Assembly (NCBI RefSeq): GCF_964355755.1
Contig: NC_092676.1
Span: 23,790,288-23,854,287, forward strand
Source of the DNA: Antedon mediterranea
Lineage: Eukaryota > Echinodermata > Crinoidea > Comatulida > Antedonidae
Length of the DNA: 64,000 nt
Direction: 5' to 3'
The notes beneath the pieces were generated by a model that did not search any database, was not told where the DNA came from, and saw only the letters and a program-made list of their open reading frames with translations. Of this stretch, positions 1 to 64,000 are shown in pieces. A program made the translations under genes and the position numbers. Positions within the stretch are counted from its first letter, which is position 1. Each line of letters opens with the position of its first letter.

Positions 1-1325
1 AAAACCATTCTACTGTAACATGCTTGCACAGAGTAGTTGATGATTGGTTAGAAAGTTTTAATGACTCAGAGGTCGTCGGCGCTTGTTTCTTAGATATATC
101 CAAGTGCTTTGACACGATAGATCACTCAATTTTGTTATTTAAGCTTTACAAATATGGTTTCCATGAAAATGTTGTTTACTGGTTTAGTAATTACTTAAAA
201 AACAGAAAACAGTTTGTATACTGTAACAATAACAAATCTACACTTAAAGAAATCAATATTGGTGTTCCACAAGGAAGTGTCCTGGGACCCATCTTGTTTC
301 TCATTTTCATAAATGATATTTCGCAGTCTATAGTAAATGGAACTTGCAGCGTTTTTGCTGATGATGTTGTGGTTTACACCTCAGGTGATACTGCTAAGAT
401 AGTAAATGATTCATTACAAATAATTATTGATAACATTGGTAAATGGTATGATGACAACCACCTCTCTATAAATACTGAAAAAACAAAGGTTATGTTACTA
501 AGAAACAATCATACAGCTGACAGTAATGATTTAAATATACAAATTGGAACCAGTAAATTAGAACAAGTTGATAGTATAAGGTATCTGGGAGTCGTAATCG
601 ATGAAATGTTAACTTGGAAACAAAATACTCAATGTATTAGTAAAAATATTGGATATAAAATAACAATGCTAGGTAAAATGGCTAGTAGTTTAAGTAAACC
701 GTTACTTGAAACTCTATATATAAGTACAATTCAGCCTTGTAGTGATTATGCTATAACAGTCTGGGGAAATACGACAGAGTTAAACAAAAATATTTTAAAG
801 CGACATCAAAAAAGAGCTGCTCGAATTGTAACTAACAACTTCGATTATATTAATGTAAGGGGTGACAACATCATCCAGAACCTATCGTGGCAAACTCTTG
901 AAGAGAAACGAGATTTCTCCCTAGCATGTCTAATGTATAAATGTGTTTACGGCCTTGCACCAATTAGATTAGTAAATGAAATTGAATTGATTCGCGATAT
1001 TCACACCCACTTAACACGTGGAGTAGAAAATTTGAATGTAACAATACCTAAATACACCCTTAGTAAAATGAATTCGTCCTTTAAAGTTGCAGGCGCAAAA
1101 ATATGGAACAATTTACCAATTAATATTAAATCGGCACCAACAATTACGTCCTTTAAGGCTAGATACAAATCTCATTTCTTTTCATAAAAAACTGACATGT
1201 ATTATATTTAATTAAGTTTCTCTTTTGTATATTTTGATTAAGACAGGACCACAATGTAAAACAGATACACTGTTATCTGATTGTTTTATCCTGTATAAAT
1301 ATATTATTTATTATTATTTATTATC
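1..1325 (+). mobile_element. LINE (jockey superfamily), 3' part with reverse transcriptase
   Basis: An open frame runs in from the left edge to a stop at 1187 and encodes most of a non-LTR retrotransposon reverse transcriptase. Visible motifs in order are LDISKCFDTIDH (motif A, catalytic Asp), [10 protein letters not shown], and FADDVVVY, a FADD version of the catalytic YADD box. A C-terminal region with HQKRAARIV and KIWNNLP follows, as usual in CR1/L2/jockey-like ORF2. The frame has no stop over 387 codons, so the copy is fairly young. No start codon is in the window, and the endonuclease part lies to the left. The 3' UTR (1188-1325) ends in a TTAT-rich tail. A related 3' end sits in reverse orientation near 38085-38190. 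The clade cannot be fixed by eye. Confidence 0.9.
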
Positions 1326-1614
1326 AACCTGATCTGTGCCTCTATAATACACTTGCAGCGGCTTTTTTACCGTCACATTGTGCCAACGTCCGAAAGCTTG
1401 CGGCTTAAAACTTCTACGAGTAATAAACACACTACACTATAAACAAACCTACTGTAAGTTGGACTTAAACCATCAACATTATTTAGAACTGGCTTCGTTG
1501 AAACATTAAAACAAGTTAGAATATAGATTTAATATATTATTTTTTACGCTAAATAAAATCAACTTTTTTTCACCAATCACTCTGAAATGATACTAGTTTT
1601 ACTTTCCCATCTTT
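1326..1614. other. Intergenic spacer
   Basis: This is AT-rich spacer between the LINE tail and the stop codon of the minus-strand GPCR. It presumably includes that gene's 3' UTR. I see no coding or repeat structure in it. Confidence 0.4.
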
Positions 1615-2679
1615 CTACGAGATAGTGGTAGTCTTTATCTCCCTGGTTTGATTTTTTACGTATTCCATTCGACGCTCCCGAAAACAGAAAGTCTTACAGA
1701 ATCCATTCTTGTAATCGGTGAATTTGTATGCGTAAACGAATGGATTAGCTACCGTATTACATAAAAATAAAACTTTAGAAACAATAAGAATAATCGTAGA
1801 ATGCAAGTTATTCCATTCAAAAATTGCCATCAAAAGATGGACTAACATCGATGGAGAAACAAGTATTATGTAAACAAGAGTGTTTATTAACATTGTAGTT
1901 GTAAAGTTTCGTTGAGCTTCGTTTCTACGTTGCGTTGGATCTGCTAGTGATTCGTTTCTTCGTTGCTTTGTCCTCTGTAGCGTTAACAACGCTGTTCCTG
2001 TTTTTGAGTATTCACGTAGTTTAACATAAACCCGACGATAACAATACAACATTATTACAATGGGTAGTACTGTATTTGATATAGATATAAAAACATTAGA
2101 ACTTATTAAAATGATTTTGTTTTTGAACAAACATTTTCCAGTCTTGTTTACATCAACAACAATCGGGAGGAAACAGACTGTCAGAAGAGAAGAAACGAAT
2201 GGAATACAAAGTCGTGGTAGCAATCTTCTTTTCCGAGTACCTCTTGCCCAGTATTTAAGTGGATGGACCACTGCGATGTACCTCTCAATAGATATCAAGA
2301 CGAGATTATGTGACGATGCAAATATGATAAAATAGAAGATTGAAAAAATAGATTTGCAAGCGACGGTGGTTTTTAAATCTACAAATGAAAACACAATGAA
2401 GGAACCACTCCCTAGCATATCTATCACAGCTTGCTGCAACACTAGAGTATAGGCGAAAGATCTTGTATGTATCTTGCAGTTGATAAAAACTACAACTACC
2501 GTCAGGTTAGCAAGAACTCCAATGATGGCCAAGATTGATGCGAAGGCACGTGATGAACTTATCGTCGAGGAAGATGTTTCCGTTGCGTTCATTTTAGAAC
2601 TGTTGTATCCGTGATTGTCATCTATAATCATACAATAATTGCTTATGTTACTTTTAAAAGAATTATGCTCAAAGTACAT
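1615..2679 (-). CDS. Rhodopsin-like (class A) GPCR, single-exon, orphan
   Basis: Seven-helix receptor of the plasma membrane, 354 aa from the ATG at 2679. The open frame extends a few codons further but only with a TTG, and a second ATG at 2592 is also possible. The N-terminus carries N-glycosylation sequons (NIS, NSS, NAT). Numbering the frame from 2697, TM1 has the LAN motif near 62-64, TM2 has LQQAVIDML (Asp2.50), and Cys114 can pair with Cys189 in the second outer loop. The DRY box is ERY at 138-140, TM5 has LPIVIMLYCY, and TM7 has NPFVY at 318-322. TM6 lacks CWxP (it reads LVSP) and TM4 lacks the usual Trp. A Cys-rich FCKTFCF may be palmitoylated. The ligand is unknown; a peptide-type receptor is the nearest guess. 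A broken paralogue lies upstream at 4537-5588. Confidence 0.85.
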   Translation of the reverse strand: MYFEHNSFKSNISNYCMIIDDNHGYNSSKMNATETSSSTISSSRAFASILAIIGVLANLTVVVVFINCKIHTRSFAYTLVLQQAVIDMLGSGSFIVFSFVDLKTTVACKSIFSIFYFIIFASSHNLVLISIERYIAVVHPLKYWARGTRKRRLLPRLCIPFVSSLLTVCFLPIVVDVNKTGKCLFKNKIILISSNVFISISNTVLPIVIMLYCYRRVYVKLREYSKTGTALLTLQRTKQRRNESLADPTQRRNEAQRNFTTTMLINTLVYIILVSPSMLVHLLMAIFEWNNLHSTIILIVSKVLFLCNTVANPFVYAYKFTDYKNGFCKTFCFRERRMEYVKNQTREIKTTTIS

Positions 2680-3106
2680 AATGCCAAAGCAAAGCAAACT
2701 ATTTTGACGCCTTGACGGATTACAATTTCACCAAAATGTCACAGAAATCAATTGGTGCAAAAATCAATTTAACTCTTTACTGTTTGTAAAGATGATCAAT
2801 ATAAACCATGAATTGCTTCTTTAATATTATTTTTATTTGGCAGTATTAAAGACCCGTTAGAACCTTGAAAGATGGGAAAAGATTTTAAATTTACTTTTGA
2901 TTATAATTGAAACTGCAATTCTCCTTTCAGAATGTTTAAGTTTAGAATATAACAAAATACAAACATTCATGGTCTAATAAGGACTGTATATTATAGAAAA
3001 TAGAATAATTTCAGTAGAAAACAAAAACAACGCAATATTCAAAATTATTTTGTAGTCGAATTAATCTTACCGATAGATAATCAAGTAGACCCTCTTCCAA
3101 ACCTAC
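2680..3106. other. Spacer upstream of the class A GPCR
   Basis: AT-rich spacer that would hold the promoter or 5' UTR of the minus-strand receptor. No recognisable coding segment or repeat was seen. Confidence 0.35.
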
Positions 3107-3185
3107 CTTGTACATTCACATCGTTGCTCTGGCAAACAGCAACGAAGACGGCGAAAACTGTTAACAAAGAAATTCGAATCCACAT
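3107..3185 (-). CDS. Orphan signal-peptide exon (candidate)
   Basis: On the minus strand an ATG at 3185 opens a 26-codon segment starting MWIRIS, with a hydrophobic core LLTVFAVFVAV, a CQS cleavage-like end and then NDVNVQ. It stops in phase 1 at a good splice donor, CAAG|GTAGGT, at 3107/3106. This is the same exon shape and phase as the signal-peptide exons of genes A to D. No matching downstream exon is recognisable: the GPCR frame at 1615-2679 does not join in phase at the nearest acceptor I could see. It may be the relic of a lost receptor gene or exon 1 of a gene I cannot read. Confidence 0.4.
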
Positions 3186-4227
3186 ACTGTTTGTCTTGCT
3201 TAACCTTCATTCATTTCTAAAGCAAGAGTAAAGGTAATAAATATATTATTTTATTCTTGTTTTATTAACATTATAACAGCTGGCAATATTTTAATTATCA
3301 TTAACTTACATGACTACTTTCATTTTATTCACAATCATACATTCCGATAGTAAAGTAATATGTATGGTATTTTATCTCCTAGAACTTAGGCCAGACGTTT
3401 TTAGCCACGCACACTACTGCTAAGTAAAGTGCAGTAAAACCGTGTGACTTAACTACAACTTGACCTTACTGTATTCTAGATTTCTCCAGTATTTGGTAAA
3501 CATCAATACATGTGTTTCACAGGCATCTCTTTGTATTGCATGATACAGACGCCACATGTGATACAAATGAGATGCTGTATTACCAAATATTCCTACTGTA
3601 AGATGCTGGGCAAATATTTTAATTATGTGGAAATTCAGCATTGATAATCGGGTACAATATGTTTACTTACATGATGTAGGCCTATGTTTGCCTGCTGCAA
3701 TTTCCCTTGTAATGATCGAATTTAATTACACAAAGACCATTTGTATTTATGAGAATCTTTCGCTGTGTATTGAAATAGTTTTGTATTCTTTATCTTAAAC
3801 TAACTGGAATTCAATACGTAGCCATCTATTTAAATAAGTATCGTTTTCTATCAGCGAAAGGAAGAATCTGGAGAGGTTCGTTCAAGATAATGTCTTTATC
3901 ACCAATTACCAGGATTCAGTTTATCTTAACATAATTATTGTATTTGCTTATAATTTGTAATAGGTTTTAATCGCCTATAATCCACTTCAGCGTCGACGTA
4001 TAATACAATAGGCATACAATGTAGACCTATGTCCTTACAAATTATTACTTAACAGCATTATTTTCCTCTTTTAAAAAAAATATTTCGTGTTTCCACTTGA
4101 TGCTTACCCCTTCACATTGTTTTATTCATGTTCTGCTTATTAGCAGATACGGTAAGCATTGCAAGCAAAGTATATATTTAAAAACTATTATTTAAAAACT
4201 ATTATCCATTATTGTATTATTGTTTAT
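3186..4227. other. Intergenic spacer
   Basis: AT-rich spacer. A short minus-strand frame at 3453-3641 has no family resemblance. No gene or clear repeat is supported. Confidence 0.35.
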
Positions 4228-4503
4228 CTACAAGTTCATACTCTTTACTGTACCTAGCTTTCGATTTCGCAACTCAACGCCGACATTCTGTAATGTTTGA
4301 GACCAAATTCTGCTAAGCCAAATTGGCTTATACGGTTCGCAGGTGGTTTCATCAGCATACATGGCTGCAGTCGGTCGCGTGCGCAAATTTGAGTTAGTGT
4401 TACCGACCGACCAACCGAAATAGTGAGCTATAGAGAAAAAATGAGTAAAATTCACTCTCCTAATATTGTAGTGTTGGAGTGAACGAACCATCGAAATGTT
4501 CAA
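4228..4503 (-). repeat. Dispersed repeat fragment of unknown class (candidate)
   Basis: This stretch is more GC-rich than its surroundings and encodes a 91-aa minus-strand frame with SVGNTNSNLRTRP and a CEPYKP segment. I do not recognise the protein. The abrupt change in base composition and the lack of splice context suggest a transposon fragment rather than a host exon. Confidence 0.25.
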
Positions 4504-4536
4504 TATTTGCCGGTTTAAAAATCTTGAAAACTAACT

Positions 4537-5588
4537 TTACGTTACTGTTGAGGTCTTACCCCGACAACAGAAAGTCTTACAGAATCCTTTTTTGTAATCG
4601 GTAAATTTGTAAGCGTAAACGAACGGATTAGCTGTCATATTACATAAAAATGAACATAGAGAAAAATAAATGGAATTAATTCCAGAAACTCTTAATATCA
4701 AATACAATATCATCGCCGAAAAAAGAAATATTATATTAGTCAGAGTGTTTAGTGTTGTTCGTTCAGTTTGCTTTGCATCTGGTGGTTCAACACCTTGTGG
4801 CGTCATTAACTGTGTTCGTGTCAACAGAGTCCAGGACAAAACAAAGGAAACAAAACACCGAAATGGATGGAAAATGTCATTTATTATTAAATGACGAAAT
4901 AACTAAATATATAATGTAAAACTACTGTAATAATAACAAAAGTACACGACCTTCTCAAAGTTAAAAGCAATAACAGAACCATTGGGAACATTCCTGAACT
5001 CTATCGACACAAACCCATCTTTCATTTGGTGAAAAATGTTCTTTCGTGTTTTTTGAGTGTTCACGTAGTGTAATATAAACTCGGCGATAACAGTACAACA
5101 TTATAACAATAGGTAGTATTCCACCTGATAATGACGAAAAAACACAAGCATATAACTCCATACTTTCAAAAAAAATTGAAAACAATCGGGAAATAACAGC
5201 ATGAAAAAATAGAAGAAACAAATGGAATGCATAGTCGAGCCAGTACCTTTTTATTCTTGGTACCCCTTGTCCAGTATTTAAGTGGGTGAACCACTGCAGT
5301 GTACCTCTCAAAAGATATCAAAACGAGGTTATGTGACGATGCTAATAAAATGAAGTAATATAGCATTTTTCCTAATTTGCAACCGATGCTACTTCGTGAA
5401 CCTAAAAATGAAAACACAAGGTTGCAACTGCAACCTAACATGTCTATCACAGCTTGTTGCAACACTAGAGTATAGGCGAATGATCTTCGATGTATCTTGC
5501 AGTTGATAAAAACAATAATCACCGTCAGGTTAGCAAGAGTTCCAATGATGGCCAAAATCAATACGGTTATGTATAATATCACAATCAT
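4537..5588 (-). pseudogene. Rhodopsin-like GPCR paralogue, frame-broken
   Basis: This is a paralogue of the receptor at 1615-2679, read in pieces. Segment 5588-5166 gives TM1 to TM4 (LANLTVIIVFINC, LQQAVIDML, FERYTAVVHPLKYW). The reading frame then shifts near an A8 run at about 5168-5175, and TM5 continues in another frame (LPIVIMLYCYRRVY) until a stop at 4961. TM6/7 reappear from 4839 (NPFVYAYKF, GFCKTFCC) after about 120 nt without a match. The two breaks and the missing third inner loop argue for a pseudogene. Other readings are an undetected intron at 4840-4960, or a sequencing slip at the homopolymer. The first segment starts next to an acceptor-like TTATAG, so an upstream exon is also possible. 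The C-terminal CCRG is followed by GTAAGA. Confidence 0.65.
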
Positions 5589-6342
5589 CTATAAAAGATT
5601 AATGTTGTTTAATATCACAATTAAAGAACCATTACCTATAATTAACATTTGACACAATTATGCTTCAATTTCTGTAAAAACCAGCTATAGATCCAATGTA
5701 ATAATTATTCATAACATTTATCATTAAATATATTTTGATTAAATATTTGTATTTACTATTGTTTGTATGTACTTTTAATTATCTGAATAAATAATTTGAA
5801 CAATCACCTATTAAACATACAAATATTAAGAACCTTTTCTCGAAACATTACCCTACATGAAGCTACGTTTAGATTGTGTGTAATAAAGTCTACTGTATTT
5901 TTTTTATAAACGCAGCATCTATCATCAAATGTGGAATACAAAATTACGTTTTTGTACCTTTTGTAACAATTTGCACACGAAATTTAACCAAAATACAATC
6001 AAAAGAACTATTTCTTAATCCTACCTTAATCTTTATACCTTTAGTCTGTTAGTCGAACAGAAGTTTGAACTTACAAATAAATGAAAAGTTATTTTATATA
6101 CCGGAGCTTACGAGATAATAACTGAAACTGTTACTGTTATCCAATAAGAATAAAATTACAAAATTGTAGAAGAAATAGTGTTGTGTTTTATATTTGCTTA
6201 ATGTCACACGAAAAATAATCTCAAATTATCCTTTTTCATTCTAAAATAATTGTATTAATATTATCTACTACTTACCTTTATACTCGTTAATTCATTTTTC
6301 CAAAAGTTCACACACAAAAATTATAAATTACTTATAATAAAT
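5589..6342. other. Intergenic spacer
   Basis: AT-rich, no gene seen. A short block near 6100-6130 (GAGATAATAACTGAAACTG) resembles 9476-9495, just beyond the LINE insertion, which suggests a local flanking duplication. Confidence 0.35.
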
Positions 6343-9300
6343 AATTGACGAGAGCCTTATCGAAGAGGAATTGAGAAATCTCAACCCATCTAAAAGTGTA
6401 GGCCTTGATCAGATTCCTGCAAAATTTCTTAGAGACGGAGCTCCTAATATTAAAATACCAATAACACATATAATTAACCTCTCCATTAAATACGAACGTA
6501 TTCCCTCGGATTTTAAACTCGCAAAAGTCACGCCCCTTCATAAAAAGAATTCCAGAACTGAGGCTAACAATTACAGACCTATAAGCATTCTCTCCTCAGT
6601 TTCGAAAATTCTGGAGAAGGTGGTATCTATATATAAATTATGGTTAATTCTGACATAGGCGAGCACAATGCAAAAACTTCGGTACAAATCTCCGCCTTGG
6701 ATACCTACCTTATCTATCCGAGATGTACCGCGAAACGTAGATTTGATAACATTAGTGTGCACGCCGACGCTATTGTTCCATATTTATATCTTAGGAAGAT
6801 ATTATAAAGAGTTTTTTAACAACATTTATGATTTCAACATTGGATTTTCCTCTCAATTTCAATTCTTCCCGGTCAAAGTAATTTCCGGGTTTAAGATAAG
6901 TTCACCTTAGTTTCAAATATTTTCTCTCTTTTATACACAAGGGAGCAGTTAAAACAATAGATTTGACCCTAAAGGTGACTGGAAACAGGCACTTTCCATC
7001 AATCAATACAGTGTCCCTTTGGAAGACGAAAAAAAAATTGGCCATTAGGCCTAATCATAGCCATTTCAGTTTTTTGTTTATTTTAAAACATACCACACGT
7101 GTGTGAAGGTACAGTAGTTAAATAATAGGAATTATACTGCAAATTAATAAAGATCAAATTAAATATACGCCATAAAGAATCAGAATATATTGTGGGGAAT
7201 AGTATTATAAAATTACATAGGGAGATTTGATAAGACATTCTTCGAGTGAAATCCCGATAGCTGAGTTTTATTGAGTAAGCTTGCAGGAATAACTGTAGGC
7301 TATCTTCCTGTGTCCCGTTAGGACCGAGATGTCTGCCCATGTTGCAAGCCGTAATGTCTTCTTTCTTGGGCCCACTCTGCCACGGCAGTTAGTTTCAAAA
7401 GATGATTAAATTAAATAATGTATTAATAATTATTAGGATGGTATTCATTTGAATAAACGCCTCTCCAATAAAACATCACTTTGAATAATAACCCCCCCCC
7501 CCCTCCCACACAACCCAACTATCTAATAAACGTCCATCCACATATTTATAATAACACAATTATACTATTTGTAGTAGAATTCACCGCACTGTTATCTGCA
7601 ATTTACCAAGCATTTGTTATTCTTTTTTACCACTTTTCATATCTATGAGAGGATTTCATTTGATTATAAATGTTACCATATTATTAGAACTAAAAAATTT
7701 AACATATATCCCTCGAATAAGCACCTCCCTCAAATGACCTCCGCCTCCCCAAAGGGCCCTACCAAACAATAAAAACTATACTTTAAAATGTTATTAATCA
7801 TCTAAAACACTGTGAAACAAAGTAGTTTAGTTTTACGAATGTCAAGCATTTTCAATAATGGTAACCGACAGAAAATGTATAAGGAGAACATTATCATTCC
7901 GAGAACCATCGTCTACACTTCCTAGAGGGGGAGCGAGCGAAGCGAGCTCACCCTCTAGTATATACAAGTTTCCGATTACCTTGAAAGGAATCAACTTATC
8001 TACGATCATCAATCCGGTTTTCGTAGATCATTTTCTACCGACACATGTCTTATCCATCTTAGAGATCACCTTAGAGTTCAAATGTCAAATGGTTTATTTA
8101 CGGGTATGGTTTTACTCGATGTCCAAAAGGCCTCTGACTCGGTCAATCATGATATTTTGTGTAAAAAACTTAAGTATCTAGGATGCCGGTCTATCGGTTG
8201 GTTTCAAGCGTACCTGTCTGGGCGAAATCAGATTGTCGATATTAAAGGTACCAAATCGGACTCTATTGAGATTGGATGTGGAGTCCCCCAGGGTAGCCTT
8301 TTGGGTCCTCTCTTATTTCTTATTTACGTGAATGACCTACCATCAAGTATCGAAAGTGATTGTAAAGTTGTTTTGTACGCTGACGATTGTGCAATTTTTT
8401 ACTCCCATAAAGATCCAATCGCAATCCAATCTAAACTCCAAAACAATCTCGTATCATGCAATAATTGGCTGATCGACAATCAACTTTCGCTTCATATGGG
8501 TAAGACCGAATGCATCCTGTTTGGTTCTAAACGTAGATTAAGCAAAGTAAACGAATTCTATATTGATTGCTTTGGAACGACTATAAATGGATCAAAATCT
8601 ATCAAATATCTAGGTATTGAGATTGACCAAAATGTATCAGGTGACGTCATTGCCCGCTCTGTTATAAACAAAGCAAACGGCAGACTGAAATTTCTGTACC
8701 GACAATCATCATTTCTTAATTCTCATTGTCGCAAAATTCTTAGTTTTGCTTTAATCCAACCGATGTTCGATTATTCGGTTTGCTCATGGTCTTCTACGGT
8801 AAATAAAAATTTAAAATCAAAATTACAAACGACTCAAAACAAAATGGTTCGTTTTATAAAAAAGTTAGGTCCCCGATCTCATGTTGGTCAATCTCAGCTA
8901 AACGACGTTGGTATGTTAAAAGTCCAAGACCGTGTCGAATTTCTTAGAGTCTGTCATGTTTTTAAAATATATAATCATTGTTGTCCACATTATTTATGCA
9001 ATCGTTTTATTAGAATTTCAGACAGTCATAATTACAATACTAGGGGATGCAATTTTAATTTTAGAATCCCAACTATCAAGCCAATGGCACATGTGACCTT
9101 TTTTTACAATGCTATTAAAGAATGGAATAATTTACCAATTAACATTAAGGAATCACAAACTGTTTATTGTTTTAAAAGTAAAGTTAAAAAGTATCTACAG
9201 GAACGTTCACTAGCTCTAGAAACTATTTAATTAGCGCTTCTTCTTTTTTCGATTGTCCTTTTTGCTGTTTTTTGTTTTTTTATATGTTGCTTTGTTTGTC

Positions 9301-9466
9301 TTTTTTGCTGTTCTTTCAAAGGACCTCATTGGAAACAAGTCCGTAGAGGACTTTTATGAGTTATCCTTGGCATCCTTGTTTTATTTTGGTATTTTTATAT
9401 TTGCCAATTTTAATTGTTTGTCTGTGATATTTTATGTACTGATGCCGAAATAAATCAAATCAAATT
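6343..9466 (+). mobile_element. 5'-truncated LINE copy, interrupted by a Helitron-like element
   Basis: This is a truncated sister of the LINE at 12900-16857. Bases 6343-6625 align without gaps to 15054-15336, and 7959-9466 continue at 15337. The 1333 bp between (6626-7958) are a separate insertion. The distal frame at 8082-9230 carries the reverse transcriptase with GVPQGSLLGP and YADD. Compared with the sister it differs at only five residues in 382. One of these changes the motif A Phe (QKAFDS to QKASDS). The 3' UTR ends in GATGCCGAAATAAATC followed by AAATC-type repeats, matching the sister. The copy lacks the endonuclease and cannot be autonomous. Confidence 0.92.
6626..7958 (+). mobile_element. 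Non-autonomous Helitron-like element
   Basis: The insert starts with TC (6626-6627) and ends with CTAG (7955-7958). It sits between a host A and a host T, and removing it restores exactly the sequence of the intact LINE copy (GGTGGTA + TATATACAAG) with no target duplication. Just before the end is a palindrome: CTAGAGGG at 7922-7929 pairs with CCCTCTAG at 7951-7958, around GAGCGAGCGAAGCGAGC. TC start, 3' hairpin, CTRR end and A/T insertion are the Helitron signature. There is no Rep or helicase frame inside; short frames at 6668-6910 and 7083-7340 are unremarkable. It also carries a poly-C run at 7489-7503. Odd point: the hairpin includes the CTAG itself rather than lying a few bases before it. 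Confidence 0.8.
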
Positions 9467-9801
9467 ATATAACGTATGAGATAACTGAAACTGCACTGTA
9501 CACTAAAAACGATACTTTCAAAATCAGTAGCTCTAGTTTAAAAAAAGATGTACTTAACAAAAAGTAAACATTCAGGAGAATATACAATACTTTCTCATGA
9601 CAAATTGATACCGGCTAACACACGATGTTTTGTATTAAAAATTGTGTGTATCTGGGAGCGCGTAACTTATTGCGGAACTTTTCTCACGTCCGTTGCGTTT
9701 GTAAGTTTTATTTTTAAGATTTCAATTCAATTTCAATAGTGGTGGAAACTACTTCTACGTTAAGTACAAAGATTTTGGTTAAAAACTTTCACAACGTCAC
9801 C
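9467..9801. other. Spacer downstream of gene A
   Basis: AT-rich sequence between the LINE tail and the stop codon of gene A; part may be the 3' UTR of A. No gene recognised. Confidence 0.35.
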
Positions 9802-12800
9802 TTAAGTTAGCGTCCTATCGGTAACACCAACGCTACTTGACATGTGCTGGTTATGGAACTTTTTCCAGGCAGCATTGACCTAAGAATAAAATATTTAATT
9901 TCAATTTAGTAGGAATAATGTTTAAAATGCAGCAAGACCAGAATAAAAAAAATGCATAATAAAAATCGACGATTTTAAAGCATTGTGAAGATAAATTGAT
10001 CGCAATCAAAATGAAATGAATATTACTGATATAGCTCCATAATTTTTCCGGAACTTTCTTTCTTTCTCCGAAATTTTGTTTATTTTTAAATTAAGATATT
10101 CTGTTTAGATTGTTACCTCTTTGCTAAGAAAACATTGTGTAAACCAGATGAGAAAACCTTGTAAAGACGTTGATATAACAAATAGATATTGCAAAACGAT
10201 GGAGTCATCAAACAGAGTTAAAATACCAAAAACCCACGTCAGTCCAACAACGGGGCTTAGAAGAAGAATTCTGTAAAACAGGTTCCTACAAAAAAAAAAG
10301 ATTACTCAACTTAACGTTACAAACTAAAGAATAATCACCTAGGTCGATGTCTACTTTTGAAATCTAGATCATTATAATAACAATTAATAATAGTCCCGAA
10401 ACAAGATATTTGGTACTTGAGAAGTCTATACAAGGAGCTAAAGTAAATTTTGAAAACTCGCTTCGCTCGCGTACCATCTAGGTCGTGTCCACAGATGGTT
10501 CTCGAATACACAGTAATTTCAGCGTAAAAAAACTGGCGATTTCAAGTACGTACCGCAGGACTATAAATACATTGTCGTTTTCAGAAACGAATAGAGCCAC
10601 GATGATTAATGTGGTCAACTAAAATTAGCACCCTGGGAATTAGGCCAACTTCCGAAGGAGAAACTAAAAAATGAGTCCAAAATTTTGGAGTCCAGATTTG
10701 AACTCATTTAAACAAACCCAATTTGTGTTTTGTATATAACATTAGAGTTGAGGGATGGGGAAGAGGATGGGAAGAACACTTTTTAAATATATTCTTTATC
10801 CACTCAGTGTAACGAAATATTTTTATAGGCCTATCAATAATATACCACTAAACACAGTAAACATGTTACGATTTAAGACCTTTTTATAACTGTCCCTGTT
10901 ATAGTCGATTGAAATAATACGACGTTTATATTTTTTAAAGCTATTAATTAATACAAACATTGAGAAGCAACTGTCAGTAATCAAGTTTTTATTTGTATAT
11001 TATGTGTTTATATATCTAGCTGTAGAGCCTACACACAGTCACAGTAATAAATGTTCTTTGTATATGTGTTTATATAAACAGTAATCACATTCACAGTAAG
11101 AAAATTTCGATTCAAATGGCGACCAAAAATGGGTAATACGTACAGTATTTACAATATTGTCAATGTATTGCAATACTAATACTATATCTGTTTTAAGTTT
11201 ATTCTCTAAGGGCCCATAAATTTACCTACTTGTTTTAAATCAAGGGCTCATAAATTTACCTACAAACTGGGAGTTTGATGTTCCATTCATCGCAAATCAA
11301 TACATTTGTATAAACGAATATTAAATCTATCAAAATAGTATTTTTTAAAGAAAATCAACATTATGTTACTGTACTCGAGCTGTTCAACTGGTTTTCAGCT
11401 ATTAAAAACTATTATTTTAGGAGGAGATCTTCGTATTATTGTGTGCAGGTATTTTTCAAGAGGACATACATTAGACAGTGTATACCACGATCGGAAAACA
11501 CCCATATTTTGGGGCAAATCGTTGAACCTAAATTCGTTTAAATTGTCAATAACTAATTATCTAACTCAATTTATTAGTAAACAGGGTTACATCAGGTGGT
11601 TAAAATCAGTACCGAGATTCTAACCAACTTTATATACCATCGAAAATCTAGAAATAACGCGCAATTTACCGAATTTTGCCCTTACGTAAATTTATATATA
11701 GATAATAATGAGGTAATAATTATGTATGTTACCGAATAGTAGTTAAACTCACCGAATATGTTGAAGGTTACTTTTATTTTCATCAGATTGATGAGGCATA
11801 CGAGCTTTTGTGTACGCCACATAACCAATTATACTCAGTTGGAAAGAAACAACCTAGATTCAAATAAAGAAAACAGTTTTGTTGATCATTTTATAGTAAT
11901 AATATTTTCTTAATTGTTTAACAGTAACAAGACCATACTAACCACTATTGATATGATAACCGGGACAATAAATGTCCACGTGACCCCAGTGTCAATATTT
12001 AACCAGCAACTACAAAATAATAAATAAAATATGTTTTATTATTAGGTTCAAATATTTAAATGTTGTTGTTTTTGCGTTTATTTTTAACTCCAAATTAGCA
12101 ATGAATATACGTACATTTCGTCATAATTTAGACAAAAGTGTCAAAGTGTAAATATAAGAGGATATCTTACTATAATGTTGATTATAACACTGATCCAACA
12201 CTTTGGTAAACTGATACAAACGCATATATGTTGATAAACGCTAAAAGCTTTATTATTTTACCTCTTAGACGAGTAGTTCTCTCTCGTCACAGAGACTGTA
12301 ACAGCGACTACTAAAAGAGGAAACATCCACCCAAATATTCTACAAAATCGAAACCTTTTCTCCGAATCATGGAATACATATTGGATCGACATGTACATGT
12401 CAGTGGAGAGAATAGTCATCCATGTAAACGCTACAAGTAAACAGTAATGGAGGCAAGAGGCGACAATGGAACAGGCGGTCTGAAGAAGAGCAAAACACAT
12501 TGATAGGTAAATAAAAACATATTAGAAATTGATAGGTAAATAAATAAGAATTACTAATAAAAAAATATCCTATTTAAACCGATCTAGAGCTTTTAGTTTT
12601 GTAGGATATTTAACTTAAAATAGCAGCAGTAATACTGATAATAACTTATTACAATATTCCTTCCAATCCTAAGGTCCGGGGGTTCAATCCTGACATAGTG
12701 CCAGGGTTTTAACTCTGACTCTTTCAACTCCACTCCCTAAACTCCCTAAATGTTGAATTAAACTTCGTCGTGAGCGGTTGTGTTTACTCGGACCTCTCTC

Positions 12801-15800
12801 TAGGCCTCAAAAGTACTCGAGCAGTCTAGGCGATACCGGGGCAAACAGAATTTTTAACCACTTCGCATTGGTGGCTCAGGGGCACTCCCTAAGCCTAAGT
12901 AAAACAACGAAACCAATTGGTGGATTAATGGCCTTTTAATTGCGGTTTTCTCTTCGCATCGTAGTACTTCAACTACACAACGAAGCCATTTGGTGGATAA
13001 TCAACGCTTTATTAGTCTACGGTTTCAGCAAGGTAAGCGTATTTGACTTCTCACACCTGAAACCAGGAAAAAATGTACATAACCAAAGATTAACATTTTC
13101 CGACGAAGCCTTTTGGTGGATAATTTTTCTGTTATTTTATCCGATGAATCGTTTTTTGATGTTTCTATTTTCACTTTTAACATTAACTGTATCGGTATTT
13201 TATATACCATTGGGTTGCTGAATTCTTGGAATTCCATTTGATTGAATTGTGGATACGCTTACAATTGTATTTTGTAACGTGGACGGATACAGACGAGCTC
13301 AACACGAGCTATTTTTCGAGCAACGCGATCTTTTTGCTGGTCAGATACGGCATACAGGTAACCTTCCAATATGACTTTTAGTATGGCTTCCTTTATTATC
13401 CATGCATCAGTGCTTGTTCTTTTGATTAACAATGTGAAGCATTTTCAACTTGTTGACCAATTTTTTAACGCAACCGCCGAAGAGAGATACGACATATCAG
13501 CCATTTTTACCAGGTGCAAACATTCCAACGCTAACTTTGCGGTCGCTGCAACAAGTGTCATTTTTGTATCGCCTGCCTATATTTACAGTTCCGGAAATTA
13601 TCAAACAAGGAAGAATACGTCCCACATACACCGGACTTTTGATCTTAGAGGGAAAGGCTTACTCTTTGCTATCTTGCTTAAATGTGGTGATATTTCTCCA
13701 AACCCGGGACCCGGAATCCATCTCAATGTGGAGGAAGACTTCAATGTTTTTAAAGAAAAGGGCCTTCACTTCATTCATCTTAACGTAAGGTCAATACTGC
13801 CAAAGATGTCTGAACTCCGCCTACTCGCAATAAAAACCAATGCAGCCGTTATCTCTATATGTGAAACTATGTTGGTTAATACTGTTCCTGATGCGGAGCT
13901 CAACATTGAAGGATACAACGTTTTCCGTCGAGATCGAAATCGGTCTGGAGGAGGTGTTTGTTTTTTTGTCAAGGAAAGACTATCTATACGCGAACGCCGG
14001 GACCTGGATTCTGAAAGTATTGAATCAATTTGGATGGATATTTTGCTTCCGAGGACGCGTCCTATTGTTGTTGGATCAATTTATCGTCCACCAAGTCAAA
14101 AATATATTGGCTGCTATTCGACCAGATGTCGAAGTTATTGTCCTTGGTGACTTCAATATTAATTTGAAAAATGAATCTGCATCAATATACAAAATGTTAG
14201 AAACAACTCTTGAAACTTTTAGCTTTACCCATCTGATAAAGGAACCAACTCGAATTACTAAGTATACGTCAACAGTTTTAGATATTATCATATGTAACCA
14301 TTCGCAAAAAAATTTGCAATCGGGTGTCATCCATGTAGGCATTAGTGACCACAGCCTAACGTTTTGTACTCGTAAATCTTTAAAATATAAATTTAACCAA
14401 CATAAAACTATCAAAATTCGTTCACTTAAGAACTACGATGTTAATATTTTTAATGAGCAATTAACACAATCTGATTGGTCGCCTGTTCTCGATTCATCAG
14501 ATGTGGACTTTGCCTGGTGCTCTTTAAAAAAAATATTTTTGTCTCTTATAAACAGAATGGCTCCTCTCAAACAGGTGCGCCTAAAACAAAAATCTGAAGA
14601 GTGGATGACACCGGAAATATTAAGTGCCATAAAAGAAAGAGACTCACTATTAAATAAGTTCAAGAATAACCCAAATAGGCCAGACCTTTACGATGCATTT
14701 CGTAAGTTACGTAATCGCATACAAAAGGACATAAAGAAAGCAAAATCTGAATGTTTTTTAAATAAGGTAGAAGTTAACAAAAATAATCCCAATAAACTCT
14801 GGAAATGCCTTAAAGATTTGGGATATAAAAATAAGCCACAAAAGGGTAGCACTGTTTCGTTAGATGTTAATGGGAATCTTTGCCATAATGAAAGCGAAGT
14901 TTCAAATTATTTCAATAAATACTTCGCAAATATTGCTTCCGATTTAATGAAGAAATTGCCTTCTCCCAGTAACCTTTTTAGTGTGGGTTTGAATGCCTTT
15001 AAAAATTACTATAATAGCAAAATCAAACATGTTTCTGGTTTTTCTCTCGAAGAAATTGACGAGAGCCTTATCGAAGAGGAATTGAGAAATCTCAACCCAT
15101 CTAAAAGTGTAGGCCTTGATCAGATTCCTGCAAAATTTCTTAGAGACGGAGCTCCTAATATTAAAATACCAATAACACATATAATTAACCTCTCCATTAA
15201 ATACGAACGTATTCCCTCGGATTTTAAACTCGCAAAAGTCACGCCCCTTCATAAAAAGAATTCCAGAACTGAGGCTAACAATTACAGACCTATAAGCATT
15301 CTCTCCTCAGTTTCGAAAATTCTGGAGAAGGTGGTATATATACAAGTTTCCGATTACCTGGAAAGGAATCAACTTATCTACGATCATCAATCCGGTTTTC
15401 GTAGATCATTTTCTACCGACACATGTCTTATCCATCTTAGAGATCACCTTAGAGTTCAAATGTCAAATGGTTTATTTACGGATATGGTTTTACTCGATGT
15501 CCAAAAGGCCTTTGACTCGGTCAATCATGATATTTTGTGTAAAAAACTTAAGTATCTAGGATGCCGGTCTATCGGTTGGTTTCAAGCGTACCTGTCTGGG
15601 CGAAATCAGATTGTCGATATTAAAGGTACCAAATCGAACTCTATTGAGATTGGATGTGGAGTCCCCCAGGGTAGCCTTTTGGGTCCTCTCTTGTTTCTTA
15701 TTTACGTGAATGACCTACCATCTAGTATCGAAAGTGATTGTAAAGTTGTTTTGTACGCTGACGATTGTGCAATTTTTTACTCCCATAAAGATCCAATCGC

Positions 15801-18800
15801 AATCCAATCTAAACTCCAAAACAATCTCGTATCATGCAATAATTGGCTGATCGACAATCAACTTTCGCTTCATATGGGTAAGACCGAATGCATCCTGTTT
15901 GGTTCTAAACGTAGATTAAGCAAAGTAAACGAATTCTATATTGATTGCTTTGGAACGACTATAAATGGATCAAAATCTATCAAATATCTAGGTATTGAGA
16001 TTGACCAAAATGTATCAGGTGACGTCATTGCCCGCTCTGTTATAAACAAAGCAAACGGCAGACTGAAATTTCTGTACCGACAATCATCATTTCTTAATTC
16101 ACATTGTCGCAAAATTCTTAGTTTTGCTTTAATCCAACCGATGTTCGATTATTCGGTTTGCTCATGGTCTTCTACGGTAAATAAAAATTTAAAATCAAAA
16201 TTACAAACGACTCAAAACAAAATGGTTCGTTTTATAAAAAAGTTAGGTCCCCGATCTCATGTTGGTCAATCTCAGCTAAACGACGTTGGCATGTTAAAAG
16301 TCCAAGACCGTGTCGAATTTCTTAGAGTCTGTCATGTTTTTAAAATATATAATCATTGTTGTCCACCTTATTTATGCAATCGTTTTATTAGAATTTCAGA
16401 CAGTCATAATTACAATACTAGGGGATGCAATTTTAATTTTAGAATCCCAACTATCAAGCCAATGGCACATGTGACCTTTTTTTACAATGCTATTAAAGAA
16501 TGGAATAATTTACCAATTAACATTAAGGAATCACAAACTGTTTGTTGTTTTAAAAGTAAAGTTAAAAAGTATCTACAGGAACGTTCACTAGCTCTAGAAA
16601 CTATTTAATTAGCGCTTCTTCTTTTTTCGATTGTCCTTTTTGCTGTTTTTTGTAATTTTTTTATGTTGCTTTGTTTGTCTTTTTTGCTGTTCTTTCAAAG
16701 GACCTCATTGGAAACAAGTCCGTAGAGGACTTTTATGAGTTATCCTTGGCATCCTTGTTTTATATTGGTATTTTTATATTTGCCAATTTTAATTGTATGT
16801 CTGTGATATTTTATGTACTGATGCCGAAATAAATCAAATCAAAATCAAATCAAATCAAGCGTGGTTCCCACTAGCGACGCAACGCAAGGACGTAACGCAA
16901 CGCAAGTGAATTGACCAATCACAAGCGATAGCTTATTCGCTTGTGATTGCTAACTGTCTATAACTTCGCTTGTCATTGGTTAAAACGCTTGTGTTGCGTT
17001 TACGTCCTTGCGTTACGTTCTAGTGGGAACCAAGCTTAAGCCTCAAATGAGACTTAGTTTACAATCATGATAAAGTATTATATAGTTTATCCATCCTGTA
17101 ATTGGCGAGTCACTCGCTTTTGGATGTGTATAAACATTTAAAAAATATATGTTTACCTTATTTTCAATTTCAAAGACAATGGCAGTGAATAAACAGTTCG
17201 ACAAAAACAGAGAGGCAACCAGATGACCCAGTATGCTGTAACGAAGTGATCTTCTTAAGTCGCTACAAAGAAATATTAGTGTTTGTATAATACACTGACG
17301 CAACTGAACGAATTGTATGCAACGTTTTGTACGTAACGGTTTGCACGTAAAAGTATGTACGTAACCTTTTTAAGCAAACATTTTAGCGTAATTTTTTTAA
17401 CGCAAACTTTTTCCACTTTTGTACGTAAACTTTTTCAAACTTAAACGCTTGCGTTGCGTTTACGTCCTTGCGTTACGTTCTAGTGGGAACCACGCTTTAT
17501 CTACGTAACATTTGTTTACGTAACATTTACGCAAATAAAAGCATTCATCAAACCTTAAACATGTGATGGTTCCAAAAGTCAACAGTAGAAATATACTTGA
17601 AGAGAACAAGCCTATATACGTGATCACGTGAAGACCGACGTCATCCGTTATTATCTCCTCCTAAAAAAATGTCAAATAAATTAAATGCCTTGTTAACAAT
17701 ATCTTCTAAAGTATTTTATGTTTTATTTCTTTGTGTATAGTCGTGATTTGTTAAGTTCAGACTTACTTATGTTTTTAATTCGGTTTTCTGATGAAACAAT
17801 TTTGAACATGTATTACAGTATTTTGGTCACTGACAGTTGGCGATGAGAGATCCAATTTCAATGATCAGTACCAAGTAATAAATGAATAATTCCACCGAAT
17901 TTTAAAAGAAGTAGAAGATAATCAACCTACCTCTTTAGTTCTCATAAGGACCGCAAATGTTGTTAAGTGTTCACACGAACATGTTACTCCTTCTGTATGG
18001 AAATCCTTAGATATTGTAACACAGCCTTTGGTTGACCATTCCCTGAAATTATTATATGAATACAGTAGAACTTACGACGTGTAATAATCGATAATCAATC
18101 ATTAGTAATAACCGATAGTTATTAATAATCGATAATTATGAATAATCGATAATTATGAATAATCGATAATTATGAATAATCGATAATTATTAATAATCGC
18201 TAATTATTAATAATCGATAATTATTAATAATCGATAATTATTAATAATCGATAATTATTAATAATCGATAGAACATTGTTAGATAATAATCCAGGGAAGA
18301 ATAATTAATTCTTATTTTTGCTGTTTTATTTCAAATTGTTCAACTATTACCAAAAACAAAAAGCATACGATAGAATTGTTGTAAGACTTACCAAGGGTTT
18401 ATTTCTTCGTTGATAAACGAGCAGACAGGTTCTAATGTTGTTACATTTTCATTATAATTAATCTATTGTGTTGAATAAATATAGCTTAGATTATGAAAAG
18501 GCCAATCTAAAGTCAATTTGTTAAAGATATATATAGGAAATTGTAAGTTCTTAACACTATTGATTAATGTTTTTCGGTTACAATATGTCATCCAAGACAT
18601 TTAAACCGTCATAAAAAACTTCATTATTGCAATAATGGTATCAATAAATACAAGTTACCTGTGTAGGTGGATATATTATTGTTATTTTTACTTTGGAAAT
18701 AATGTTACCATTGGCATCGTAATACACAACAGAGACTAAATCGCTTGCAACAGACGTATCCTCATCGGAAAACCTGGGAAGTTTGAGGGAAATTAAAGTC

Positions 18801-21800
18801 AATATAAAACTGAAAAACAGATCTAGGTGGAAGTGAATTGAGATGGATTTGAAGTTTGAATATTTTGCATAAAGTAAGATCCGATCACCGCATGCAGTAG
18901 CCGCACCATCACCACAGCCACAACCATCACCACAACTACACCAACCATCATCACCACCACCACCACCACCACCACCAAGGTTTCTTAAACTGCGATAGAC
19001 CACCATTTATCTTGATTCAATGTTACTTACGTCAAAAGTGGCAGGACGTATTCCAATTCCATCACAGACACAATAACGCTAACTGATCCTGTGCAAAAAA
19101 ATATATTGAAAACAAGTATAACTCAATGTGGTAATAAAATTATCTAGGTAGGCCTAGCGTCCTCATTTTCAATTATATCTTCTGAGCTAACATTTAAAAC
19201 TAGGCTACTTGCTTTTTAAAAGTTTCACTTACGAACAAACTGTAAATACGAAAGTGGGCCTAGTCCTACATAAAGTTTAGCTATAACATTACCGCTTGTA
19301 TCACTGTCCGTTTGTAAAGAAAACGAAATGCTGTCCGGATCAGTTGTTATATATGTCAGGTCGATATCAGATGATGATGATTTTAAAAGCAAGCCCTCTG
19401 AAAAAAGAAATACAGTTTTGCAAGACTATGAGCATTACGTAACAAAGTTGTGTTTGGGTTGCAAAAAATGTCACAAAATAATTATCAACATTGACCAAAA
19501 ACTGGATCAAAACAAAAATTTACTTTCTTGAAAAAAATACCTAAATTATCTGTCACACAATGTTTTTTTTGATAAAATTAACCGTTTCTTTTCGCTTTTT
19601 ATAACTAAATTATGAATTTTTTTTCTACAGATGTGAATAACTTTATTAAAACTGCAAAATGGCTTATTCAAAGTCTGATTTTATTAATCTTAAATTGTTT
19701 GGTTTCGGCTGGGGTGGGGGGGGGGGGGGGGGCAAGCAATACAATACATCTTTAATTTAAAAGTATTTACCTCCAGTGTCCGTTGTGAAGTACTTCATTT
19801 CTTCATCTTCCAGTTGTTGAAGTTCTTCTAATTGCTGGGAATTTAAATCGTCAAGAAGTTGTACTAAATCTATGGAAATTCAAATGCGTTAACATCTGTT
19901 GACAATATGATCGTTAGCGGATCTTTCAAACTAATTTACAACTGTAGAATCCCACTATGAAGCAAGGCAATCTATCAACAGGATGCTGAGCTCCGGAGAT
20001 CAAAGAGTTTTTCTGTCTGCGACGAAATACCAACAGTACTGTACTGTCGCAGCCAGACATAAGATCAAACGTCTGTTACGAGTTCCTATCTTGTCAAGGC
20101 GAGCTCAGCGTCCTGTTAAATTTCCTTGATAAAGCAATCCTCTTTTGTAACAATTATAGCATGCATCCAATTCAATCATGTCGACGTTAACGTTTTCCGT
20201 CTGTCGACGTTAACGTTTTCCGTCTTCCGACATTACGCTTTCCACAATTTTTTTCCATTTTTGTCTGTTTAAGGCAGGATGGTTTGTTATTGATTGAACA
20301 TATTGTTTAATCATGTGAGGCAACAAAATATAGTACAGTAATCATAATAATCACATCAGAATAGACTTACCAATTTCATTCGGTGTTGATGGGGTCTGCT
20401 GACTGATGGACCAATGTTTTGATACGTAATCATCTTCGAAAAAAAAAGAATAATTACTATGTTAAATAAAAATGGTCAAAAAAAATTAAATTGGTATAAT
20501 GTGTAAAAATGTAAATAAAATAGTAATTTTAAAATTATTCCGGTACTTAAAACATTCATCATTCATACTCAAGACATAGCAGATATACGCGACGTGCTCA
20601 TATATGGATGATAATGACATATCACTACTTTTTATTTATTTATTTAATTATTTAATTAAATTATTTTTCATTTTAAGGAGCTTTGCGTCTAAAGCATTGG
20701 CTTACAGCTTAACCCCATTCACAACTTCAACTAATTTTGTATGTACTTTGTATTAATCTGAAATTGTGAATAAACAAAAAAAAAGGCATATCATCACCAT
20801 ATTTAGGCACATCACATTTTTTGTCAAACTAGTTTGATAGTACAGGCAGAGAACAGTACCTCGTAATTCATTCACACAAACTACGCCTGCAATACCTTCA
20901 TCACAAATAAATTCTCTGTTAAATCCGGTATGCATACACTCGCTGAGTGTTTTAGGATTTCCTCCTACACCGCACGACATGAATTCAACCAGCGGTTGAA
21001 AATCATTATAGGGCGTGAACTGTTCTGAATCACTGGTATATGATACAACATCTTTGAATCCGGCTTGGTAACAAGCGACTGTAGCGTCCACCAACCCCCA
21101 CTTGTTGCCGCATAAAGATCTCCATTTTCCGTCATAAAATAGCTCCACACGTCCTTCATTTGGTACCTTTCCATTAATCAATCTGATATCTGAGAGAAAT
21201 GTGTACAAAATGGTTTTCTGAGCTTATAAAGGTTGTTTCTGACTGTAGGACGCAACGCAAAAACGTACGAGCAATGCAAGGAATCTGACCAATCACAAGC
21301 GATAGACTATTCGAACAGTTGCTCGTCATTGGGCAACTTGCTTGCGATGCTCTTACGACCTGGGAAGCAATAAATAAAATCTTCTAACAACAGTGTTAGT
21401 TCGCTTTTGACATTCCTTGACATTTCGTTACTTTGCAGCATTTTTTTATGACGGCATTTTTTGTTGTTCCGAAATTGAATAAATCAAATTAAATACAGTA
21501 GATAAAATATAAGATAATTGAATAAACTATAATTTTATTTATATAATAATTATTATTTCTCTATTTACCTAAAATAGAATTACTACAGTTCACACCATCT
21601 GCTAATCCATCCAAAAGACAACTATCGCTTATATTTCTCCAGCCGTTGTTTTCGCATCTCAATACATTGCTTTCATATCCATAACACATTACATTGTCTA
21701 ACCCAAACGTGGTGTTAGTGATGTATTCCGACTCGTAGCGGATGTAATCAAAACAGACCCGGTACCCGAGTGAGAGGCACACAACTGCGCATGCTCTGAA

Positions 21801-22538
21801 GCGAAATTTATCATCACCATTACTGAATGAATTTATTAGACCATAGCTTCCATTAAAATATACTTGGATATAACCTTCATTCGGGGCGGATCCACCTGAA
21901 ACAATCATATCTGAAATATAAATTGGAAAATTCGGGAAAAAAAATACGAATAACGATGAACATATTATGCCTAAGGCCGCCATCATAATTATGTAACAAT
22001 GACATAAAGTCAGAAAATGCAATTACTTAATGTAATGAATCTAGGTTTATGCTTAAATCACATTTGTATTCAAAATGCTGATGTTAATTGCCTAACTGGT
22101 TATAAAGAAGATAACTCTTGCCGTTTCGTGGTCATCAGAACACACAATTCTATTATCCTTACCAAAAATGGTAAGGGCATGCAAAGAGCGTTATGAAATC
22201 CTTTATTCAGAAATGATTCGTATTACGGTATCCAATACAACGTGAAGTTACTAGACTGTTTTGTACACCATACATACCTCCATCTTTGGGTTCGATGGCT
22301 CCACTATGAACACAAACATCTATAAAAGATTTAAATTACCGATTTTTTAATTTCAAAATTACTGTTTATAAAAAACCAATATTGACATTCAACTTCAGAA
22401 TTGATTTTCCTGTATCATAATTTACAATGGTTAATTTATACAAAAAAAAAACACGTTTTCAAACAATTACAACTAGGCTAAATATAAAATGCATAAGTTC
22501 TACTTACATATAGAAAGTAGAATAATATATTTCTTCAT
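9802..22538 (-). CDS. Gene A: adhesion GPCR with two SRCR domains (intact, 735 aa model)
   Basis: Cell-surface receptor, 18 coding exons (high to low): 22538-22508 signal peptide, 22319-22278, 21910-21569 SRCR1, 21189-20860 SRCR2, 20433-20371 (63-nt linker found only here), 19869-19771, 19397-19293, 19082-19031, 18773-18659 and 18462-18392 GAIN-like, 18042-17931 GPS, 17660-17554 TM1, 17262-17157 TM2, 12479-12262 TM3-4, 12009-11943 and 11853-11753 TM5, 10285-10117 TM6-7, 9879-9802 tail. Lengths sum to 2208 nt, exactly in frame. GPS reads CSCEHLTTFAVL, so self-cleavage before the T is likely. ECL2 has CWLN and VTWTF; TM7 ends QCFLSKE. It is the most divergent member. The intron between TM2 and TM3 holds a LINE of over 3 kb. 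Ligand unknown. Confidence 0.85.
10118..11752. other. Intron sequence of gene A; possible Helitron-end relic at 10451-10479
   Basis: Two introns flank exon 11753-11853 here, and the larger (10286-11752) is mostly unique AT-rich DNA. At 10451-10479 a CTCGCTTCGCTCGCG palindrome core is followed by TACCATCTAG, like a Helitron 3' end, but the next base is G rather than T and no 5' end was found. The frame at 11363-11623 has no recognisable domain. Confidence 0.3.
12480..12899 (+). other. Intron of gene A, possible tRNA-like SINE head near 12670
   Basis: Mostly non-coding. GGTCCGGGGGTTCAATCC at about 12672-12689 looks like a tRNA T-arm/B box, but no A box or clover-leaf could be placed. It could equally be part of the 5' region of the LINE that follows. 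Confidence 0.2.
13371..14150 (+). CDS. LINE leader with 2A-like peptide and start of endonuclease
   Basis: The frame codes for 259 aa. Residues 1-20 are hydrophobic and signal-like. Residues 106-114 read GDISPNPGP, matching the 2A core (D-V/I-E-x-N-P-G-P) except that Ser replaces Glu. Such motifs are established in the leaders of some APE-type non-LTR retrotransposons of sea urchins and other animals, where the ribosome skips the Gly-Pro bond. The endonuclease begins just after (FIHLNVRSILPKMSEL). True reading continues in the next frame from about 14100, so the last dozen residues here are likely out of frame. The ATG at 13371 is followed by a second at 13383. Confidence 0.75.
   Translation: MTFSMASFIIHASVLVLLINNVKHFQLVDQFFNATAEERYDISAIFTRCKHSNANFAVAATSVIFVSPAYIYSSGNYQTRKNTSHIHRTFDLRGKGLLFAILLKCGDISPNPGPGIHLNVEEDFNVFKEKGLHFIHLNVRSILPKMSELRLLAIKTNAAVISICETMLVNTVPDAELNIEGYNVFRRDRNRSGGGVCFFVKERLSIRERRDLDSESIESIWMDILLPRTRPIVVGSIYRPPSQKYIGCYSTRCRSYCPW
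14100..16608 (+). CDS. LINE ORF2: endonuclease C-terminal part and reverse transcriptase
   Basis: Open without a stop from before the frame junction (about 14100) to 16608. It encodes the GDFN and SDH motifs of the endonuclease, a basic linker, the fingers region (NPSKSVGLDQIPAKF, NYRPISILSS), motif A QKAFDSVNHD, GVPQGSLLGP with FLIYVNDL, the YADD active site, and a C-terminal thumb/connection part ending KEWNNLPINIK. The open frame and the intact catalytic Asp residues mean only the upstream frame break stands in the way of a complete polyprotein. No host function is implied. Confidence 0.85.
16857..17038. mobile_element. MITE family 1, complete copy
   Basis: Long-TIR hairpin element. The left arm starts GCGTGGTTCCCACTAGCGAC; the right arm ends CGTTCTAGTGGGAACCAAGC. 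The arms also share CAACGCAAGGACGTAACGC and the CCAATCACAAGCGAT block. It abuts the AAATC tail of the LINE. There is no coding capacity. Sister copy at 62532-62720 is nearly identical. Confidence 0.85.
17440..17503. mobile_element. MITE family 1, right arm only
   Basis: Solo arm (GCGTTTACGTCCTTGCGTTA then CTAGTGGGAACCACGCTTTA) in the TM1-TM2 intron of gene A, about 400 bp from a full copy. Confidence 0.75.
18083..18270. repeat. AT-rich minisatellite, unit about 16-17 bp
   Basis: Tandem units of form AATAATCGATAATTATT, about eleven copies, with CGAT preserved in nearly all. It lies in the intron just upstream (gene sense) of the GPS exon of gene A. Confidence 0.85.
18895..18977. repeat. CCA/CAC-rich simple repeat
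   Basis: Impure then pure CAC/CCA trinucleotide run in an intron of gene A. On the minus strand it gives a poly-Gly frame that is not an exon. Confidence 0.8.
19711..19733. repeat. G homopolymer
   Basis: Long run of G interrupted once, in an intron of gene A; a likely length-variable and error-prone site. Confidence 0.8.
19964..20129. mobile_element. MITE family 3 copy
   Basis: Imperfect hairpin. The left arm AAGGCAATCTATCAACAGGA then GCTGAGCTC is mirrored by GCGAGCTCAGCGTCCTGTT at the right, with a GTCGCAGCCAGACATAAGATC block inside. Related copies lie at 37311-37465 and 49305-49480. Confidence 0.7.
20795..20857. mobile_element. MITE family 2, degraded right end at the SRCR2 splice donor of gene A
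   Basis: Carries the family's TTGTCAAACTAGTTTGATAG followed by a decayed GACAGAG terminus. The terminus lies within about 5 bp of the 5' splice site of the SRCR2 exon (exon end 20860). Confidence 0.6.
21236..21500. repeat. Degraded MITE family 1 copy followed by a LINE-like 3' tail
   Basis: Bases 21236-21370 keep GGACGCAACGCAA, GACCAATCACAAGCGATAG and a reversed arm. Bases 21395-21500 end in CCGAAATTGAATAAATCAAA, close to the 3' terminus of the LINE family at 16857, so probably an old relative. Both lie in the intron between SRCR1 and SRCR2 of gene A. Confidence 0.5.
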
Positions 22539-24289
22539 GTTCAACCTAAAATCTGCAAAACAATGAAATATTATATTATTTATATTATATTATTTTGACT
22601 CACGCGTTAGAAACGGTGTCCTATCGAGTAATCGAATTTTAGAAATACAAACAAATCGAAAATGTATAGAATATAAAGCATGTGTAATATCTAACACGGA
22701 CCATTTATTTGATATTAAACAAATAAAGTAAAGAACGTCTTAGAACATATTATTGTTTTGTGCTCTTATTGACTTTGTTTGTTTGTGATATTTATTGCTA
22801 TCCATAAAATACACAATACAATACATTATAGTTTGAAATTAACAAAATCATACAAAAACTAAATGATTATACAGTTATAGAATAGCAGAGGATAACCCTT
22901 TAGGCTGGGAAGCTTGTTTCAGCAGGGGTCCTCGACAATTATTAAACATCTAACATAGAAAGATAAAATTTAGTTATATACTACAATTTACATTACTTTA
23001 ATTAATAGATGAAATAACAATTTAGTATTTTATTTTATTTATTTTACAAATGAATATACAGTACCCTTATTATTAGTCCGAAACAATTATTTATATTTAC
23101 AAAATAGTTTACCAAAATACTAAGTAATTTTATATTATTACTTATTAAAAAAATATAAATTATAATTTTAATATAGTTAAAATTTTCAATATAGTTAAAA
23201 TGAGAAGTATATTATAATACATTTGTCAGCATTATTAGTTTACTAGAATGTTCTTGTAAAGGTCTTGATTTTAGAATAAAAGGCATAAAGAACTCATATC
23301 TGAATGCTTCTACAACTTGGAAATAATATGAAATAAAGAATAAACTGCTTACCTTTAATTCATAAAGAAATAATATAGATTGCCTCAACCAATAGGTTAC
23401 AATAGCTTTCTAATGCATACTACTGTATAATTCACAATATACATTTACGAAATGCTTCTAAATAATGCGTATAATAATGCCTGTAGAGACTTCACATCCC
23501 AGAAGCAGCTTTATTTCCTCCTGTGTGCGATAATACATTCAGCTTGTTTTCTAGTGCGAGTGTACACAAACCAATGTAATTAACTTAATTGAACCAGCCA
23601 CAGAATGGTATAGCCAATATGTTTAGTTAATTACATAATATGTGTACATGTTAATTTTAATTACAAGATAGAGGTTTCCTTTCAAAACTATTTAAATTAA
23701 TGCATACTTTATTAAAATGACATTGACGACAATATCAAAATCTAATCTACTTATTTGCGCTAGATTATGTAATCTAACAAATGTATTGTTTGGTTTTCTT
23801 ATTATTACAATCCAATTATAATGGCATCATCAAATAATATTTTAGTATAACTTTTAATAACACGAGGCATGAATTGCAATGTGTAGGCATGAAAATCTAT
23901 CTTTATTCACGCAATTTTTCTATTTTTTTTCTTCTTTTTAAAATTAAAAAAGCTTTTTTCTTATTAATATTAGTGGTTATGAGACACATTTCATCAAAAT
24001 GATAACACCATTAGATTACCAATAATGACACACAATTGCAATTTGATTAATTTAAATGGTTACATTCATTATTTTTTACTTCAAAATATGTGTATCAAAA
24101 TAAATATTATTATTATTTTGATAATAAAAAACCTTAAAAAATCTTTTTTATTAATAAATTTAAGTTGTTTCCATTCTTTGATAGTTCGTCTGATTGCACG
24201 AACGCGAAATTCCTTTGCGACTGCGCAATAGGTTTGATATCCAAAGTGTATTTTGTTAGGTCAATAGGAGGCGGTGTTCATATACTCTG
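22539..24289. other. Spacer between genes A and B
   Basis: AT-rich. Bases about 22795-22945 look like a retrotransposon 3' end in reverse (AATAC-type tail; CCTTTAGGCTGGGAAGC block). The rest holds nothing I can name. Promoter elements of gene A must lie here but none is recognisable. Confidence 0.4.
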
Positions 24290-27200
24290 CTATTCCGAAG
24301 ATGTGTAAACGCTGTTTGACAGGTGTTGCATTTTGAATTTCTTCCATGCTGATTTAACCTACGAAACAACCAATTCAATTGCTATAATTAGCATAAAATA
24401 TTGGTTCATATTAAAAATGTTCACGTCATCATGACGTAAACAACGGATCTATTTTATTGAATAAGAACAGTTGAAGGATCCCAACTAAAAGGAAACCTTG
24501 TCTCACGTCTTAACTAATAAATAATTATCCAGCGTACTGTTTTAAAATATGAGCAGTGTGTATATTTAGGGCCTACACAGAATTTGCTTTAACCTCTCTC
24601 ACCTCTTTGCTTAGAAAACACTGAGTAAACCAGATCAAAAATCCTTGAAAAGATGACGAAAAAACAAACAAGTATTGTAACACGATGCTGTTGTTAAAAA
24701 GTAGAAAAATACCGAAGATCCAGGTTAACCCAACTGCTGGCGTCAGAAGAAGAATCCTGTACAACAGTGTTCTAAAATTAAATAAAAAGTTGAAAAAGTA
24801 AAAAGTTCAGTCTATCAATCTCTTATGTCGCTGTAGTTTTTCAGGAAAAGGTGTAACTCGCGCTCCCTTGGTTTATTGTGAGCTTTAAATATAAGGACGA
24901 ATCATCGTACTTAGCAAGACACAGTCAACTTCATTTCACAGATTACCTTATACGGAACTCTCATAATCATCATATAAATAATTGTTTTCTCAGAGGAGAG
25001 GACAGAACGAACTTAATAATAGTTAACCTTAACAAAAGAAACAATCGAATTTGTTTTGGATCAAAACAGCCTTTTTCCTGGATTACTTAGCTATAAAAAA
25101 AGAGTAGTGAATTTTTACCTTATTTGCTGCAGTTTACTTCTCTCATCATCGTTCTGAATACTTTGTGATTTGGTGTACGCAACATACCCTACAACACTCA
25201 GTTGAACGGTTACAACCTGAAAGCCAAGTTAACCATTGTAAATGTAATACCTACTAGTCAAATTGTAGGTCTAGACATTTTCCAAATCTTTCCAATAAAT
25301 CAAAACGAAAGACAGTTAATCAACAATTTTTAAAATAGTATTTTCCAATATTGTGAAAATAACTGGACCGATGAATGTCCACGTCACGCCATTGGCAGTG
25401 TTCAGCCTACAACTTAAAACAAAAAAAGAAAAATAGTTTAAAATAAACATCCAACACAACACAAACATGTACCCTTACCAACTATATTCTATCGCCAAAT
25501 ATAAACATTATCTATCTTGAACTATTGTTACATTAATCAATATTGTAAATATGTAAAGTTTTTCATGTCGATTCCTCGGTATTTTACGTAAGCTTGAAGC
25601 TCCAATGTGGTGAAGTAAGACGTTTGTAAAGTCTTATGGTCTTTTTATACAATTAACGCTTTGAGAGGTTATGCTTAGCTAAAGTTTTAATACCTTTCAG
25701 ATGCGTAGTGTTTACCACCAATAGAAACGGTAATTATAACCAACAGCAGAGGAAATGCCCATCCAAATATTCTGAAAAATACAAATCTTCTTTCTGGATC
25801 CCAAAACGCATGTTGAATGCACATGTACATATCTGTAGACAAAATTGCCATCCACGAAAACGCCACCAACAGGGAGTAATGCAGACAGGCTGCGATCAAA
25901 GAACAGACGACCTGCGATGCAAGTGATTTGATAATTAATAGAGATGTTGTAGTTTAGTTGTGGTTTATTATAGTTAAGTTACGTTTTAAACAGTTCATAA
26001 TAAATCGTAACGTAAAGTATTGGTTGTTTCTTGCTCTTTACGGATTATAATTCTGATCTATCCGAATTCAGTAATATAGGCCTATACAGAAAACTAGGAA
26101 TGTCAATTTTTAAGTTCGTAACCAGCCAAGTAACCCTCCTCCATTCCCCTCCAAAATACAAATCCTCAGTTTTCTGATGTACAGTAACCATAACTACTTA
26201 CCCTGTTTGTTACGTTTAATGACAGAAAAAAAAAACAAAAGTTTGTACACAGCAACGAGATAACCAAATGCCTTAACATCCTATACCGTCTGGATTTCCT
26301 AAGGTCACTAAAAAAATTAAAGTAAATTTACAACATTTCAAAATAGAAAATTATCATGTTTTGTTGACGTTTTTGGAAAATTCCAAGAAAAATCTGAAAC
26401 TTTTTCCGGGTTCTATTCAACACCAGCTTAACTTTTATACGTTTATCTATTTTATATTAAAAAAAAAATGTTTCTCCAACCTGAGAAAACATATGATACA
26501 CATTGTGAATATAAGAAACCCATTGAATATTGTCAACCCTGCATACGATAGTACTTCCACACCAACGGCAGCATCTTCGTCTGTTTTTTAAGTATCCTGA
26601 AAATGAACATTTCAATTAGTCTATCCATGGAGGTATACAATAAGCTTGAACGAACAGTGTGTATGGTAAAATACTGCGTACTTTAAAATATGGATATAAG
26701 AAGCATTACAAAAAACAGAATAATTGTGATTTGGATGTGTATCAACAACTTATATAATTACCAAGAACAAACATTCTGTTTTTCTATACAGTCATTTAGT
26801 TGTCAAAAAGGTAACTTAAGGCTCCCAACAACTATTTTTGTAGTCGTGCTTGCGGTTTACACCCAGTTTTATGTTCGTATAGTATAGGCTCTCACTACCG
26901 ACACTACATTCAATCACTTGGATTAGTTTAATCTGGCAGGGAGAAGAGTCTTCCCTTGATCAGGTGATCAATTTGATCGGTAGTGAAAACCTACTAATAA
27001 CAAAACAACCTTATGAGATGAGGAACAAACGCATACCTCTTTAGTTTGCATAAGAATTGCAAACGTTGTCAGGTGGTTACATTGACATACTATTGGTTTA
27101 GTCTTAACATCTTCTGATAAAGTTTCACAACCTTCTTTTGACCAAGTGCTTAAACAAACAAGTAGAGTAATACTTTTCTTATTAAAAATTGTAAGTAGCA

Positions 27201-27989
27201 ACTTGGTGTTAACACGCTCCTAAATGTAGATATACTTGCATACGCATGACACTTACATAGGACTTGCGGATTCATCAATAAAAGAACAGATTGGTTCCCT
27301 GTTTTTAAGTTCTGCTTCCTCAGTTAGCTAAACAAAACACAGTTTCATTAATCAGCACGGAATACAGTAATCACCATTGATTCTTCTTTGTTGTTTTCAT
27401 TTGTTTTACTTGGTAAAATTATTGCAAAGACACAAAATAGTCCACAATTTGAAATACAGACCATGAACATTGATGATGATTGGTTTCTCTGCATTTTGCC
27501 AACTATTATTTCGACATGTCGCTTCTTATTTTGATCATTGGGGCCCTCGACAATACAATACAATACAAACAGTACAAAATACATTATCATAAACAAATAA
27601 TTATAAAAAAACTACTATATTTATATTAAAATTGTGATAAAATTTCTAGATTTCATAAAATTCAATAAGTAATGTTTTTAACACATCACTTAATATATAA
27701 TTATTTTATTTACAATGTTAGGCATATAGTTGATCTATGTTTAAGTGAAAACATCCTTCATTACCTTTAATATGGGGAAAACAAGTTTTACATTTGCATT
27801 TCTTGTATCATTTCGTCCATTGACATAAACTGTTACAGATACAAGATCACTCACAACTTCAGAATTGGTAAGATCGCTACTAAATCTGAAACAAATTAAA
27901 ACACAAATACTTTGACAAAAGAGGTCATTGTCCTGCATTTATTTGGACAGTTCTGTTTCTTTCGAAGGGGTGAGCGTCATCATTTTTAG

Positions 27990-28775
27990 TCGCGTGGAAG
28001 CGACTCTATAGTTCACTATGTCGGTCGGTCGGTCTGTCTGTCTGTCTGTCGGTCTGTCTGTCGGTCTGTCTGTCTGTCTGTCGGTCCGGTATCACTATGC
28101 GTTTTATCGCTTTATGACCTTATCTTGATATCAGTTTAATCTAGCTAAATCAATTTTTCACAGAATATTCCTTATGGCCAGGAATCGATGTGGTTATGAT
28201 TTCACGGTGCGCAATAAAAAATTACGCGGTCTACGCACGATTTAACGAAATCACGTTTGTAATCATATCTTAACAACCATGAATCACAATTAAATAAAAT
28301 TTGGTACTCATACATTTCAGGGCATAAATCATCATATGGCAATACAATTACGTGCGTAGCGCATGTAACGCATGCGTACGCGCGCCTAAAATTTTCAAAA
28401 TTTATTTTCGATGAAATAAGAGTACGTTTCAGGCAATTTTAAGCGTTTACAAAATTGCCATGAGTGCGCAGATTTTTGCGCGCGCACTGCGCGTTAAATG
28501 TTATTGCGCACTCTTTTTGCCCGATTTCTGTTTTCTTGACATACTTTTCAACTCGAAATTACGTTATACGAGCACGTCAAAAGTGACAGGCTACGCACGT
28601 GTAAATTAAAAAAATATAAATGTTTTTAAACATTTCAACATTTTTAAACATGTTCAGTAATTCCGGTCAGTATAGTTCACTATGTCGGTCGGTCCGTCTG
28701 TCTGTCGGTCTGTCTGTCTGTCGGTCTGTTTGTCTGTCGGTCCGGTATCACTATGCATTGTAGCACGCGACTTAA
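27990..28775. mobile_element. Short-TIR element with paired GTCT microsatellites
   Basis: Bounded by AGTCGCGTG (27989-27997) and its exact inverse CACGCGACT (28764-28772). Inside each end is a copy of a block of about 85 bp: TATAGTTCACTATGTCGGTC, a GTCT/GTCGGTCT run, then GGTCCGGTATCACTATGC, in direct orientation. The core is unusually rich in CG steps (GCGTACGCGCGCC). No coding frame. Probably a non-autonomous DNA element in an intron of B. Confidence 0.6.
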
Positions 28776-31397
28776 TGGCTGTTGGCCTTGTTTAAATAAA
28801 GCTAGATATTATTTTTTTTAAACCCCAGTTTTCCTTACTCAATTATGTCTTATTACGAATACTCACGGTATTGACAAATTTACAGATATCAACTTGGCTG
28901 CAATTACTCCAATTGTTTCTTTAGATAATAAATATAACTACAATTAGACAAACCACGGACCTTTTCAATCTTGTAAAACGTATTACAGTTTCGATTATTT
29001 GAATTGAGTTCTAGTTTGGGCCTCTATGGCAACAATTCTCACATTCACTTGAAAGCGCTTTGTATTTGTAATTTTTTTCTTTTACTGCCTACAAGTGCTC
29101 TTTCGTTCTATTGTTATTCCAATTAAATAACTACTCTAAAACTAAACCTTTGATACAATAACTTACCTTCCAAATTTTTGTCCCATTCGAGTGCAAGTAC
29201 GATTGTATTTTGTTCTCTTGTTATACGAGTCAATTCAATCGTTGGGTTTGATGATTTAATGAGTACACCTTCTAATAATGTATTAAAACATTATTACAAT
29301 CAATTTAAGATTTAAAATTTTTTTTCAACAACTGATGTGCTACTACCGTAGCAGGAGTGGATACGGGATTTGTTTGTTGTGCATTTACCTGAGATGTTAT
29401 TATCTTTAAAATGTATATAAACAAGTAACGGGCTTAATGTTTGAAAATGGCATAGACGTTAGATATGTTATTATACCTATCGTATACTATTCCTAAAAAT
29501 GTATAAATAAGTATTACCTGCTTTGACATCCACTGTGAAGTATATCAATTCTCCGTCTGCTAGTTGATCCAATTTAGAATATTGCACAAAAGTGATGTTA
29601 TTAACGAGGGCAATTACATCATTTGAAATAGCCGTGTCTGGTCGTTTAAGGGGACAAAATAAGTATGTATGTTTAGATGTTCTGTAGTTAACATTTTGTC
29701 ATTAAAATTGATAAAAACCAAAGAAAAACAATTTGTTGTAGAGAAATGGATTTTCTAAAATAATGACAATGATTAATAGAGATGAAAGCAAGTTGTTCAA
29801 AAATAACAAATTATTAAAAACAAAAGTTCCGCGAAGAAGGCATCGACAGGACCCTTAAACCGGCACCATAAGGAATGAAGGTCAATTATCCCGTATCTGA
29901 GTATTAAGTAAGTAAAAAGAATTTCCTGGCATTACTACAGAAAGTAGTCTTGCCCAAAAAATACTCCTGAACTGAATCATACCTTGTGAATCGTCAATAA
30001 CATCTGACTAGCTGTTTCGGTGGCCGTGCAACCACCGGGTCTGCCCACTCCGCTATGAAGACAATCAGTAAGTGCTGCCTCGGAACCAAGACAATGCATC
30101 GATTTAACTATTGGTTCTCCTTCTCCGTGGTACGAACCCGTGTGGACTTCTATGGCAGACGAGTAACCTAGCTGTCGACAAGCAACGGTCCCATCATCGA
30201 TGTCCCATTCGTCATCACAAACAGCTCCCCATGCTCCGTTTTCGTCTGATATCTCCACTCGACCTTCGTTGGGCGATAGTCCATTTACTAGTCGAATATC
30301 TAAAAAAGTAACTTTAATCCGGAAATAAAGCTTCATTTTTATTTGATTATTATATTGGTATTATTATATTATTCACTTGATTACTAATACATAGCATTAT
30401 AAAAATCAATTAAAAAATTGATAATTATGAATTTGAATAAAAGTGTATCAATTATATTATTTATATTATCAGTAAGACTAGTAATTGCCTGTTAATGTCT
30501 ATGTATAGCATTGAATAATTTATCAATTTGATATTTTATCAGAAGGCCAATAATTGACTGTTTAATGGTATGATGATATATTAACCAACAAAAGGAACAC
30601 TTGTTGGTGGATGTTATAATAAAAGTAGTCTAGTTAATTAGGCTTTGATAAACATAAGTACACCAATTTGGAGTTTTATACAGTACATTTATGTATAATA
30701 TTGGCAATACCTAGTGTTGTATTCATACACTGAACTGAAACTCTTCGAACGCGTGGTGTATAACAATCATCCGATACATTTCCAAATCTTCCAACACCAT
30801 TTGTACATTCAATCAAAGAATTTTCATACCCATTACAATCGACGTCATCTGCAACCATGATACCACCAAGTTTGGCGTATCTGTCGAAATTGTAACAGGA
30901 TCTATAGTTTAAATACCGACATACGACTGAACAAGCCTTGAAGTTCCATCCATGTGAGCAGATTGTTCTATAGGAACCATTGAAGTAGAGTCCAACAGTA
31001 CCTTCATGAGGTCCACTTCTGTCCGCAAAGATGAGTTCTGAATGAGCAAAGTAAGAGCATGGTTAATACTATAAACTAGAAATTGCATAGTGAAAGCAAA
31101 CCTACACTGTTTGCTTGCACATTGCTTTGACATACACTGTCCTTAATCAGCTATTTAAATAATACATAATACTTAAATGTATCTTGTGGTTCGGCGGTTA
31201 CTAAAGAGAACCCAATTCGACATTCTGCAAGAACAATATGTAGAATGTTTCTACTTAAGTTAGTTGACTATGAATGTTTCTTTGTTGTGTGAGTATTAAA
31301 TACTATTTTGAAAGTACTATCAGGAGGATCTCTCGCGTTGTATAATTCTCCATCATATTTCGTTCAAGATTCACCTAGAGAGTACCAGAATTTGATT

Positions 31398-31534
31398 AAG
31401 CTCTGTCTACACTATCAAACTAGTTTGACAAAAACGTGTGATATGCTTAAATATGGTAGTGATATAACATCATCATGTCTATATATGGACAAATTATATT
31501 TTTGATGACATAACATTGTGTAGACAGAGCTTTA
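31398..31534. mobile_element. MITE family 2 copy
   Basis: Complete short element: left end AAGCTCTGTCTACACTATCA, inner TATGGTAGTGATATAACATC, right end TGTAGACAGAGCTTTA. It lies between the signal-peptide and linker exons of gene B. Confidence 0.85.
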
Positions 31535-31879
31535 GGATCCCGAGAACACGATCATTCAAACAACCTCCAAAAATTGGTTACGAATAGACAAAGTTGAATT
31601 ATTCTCGGTAGCTAGTTCGCGATCAAGACAGACAGCGAAAGCTCTATAAATTCACGCTTTCCTAATATGATTAATTATATTGTGAGTTTTTATAGTTATA
31701 TAATTAAGGCCTATATAATTATAGTTTTTCTAAAGAATTAAATTAACTGGTAATAATGATTTTCTTATTTATATTACCTGAACGAAATGTTGTAAAGATC
31801 AAAACAATCTTGAGCCAAATGTCATGGAAGTACATACTACTAGAACTTAAAAGAAACCACACCATCATCATCATCATCA

Positions 31880-32041
31880 TCAGTCGGCTGCGGACCAGAC
31901 GACTACAAGCTTTCTCCAGCCACAACGGTCCTTGGCTAACTCTGACAGCTTATCAGTTGTAATCATGCCTCCTTCATCCCCTAAAAGCTGTTGGATGTAT
32001 CTCAGAAAGTTGGTTTTCTGCCTTCCTCGTTTTCTTAAAGT
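31880..32041 (-). mobile_element. LINE ORF2 C-terminal fragment
   Basis: Minus-strand frame of 53 codons ending in a stop followed by a GAT repeat tail (31862-31880). It reads KRGRQKTNFLRYIQQLLGD near the start and LAKDRCGWRKLVVVWSAAD at the end. The DR..WR.LV..SAAD ending is the usual C-terminus of I/Nimb-like LINE polyproteins. It is a 5'-truncated insertion. Confidence 0.75.
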
Positions 32042-33115
32042 TTGGAACCAATTTCTCAGCGAAACATCTGATGTATGTTTTGTACACTTGTAAACTTTTT
32101 CTTGTTTATTTTGTATAGGTATTTTTGTTGGTTTCAGTTAAAGTAAACCCTGTTGCAAAGTTGTACCTTCCAAATAAATTATCACATTATTTAATTTAAA
32201 ACAAAGCATAGTAGTTCTAGTATAGGTAATATCTCATTTACATTCAGTAGAAAGTCAGGTCTAAAAACAATGTTTTGCTAACAATTGAGTATAGCAAGGA
32301 GTAGACTTACCTGCGGTATTAGTGTTACTCTGTACTGCCAAACAAAGTCTCATTAACTTTTGGAATATAAACCATCCAGCAAAGAATGCCAAATATACGC
32401 CGACTTATGTTATTTTTGTAAATCTACCACCATCCTCAATTTATTAATGAAATTATCAAAAATGTATTGTACTATGAAATAACCTTGAAAAGCTCCCTTC
32501 TCTAATACTGAAATTGGTCAGAATCGAATAAATTCTAAGCCGTTAGCACTTTCTCATTTATACAAGAAAAAATATAGGCCTTGATGAATGAATGGATGAA
32601 TGAATACATCATCAATGCATGAAATGCATGTTTCATCCATACGCCTTTTTCTTATTTGATGAAACTTAAGTTGCATAATTATTTAATATCGATTTCCAAA
32701 TTTTATATAATAATTACCTAATCAGTCATTATTGACGCAATTTTCTTACTATGTAATTAATCTGCGCGATACAATTTTCATCAAGAAAAATAATGACATT
32801 ATGCGTAAGTAAAGCAACATGTGTACAATTGCCTTAAGGTGGTATTTTAGTTATCTAAATAATTACGGTAATTACTACTACTACGTCGTTCTTTCTTTTA
32901 ACATACAAAATGGTGTGTTTGCTATAATCAACATAGCTATGTTGTGGTAGGCCTACCGTAGTTAAGGAGCGTCAACTAATCAGAAGTAGAATACTTAAGT
33001 CATTGTTACATCGTGAGTTTACGAAACTATTTTAAAAATACATTATAAATTAATATCTTTGAAATATATGAATAAAAGGTAGTAACTAAACGTTGATGTA
33101 CAGTAATAGACAGTG

Positions 33116-33235
33116 TAAAGCTCTGTCTATACTATAAAGCTTTACGCGACAAAAAAAGTGTGATGTGCCTAAATATGGTAGCGATATGCCCGAATATATG
33201 GTAGTGATATGACATTGTCCATATATATCTTTAAA
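33116..33235. mobile_element. MITE family 2, left part
   Basis: Starts AAAGCTCTGTCTATACTATA and keeps GTGTGATGTGCCTAAATATG; the right end is missing. Confidence 0.7.
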
Positions 33236-33431
33236 AGAGGTCTTGCGTCGGGTAAGCCTAACATGGTTATGACAATAGTATCTGTTAAAGGTTTACATCA
33301 CAGTTGTAGTGAATTATGTGCAGTTGAGTTCCGGTGCCGGAACCCTTACAACGGCGAAAAAAATGTGGTGATATTGTGGTCGTCACGCGAAAGAGAACCA
33401 ACAACAAATAACGTGACTTAAAAATGTTCTG

Positions 33432-36400
33432 CTATTCCGAAGAGGTATCAACGCTGTTTGACATGCGTTGCATTTTGAATTTCTTCCATGCTGATTTAAC
33501 CTGCGAAACAACAAATTAAAATGCCATCATTAGCATAAAATATTGGTTCATATTAGACGCTTTCACGTCACATGACGTGAACAACGACGGAGCTATTTGG
33601 ACTTGGTGGTGACTGCGTTCCCGGCGACTGGCAACAATATTATGTATATGCATTTGTGCTACCTACTAATATTCACATAGATGCTAACCAGTGAAAACAT
33701 TCTAATGTGAACCAGTCCAACTAACATGTACATTGTTCTGTTCCAGTAATATTCTCACCCGAGAATTACTTGCGTATTTTTTCTCAAAAAGTATTTTCTC
33801 GTAAGTATTCTCAATGTACTTAGTATAAAGTACACATTACGTCAGAGTATAGGGCAAAACATCTGACCAATTAGTAATATTCTAATTATCCAGAGTGTTG
33901 TTTCAATTACAAGACACGTGAATAGTCTAGTTTAAGTCAGGGCCTACACAAAACGTTAAGCTTTCTCACCTCTTTGCTAAGAAAACACTGAGTGAGCCAG
34001 ATGAAAAAGCCTTGAAAGGACGAAGAAAAAACAAACAGGTATTGTAAAACGATGCTGTTGTTAAAAAGTTGAAAAATACCGAAGATCCAGGTTAACCCAA
34101 CTGCTGGCGTCAGAAGAAGAATCCTGTACAACAGTGTTCTACAATTAAACGAAAATAATAGGATAAGAAACTTAGCATCACTGCCGTACATTCTCTTCAA
34201 AAATGCATTTAATGCGTCATAGCCCAAAGCTCTCTCTACACTATCACATTTTTATGAGAAAAAACAATTTGACATTTCCATAAATGGAAAAGATGACGTC
34301 ATATCACTACCTTATTTTGGCACATCACATTATGTTTGTCAAACTAGTTTGATAGTGTAAACAGAGCTTAAGTCTAAAAAATAACCAAACGCATCATCGT
34401 AGAATTGCCACCGTCATTTTACAGATTTAACTAAACTACTTATCTGAAAATAACTATTCATCATATAAAAACATTATTTGAAATATTAGAACGTTTATAG
34501 AAATGCTATTTTACATGTAAAGTTGAACGATACTATGAAATAAATTAGTGTTCTACGAAGGAGAGAGAAAAAACTGACAGAGACAGATCAACGGTTTCCG
34601 GCCAAACTTATTGGAGTTGAAATACGAGCCAAAGAAACAATCACATTTATCTACAGTTCGCTCACTCAATTCGCAACCATTCCTAGATTTTCATAGTTCT
34701 ATTAAAAAAGAGTGGCAACTAGACGTAATTTACCTTATCTGCTGCAGTTTAGTTCTCTCATCATCGTTCTGAATACTTTGTGATTTAGTGTACGCAACAT
34801 ACCCTACAACACTCAGTTGAACGGTTACAATCTAGAACCCGAATGAAGAGAAGTTAATAATGTCCAATATCAAATAATTAGATGACGACATTCTGTTGCC
34901 TTTATCTGAATGAACACTAAACCAATGTACAGAAAATCAATTACCGTATTTATAAACGATAAAGATGCGGAAATCTTTGATAATGATTTTTCTACTTGAT
35001 AATCATACTGTTATACTTTTGGAACCTGCATGGAATGGTTGTTTGTTGTTATTGTTTTTTATGGTTTAGATTCGATTGGAATTTACTTTACTATTACTGA
35101 TTGTTATCATTTGCATTACGCAATGTTAGCACTATACATTCTTCTGTTAGGACTAAAAAAAGGAAAATTAAAAATTACCAATATTGTGAAAATAACTGGA
35201 CCGATAAATGACCACGTCACGTCATTGACAGTATTCAGCCAGCAACTTGAAAAAAAAAATTAAAATAGTTAACCTTACCAACTCTCAAAATTAAACAGAA
35301 TGTCTTGTTTTCTATCTTGAATTATTGTAAAAACACCCTAATAGAAGAGAGAATAGGCTTAACTAGTGTTTGATACCTTTCAGATGCGTAGTGCTTGCCG
35401 CCAATAGAAACGGTAATTATTACCAACAACAGAGGAAATGCCCATCCGAATATTCTGAAAAATACAAATCTTCTTTCTGGATCCCAAAACGCATGTTGAA
35501 TGCACATGTACACATCTGTAGACAAAATTGCCATCCACGAAAACGCCACCAACAGAGAGTAATGCAGACAAGCTGCGATGAGAGAACAGACGACCTGCGA
35601 TAAACAATCAATATTTCTAATTAATTGATTGTACTTTGACATTAGTTAAATAGTTTCTATTAATTTTAACCAGCTCATAATAAATCTAACATATTTATTT
35701 CGATTTAAAAAAAAAATGTTAAGAAGTAAATAGGCCTGCTTTGTATTAATGTTTATTCAGAAAATTAAAACACTAAATGAATGCTAATGTTTACTAATGG
35801 TATGATAATAAAGGTTAAAATTATGATATCAATGAGGGAAAAACAGAAAATAATGAAAAAAAAGTAGAAAATGTTTAGAAAACTTGTAAGGAAACATTGA
35901 CTGAATAAACGTGATGGTGAACCACAACAGAAAAATAAATAAATATAACATATTAGTTCTGCCTTATCTATGATCGATGTAATAAAAACACTGTTCATAT
36001 CTGAGATGGATGTAACTCACCTCTTCAAATAATTTCTTCCACTTCATATACAAATTATAATCAAAATAGCAAGAAAAAATCGTAGAAGGAAGCAGACATT
36101 ACAAACAAATATCAAAAGTGAGCAGTATGCTACAGTGTAGAACACGTTAATTATATCTAAACTTATATCTTACTTATAACTAAATTTACCTTGTTTGTTA
36201 TGTTAAATGACAGAAAAGAAAAACAAAAGTTTGTACACAGCAAGGAGATGACCAAATGTCTTAACATCCTATACCGTCTAGATTTTCTAAGGTCACTAAA
36301 AAAACAATTATTACGTATAAGTAAATTTAAAAGCTGTCAAAAATATCTTTACGTCTTCAGGAAATTCCAAATGCGGCTTTCATCAACTCATTTTTATGTT

Positions 36401-39400
36401 CTATTTTTAATATTTCTATTAAAACAAGTTTTTTTTCAAACCTCAGAAAACATATGATACACATGGTGAATATAAGAAACCCATTGGATATTGTCAGCCC
36501 TACATACGATAGTACTTCCATTCCAACGGCAGCATCTTCGTCTGTATTTGAAGCATCCTGAAATGATCCAATTATTTATACAATACATCCATTTTACAAA
36601 GTAGATACTTTTCGATTCCCGGTCTGATCAACAACCGTATAAATCAAGCACTGTGTTGGGTCTTGTATAAGGCTGTTGGTTTGCGCCAAGATTCATCAGT
36701 TGATACAAGCACTGTGTTGGGTCTTGTATAAGGCTGTTGGTTTGCGCCAAGATTCATCAGTTGATAAAAACATGACAAACCCAACAACCGATCAGCACGA
36801 TACAACATGTATCACTTATTTGGAATCGCTTAGTTGTAATCGGTATGGAGGAACAAACCTGGCAGACATGGCAGAATTCCGACAAGCAAACAAAACAATC
36901 ATGGTAAATGAAGAACGAAGTCATACCTCGGTAGTTTGCATAAGAATTGCAAACGTTGTCAGGTGGTTACATTGACATACTATTGGTTTAGTCTGAAAAT
37001 CTTCTGATATTGTTTCACAACCTTCTTTTGACCAAGTGCTTAAACAAACAAGCAATACTTTTACTACATTATTTGAAATTTGAATTAACGATACTCCTAA
37101 ACTCACTAATTAATATTGTTGTTTCTGATTTAGTGTGACGCACGACACTTACATAGGGCTAACGGCTTCATCAATAAACGTACAGATTGGTTCCATATTT
37201 GTAAGTTCTGTTTCTTCACTTATCTAAACAAAAACAATATTGTTGATCAGCCACTGAGGATTTTAGTTGATGCGTCAAACCAAGACAATAACAGGACAAT
37301 GATTTCGCCTCCCCAAGATAGGAACTTGGATAGGCCTTTGATGTTATGTCTGGCTGCGACAAGTACCAAAAGTACTGTACACGTTAAAGGGCGTGGAACT
37401 GATCGTGTCGCAGCCATAGATAAACTCTTTGATCTCCGGAGCATCATGTTATTAGATTGCCTTGGTCTAACTAATTAGGCCTGTTTTCTGTCATTGCACA
37501 TAGTATTGTTTAATTTACAATGATATTCTGATATTAACATATATAATATTGAAAAAATTGATATACATAAATTGTTCGTAGGCCTATTTACCTTTAGTGT
37601 GGGAAAAACAAGTTTCACATTTGCATTTCTTGTATCATTCCGTTCATTAACATAAATTGTTACAGATACAAGATCACTCACAACTTCAGAATTGGTAAGA
37701 TCACTACTAAATCTGAAAACAAATAATTGTAAAATACGGATATCGATTGTCAAATGACTGATAACAGTGATATTGGTGCGCACGCATGTAAATAGATTGT
37801 TTTTTAAGGTGTTCATTTTTTTAAATAAATGGAGATGTTAAAATGTAGTACCTCTTATTTTCTACCCCATGCTTGCGCTAAATTGAATACAAAGTATAAA
37901 GTTACGTTTCGTCTGATGGGGTGGGGGAGGGGAATGTGTCTATTTTGAAAAAATTGGAAATAACGGTAGATGTTACTATGAACTACTTCTTCTCTTTAAC
38001 CAATGACTATTTGGAATTATGAATAATTGGGTTGATTTTTATGTCGCCCTATAGCCAACCTTATAGAAAATACGGGCGCCACATGTAATTTTATTTATTT
38101 AAAAAAATTTATTTAACAACATAATTATACAGGATTATACACAATCAAGTAGAAATATACTTGTTTTGCATTGTGGTCCTGTCGACAAAAACGGATACAA
38201 ATTTAAGTACTTATACAATTACAATTAATAATAATAGCAACAAAAAATATAAACTGGAAGTTAAATGTTATGAAAAAAATCTGCTTTAAAGGACATAATC
38301 GTGGGTGAATGTTTTATGTTTTTATTGACAAATTTTAATGACAAACCAAACAATTAATTTACATCTCATTTTCATTTTATACAAACATAATTATAATTAA
38401 CAAGAAAATGTAGATTATGCATTTTATGTACCATAATAAAAACATACTATGTGTATTGCAGAATCATCACTGTATTGCAGAATCATCACTGTGTTGCAGA
38501 ATCATCACTGTGTTGCAGAATCATCACTGTATTGCAGAATCACCACTGTATTGCAGAATCACCACTGTATTGCAGAATCACCACTGTATTGCAGAATCAT
38601 CACTGTGTTGCAGAATCACCACTGTATTGCAGAATCATCACTGTATTGCAGAATCATCACTGTGTTGCAGAATCACCACTGTATTGCAGAATCATCACTG
38701 TATTGCAGAATCACCATTGTATTGCAGAATCATCACTGTATTGCAGAATCACCACTGTATTGCAGAATCATCACTGTATTGCAGAATCACCACTGTATTG
38801 CAGAATCACCGTTGTATTGCAGAATCATCACTGTATCGCAGAATCATCACTGTTGCAGAATCATCACTGTATCGCAGAATCATCACTGTGTTGCAGAATC
38901 ATTGCCTACGATACTTGACGTATAATGCCATGTGGGGATACCGTACAGAGAATCGGGTGAATACTTACGGTATTGACAAATTTACATATAGCAACTTGGC
39001 TGCAATTATTCCAATTGTTTCTAAGTAAAAATAATAATAAATCCTGTATAAACTATTAACAACCTAGGTTGTTCTCTGGGTGAAGGACCGGAAAACGATT
39101 GGCCCACTATATTAAAACTCCAGTTTGGTTATTATATAATATTACATTAGGTTCGTTAGTTACTGAATTGAAAAATCGGCGATATAGGAACAATACAAAC
39201 TAACTTACCATTCGTATCTTTTTTCGATTCGATTTCGAATGCAATTGCATTTGCTTCTCTTGTTATAGGAGTCAAATCAATCGTTGGACTTGATGACTTA
39301 ATGAGTATACCCTCTAATGTATAAACATGTTTAAAGTCAACATAATAATGTATAAGCGTATTTAGGAATTTTTTTAAACAACAAACTTGAGATGTTACCT

Positions 39401-42400
39401 CATCAATTTTCCCTGCTCATACAGGAGTATGATGCTTTGTTTGGATCTATATAGCGCATTTTAAAAATATACAACAAAAACAAACATTGTCGAACTGTAC
39501 ACCATACGTTCGATAGTCTCGAATCTATTCTTAAGCTCTTTAACTCAAACTTTATGTGACAAAAATGATGTGATGTGCCTATAATTGTGTATCCCCATAC
39601 TCCGGTTTGGGTGCTAGCTTGGTGTTTTTTATTTTTGTTCTCTTCCTTTTGGTTTCCACTCTTTCTCTTTATTGTCGAGCGCATAGAGACATCGTTTATT
39701 TACGCTATATAAATCTATTATGATTATTATCATAATGGACATGATGACGTCGTATCACTACCATATTTGAGCACATCACACTTTTTTGTCAAACTAGTTT
39801 GATAGTGTAGACAGAGCTTTAAACGCAAAATGAAATTACCTGCTTTGTCATCCAACGTGAAATATTTATATTCACCGTCTGCAAGTAGAACCAATTCATA
39901 ATATTGCTCTCCGGTGATGTTCTCAACTAGCTCAATGACGTCATTAGAAACACCGGTATCTGGTTCTTTAAGGAAAAAACAATTTATTTTTATTTTTTAA
40001 ATTTTATTTTATTCAATCGAAACCAACAGCGATAATTACCGCCACTAACAGGTTTGATACAAACAAAGCCAGGACTGTTTAAAGCACCTTGATTGATCCT
40101 TCTCTCGTCCAGTGCCCACCTTGAACAGAGGAAAGGCATAAGCCAATACGTCTGAGGCAGATACTAGATGCAGGGGCTGCCATAAGAGTCAGCAGTGCTG
40201 ATTTCAAATGCCTAACGGGACCCCAGCTCCATATACAGCACCAGATATTCCCAGATGGTCTCCCATCCAAGCTCTGACCAGGCCCAACGTTGCTTAACTT
40301 CGGTGATCTGACGAGGTACATTTTGTTTGTTTTATCTGGGTGACCTCTTCAGTCAAAGACTGATCTCCCAGAGGGCCCAGTTGGTGATCAGTGGCTGTGA
40401 TGTACTACTACACCGGGGTAACCCCCTACATGTTAAGATCCCTTTACAATTTGACAGCAAAATCTAACACTTTTAAAACATACAAAGTAATTTTTAAGAC
40501 GACATTCAGACAGTCACGGGATTACTATAGATTCATCCATACGTTCAAAATCTTGTTATTCATCCATACGTTCAAAATCATGTTATTCATCCATACGTTG
40601 TGCAAACAGAACCTACCTTGTGAACGATCAGTAGAACATCTGACACTAGCAATTTCGGAGACCTCACAATTCCCAGGGTTGCCCACTCCATCATGAATAC
40701 AATCACTAAGTGCAGCCTCTGAACCTAAGCATTTAAATTTCTTAATTATTGGAACTGCTTCTCCGTGATACGAGCCCGTGTAGACTTCTACGGCAGACGC
40801 GTAACCTAGCTGTCGACAAGCAACGGTCCCATCATCAATGTCCCATGCATTATCACACACCGCTCCCCATGCTCCGTTCCCGTCTGATATCTCCACTCGA
40901 CCTTCGTTGGGAGATGATCCATTCGCTAGACGAATATCTAAATTTTAATTTCTTTTGTTAATCAGTGTACTTAATGGGTAATCTTCAGGAACCTTTAACT
41001 TTCTTTCAATTTTCTTTGCGAATCAATCGGATATAAAACATAGCAAATAACAATTTTCATCCCTTAAATACAACTTGGCCTGTGACACGTTATTTTGAGT
41101 ACAGTAGTCAGTATCACCCACCCGTCGTAGACGAGTACTTTACTGATTAGTATTTAGTTTAAATAGCCTACCTAATGTCGTATTCATGCAAATTACTGAA
41201 ACATGTCGAAGACGCGGTGTATAACAATCATCAGATACATTTCCAAATCTCCCAACACCGTTGGTACATTCTCTCAGAGCATTCTCATAGCCACTACAAT
41301 CGACGTCATCTGTAACCATTCTGATACCACTATCTGTATCCAAGACATTGTATAGGTCTCGTTTGAAACAACATCGATAATTTAACATACGACATACGAC
41401 CGTACATTCCTCAACGTCCCATCCATGTGAACAGATTCTACCATATGAACCATTAAAGAACAGCTCAACAAAGCCTTCGTGAGGTCCACTTCCGCCCACA
41501 AGAATGATTTCTATATAAGAAGAGTAAACAAAAAACCAAACTTATATACCTGTACTTACATACTACTTATTGATCAGAAATTGGATAGGACTGATGACGG
41601 TGATTCTCTCTTAAGCGTGGTTCTCACTGGAGACGCAACGCAAGAACGTACGCGCAACGCGAATTGACCAATGACAAGCCACTGTCCGAATAAGCCATCG
41701 TTTTTGATTGGTCAAATCACTTACGTTGCGTTACGTATGCGTTGTGTCGCTAGTGGGAACCAAGCTTTACGTTGCGTTACGGCCATGCGTTGCGTCGCTA
41801 GTGTGAACCAAGCTTTAAGCTTTGTAAATTTTATGCGTATTACCAAATATTACTAATATCGAATTTGATTTTGTCCGCCGACATACGTGTGTGCAAGTAG
41901 AATTTTTAACATTTAAACGGTATATACACGACAACGGTGATCTATGCTGATATATAATTGAAGCAATGTTTTATTGTATAAGTGCCATATATTTAGAAAT
42001 AAGTAAAAAACTAATAAAACAACTGTAAACATAATGAAATTACCTTCTGGCTCAGCGCTTACTGACGTGAATCCAATTATGTATACTGTACAAACAACAA
42101 TAAAAATAGTAACGCAGGACCCGTTCGGGCATAGCTATTTACCCGGGTAAGTTGATTTCATGAACATAGTTATCGCTGACATCGGTAGTGGTGGAACCCA
42201 ACTTACTCGGGTAGATAGCTAAGACTTAACGGGCCCATAGACTATTTCTCCTTAATTTTCTTTTTTAGTAAATGTTCAACAAAACCTATAATTAATATTA
42301 AATAACTCTTCTCTGATAACGACTCTAATACATTAAAGTTTCTCTTTCCGTTCGGGCATAGCTATTTACCCGGGTAAGTTGATTTCATGGACATAGTTAT

Positions 42401-42841
42401 CGCTGACATTGGTAGTGGTGGAACCCAACTTACTCGGGTAGATAACTAAGCCTCAACGGGCCTACACTATGTTTCTCCTTAAATTGCTTTCTTGTTCGTC
42501 ATAAACATCTACAATTAATATTCAATAACTCTTCGCCTGATAAATACGGAATTCAAAGATTTAAAAATGTTACTGATGAAGTTTATCAAATTGTAATGAC
42601 ATTTGGAATTAACTAAAATGTGATAAATAATATGATTTTATGTAATGACATGAAAGATAATGATTGTGAATAAAAATGGTGTTTACACCACAAAAGAGAA
42701 AAAATTTCGCCTGATAAGTTTATCTTTGAGTTACATTTATCATCAACACTAGATCAAAATAATTATTTATTTGATTGTTTTACCTGAATTAAACGTTGTA
42801 AAGACAAAAATTATCTTGAACCAAATCACAAGACAATACAT
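33432..42841 (-). CDS. Gene C: adhesion GPCR with two SRCR domains (intact, 727 aa model)
   Basis: Seventeen coding exons (high to low): 42841-42784 signal peptide, 42085-42044, 41510-41172 SRCR1, 40937-40617 SRCR2, 39959-39840, 39313-39209, 39020-38969, 37712-37592 and 37223-37153 GAIN-like (with PIC.F pair), 37038-36927 GPS, 36557-36442 TM1, 36295-36190 TM2, 35594-35377 TM3-4, 35245-35179 and 34831-34734 TM5, 34138-33970 TM6-7, 33500-33432 tail. Sum 2184 nt, in frame. SRCR2 is canonical ([28 protein letters not shown]). SRCR1 has an unusual Cys spacing ([18 protein letters not shown]). GPS is [12 protein letters not shown]. The tail is 22 residues, rich in K/R then ending DTSSE. All splice sites are GT-AG. 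A 19-bp satellite and a 5S SINE sit in its introns. Confidence 0.88.
34226..34372. mobile_element. MITE family 2 copy
   Basis: Ends AAAGCTCTCTCTACACTATC and GATAGTGTAAACAGAGCTTA, with ATGACGTCATATCACTACC inside. It lies in the intron just upstream of the TM6-7 exon of gene C. Confidence 0.8.
36648..36766. repeat. Two-copy direct repeat, unit about 58 bp
   Basis: The segment GATACAAGCACTGTGTTGGG...TTCATCAGTT is present twice head to tail with no visible differences, in the intron between GPS and TM1 of gene C. Confidence 0.85.
37311..37465. mobile_element. MITE family 3 copy
   Basis: Shares TGTCTGGCTGCGACAAG, the inverted GTCGCAGCCATAGATAAAC, GATCTCCGGAGC and the end ATTAGATTGCCTTGG with the copies at 19964 and 49305. 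The left arm is partly lost. Confidence 0.65.
38085..38190 (-). mobile_element. LINE 3' end fragment
   Basis: Read on the minus strand it has CGACAGGACCACAATGCAAAA then ATCCTGTATAA and an A/T tail. This matches the 3' UTR of the LINE at 1-1325. It lies in an intron of gene C. Confidence 0.55.
38454..38906. repeat. 19-bp tandem array, about 24 copies
   Basis: Unit ATTGCAGAATCATCACTGT with mainly A/G and T/C variants (ATTG/GTTG, ATCATC/ATCACC). It ends with a few shortened units near 38850. Located in an intron of gene C, about 60 bp from the 52-nt exon. There are no spacers, so this is not CRISPR. Confidence 0.95.
39533..39821. mobile_element. MITE family 2 copy split by a LINE 3' fragment
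   Basis: Left part 39533-39592 (AAGCTCT..., TTTATGTGACAAAAATGATG) and right part from about 39735 (ATGATGACGTCGTATCACTA to GTGTAGACAGAGCTTTA) belong to one element. Between them lies a short LINE 3' end on the plus strand, finishing in CGCTATATAAATCTATTATG with ATTAT repeats. The right terminus is 18 bp from the splice donor of exon 39840-39959. Confidence 0.7.
40080..40320 (-). mobile_element. 5S rRNA-derived SINE (SINE3-like)
   Basis: On the minus strand, about 40312-40230 reads like the 3' two thirds of a 5S rRNA gene: GATCACCGAAGTTAAGCAAC, GGGCCTGGTCAGAGCTTGGA, TGGGAGACCATCTGGGAATA, then GGTGCTGTATATGG. The internal promoter region (A box, IE, C box) is therefore still recognisable. The body continues to about 40080 with an unrelated sequence, as in 5S-headed SINEs. 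The first third of 5S is absent or too changed to align. It lies in the intron after SRCR2 of gene C. Confidence 0.75.
41611..41819. mobile_element. MITE family 1 copy with duplicated right arm
   Basis: Left arm AAGCGTGGTTCTCACTGGAG, inner TTGACCAATGACAAGC, right arm CGCTAGTGGGAACCAAGCTT, then a second right-arm-like piece ending GTGTGAACCAAGCTTTA. In an intron of gene C. Confidence 0.8.
42110..42580. repeat. Two-copy direct repeat of a short-TIR hairpin element
   Basis: Units at about 42119-42347 and 42348-42580. Each begins with a hairpin: TTCGGGCATAGCTATTTACC...GTAAGTTG against CAACTTACTCGGGTAGATA...TAACGGGC. The shared downstream segment (CTCCTTAA..., AATTAATATT, CTCTTC) shows that the hairpin and flank were copied together. 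Located between the signal-peptide and linker exons of gene C. Confidence 0.75.
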
Positions 42842-44363
42842 ACTATTGAAGAAGAAAAAAATACAAATGTATAAAAGACAATGTTTTCACTAAAAATACA
42901 AAACGGTAATATTCAACCAGTCAATTTTACTATTTTTTGCTTTTATTACATGATTATTTTTCAGGTAAATAATTTGTTTTTCGATTAAATTGTTTGTCAA
43001 AGTGATTAACTATTATGTAACATTAAAATGGCATATTCAACAAAAACATTTAATTTTTTTATGGGAACAATAACTTTAAAATTCAGATCATAATCGAATT
43101 TAAACTTGCTTTGGTATCTAATGTTTCAATTTAATTTTAAAAAAGTATTTAAGTTAATCTCTTTTGAGGAAGAGATTAAAAAATATGCCTACGTTATTCT
43201 GCATTGAAAGAGAACTGAAACCCAATGCATCAAACAAATACAAGTTAAAATACCTTGATAATATGTCGACTTGTGAATTAACCAGATCGTCACCTCGCGC
43301 TCCCTCTAATGACTGGAGTGAACTTTTTTTTTTACAATTTATAAGCCACCGTCAATTTCTTAATGAAATTATCAAAAATGTATTGTATTTCACTCAAAAT
43401 AACAAGAATTACTTATTAGCCAAACTCTCTAACAAGATATTGTTATATCTATATTTTATTATACCCAATACAGTTTCTCGAACCCGACGCAATTATTACA
43501 TTATTAAGGAGATTATTTAATAATGATATTGCAATATCTATTCCTTATTAATCAAATTTTTTAATTCCTTTTCAAAATTAAAGATTATAATTAAAATAGT
43601 CGATTTATATACAATGTTGTGCTTGGTGTTCTCACCAGAAAAGCAACACAATGACGTAACTCAACGTAAGTGATTTAACCAATCACAAGCGATGGATTAT
43701 TCGAACTCCTTTTAATTGGTCAATTCGCTTGCGTTGCCTCTACGTCATTGCGTTGCGTCTCTAGTGGAAACCAAGCTTAAATTGTTATACGTTTAATAGA
43801 GTATTGTTTTGATGTACACTTGTGTGCTACATTCATTTAATTTCCCATCATGCAGCGGGAAACGGAAACTACAACATTATTCTTTCCCAGAATCACAATT
43901 AATCATGTTGATAGCACTTTCTCATTAAAAAAAAAATGAAAGTGGTATGGTAAAAATAATGCACGCCAGTTAGAAATGCAGTTATGTTTCTCATACATTC
44001 TTTTCTAAATTGAAAAAAAGGGTTACATGCAATACCGTATACAATCGATTTCGTAATATTATCTAATAACTACAACTAATACGATAACTATCAACTTATT
44101 GATCTTATTCACACGATTTAAGTATCCAATCGGATTAGTGGAGAAAATGAAGAATCCACGTCACCCCATCGTCATATGCATGTAATTATTTTGAGGTGGC
44201 TTTTATTATTTATCTAATATTACCGCCATACACTACTATTACAAATTATACCATCAGTCTACTAAGTAAAATGGTCGAAAAGACTTTTATATTCAAAATC
44301 TCTCTATGATCTCCTCTAAAGGAAAAGGCTTCGCCTTTCTAAGTCATTTCAATTAATATTCTG
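42842..44363. other. Spacer between genes C and D
   Basis: AT-rich with a MITE family 1 copy at 43617-43781. The plus-strand frame at 43164-43520 has no recognisable domain. Near 44324-44340 the gene D 3' flank has an AAAGGC-TTC-GCCTTT hairpin that is also present downstream of gene E. Confidence 0.4.
43617..43781. mobile_element. MITE family 1, diverged copy
   Basis: Ends TGCTTGGTGTTCTCACCAG and CTCTAGTGGAAACCAAGCTT, with ACCAATCACAAGCGATGG inside. More diverged than the copies at 16857 and 62532. Confidence 0.75.
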
Positions 44364-47300
44364 CTATTCAGAAGAGGTATCAACGCTGCTTGACATGTGT
44401 TGCCTTTTGAATTTCTTCCATGCCAATTTAACCTAAAAAAGTATACAGAAATAAATGCTGTAATTAGCATAAATATTGGTTTATGGTCACCTGGGCGTAA
44501 AGAACTAGAATGTTTGGACGTGGCGAAGATCGGTAACTAACAGTATTCATATGCATTTGTGCGTCTAACTACCTCACTGCCTTCAATTCACACATGCTAG
44601 CTAATGTTTTTCTTATGTGACCAAGCACAAAGTGTAGAAAAGAAAAATGTTATATTACAATATTCTAATTATTCCAGTTGATTTTTCAATACGAGACGCC
44701 GCGTGAACAGTTATGTCTTAGCTTTAACTTTTCTCACCTCTTTGCTAAGAAAACACTGTGTAAACCAGATGAAAAAGCCTTGAAATGACGAAGAAAAAAC
44801 AAACAGGTATTGCAAAACAATGCTGTTGTTAAAAAGTTGAAAAATACCGAAGATCCAGGTTAACCCAACTGCTGGTGTCAGAAGAAGAATTCTATATAGC
44901 AGCGTTCTAAAATGTAAATAAAAATTTATGAGATTGTAACATCCCGTTATTCAAAATCTCTCTGCTTGCAAAGTGTAGCTATTCAAGGGAAAGTGAGACG
45001 TGTGTTCCTTGGTTCAATAATAGTCATACTTGCAATGATACAGTCAGCTTGCTCAAATAATTTCATCTAGAACTAGCCTATGCATCACATCAACTATTAA
45101 AATTGTCTAAACAGGCCGAGTGCGCACCAGTGCGAATCATCGACGATGACGGTACTATGAGGTTTTTCTCAGAGAAACTTAATCGAACATTTTTCTCTTA
45201 CAGCGTGCCTTCAATTTCTATTACAATAACTTTTCTTGGATTGCTTACTTTGAGGGAAGAGTATTACAAATTTATTATTTATTTTTTATTTATTTATTTA
45301 AAAACATCTGCTTACACAATCATGTAAAAGAAACGGACGGTGTTGCTGTCTTAAATACACAAAAAGTGAGGAAAAAAATAATTAGTTTTGTGGAAAAAAA
45401 ACAGATCGATATCTAGCTTTCAATGAATTGTCAGGGAATATTTAATTTCAGTTGGTAAGTTATTCCATATTTTAGCGCCTGAAACATTGACCGACGAGTC
45501 CATCTTACCTTATCTGCTGCAGTTTACTTCTCTCATCATCGTTCTGAATACTTTGTGATTTAGTGTACGCAACATAACCTACAACACTCAGTTGAACGGT
45601 TACAATCTGAAAGTCAAGTTAACTCAAGTGTTAATGCAAAGAATATGGTTAGAATATAGGAATGTTCCCGCAACTAAAAGTCTCTCTCCAATTTATAGCA
45701 GAAATTTCTGGCCTCAATGAACTTACAGCTGTATCTGTAATGCACATAAAAAGTTTAAATACCACAAACCCATGTAAAAGAGACATATAATTTAATTCAG
45801 AAATGTATACAAGTTATATAATTTATACTATATATTCAGTTAATTGCTATCTATTCTCATTATAAATAAAATTCTTTTCAACAATTATAATAAAATAATA
45901 TTTACCAATATTGTGAAAATAACGGGACATATGAATGTCCACGTCACGCCATTGCTAGTGTTTAGCCAACAACTTAAAACAAAACAAAAAGGGAAAATAG
46001 TTTCATTACACCTGTCACTAAAAATAAACATATATTTATTTTATCTATCTTAAATTATTCGGAACGAATTTGTAAATGTATGTGTGGTTGATCGATCTGT
46101 TGGCTGGAACAGCAACCCATAGCCTTATGGCAAGGGTTCGAGGCTCACTCATCGCTCCATGGTGGTACAACGTGTCTTTAAATGACCTAGTACATCTTTC
46201 GATACAACAATCTACTGTACTAGCTCAAACATCATGTCGCGGACAGACGAACACCGTTGATATGGCCGCACCGAAATGGGTGAAACATAATAGTTGACAG
46301 CGTATTGAGACGACATGGTTTGTAAATAAATACATTACATTAACATTAATTATGTAGGTCTAACATATAGATTATGGGGTACGTTACTTGAAGCTCTAAT
46401 TTGTAAATTAAAACTTTGGTGATAAAAAGTATTTTCTTATTTCGTGCGATCCCATCCAACATGATTCCAGACACATTAACAGGACAGGCTTATGCTTGAT
46501 TCCCATTAGAACGTAACGCTAGAACGTAACGCAAGGACGTAAACGCTACGCAAGCGTGTTAACCAATGACAAGCGACAGTTCGAATAATCCATCGTTTGT
46601 GATTGGTCAATTCACTTACGTTGCGTTACGTCCTTGTGTTGCGTCTCCAGGGTGGAGTGTTTAATACCTTTCAGATGCGTAGTGTTTGCCGCTAATAGAA
46701 GCGGTAATTATAACCAACAGCAGAGGAAATGCCCATCCGAATATTCTGAAAAATACAAATCTTCTTTCTGGATCCCAAAACGCATGTTGAATGCACAGGT
46801 ACATATCTGTAGACAAAATTGCCATCCACGAAAACGCCACTAACAGAGAGTAATGCAGGCAGGCTGCGATGATAAAACAGACGACCTGCGATAAACAATC
46901 AATATCTTCAATTCATTGATTTGATTTTGTTATAGTTGTACTATGATATCAAGTTAGTTACTATTCATTAAACAAAATAAATATAATATATTGGTTTCAT
47001 CGTAAAGAAAATTCATTTATGAGGTAGGGGCGTTACTCTTTAAATTCACAGCGACCCATATAGGTCTACCCCATCTCCTCCTTCCTCCAAATCATTTCTT
47101 CCATTTATTTACAGAAAAATTGAAGTGGACATTACAAAAAATAGTGAGTGGAACTGTATGTAATTTAATGAGTAAATTATAGTGTTATATTATCGACAAA
47201 TCAAGAACGAGTTTGCAAGAACCATTTTACCCCAAAAAATATAGTATTTTAACATTTTGCTAAGCAAATTAAACTCACCTTGTTTGTTATGTTAAATGAC

Positions 47301-50300
47301 AGAAACGAAAAACAAAAGTTTGTAGAGAGCAAGGCGATAACCAAATGCCTTAACATCCTATACCGTCTGGATTTCCTAAGGTCACTAAAAAAACAAAGTA
47401 AATTTCAAAAGCTTTCAGAAATATCTGTTTCGCTGAAGATATTTCAAATTTGAAATTAATGTGTATAACATGTTAATATTAAACGGTTTTTTTTTTCAAA
47501 CCTGAGCAAGCATATGATACACATGGTAAATATAAGAAACCCATTGGATATTGTCAACCCTGCATACGATAGCACTTCCATTCCAACGGCAGCATCTTCA
47601 TCTGTATTTGAAACATCCTGAAATGATATCAGCAATTTACGTCACATTTCAGTTTTAAGGTAAAATGCCACGCATACATTTTACAAAATTTGTAATTTTG
47701 TTTGCCCGATATCCTTATCTGATCAACAACCGTACAACCCAAGCATTATTTTTCTTTTAGTATTAAAATATATTAATTTCATAATATCATAACATATACA
47801 GTACATCTCCTTAAATGCATAACTTTCTTAACACAATTCATATTTTGAAATATTCATTTCTTAAAATAATCGTATTTTTAGCATATTATTGTGTTAAGTT
47901 TTGTATATAAAGACTGTCGGGTTGCACCAAGGTATACTACATCCGTTGATAAAAACATGATAGATTCTTGTAACCGATACAGAATTCTGATTTATCTCGG
48001 AATCACTAGTTGTGATCGGCTTTGTCGGCAGTGGAATCAACCAAAGAAAACAACATGAAAACAATCACGTTAAAAAGAACGAAGTCATACCTCTGACGTT
48101 TGCATAAGAATTGCAAACGTTGTCAGGTGGTTACATTGACAAGTTATTGGTGAAGTCTGAAAATCTTCTGATATAGTTTCGCAGCCTTCTTTAGACCATG
48201 TGCTTAAACAAATAAATTTGATAATGTTGATGCATAAAAACTCGCAACACAATATAAACTCTCATTTATAATAATAATTTTCTATACTTAATATTTTGTT
48301 TCGATTTGTCGCTGTGAAACTCTCTCATATAGATGTCCCCTCCCCCACCCCAACACAAAGCAAACACTTACACAGGGTTTACGGTTTCATCAACAAAAGC
48401 ACAGATTGGTTCCATGTTTGCAAGTTCTGTATTTTCAGATATCTAAACAAAACACAATATTGATCAGTGTCATTTTGTCATTATTATTTTCAAAACTAAT
48501 TATACAATTTGTAACATTTTAGTATTACATAGTATTATTTAATTTCTATGCCCTATTTATTGTTATTCGATTAATTTTTGTGTTAATTGATAAAAATAAA
48601 AATGTTTATTTACCTTTAATGTGGGGAAAACAAGTTTCACATTCGCACTTCGTGTATCATCTCGTCCATTAACATAAACTGTTACAGATACAAGATCACT
48701 CGCAACTTCAGAATTTGTAAGATCGCTACTAAATCTGAAGAAATGAAAATAAATTGTTTGATAATTAAAGATTGAGTAAGTGTGCTAAATGGGTCATAAC
48801 AACACACAATATTTGCTATATTTTTTCTGATTACTGCATGTATACACGGTTCTGGTTTTGTTTTAAATACATTTTTAAAATAATATTATGGGGAGATATA
48901 GGCCTAAGGATCGAGTGAATACTTACGGTATTGACACATTCACAGATATTAATTTGGCTGCGATTATTCCAATTGATTCTATTTAAGAAATGAACTACAA
49001 TTAGTGGACACAAATTATTAAAATCTTCCAAAATATAAAATCTTCTAAATCCTGTAAACCTAACAGCTTTCCTTAAGTAGTATACGTATGGAAAGCCATA
49101 TGTGCCAAAATAATTTACGTCCTTGCGTTACGTTCTAGTGGGAACCACGCTTTAAGAAACAGTAACTTACCATTTGTGTTTGCGTCTGATTCGAGTGCAA
49201 ATTCGATTGCATTTGGTCCCTTTGTTATAGGAGTTAATTCAATTGTTGGACTTGATGACTTAATGAGTACAACATCTAATGTATAAACATAATTAAACTT
49301 AGATAATCTAACAACAGGATGCTGAGATCAAAGGGTTTATCTATGGCTGCGACACGATCAGTGACACGATCAGTTCCACGCTCCTTGACAGACACACGTA
49401 TTTGTCACAGCCAGACATAAGATCAAAAGAGTTCCTATCTTGGCAAGGCGAGCTCAGTGTCCTGTTGTTAGATTGCCTTGATTACACTCAGTATATGTAA
49501 GATACAAGATACAAGTCAACTTTATTACATCACCATCAATACGCTTCACATCGTTGTCAGCCCTATAGGGCTACTATTTTGTGCCATTTATTCCTGTCGT
49601 GGGCCTCGTGTTTCCCAAATGGGCCAGTGTAAATTAGTGCTGCTAATCATTCCGCAGTCATTCAACTTTATTGTCAAAATACAATTTTGAGATGTGTTCT
49701 GTATCCGAGTAGAATCATTTAATAATACGGATATATCCGATATTTATAGTTCGAGCGCATTTACCGTTTTTATTCTGATATGTGAAACATACAACTGACA
49801 GGACATAGAATTTCGATAGTCTAGTATCGAATATTTTTGATAAAGACATTTAATTATTACCTGCTTTGTCATCTATCGTAAAATATTTCAATTCTCCGTC
49901 TGCTAGTTGATACAACTCAGAATAGAGCACAGAGGTGATGTTATCAACCAGGGCAATGACGTCATTTGAAATGTCGGTATCTGGTCATTTAAGGGAAGTA
50001 AATGCTAAAATCTAGCTGGCAATTGTTATAAAGTTATTATATACAAGGGGATGAAAGTAAACACAAATTGGCACTTTATTACAGAATACACTATTATTTT
50101 AACCACTTTGACAGAAAGCAGTCTTATTTTACCAAACATTCGTTCCTTATTGTCCTACTATTGTATTAAGCTATGTCTACACTATCAAACTAGTTTCACA
50201 AAAAAGTGTGATGTCCCCAAATATGGTAGTGATATGCCTAAATATGATAGTGATAATGACATCATCATATCCATATATGGGTACATTACATGTTGTTGTT

Positions 50301-53300
50301 ACATAAAGTATGATAGTGTAGACAGAGCTTTACACGAGAACGTACCTTGTAGATCATCAGAACATCGGACACTGGCAGTTTCGGAGACCAAACAATATCC
50401 AGGTCTGCCAATTCCATTATGAAGGCAATCACTAAGTGCTGCCTCGGAACCAACACATTGCATCGACTTAACTATAGGATCTGCTTCTCCGTGATACGAG
50501 CCCGTGTAGACTTCAACGGCAGACCCGTAACCTAACTGTCGACAAGCAACCGTCCCTTCATTGATGTCCCATCCGTCATCACAAACCGCTCCCCATGCTC
50601 CGTTTTTGTCTGCTATCTCCACTCGACCTTCATTGGGAGATGGTCCATTTACTAGTCGAATATCTAGAACAGTATAATAATAATATTAGTAACATTTTTC
50701 TTCCATTAAAAAAATTAAATTTTACCTCATAAAACCTCGTAAATTAAAATGGAGGCCTATTGTCTGGAAGTCAACGTGGTTTCTGGTTAAATTGAACCTT
50801 ATTTTGTCCTTTTTTTTCCAATAGTAAAAACCCATATATTTTTCAATTCACATTTACATACAAACAATTACATATATATCTATGATAATTTAAATTTTCG
50901 TGGCTCCATTTTTTTCTCCTCTTTAAGACAGTCTTTTATTTCTTCTTTACTTTGTTGACCACAGAACACAATTTATTTCTTTACCGGCAAAAAAAGAAAA
51001 ACAAAATTAAAATTATTAATTTTGCAAAAGTAACTTTCATCTTTTAAACATTTTTAACACTTACTATTAATAAAACAGTTCTCATTAAATGTTAGGAAGG
51101 GGGAAGTTAATTTAAAGCTCTGTCTACACTATTAAACTTTATGTGACAAATAATGGGATGTGAAGATAATAACATAATAATAACAAGATTTTTATAGCGC
51201 ACATACCACTCAAGAGGGCTCAAGGCGCATTTAAAAAATAAAAAAACAAATCATACAAGTTCCTGACAAATAAAATTCTTTGAAAGGTCCCCATCCGTTT
51301 TCGTTCTGTCGCGGTCCCGGACCCCTACCTAGTTGACCAAACAAAGGAGCTGGATACACATTTGCCTTGCTCAGAGACAACAACCAAGACAGAGGCACCC
51401 CGGAGATAATGTTGGCCAGGAAAAAGTATTCTATACAATTCTAAGTCTAAAACTTTAGGAAACCTCATGATTTTCATATGCCTTAATGAATAAATGTGTT
51501 TTTAATAATGTTTGTAAAAGTATCAACAGTTTTGCAAAATCTTAAAGAGCTCGGGTAGAGCATTCCATAGACGAGGAGAAGTAACGGTGAAAGCTCAGTC
51601 TCCCCATGAGTGGTGAGACTTGGGCTGATGTAGAAGCAGCGTATCACTAGAACGCAGATTACGTCCGGGGAACATACAGCCTAAGCATGTCAGGAGCCAT
51701 GCCATTTATATACTTTAAAAAAAAAGAGTAATATTTTAAAAACAATGTGGTACCTAACAGGAAGCCAATGCAATATTTCCAAGGTATTTTATATGTGTCC
51801 ATATCTTGGTAATTTTTTAACAACTCGTGCCGCTGTATTTTGAATCAGCTGAAGCCTGTGGAGTTGTTTTTGTGGTAGCCCATATAGCAAAGAGTTTCCC
51901 ATATCCAGTCGTGAAGTGACAAAAGCATGAACAAGTTGTTTAGCTGCTGCCTCATTAATAAACTTGCAAATCCTTCGGATGTTTCGTACGTAAAAAAAAC
52001 GCAGAAATGGTTATTGAGATATGAAAAATCATAGTTATATAGTCACATCCATCTCAACCCCAAGATTTCTAACCTGTTTAGCCGGGTCAATTTGGGTTTC
52101 ACCAATTTAAATAAAACTTGGTGGCAGTTTTTCCAACTGCTGTTGTGATCCAAAGAGAATATATATATTCTGTTTTTTCATCGTTTAATTTAAGAAAGTT
52201 GTTTTTCATCCAGACACGCAATTCATAGATACAATGTTGGAGCAATTCCAAAGAAATGTCACTGTGTGTCTTTGTAGGTTTAAAAAAAATATAAAGCTGA
52301 GTATCATCAGCATAAACATGATAGTACAGATCATATTTACTACTGATATCCCGTATCGGGTGTAAATAAATTGTAAACAATTGCGGCCCAAGAACAGATC
52401 CCTGTGGTACCGAAAAGTTTAAAAAAGAAGTTTTTGAGATAGCATCACCAATACATACGTGTTGAGGTCTTTTTTTCCAAATATTACCGGCACAAATCAA
52501 GTGCTTTCCTTCAATACCAATATACGTACTGAGTCTATTTAACAACACAGAATGGTCAACCGTATCAAATGCTGCACTTAAATCTAATAATACTAAAGCA
52601 GTTAGCTTTCCATCATCCATCGCACGTATGATATCGTTATTTACACGAAGTAATGCCGTTTCAGTACTATGATGCACTTTGTAGGCAGATTGATACGGAT
52701 CAAGTAGGCTATGTTTTTGTACATGCGACAATATCCGTTTAGAAACAACCTTCTCAATTATTTTTCCTAAAAAAACTAAGATTCGAGATAGGTCTGTAGT
52801 TTTTCAGAATCTCGTGATCTAGACCTATTTTTTTCAATGTGGGTCGAACATGAGTGAATTTAAGAGACTCTGGGAAAGAACCACTTTCAAGAGACTTATT
52901 TACAATATGTGTGATTAATTGAATAAATGCAGAAGTATATTTCTTTATCAGTGAAGTTGGCACCGGGTCAAGTGCACACGATTTTGAGGAATTTTTGAAA
53001 ATATTTAAAATGTCCTCCTCACTTGCAGGTTCAAACTGAGAAAACTGTATGGACCTAGTTAAATCATAAGATATAGTACATTTATCAGAAGCAGTTATAA
53101 CTTCTGCAGTATTTTCATTTTCTAGTGAATCACGAATTGATATAATTTTAATTACAAAAGCAAGAGCTTCATCTGAGACAGCCGAAGGAAGGACTGATGA
53201 CTTGGAGCGATTTAAAAGTTTATTTACTAAATTTAAAAGTTTCTTTTGATCACCTGTGCAGTTACTAACCAGACTAGAGTATAATACCGCGTCTTGGCCT

Positions 53301-55083
53301 TTTCAATCAGTCCATTTACTACGCATCTTTGGTCACAGTATTCCTGTCTATCCTTAAGAAGCTTTGATTTCATCCACTTACGTTCAAGTTGACGACGTAC
53401 TTTCCTTTCAGATCGAATTTCATCTGTATACCACGGTTTAGCTTCCTTTTGCCTAATTGGTTTTTTTTTTTCTGAACTGGTGCATGTAAATCAAGTACAG
53501 CTCTGAGATCAGAATAGCTTTCTACACTATCTTCAAGAATTACACTTACATCGGTTATATTAGACACACAAGCTTGAATTTCATTTGTGAATTTCTCAAC
53601 ATCAATTTGTTTTAGGTTGCGACTTTTTGATGTCATAGAATAGTTGTAATATTCTTGTTGCTTGTGTTTGCAAACATATGCTCCATAACTCAAAAATTTA
53701 TTGTAGATGGAGAAGTATCCTATATATTTAAACTTAGAGTTTACGAATTTTCTTTTTCTGTTTGTACGTTTGTTGATATGGATGAAATTTCCAAAATAAA
53801 AGAAATTGAAAATATCATTACCATATTTGTGCATATAAATATCATATTTGGGTACATCACAATAGTTTGATAGTGTAGACAGAGCTTTAGATAATGATGT
53901 ACTGTAATCAGTGAAGTTTATTTATATAAGTTTTAAGCTCTGTCTACACTTTCAAACTTTATGTGACAAAAAGTGTGATGTGCCCTAATATTGTAGTGAT
54001 ATATATTTTTGTCACATAAAGTTTAGACAGAGTTTTAGAGTACAGTGTGCCTACCTAGTGCCGTATTCCTACAACGAACTCCAGCAAGTTGAGTACGGTT
54101 ATAGCAACTTCCAGATATAATTCCAAATCCCCCTGCACCACCGCCATTTGTACATTCGCTCAATGCATTTTCATACCCGTTGCAGTCGACTCCATCTGTA
54201 ACCATGCCACTACCTATGCCAAATGTGGCGTATCTTTCGTAGTCGTAACAGCAACGATAATCCAAGTACCTACATGCGACTGAACAAGCCTTAAAGTTCC
54301 AACCAAATGAACAGATTCCTCCACGGATGCCAAAACGGGCGTCAATTATCAGCTCAACTAGGCCTTCATTAGGTCCATCTCCGCCCACAAGAACGATTTC
54401 TGTACATAAGAGCAAAATCACGGTATCAACAAAATTGTACATTTGTATAACAAAATTAATGCAAAGCCCAAAAGACGTATATTACCTACTGTATACAAAC
54501 AAACAAAAATAGGGCAACAGTGTAAAGCTCTGTCTACACTATCAAACTTTATGTGACAAAAAATGGGATTTTCCCATATATGGACATGGTTATATCACTA
54601 TCATAATGTGGGCATATCACTACCATATTTGGGCACATCACACTTTGTTTTTGTCAAACTAGTTTGATAGTGTAAACGAAGCTTTATGCAAGAAAAACGA
54701 ATATAATACAGTAATAGTAATAAAATGTAATTACCTTGTAACTCGGCCATTACAATTTGGTATGCTATGTAAAAACAGTATACAGTAAATAGAATGGTCA
54801 GATTGCTCAAAAGACCACAAAAATGTTTATAATAAATTAAAATTTATAAATCAAAATGCAAATTACTAAGAAAAATGACGATGTTGTGGGTATAAGCTGC
54901 TGGATCAAAGCTATCAAAACAGTCGGCTTTTTGGGCCCTAACCCTTGTTCGGTGTTAATTAAACTGTGTTAATTAAACTTTCTTTTTTCTTAAAATATCA
55001 ATTTATATGTGATATTATTTACCTGAATAGTAAAACGTTGTAAAGACCAAGACAATCTTGAATAAAATCGCATGGAAGTACAT
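44364..55083 (-). CDS. Gene D: adhesion GPCR with two SRCR domains (intact, 725 aa model)
   Basis: Exons (high to low): 55083-55023 signal peptide, 54764-54735, 54399-54055 SRCR1, 50663-50346 SRCR2, 49980-49861, 49275-49171, 48978-48927, 48734-48614 and 48442-48372 GAIN-like, 48202-48091 GPS, 47617-47502 TM1, 47384-47279 TM2, 46885-46668 TM3-4, 45972-45906 and 45606-45509 TM5, 44906-44738 TM6-7, 44432-44364 tail. Total 2178 nt, exactly in frame, GT-AG throughout. GPS reads [12 protein letters not shown], cleavable. ECL2 has CWLN and [11 protein letters not shown]7 [20 protein letters not shown]2 has all six expected Cys; SRCR1 is glycine-rich around 54130 and diverged from C. The 3.4-kb intron between SRCR1 and SRCR2 holds a LINE nested in a MITE. 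Function (binding of microbial or self ligands) is inference from SRCR. Confidence 0.88.
46076..46300 (+). repeat. tRNA-like SINE candidate shared by genes D and E
   Basis: TTGGCTGGAACAGCAACCC then CAAGGGTTCGAGGCTC have the spacing of pol III A and B boxes. The same block lies at the matching intron position in gene E (about 61060-61260), so it was there before D and E separated. Boxes are imperfect, and the element could be something else. Confidence 0.4.
46488..46650. mobile_element. MITE family 1 copy (in gene D, absent from gene E)
   Basis: GCTTGATTCCCATTAGAACG to TTGTGTTGCGTCTCCAGGG, ending 18 bp from the TM3-4 exon of gene D. The same flank in gene E (about 61480-61517) lacks it. Confidence 0.75.
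49115..49158. mobile_element. MITE family 1, right arm only
   Basis: TTTACGTCCTTGCGTTACG then CTAGTGGGAACCACGCTTTA, 13 bp from the splice donor of exon 49171-49275 of gene D. Confidence 0.75.
49305..49480. mobile_element. MITE family 3 copy
   Basis: Ends AATCTAACAACAGGATGCTG and GTGTCCTGTTGTTAGATTGC form a near-perfect inverted pair; inner GGCTGCGACACGATCAG is partly duplicated. Confidence 0.8.
50167..50334. mobile_element. MITE family 2 copy next to the SRCR2 donor of gene D
   Basis: AAGCTATGTCTACACTATCA to GATAGTGTAGACAGAGCTTT; the right end is 12 bp from the exon end at 50346. Confidence 0.85.
51114..53889 (-). mobile_element. L2-like LINE nested inside a MITE family 2 copy
   Basis: The MITE left arm is at 51114-51160 (AAAGCTCTGTCTACACTATT) and the right arm at about 53815-53889 (CATTTGGGTACATCACAATA to GTGTAGACAGAGCTTTA). 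Between them a minus-strand LINE runs from about 53700 to 51165. Segments: linker (53640-53370, [11 protein letters not shown]), fingers (52963-52754, [11 protein letters not shown]), then palm (52731-52150) with [26 protein letters not shown] and YADDTQLYI. Frame breaks near 52750, 52150 and 53460 make it dead. Most of the endonuclease is missing. The 3' end, near 51190, has TTTTTATAGCGC. Located in the SRCR1-SRCR2 intron of gene D. Confidence 0.82.
53934..54037. mobile_element. MITE family 2, short copy next to the SRCR1 donor of gene D
   Basis: AAGCTCTGTCTACACTTTCA to CATAAAGTTTAGACAGAGTT; the right end is about 18 bp from the exon end at 54055. Confidence 0.8.
54523..54686. mobile_element. 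MITE family 2 copy
   Basis: AAAGCTCTGTCTACACTATC to GATAGTGTAAACGAAGCTTT, with a tandem ATCACTACCATATTTGGGCA motif inside. In the intron between linker and SRCR1 exons of gene D. Confidence 0.85.
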
Positions 55084-55204
55084 CGCAAGTACACGCTAGA
55101 ATGAAAAATGATAAAAGCAGTTTCTAATGTTAGTTTCCACTGTGTCTAAGTGTCTACATAGTTATTTAAACATCTAACACTTTATCTGCAGATATGTTAA
55201 AATT
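55084..55204. other. 5' flank of the first coding exon of gene D
   Basis: Short AT-rich stretch between the signal-peptide exon and the minisatellite. It probably contains the 3' end of a 5' UTR intron. Confidence 0.3.
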
Positions 55205-55985
55205 AGCCAATATGCCTACCTGTGGTACCACCATTACAACCATACCTAACAGTAATGACGTATCCTTAACATTTGAATAGAGTCATTGGCCTACCTGTGG
55301 AGTACCACCGTTAAAACCATGCCTAACAGTAATATATCCCTAACATTTGAGGAGAGTCAATAGGCCTACCTGTGGTACCACCGTTAAAACCATGCCTAAC
55401 AGTAATAATTATATCCCTAACAGTTGAAGAGAGTCAATAGGCCTACCTGTGGTACCACCGTTAAAACCATGCCTAACAGTAATAATTATATCCCTAACAT
55501 TTGAGGAGAGTCAATAGGCCTACCTGTGGTACCACCGTTAAAACCATGCCTAACAGTAATATATCCCTAACATTTGAGGAGAGACATTGGCCTATCTGTG
55601 GAGTACCACCGTTAAAACCATGCCTAACAGTAATACATCCCTAACATTTGAGGAGAGACATTGGCCTACCTGTGGTACCACCGTTAAAACCATGCCTAAC
55701 AGTAATATATCCCTAACATTTGAGGAGAGACATTGGCCTATCTGTGGAGTACCACCGTTAAAACCATGCCTAACAGTAATATATCCTTAACATTTGAGGA
55801 GAGACATTGGCCTACCTGTGGTACCACCGTTAAACCTATGCATTAACAGTAATATATCCCTAACATTTGAGGAGAGACATTGGCCTATCTGTGGAGTACC
55901 ACCGTTAAAACCATGCCTAACAGTAATACATCCCTAACATTTGAGAAGAGTCAATATTATTGGCCTACCTGTAGTACCACCGATA
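55205..55985. repeat. 72-75-bp minisatellite upstream of gene D, about 10 copies
   Basis: Unit GGCCTACCTGTGGTACCACC + GTTAAAACCATGCCTAACAG + TAATATATCCCTAACATTTG + AGGAGAGACATT. Two subtypes alternate over part of the array (GTGGTACC and GTGGAGTACC). On the minus strand each unit contains CACAGGTAGGCC, a splice-donor-like site. Confidence 0.92.
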
Positions 55986-56503
55986 TTCACATAAAAAGAA
56001 AGTCTTCTCAGCTTCTGGAACCCAACCCAATGAATAAAATGTAATGAAAAATGCAAATCGGTGACCAACTAAAACGTGATATTGAAAAAAAAGCGTGGAA
56101 GATTACTTTTGCAATCTACAATAACACCATCGTCAATTTCTTAATAAACTTATTGATATTATATATTACTCTAAATAATGAATTATTAAACAAACCTTTC
56201 CACGTTAGCAAAAAATTGTCTACTAACTATATTGAATCCTCGAACCAATGCAATTATTTTAGCATTATCGAGGTTTGCGTCTTGTCCATTTGAGATTATT
56301 CTGGGCATAATAAAATAACATTGCAATAGGATTCTCATTTCTTTTGAATTAATCACATTAGTATATTCGTTTTCAAAATTAATGAAAATATACAGTAATA
56401 CTCGATTTAGATACATTGCAAAATGAGATAATAATTGTATTTCTCAACATGCCAACGCGGAGGAAAGAAGACAAATTCTCTACCATGATACTGAATCTGA
56501 AAT
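55986..56503. other. Spacer between minisatellites
   Basis: AT-rich unique DNA; short frames on both strands without recognisable domains. Confidence 0.35.
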
Positions 56504-57008
56504 ATGGTATAGTCCATCTATGGCATAGTCCATCTATGGTATAGTCCATATATGGCATAGTCCATCTATGGCATAGTCCATCTATGGCATAGTCCATCTA
56601 TGGCATAGTCTATATATGGCATAGTTCATCTATGGCATAGTCCATCTATGGCATAGTCCATCTATGGCATAATCCATCTATGACATAGTCCAACTATGGC
56701 ATAGTCCATCTATGGCATACTGTAGTCCATCTATGGCATAGTCCATATATGGCATAGTCCATCTATGGCATAGTCCGTCTATGGTATAGTCCATTTATGG
56801 CATAGTCCATTTATGGCATGTTCATCTATGGCATAGTCCGTCTATGGCATAGTAAATCTATGACATAGTCCATTTATGGCATAGTCTATTTGTGGCATTT
56901 AGTCCATTTATGACATAGTAAGTCTATGGCATAGTTTATCTATGGCATAGTCCATCTATGGCATAGTCTTCTATGGCACAATCCATCTATGGCATAGTCC
57001 TGTGGCAC
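56504..57008. repeat. 16-bp tandem array, about 31 copies
   Basis: Unit CCATCTATGGCATAGT, with variants such as CCATTTATGGCATAGT and some 1-5 bp slippage. CCAT..ATGG in each unit is an inverted pair. Confidence 0.93.
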
Positions 57009-59365
57009 TGTCATCCAATATCTGTGATGCAGTTTTACATAATTCTGTATCACATGTGGTGCCTGTATTTATGTTAAGGCTTGGCTGAGGTTAGGCGTAT
57101 GGCCAATTTTACCGGCGTCCCATGTGATAATATGCGATTATGTATTAAAGAATTTGATACTTTACATATTATAGATACAGTATCAAAAATTGGCTACTGC
57201 TCTAATCGCAATAAAATGTTTTCAAACTTACTAAAAAAATTATTGTAAAATATGCTTCATGTGCTTTTTCAACGCTTCATTGATTGAATACAGGTTTCAT
57301 TACAATTATACAATCGATTTCTTAATTTTATCTAATAACTACATAAACAAATCGATATGCTATATATCCCAATTCATGATTAAAAATCTTGCATAATGTT
57401 TAATATGTTGTAATAAGTAAATTAACTTGTAAAATTTAATTTAAAATAAAAACATTTAAAAAAAGGTAAAAGGTACTAGTTACTACAATTATTGCGTACG
57501 GTAAATTTGTCAAATCATTAATTGGTACATACATGCTTTTATTATTGTCTTGTAAACTTACAAATGACAATGATTTTGACCACATAAAATGAATGAATGA
57601 ATGATCAATTTTCTCTCGTCTTTCAGTTTATTAGTTTATCTCATTTCACATTTATTTAGTCTCATCGTTTTAAGCTCTTTTTACACTATAAAACTTGATG
57701 TGACAAAAACAAATGTGATGTGCCCATAATATGGACATGATGATGTCATATCACTACCATATTTTGGCATATCACTACCATATTTGGGCACATCACTTTT
57801 TGTCAAAACTAGTTTAATAGTGTAGACAGAGCTTTATAGTAGCACTCATACATATCATAGAAGAGAATTTTGTTTTTGAAAGAAACGAATATGAATAGTC
57901 AAGTTATGTATATAAAGCAAATACCAGAATAAACTTCAACCGAAATTGTATTGTATTCCAAACATGATTTACTGCCCTCTCTGTGTAGAACTTTAAAAGA
58001 TGTAACATAATGTGTAAGTGTAGTTTTAAGTAATACCACAGTGTCGAAATCATAATCATACAATAACTTGATTATAATTGATTTATACGACTTAAAAATA
58101 TTTATATATAAGTAATAGACAAAGTTTCTATTCCAAAATGAAACTGAATTGTGGGTTACACCATGGAGGTAAACATTATAATTATTTTATAACTCCTCAA
58201 ACGTAAATCAATTGTATGTTATAATGTAACTACCTGTACCTTTGATATGCGATATTATGGATCTTTAACTATTTTTAATTTTTTTCTTTTTAAAGCATAA
58301 ACATAATATTATTTTGAACGAGCGGTTCAACTAAAGGCCCTATTACTAAGTACAGTGATTGCTACATCTCAACCAATAATTATGAGAACAACTTACAAGC
58401 ATGAGCAAATTTTAATATAAAAATAAATAATTCTAGGCCTATATTTGTGGCCTACCGGTACGTTTCAACAGGATTATTCAAAATTATACCATACATTCTA
58501 AAAACTTTAAAAAATTTTAAAATGTTATTCTACATGAACTGCTTTGCTTCAGTGAAGTTGTACAAAAATATCTCTGATTGCACCGCCGCCCACAATCTTT
58601 CACCGTAGATATTCGTCAAAAAGACACCATGCATTATGCTGGCCTACAAGCCTTTGTACAGGCTATTTGACTATCGTGTCGGTGTAAACTAAACAAAAAC
58701 TTTCTTTATCTTAAAAAAAAATAAGCGAACAAAAAAATAAGCGAACTAAACCTTAGCGAACAATAATTCATAATTCTGGTTTACAATGTTTTGCCCTAAA
58801 ACTCAACTTAAAACGGTTTTTACTTACTAAAGTCGTTAAAGATGTCGCTCTTTTCTACCTCGGTTGACTTAAATAGTGGACTGCACCCCAGTCATTTCGT
58901 GGGTTTGGTTCAATCGCGATAACATCAAAGGACTAACCAAATTGTAATTGACGAATGGGACACAACGTCTGTGGTATTCAATTTATGCAACACATCTGAT
59001 GATGAATTGTACTGTGCTGTATTGTTTTCATTATTGATGCATTTATACGAGGGGTTATTGTTAAGGTTTCAAAGACCGCATCCCATTTTTACCCTGACGT
59101 TTTAAACTATGCAGACCAGTACTGGCAAATGATATGCCTAACTCATGCCTAACCAATCCACCTAGTTTCTTAAGCTTGTACTTTCCCCTTTTTTTGCGGG
59201 ACAAATAACCCCTGTGAAAATAATGACAACGTCCTGATTGTTTTATAACTATTAACTAGTGGAGGTATACTCTCATATCTTATCAGAAAAAAGACGTGTT
59301 TTCTCTATGATCTCAGCTACAAGGAAAAGGCTTCGCCTTTCTAATACATTTCAATTAATATTCTG
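57009..59365. other. Spacer between genes D and E
   Basis: AT-rich, with a MITE family 2 copy at 57670-57835. The segment 58560-58700 is less AT-rich but has no recognisable coding. Near 59320-59340 lies the same AAAGGC-TTC-GCCTTT hairpin found downstream of gene D. Confidence 0.4.
57670..57835. mobile_element. MITE family 2 copy
   Basis: TAAGCTCTTTTTACACTATA to AATAGTGTAGACAGAGCTTT, with two ATCACTACCATATT motifs. Confidence 0.8.
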
Positions 59366-62300
59366 CTATTCCGAAGAGGTATCAACGCTGTTTGGCATGT
59401 GTTGCATTTTGAATTTCTTCCATGCTGATTTTACCTAAAAAGTATACAAATATAAATGCTGTAATTAGCATAAATATTGGTTCTTGTTCACCTGGGCGTA
59501 AAGAAGTATTGGACGTGGCGAAGATCGGTAACTAACAGTATTTCTATGCATTAGTGTGTCTACCTCACTGCCTTCAAGTCACATGCTAACTAATGTTTTT
59601 CTTATGTAAACCAGCACAAAGTATAGAAAAGAAACATTTGCTTTTATATTACAATATTCTAATTATTCCGGTTGATTTTTCAAAATATGAGACACGTGAA
59701 TGGTTAGTTATGTCTTAGCTTTAACTTTTCTCACCTCTTTGCTAAGAAAACACTGTGTAAACCAGATCAAAAATCCTTGAAAAGACGACGAAAAAACAAA
59801 CAGGTATTGTAACACGATGCTGTTGTTAAAGAGTAGGAAAATACCGAAGATCCAGGTTAACCCAACTGCTGGTGTCAGAAGAAGAATTCTATACAACAGC
59901 GTTCTAAAATTTAAATAAAAATGTTATGTGTCTCGTCTAGTTATTTAAAATCTCTTTGCTTGCAAATTGTTGCAGTCACTATTCAGGGAAAAGTGGGACT
60001 CGTGTTCCTTGATCAAAGTCATACTTGCAAGATACAGTCAACTTCCTAGACTGATTGAGGCACTCCTAATTCGATCTGGGAACTGGGCATCACATCAACT
60101 ATTAAAATTGTCTAAACAGGCTGAGCGCGAATCATCGATGATGATGGCACTATGGGTTTTTTCCCGAGAGAAACTTAATCGAACATTATCTCTTACAGCG
60201 TTTATTTATTTATTTTATTTAACCTTATTTTAAAAAGGGGTAACCCTAAACAGCGTATGCGGACAATCAAGGGGCCCTCTTGATGAGTTATGATAAGTGT
60301 CTGTGTGTAGACTGGACCGACGGTTTATAGTCCTTATCCAAGAAGATCGTTCTACCACCATGGCAAGGTATTACCATGGACCTATAAATTTATAGGTCCA
60401 TGGTATTACGGTTAACCTGTCTTAACCGCTCACTTGCATGCGTTCAATTTGTATTAAAATAGCCATTCGTTGGATTGCTTACTTTGAGGGAAGAGTATTA
60501 GGAATTCTTAACTATACCACTGTTTACTTACCTTATCTGCTGAAGTTTACTTCTCTCATCATCATTTTGAATACTTTGTGACTTAGTGTACGCAACATAC
60601 CCTACGACACTCAGTTGAACGGTTACAATCTGAAAGCCAAGTTAACCAGTGTAAATGTAAAGAATATGGTTAGAATATAGAAATGTTCCCGCAACTAAAA
60701 GTCTCTCTCCTACAGATATTTCTGGCCTCAATGAACTTATACAGCTGTATCTGTAATGCAGATAAAACATATACCACAAACCCAGGTAAAAGAGACATAA
60801 TTTAATTAAAAAATGTATGACAGTTATATAATTTATACTATACATTCAGTTAATTGCTATCTATTTTCATACTATAAATAAAATTCTTTCTGTTTAAAAA
60901 TTATAATAAAATAATGTTTACCAATATTGTGAAAATAACGGGACCTATGAATGTCCATGTCACGCCATTACTAGTGTTTAGCCAACAACTTAAAAAAATA
61001 AAAGAAAACTAGTTTCATTACACCTCTCACTAGAAATAAATATATTTATAAATGAATGTGTAGCCGATCGGTTAGTGGCTAGAACCGTAGCCCATAGCCT
61101 TATGGCAAGGGTTCAGGTTCGAGGCTCACTCATCGCTCCATGGTTATAGCCTAGTACAACCGTCGATACGAGTAGAGGGTTGTGTACTGTACTAGTACAC
61201 ACATCATGTCGCCGACAGACGAACAATGTTGTTGGCAGCACCGAAAGTTGAAGCATGATAGTAGAAAATCTAAGTCCATAGCGCATTCAGACGACATGAT
61301 TTGTAAATAAATAAATTCTATTACGATTAATTATGGAGGCATAACACAGATTCTGTGGTACGTTACGTAGGCATAAAGCTCTATTTTGTAAATTTAAACT
61401 CTGGTGATAAAAAGTCTTTTCTTATTTCGTGCGATCCTACAGTATGATTCAGGACACATTAACAGGAAAGTCTTATCAGGTCCATTTTTTAAAATACCAG
61501 GGTAGGGTGTTTAATACCTTTCAGATGCGTAGTGTTTGCCGCCAAAAGAAACGGTAATTATAACCAACAGCAGAGGAAATGCCCATCCGAATATTCTGAA
61601 AAATACAAATCTTCTTTCTGGATCACAAAACGCATGTTGAATACACATGTACATATCTGTAGACAAAATTGCCATCCACGAAAACGCCACCAACAGGGAG
61701 TAATGCAGACAAGCTGCGATGAGAGAACAGACGACCTGCGATAAACAATCAAAATCTTTAATTCATTGATTTGATTTTGTTTTTGTACTATGATATCAAG
61801 TTAGTTACTATTCATTTAACAAAATAAATATAATATATTGGTTGTGTCTTAAAGAAAATTCATTTATGAGGTAGGGAAGTTGCTATTTAAATACCCCATC
61901 TCCCCCCTTCCTCCAAATCATTTATTCCATTTATTTACAAAGTACAGAACAGACAAATCGTAGAAGGAAGTGGACATTTACTAAAAAAAAGTGAGTGGTA
62001 CTGTGTGTAATTTAATGAGTAAATTATAGTGTTATATTATCGACAAATCAAGAACGAGTTTGCAAAGACAAATTTACCAAGAAAATATAATTTGCTAAGC
62101 AAATTAAACTCACCTTGTTTGTTATGTTAAATGACAGAAAAGAAAAACAGAAGTTTGTACATAGCAAAGAAATAACCAAATGCCTCAACATCCTATACCG
62201 TCTGGATTTCCTAAGGTCACTAAAAAAGCAAAGTAAATTTAAAAGCTGTCAAAAATATCTGTTTCGCTGGCGATATTTCAGATTTTATGTTAATATTAAA

Positions 62301-64000
62301 CGGGTTTTATTTGTTCAAACCTGAGCAAGCATATGATACACATGGTGAATATAAGAAACCCGTTGGATATTGTCAACCCTGCATACGATAGTACTTCCAT
62401 TCCAACGGCAGCGTTTTCATCTACATTTGAAGTATCCTGAAATGATATCAGCAATTTACGTTACATTTAAGTTTTAAGGTAAAATGCCACGCATACATTT
62501 TACAAAATGTGTAATTTTGTTTGCCCGATATCCTAAAGCGTGGTTCCCACTAGCGATGCAACACAAGGACGTAACGCAACGCAAGTGAATTGACCAATCA
62601 CAAGCAATGGCTTATTCGCTTGTGATTGCTAACTGTCTATAACTTCGCTTGCCATTGGTTAAAACGCTTGCGTTGCGTTTACGTCCTTGCGTTACGTTCT
62701 CTAGTGGGAACCAAGCTTTATCTGATCAACAACCATACAAACCAAGCTTTGTGTTGAGTTTTTTTTTATTACCATAGTATATGAATTTCATAATATTCAT
62801 AACTTAACATAGTTAATTACAATAATTAAAAATAATAATAAATACTACAGTAGTAATGAATACAATTTATGTGTTTAAATTTTAAATGTAAATATGTATA
62901 ATTATGTTTGTATGATGATGTATGTTTAAGCGGATATTAGCCCTTGATGGCATTTGCAGCAATAAAGAAATTGAATTGAATTGAATTGAATATACAGTAC
63001 ATCTCCTTAAATATTGAAGTTCTTAACACATTCACTTAGCGTATTAAATTCTTAGCGTATTCACACAATTCATATCAATTTGGCATATTCATTTCTTAAC
63101 ATAATCATTATTTTAGCATATTATTGTGTTCATTTTTATATATAAAGATTGTCGGGTTGCACCAAGGTATACTACATTCGTTGATAAAAACATGATAGAT
63201 TCTTGTAACTGATCAGATCGATACAGATCAATTACTCATTCGGAATCGCTAAGTTGCAATCGGCTTTTTCGGCAGTGGGATCAACCAAAACTCAAACATG
63301 GCAGATTTGCCCCCCAAAAAACAACATGAAAACAATCAAGAATGAAGTCATACCTCTGACGTTTGCATAAGAATTGCAAACGTTGTCAGGTGGTTACATT
63401 GACAAGTTATTGGTGAAGTCAGAAAATCTTCTGATATAGTTTCGCAGCCTTCTTTAGACCATGTGCTTAAATAAACAAATTTGATAATTTGGATGATAGA
63501 AACTCGCAAGACAACATAAACTCTAATTTGTAATAATAATTTTTTTTCGATTTGTGGGTGTGAAACTCTTATATAGATGTCCCTCCCCCACCCCGACACT
63601 AAGCAAACACTTACACAGGGTTTACAGTTTCATCAATAAAAGAACAGATTGGTTCCATGTTTGCAAGTTCTGTATTTTCAGATATCTAAACAAAACACAA
63701 TATTGATTAGTGCAGAATAAAGACTATTGGTTTTATTCATAATTTTGTCGTAGTCATTATTATTTTCAAAACTAGTTATACATTTTGTATCATTTAGTAT
63801 ACATAGTATTGTTTAATTTCTAGGCCCTATTCCAGTTTTACACGATCAATTTTTGTGTTAATTAATAATAAAAAGATGTTTATTTACCCTTAATGTTGGA
63901 AAAACAAGTTTCACATTCGCACTTCGTGCATCATTTTGTCCATTAACATAAACTGTTACAGATACAAGATCACTCACAACTTCAGAATGTGTAAGATTGC
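59366..64000 (-). CDS. Gene E: SRCR-type adhesion GPCR, 3' part (cut by the window edge)
   Basis: Exons seen (high to low): 64000-63888 (113 of about 121 nt) and 63685-63615 GAIN-like, 63465-63354 GPS, 62436-62321 TM1, 62219-62114 TM2, 61735-61518 TM3-4, 60988-60922 and 60629-60532 TM5, 59903-59735 TM6-7, 59434-59366 tail with stop. Every exon length equals that of gene D (71, 112, 116, 106, 218, 67, 98, 169, 69), and no lesion is seen. GPS ends [17 protein letters not shown], as in D. The signal peptide and SRCR domains must lie beyond 64000; their presence is inferred from the neighbours. Shared intron sequence (46076/61060 block, 3' hairpin) makes D the closest relative. Confidence 0.85.
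60190..60475. repeat. Insertion with a 34-bp perfect palindrome in gene E
   Basis: Relative to gene D, gene E has about 270 extra bases between TTACAGCG and the shared TTGGATTGCTTACTTTGAGG. It contains TACCATGGACCTATAAA followed directly by its exact inverse (60373-60406). Confidence 0.6.
62532..62720. mobile_element. MITE family 1, complete copy in gene E with an empty site in gene D
   Basis: AAGCGTGGTTCCCACTAGCG to CTAGTGGGAACCAAGCTT, flanked by TA on both sides. Gene D has the uninterrupted flank (GATATCCTTATCTGATCAAC near 47710). Confidence 0.88.
62820..62995 (+). mobile_element. Retrotransposon 3' end fragment with ATTGA tail
   Basis: GATATTAGCCCTTGATGGC, then GCAGCAATAAAGAAATTG and a (AATTG)n tail. 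Typical 3' UTR end of a 5'-truncated non-LTR insertion in an intron of gene E. No coding part remains. Confidence 0.6.

Follow-up and report, generated by a model that had tools for sequence, protein, structure and literature searches.

We asked whether the SRCR, GPS and 7TM exons that recur along a 64,000-nucleotide stretch of the Antedon mediterranea genome (hereafter the window) belong to single genes and, if so, what kind of receptor they encode. As a preliminary description of this DNA had stated, five related copies, A to E, lie head to tail on the minus strand. They occupy 9802 to about 68,385 in window numbering; the fifth runs beyond the window edge at 64,000, and its end, window-equivalent 68385, is G000:C7:23858672. 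Four of these five copies are intact (A, C, D and E) and B is a pseudogene. Each intact copy encodes, in order, a signal peptide, two SRCR domains, a GAIN-like region, a GPS and a 7TM part. We read them, with a probability of roughly 0.85, as a lineage-specific adhesion GPCR subfamily with an SRCR pair, a compact GAIN-like region, a GPS and a 7TM, which was built from modules, spread in tandem and would be triggered by a ligand; what is read from the DNA itself is the order of the domains, the exon structure, the uninterrupted frames, the motif at the GPS and the purifying selection.

Three genes had been described earlier as complete and in frame, with 735, 727 and 725 aa. The splice models of A, C and D are indeed in frame, with zero internal stops and AG/GT at each internal junction, but they measure 716, 713 and 715 aa, respectively; gene E, completed with the flanking DNA that supplies its signal peptide, SRCR1, SRCR2 and three GAIN exons, comes to 712 aa (Table 1). 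GT-AG splice sites and conserved phases were found at the joins of all four genes, and the phases are identical among them from SRCR1 through the C-terminus. The exon plan and phases had been thought to be the same in all five copies; this stands for the phases of A, C, D and E but not for B, which is broken, and A departs from the common plan in having two signal-peptide exons and a first GAIN exon of 99 nt, versus 120 nt elsewhere. Signal peptides were assigned by eye, and occupy two exons in A and in a sixth, intact member of 720 aa on contig C2 (F), which is nearest to A, and one exon in C, D and E. A start of gene A in which the signal peptide ran directly into SRCR1 was dropped, two 5' exons common to F having been found; one of these is conserved in BLAST (E 0.002), and the first one was spotted by reading.

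Table 1. Positions of the array genes and their exons in window numbering.
Feature	Position	Strand	State or detail	Basis
Gene A	9802..22538	(-)	intact, 716 aa	splice model + Pfam
A signal peptide	22508-22538, 22278-22319	(-)
A SRCR1	21569-21910	(-)
A SRCR2	20860-21189	(-)
A GAIN	19771-19869, 19293-19397, 19031-19088, 18659-18773, 18392-18462	(-)
A GPS	17931-18042	(-)	C.C.HLT|TFAVLM	Pfam
A TM	17554-17660, 17157-17262, 12262-12479, 11943-12009, 11753-11853, 10117-10285	(-)
A C-terminus	9802-9879	(-)
Copy B	24261..31835	(-)	pseudogene	Pfam matches on single exons
B SRCR2	29983-30299	(-)	317 nt
B TM1	26481-26596	(-)	in-frame TAA
B TM5a	25346-25412	(-)	following donor GT to GA
Gene C	33432..42841	(-)	intact, 713 aa	splice model + Pfam
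C signal peptide	42784-42841	(-)
C SRCR1	41172-41510	(-)
C SRCR2	40617-40937	(-)
C GAIN	39840-39959, 39209-39313, 38969-39020, 37592-37712, 37153-37223	(-)
C GPS	36927-37038	(-)		Pfam
C TM	36442-36557, 36190-36295, 35377-35594, 35179-35245, 34734-34831, 33970-34138	(-)
C C-terminus	33432-33500	(-)
Gene D	44364..55083	(-)	intact, 715 aa	splice model + Pfam
D signal peptide	55023-55083	(-)
D SRCR1	54055-54399	(-)
D SRCR2	50346-50663	(-)
D GAIN	49861-49980, 49171-49275, 48927-48978, 48614-48734, 48372-48442	(-)
D GPS	48091-48202	(-)		Pfam
D TM	47502-47617, 47279-47384, 46668-46885, 45906-45972, 45509-45606, 44738-44906	(-)
D C-terminus	44364-44432	(-)
Gene E, 3' part within window	59366..64000	(-)	complete model 712 aa	Pfam on complete model
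E first exon reaching the window	63888-64002	(-)	first 2 nt outside window
E GPS	63354-63465	(-)		Pfam
E C-terminus	59366-59434	(-)

Two SRCR stretches (PF00530), a GPS (PF01825) adjoining TM1 and 7tm_2 all scored above the curated Pfam cut-offs in 5/5 intact models (A, C, D, E and F). The 7tm_2 matches reached E values of 4.4e-36 to 1.3e-40 in A, C, D and F, over profile positions 4-250 of 250, and 2.7e-37 in E; GPS matches at the level of single exons were obtained in all five array copies. Together with the in-frame models, these matches support the earlier claim that paired SRCR, GPS and 7TM form one gene unit. The 7TM and GPS of C were closest among solved structures to ADGRD1 (GPR133; E 7.2e-42) and next to ADGRL3 (latrophilin 3; E 2.5e-37), which have the same HLT|NFA(V/I)LM-type motif: the HLT|TFA(V/I)LM found in 5/5 intact copies aligns, as HLTTFA(V/I)LM, to their HLTNFA(V/I)LM. 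The N-terminal domains of vertebrate ADGRD1 and ADGRL3 differ from those of the window genes, which have paired SRCR. Since the motif is present in all intact copies, autoproteolysis and a tethered agonist are predicted on the established biology of adhesion GPCRs, and the earlier assignment to adhesion-type GPCRs with a cleavable GPS and a tethered agonist is supported, as a prediction, by the motif, by Pfam and by the ADGRD1/ADGRL3 match. The HMM check for GAIN and 7tm_2 proposed in the preliminary description gave a divided answer: 7tm_2 was found, but Pfam GAIN had no match at E <= 0.05 in A, C, D, E or F. A profile of the GAIN region from the five models did match ADGRL3 (E 3.7e-8), and of its 192 columns the match covered 111-190, the GPS-proximal part only; in this comparison the N-terminal GAIN subdomain was not recognisable by sequence.

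These exons could belong to separate neighbours, secreted or membrane SRCR genes beside plain GPS-7TM genes, joined on paper only. We consider this very unlikely: the joins of SRCR to GPS/7TM exons are predictions from genomic splice models and SRCR genes are abundant here (408 candidates genome-wide, 150 of them scored), yet the four intact array copies, and likewise F on its separate contig, repeat the order and phases, and in 5/5 intact models the SRCR exons end in phase 1 and continue in frame, with no stop, into GAIN-like exons. Moreover, extracellular modules likewise lie upstream of the GPS in the three 7TM relatives, out of 15, that were examined upstream, as CUB, LDL-A or HYR exons and not as paired SRCR. 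Copy B is no longer a receptor gene. The changed length of its SRCR2 exon (317 nt here, 321 in C and 318 in D) breaks the frame, a stop lies inside TM1, a donor is lost after TM5a, and its last exon is altered. That most copies are functionless relics of a degenerating array is nevertheless hard to credit, given full frames in 4/5 array copies and in F and an overall dN/dS of 0.18-0.33 in the six pairs computed; even the loss of one splice acceptor in E, which with the pseudogene would favour decay, is met by a replacement 6 nt downstream that keeps the frame.

Selection on these genes is purifying and strongest in the 7TM. For each computable pair dN/dS was below 1 in SRCR1, SRCR2, GAIN+GPS and 7TM (the A-C and C-F SRCR1 ratios were left out, dS being saturated), and in the 7TM it was 0.10-0.17 in 6/6 pairs. 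A and F, which have the same exons on different contigs, gave an overall dN/dS of 0.20 at a dS of 1.2. No significant positive selection was detected in any pair or domain computed; consequently, an arms-race role is without direct support. The top SRCR ratio, 0.68 for D-E SRCR1, has a bootstrap interval of 0.32-2.08, and the signal-peptide ratios of A-C (1.46) and C-F (1.24), which come from 20 codons and whose intervals span 1, were left uninterpreted. Gene conversion was looked for in the 7TM half. In Fisher tests on synonymous counts rounded by hand, C-D (p 0.003) and C-E (p 0.03) showed fewer synonymous differences across the 7TM than across the ectodomain, and D-E showed more (p 0.002), a pattern compatible with a mosaic history.

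The array combines tandem duplication, a pseudogene and a faster-changing SRCR1 (C-D identity 55.5%, versus 92.5% in the 7TM), as sensory or recognition families typically do. These features argue against real receptors with a housekeeping role in adhesion or development, at matrix or cell-cell contacts, rather than an immune or chemosensory one. We give such a role somewhat less than an even chance; it would fit ratios below 1 in every domain, best 7TM matches to ADGRD1 and ADGRL3, whose roles are non-immune, and the listed matches, which show no tandem partner for F. Also weighing against it, SRCR genes of sponges and echinoderms are described as responding to microbes (PMC6208332).

The SRCR-bearing adhesion GPCR is a real combination, and similar ones have already been reported in sponge, amphioxus and, as a domain count, starfish. 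In the sponge receptors Aq712029 and Aq715659, as in the window genes, multiple SRCR repeats precede an adhesion-type 7TM; they belong to another phylum, the likeness is one of domain description, and the account of them describes no tandem array (PMC4302439). Amphioxus, likewise an invertebrate deuterostome, is credited with adhesion GPCR(s) bearing an N-terminal SRCR domain, their SRCR number not being given in that account (PMC2246102). In Acanthaster planci, SRCR proteins have 7tm_2 as one of their five most frequent partner domains (PMC10855680, Table 1), a co-occurrence that is a domain count only, in a paper whose main text does not use the words GPCR or GPS. The novelty implied in the preliminary description was overstated, since receptors of this kind had been published for sponge (PMC4302439) and amphioxus (PMC2246102) and 7tm_2 had been counted as an SRCR partner in the starfish.

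Among solved sequences, SRCR2 of E is closest to CD163. To our knowledge, CD163 and the other SRCR scavenger receptors have neither GPS nor 7TM, whereas the SRCR domains of the window sit on a GPCR. SRCR2 has six cysteines in C, D and E; SRCR1 has two additional ones, invariant in 6/6 copies, at positions 35 and 47 of alignment A2, which we take not to be the positions of SRCR group B, the group with eight cysteines (group A has six). One canonical SRCR cysteine is missing in A. An acidic stretch of SRCR2 (CDD and a later E), presumably resembling the cation-binding site of CD163, is kept in B, D and E, changed in C and missing in A and F. A literature search on this CD163-like acidic site found nothing, and we regard a putative cation site in SRCR2 as a lead only. 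The AlphaFold model of the four window SRCR1 exons was poor (mean pLDDT 44.7) and was set aside.

The subfamily probably arose when phase-1 SRCR exon modules were placed ahead of a GAIN-GPS-7TM unit, a unit that other genes here would also carry with CUB, LDL-A or HYR modules; tandem duplication would have followed, B to E being young and A and F older. The receptor is predicted to cleave itself at HL|T, its two parts staying together as a complex. Binding of a ligand to the SRCR pair, whether from a microbe, the matrix or a cell surface, would pull or loosen the N-terminal part, and the exposed TTFAILMQT-type peptide would act through the 7TM on a G protein; the ligand and the tissue in this scheme are guesses. 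If it is true that the SRCR domains bind microbes and that the GPS/7TM part signals, scavenger-type recognition would be coupled directly to G proteins, and we know of no established route from an SRCR receptor to a G protein of this kind. Whether or not this holds, the locus offers a natural experiment on a small scale: four intact copies, one pseudogene and one dispersed paralogue, alongside related genes in which a similar 7TM unit bears different ectodomains. A wider and rather unlikely extension is that a common GAIN-GPS-7TM chassis with shuffled recognition modules (SRCR pairs, CUB, LDL-A, HYR) forms a multi-locus G-protein-coupled pattern-recognition repertoire, in which the 7TM ends of the SRCR branch stay alike, possibly by gene conversion, as the SRCR ends diverge.

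In a 7TM tree with two human sequences as its only outgroup, A, C, D, E and F form one clade (support 97/94) within a larger expansion in this genome. A second SRCR adhesion GPCR lineage was found at G000:C3, ~33.424-33.429 Mb, where an SRCR exon precedes GPS and 7TM exons, all on one strand; judged by this arrangement, these exons may form one gene. It differs from the window family in having one SRCR, against a pair, in the 10 kb read, and its 7TM is far from the window clade (TM34 match E 2.5e-8, versus <=1.1e-17 at the other 15 loci). No sign of a vertebrate was met, and the gene content suggests an invertebrate deuterostome: the genome (354 Mb, 18 contigs) holds large SRCR, sialyltransferase and GPS families, the sialyltransferases giving 150 matches.

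Six-frame reading and self-comparison of the window revealed one exon set present five times on the minus strand (copies A to E), and alignment of the copies gave GT-AG exon boundaries with conserved phases. After splicing, A, C and D each read open throughout, over 716, 713 and 715 aa, respectively. E is interrupted at the window edge; completed with flanking DNA, where its signal peptide, the two SRCR exons and three of the GAIN exons lie, it encodes 712 aa. In one GAIN exon of E, the acceptor that the other copies share has been lost; the frame is preserved by a site 6 nt further downstream. Copy B, with several lesions, is a pseudogene. The five-copy array of the preliminary description thus stands as a recurring minus-strand exon set, but it consists of four receptors and one pseudogene, and one further gene lies elsewhere.

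That gene, F, was found by querying the genome with the C protein minus SRCR1. Besides the five array copies (contig C7, about 23.80-23.86 Mb), the matches listed included strong 7TM hits on contig C2, where the whole exon set is present. F is nearest to A (65% identity), with which it shares a two-exon signal peptide, the second exon being assigned from conservation and the first from reading. SRCR-only matches were also listed at other C7 sites and on other contigs; as far as we looked, these are other SRCR genes. Since the best 75 of 700 candidates were scored, additional family members are possible. Within F, the first GAIN exon and part of the next are tandemly duplicated (about 5,000-5,620 in L002, the DNA around F).

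In each of A, C, D, E and F, Pfam identified two SRCR stretches, a GPS and 7tm_2 (profile positions 4 to 250); B, scanned as single exons only, gave SRCR, GPS and 7tm_2 matches. Of the domains originally proposed, SRCR (twice), GPS and 7tm_2 were therefore recovered in all five intact models, but the Pfam GAIN model matched none of them. When a profile of the ~190-residue region from the five models was compared with the PDB, it matched adhesion GPCR chains (best ADGRL3, 3.7e-8); because the ADGRL3 match is confined to 80 columns adjoining and including the GPS, we call the region GAIN-like. The comparison supports a putative GAIN C-terminal subdomain and does not support an N-terminal one. 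At the GPS, all five models have HLT followed by TFA(V/I)LM, aligning with the residues of ADGRD1 and ADGRL3 that form the cleavage site and tethered agonist.

SRCR2 is a conventional SRCR domain, and the nearest solved structure to that of E is CD163. SRCR1 is the divergent one: all six copies have two additional, invariant cysteines, and A lacks one canonical cysteine. Structure prediction of SRCR1 gave a model of too low quality for use.

Pairwise dN/dS was calculated by NG86 for C-D, C-E, D-E, A-F, A-C and C-F, with many A-C and C-F dS values at about 2 or above and thus unreliable. The ratio was 0.10-0.17 for the 7TM in all six pairs, 0.27-0.36 for GAIN plus GPS, 0.15-0.47 for SRCR2 and 0.20-0.68 for SRCR1 (four computable pairs). 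On these values, the genes are under purifying selection, and the extracellular part is freer than the 7TM, though not demonstrably diversifying. The difference in synonymous divergence between the ectodomain and 7TM halves has opposite directions in C-D and D-E (E lying partly in the flanking DNA), hinting at possible gene conversion between copies.

The genome holds at least 139 GPS matches (best 150 of 180 candidates scored), at least 150 SRCR matches (best 150 of 408) and at least 160 7tm_2 matches (best 150 of 367), and the 7TM search turned up more genes with the identical TM exon split. In a 7TM tree of 189 columns and 22 sequences (five models, 15 relatives and two human outgroups), A, C, D, E and F group together with support 97/94; deeper nodes are weak, and several relatives lack some exons or are long-branched (e.g. 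C3_26.746 and C2_11.122, named by contig and Mb position). Upstream of the GPS, 10 kb was examined in each of three of the 15 relatives; Pfam detected CUB, LDL-A or HYR there, and SRCR profiles matched none of the minus-strand ORFs of at least 30 aa in those stretches. Judging from order, strand and distance, these modules probably share a transcript with the GPS exons. Some relatives have HMT instead of HLT at the GPS (e.g. C3_7.655). A separate adhesion GPCR at C3 33.42-33.43 Mb would carry a single SRCR, joined to its GPS on similar grounds (order, strand, distance). A separate tight array at C7:2,285,068-2,320,980 consists of eleven GPS matches, spaced about 3 to 6 kb apart, whose scores are equal or nearly so.

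An SRCR-bearing adhesion GPCR class is already known in outline. The available text of earlier reports describes multiple SRCR repeats on adhesion GPCRs in Amphimedon (PMC4302439) and SRCR on adhesion GPCRs in amphioxus (PMC2246102); a survey of SRCR proteins in 29 metazoans (PMC10855680) gives 7tm_2, in its Table 1, as one of the five leading partner domains for Acanthaster planci. In a microbe-challenged sponge, SRCR genes and GPCR genes are described as responding as separate genes (PMC6208332, in the portion available). The available portions of PMC13228809, PMC3308324 and PMC7042368 make no mention of an SRCR adhesion GPCR, and no title or abstract among the open-access matches listed had a family of paired-SRCR adhesion GPCRs as its subject. 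A putative recognition-to-signal role for the array receptors is reasonable.

The window also contains retroelement-like sequences, rhodopsin-class receptor sequences and tandem repeats (see table). Elsewhere in the genome, the sialyltransferase family (PF00777) is large, with at least 150 matches (142 of 221 candidates scored, whole genome).

Gene F on contig C2, and further elements inside the window (window coordinates unless a contig is named)
Feature	Coordinates	Strand	Remarks
Gene F	C2 6,757,874-6,765,943		intact, 720 aa
Rhodopsin-class receptor ORF (7tm_1)	1618-2727	-	single exon; downstream of array
Related 7tm_1 copy	4540-5588	-	split over several frames; downstream of array
Shorter ORF	7959-9227		very similar to the 924 aa retroelement ORF
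Non-LTR retroelement-like ORF region	13362-16608	+	in A intron between TM2 and TM34 exons, antisense to A; ORF of 924 aa (13834-16605) with reverse transcriptase domain
Tandem repeat, 19 bp unit	38452-38902		within or between genes
Fragments of another retroelement	52102-53302	-	reverse transcriptase domain at 52102-52803; located in D intron that separates SRCR1 from SRCR2
Tandem repeat, ~74 bp unit	55208-55982		within or between genes
Tandem repeat, 16 bp unit	56503-57000		within or between genes
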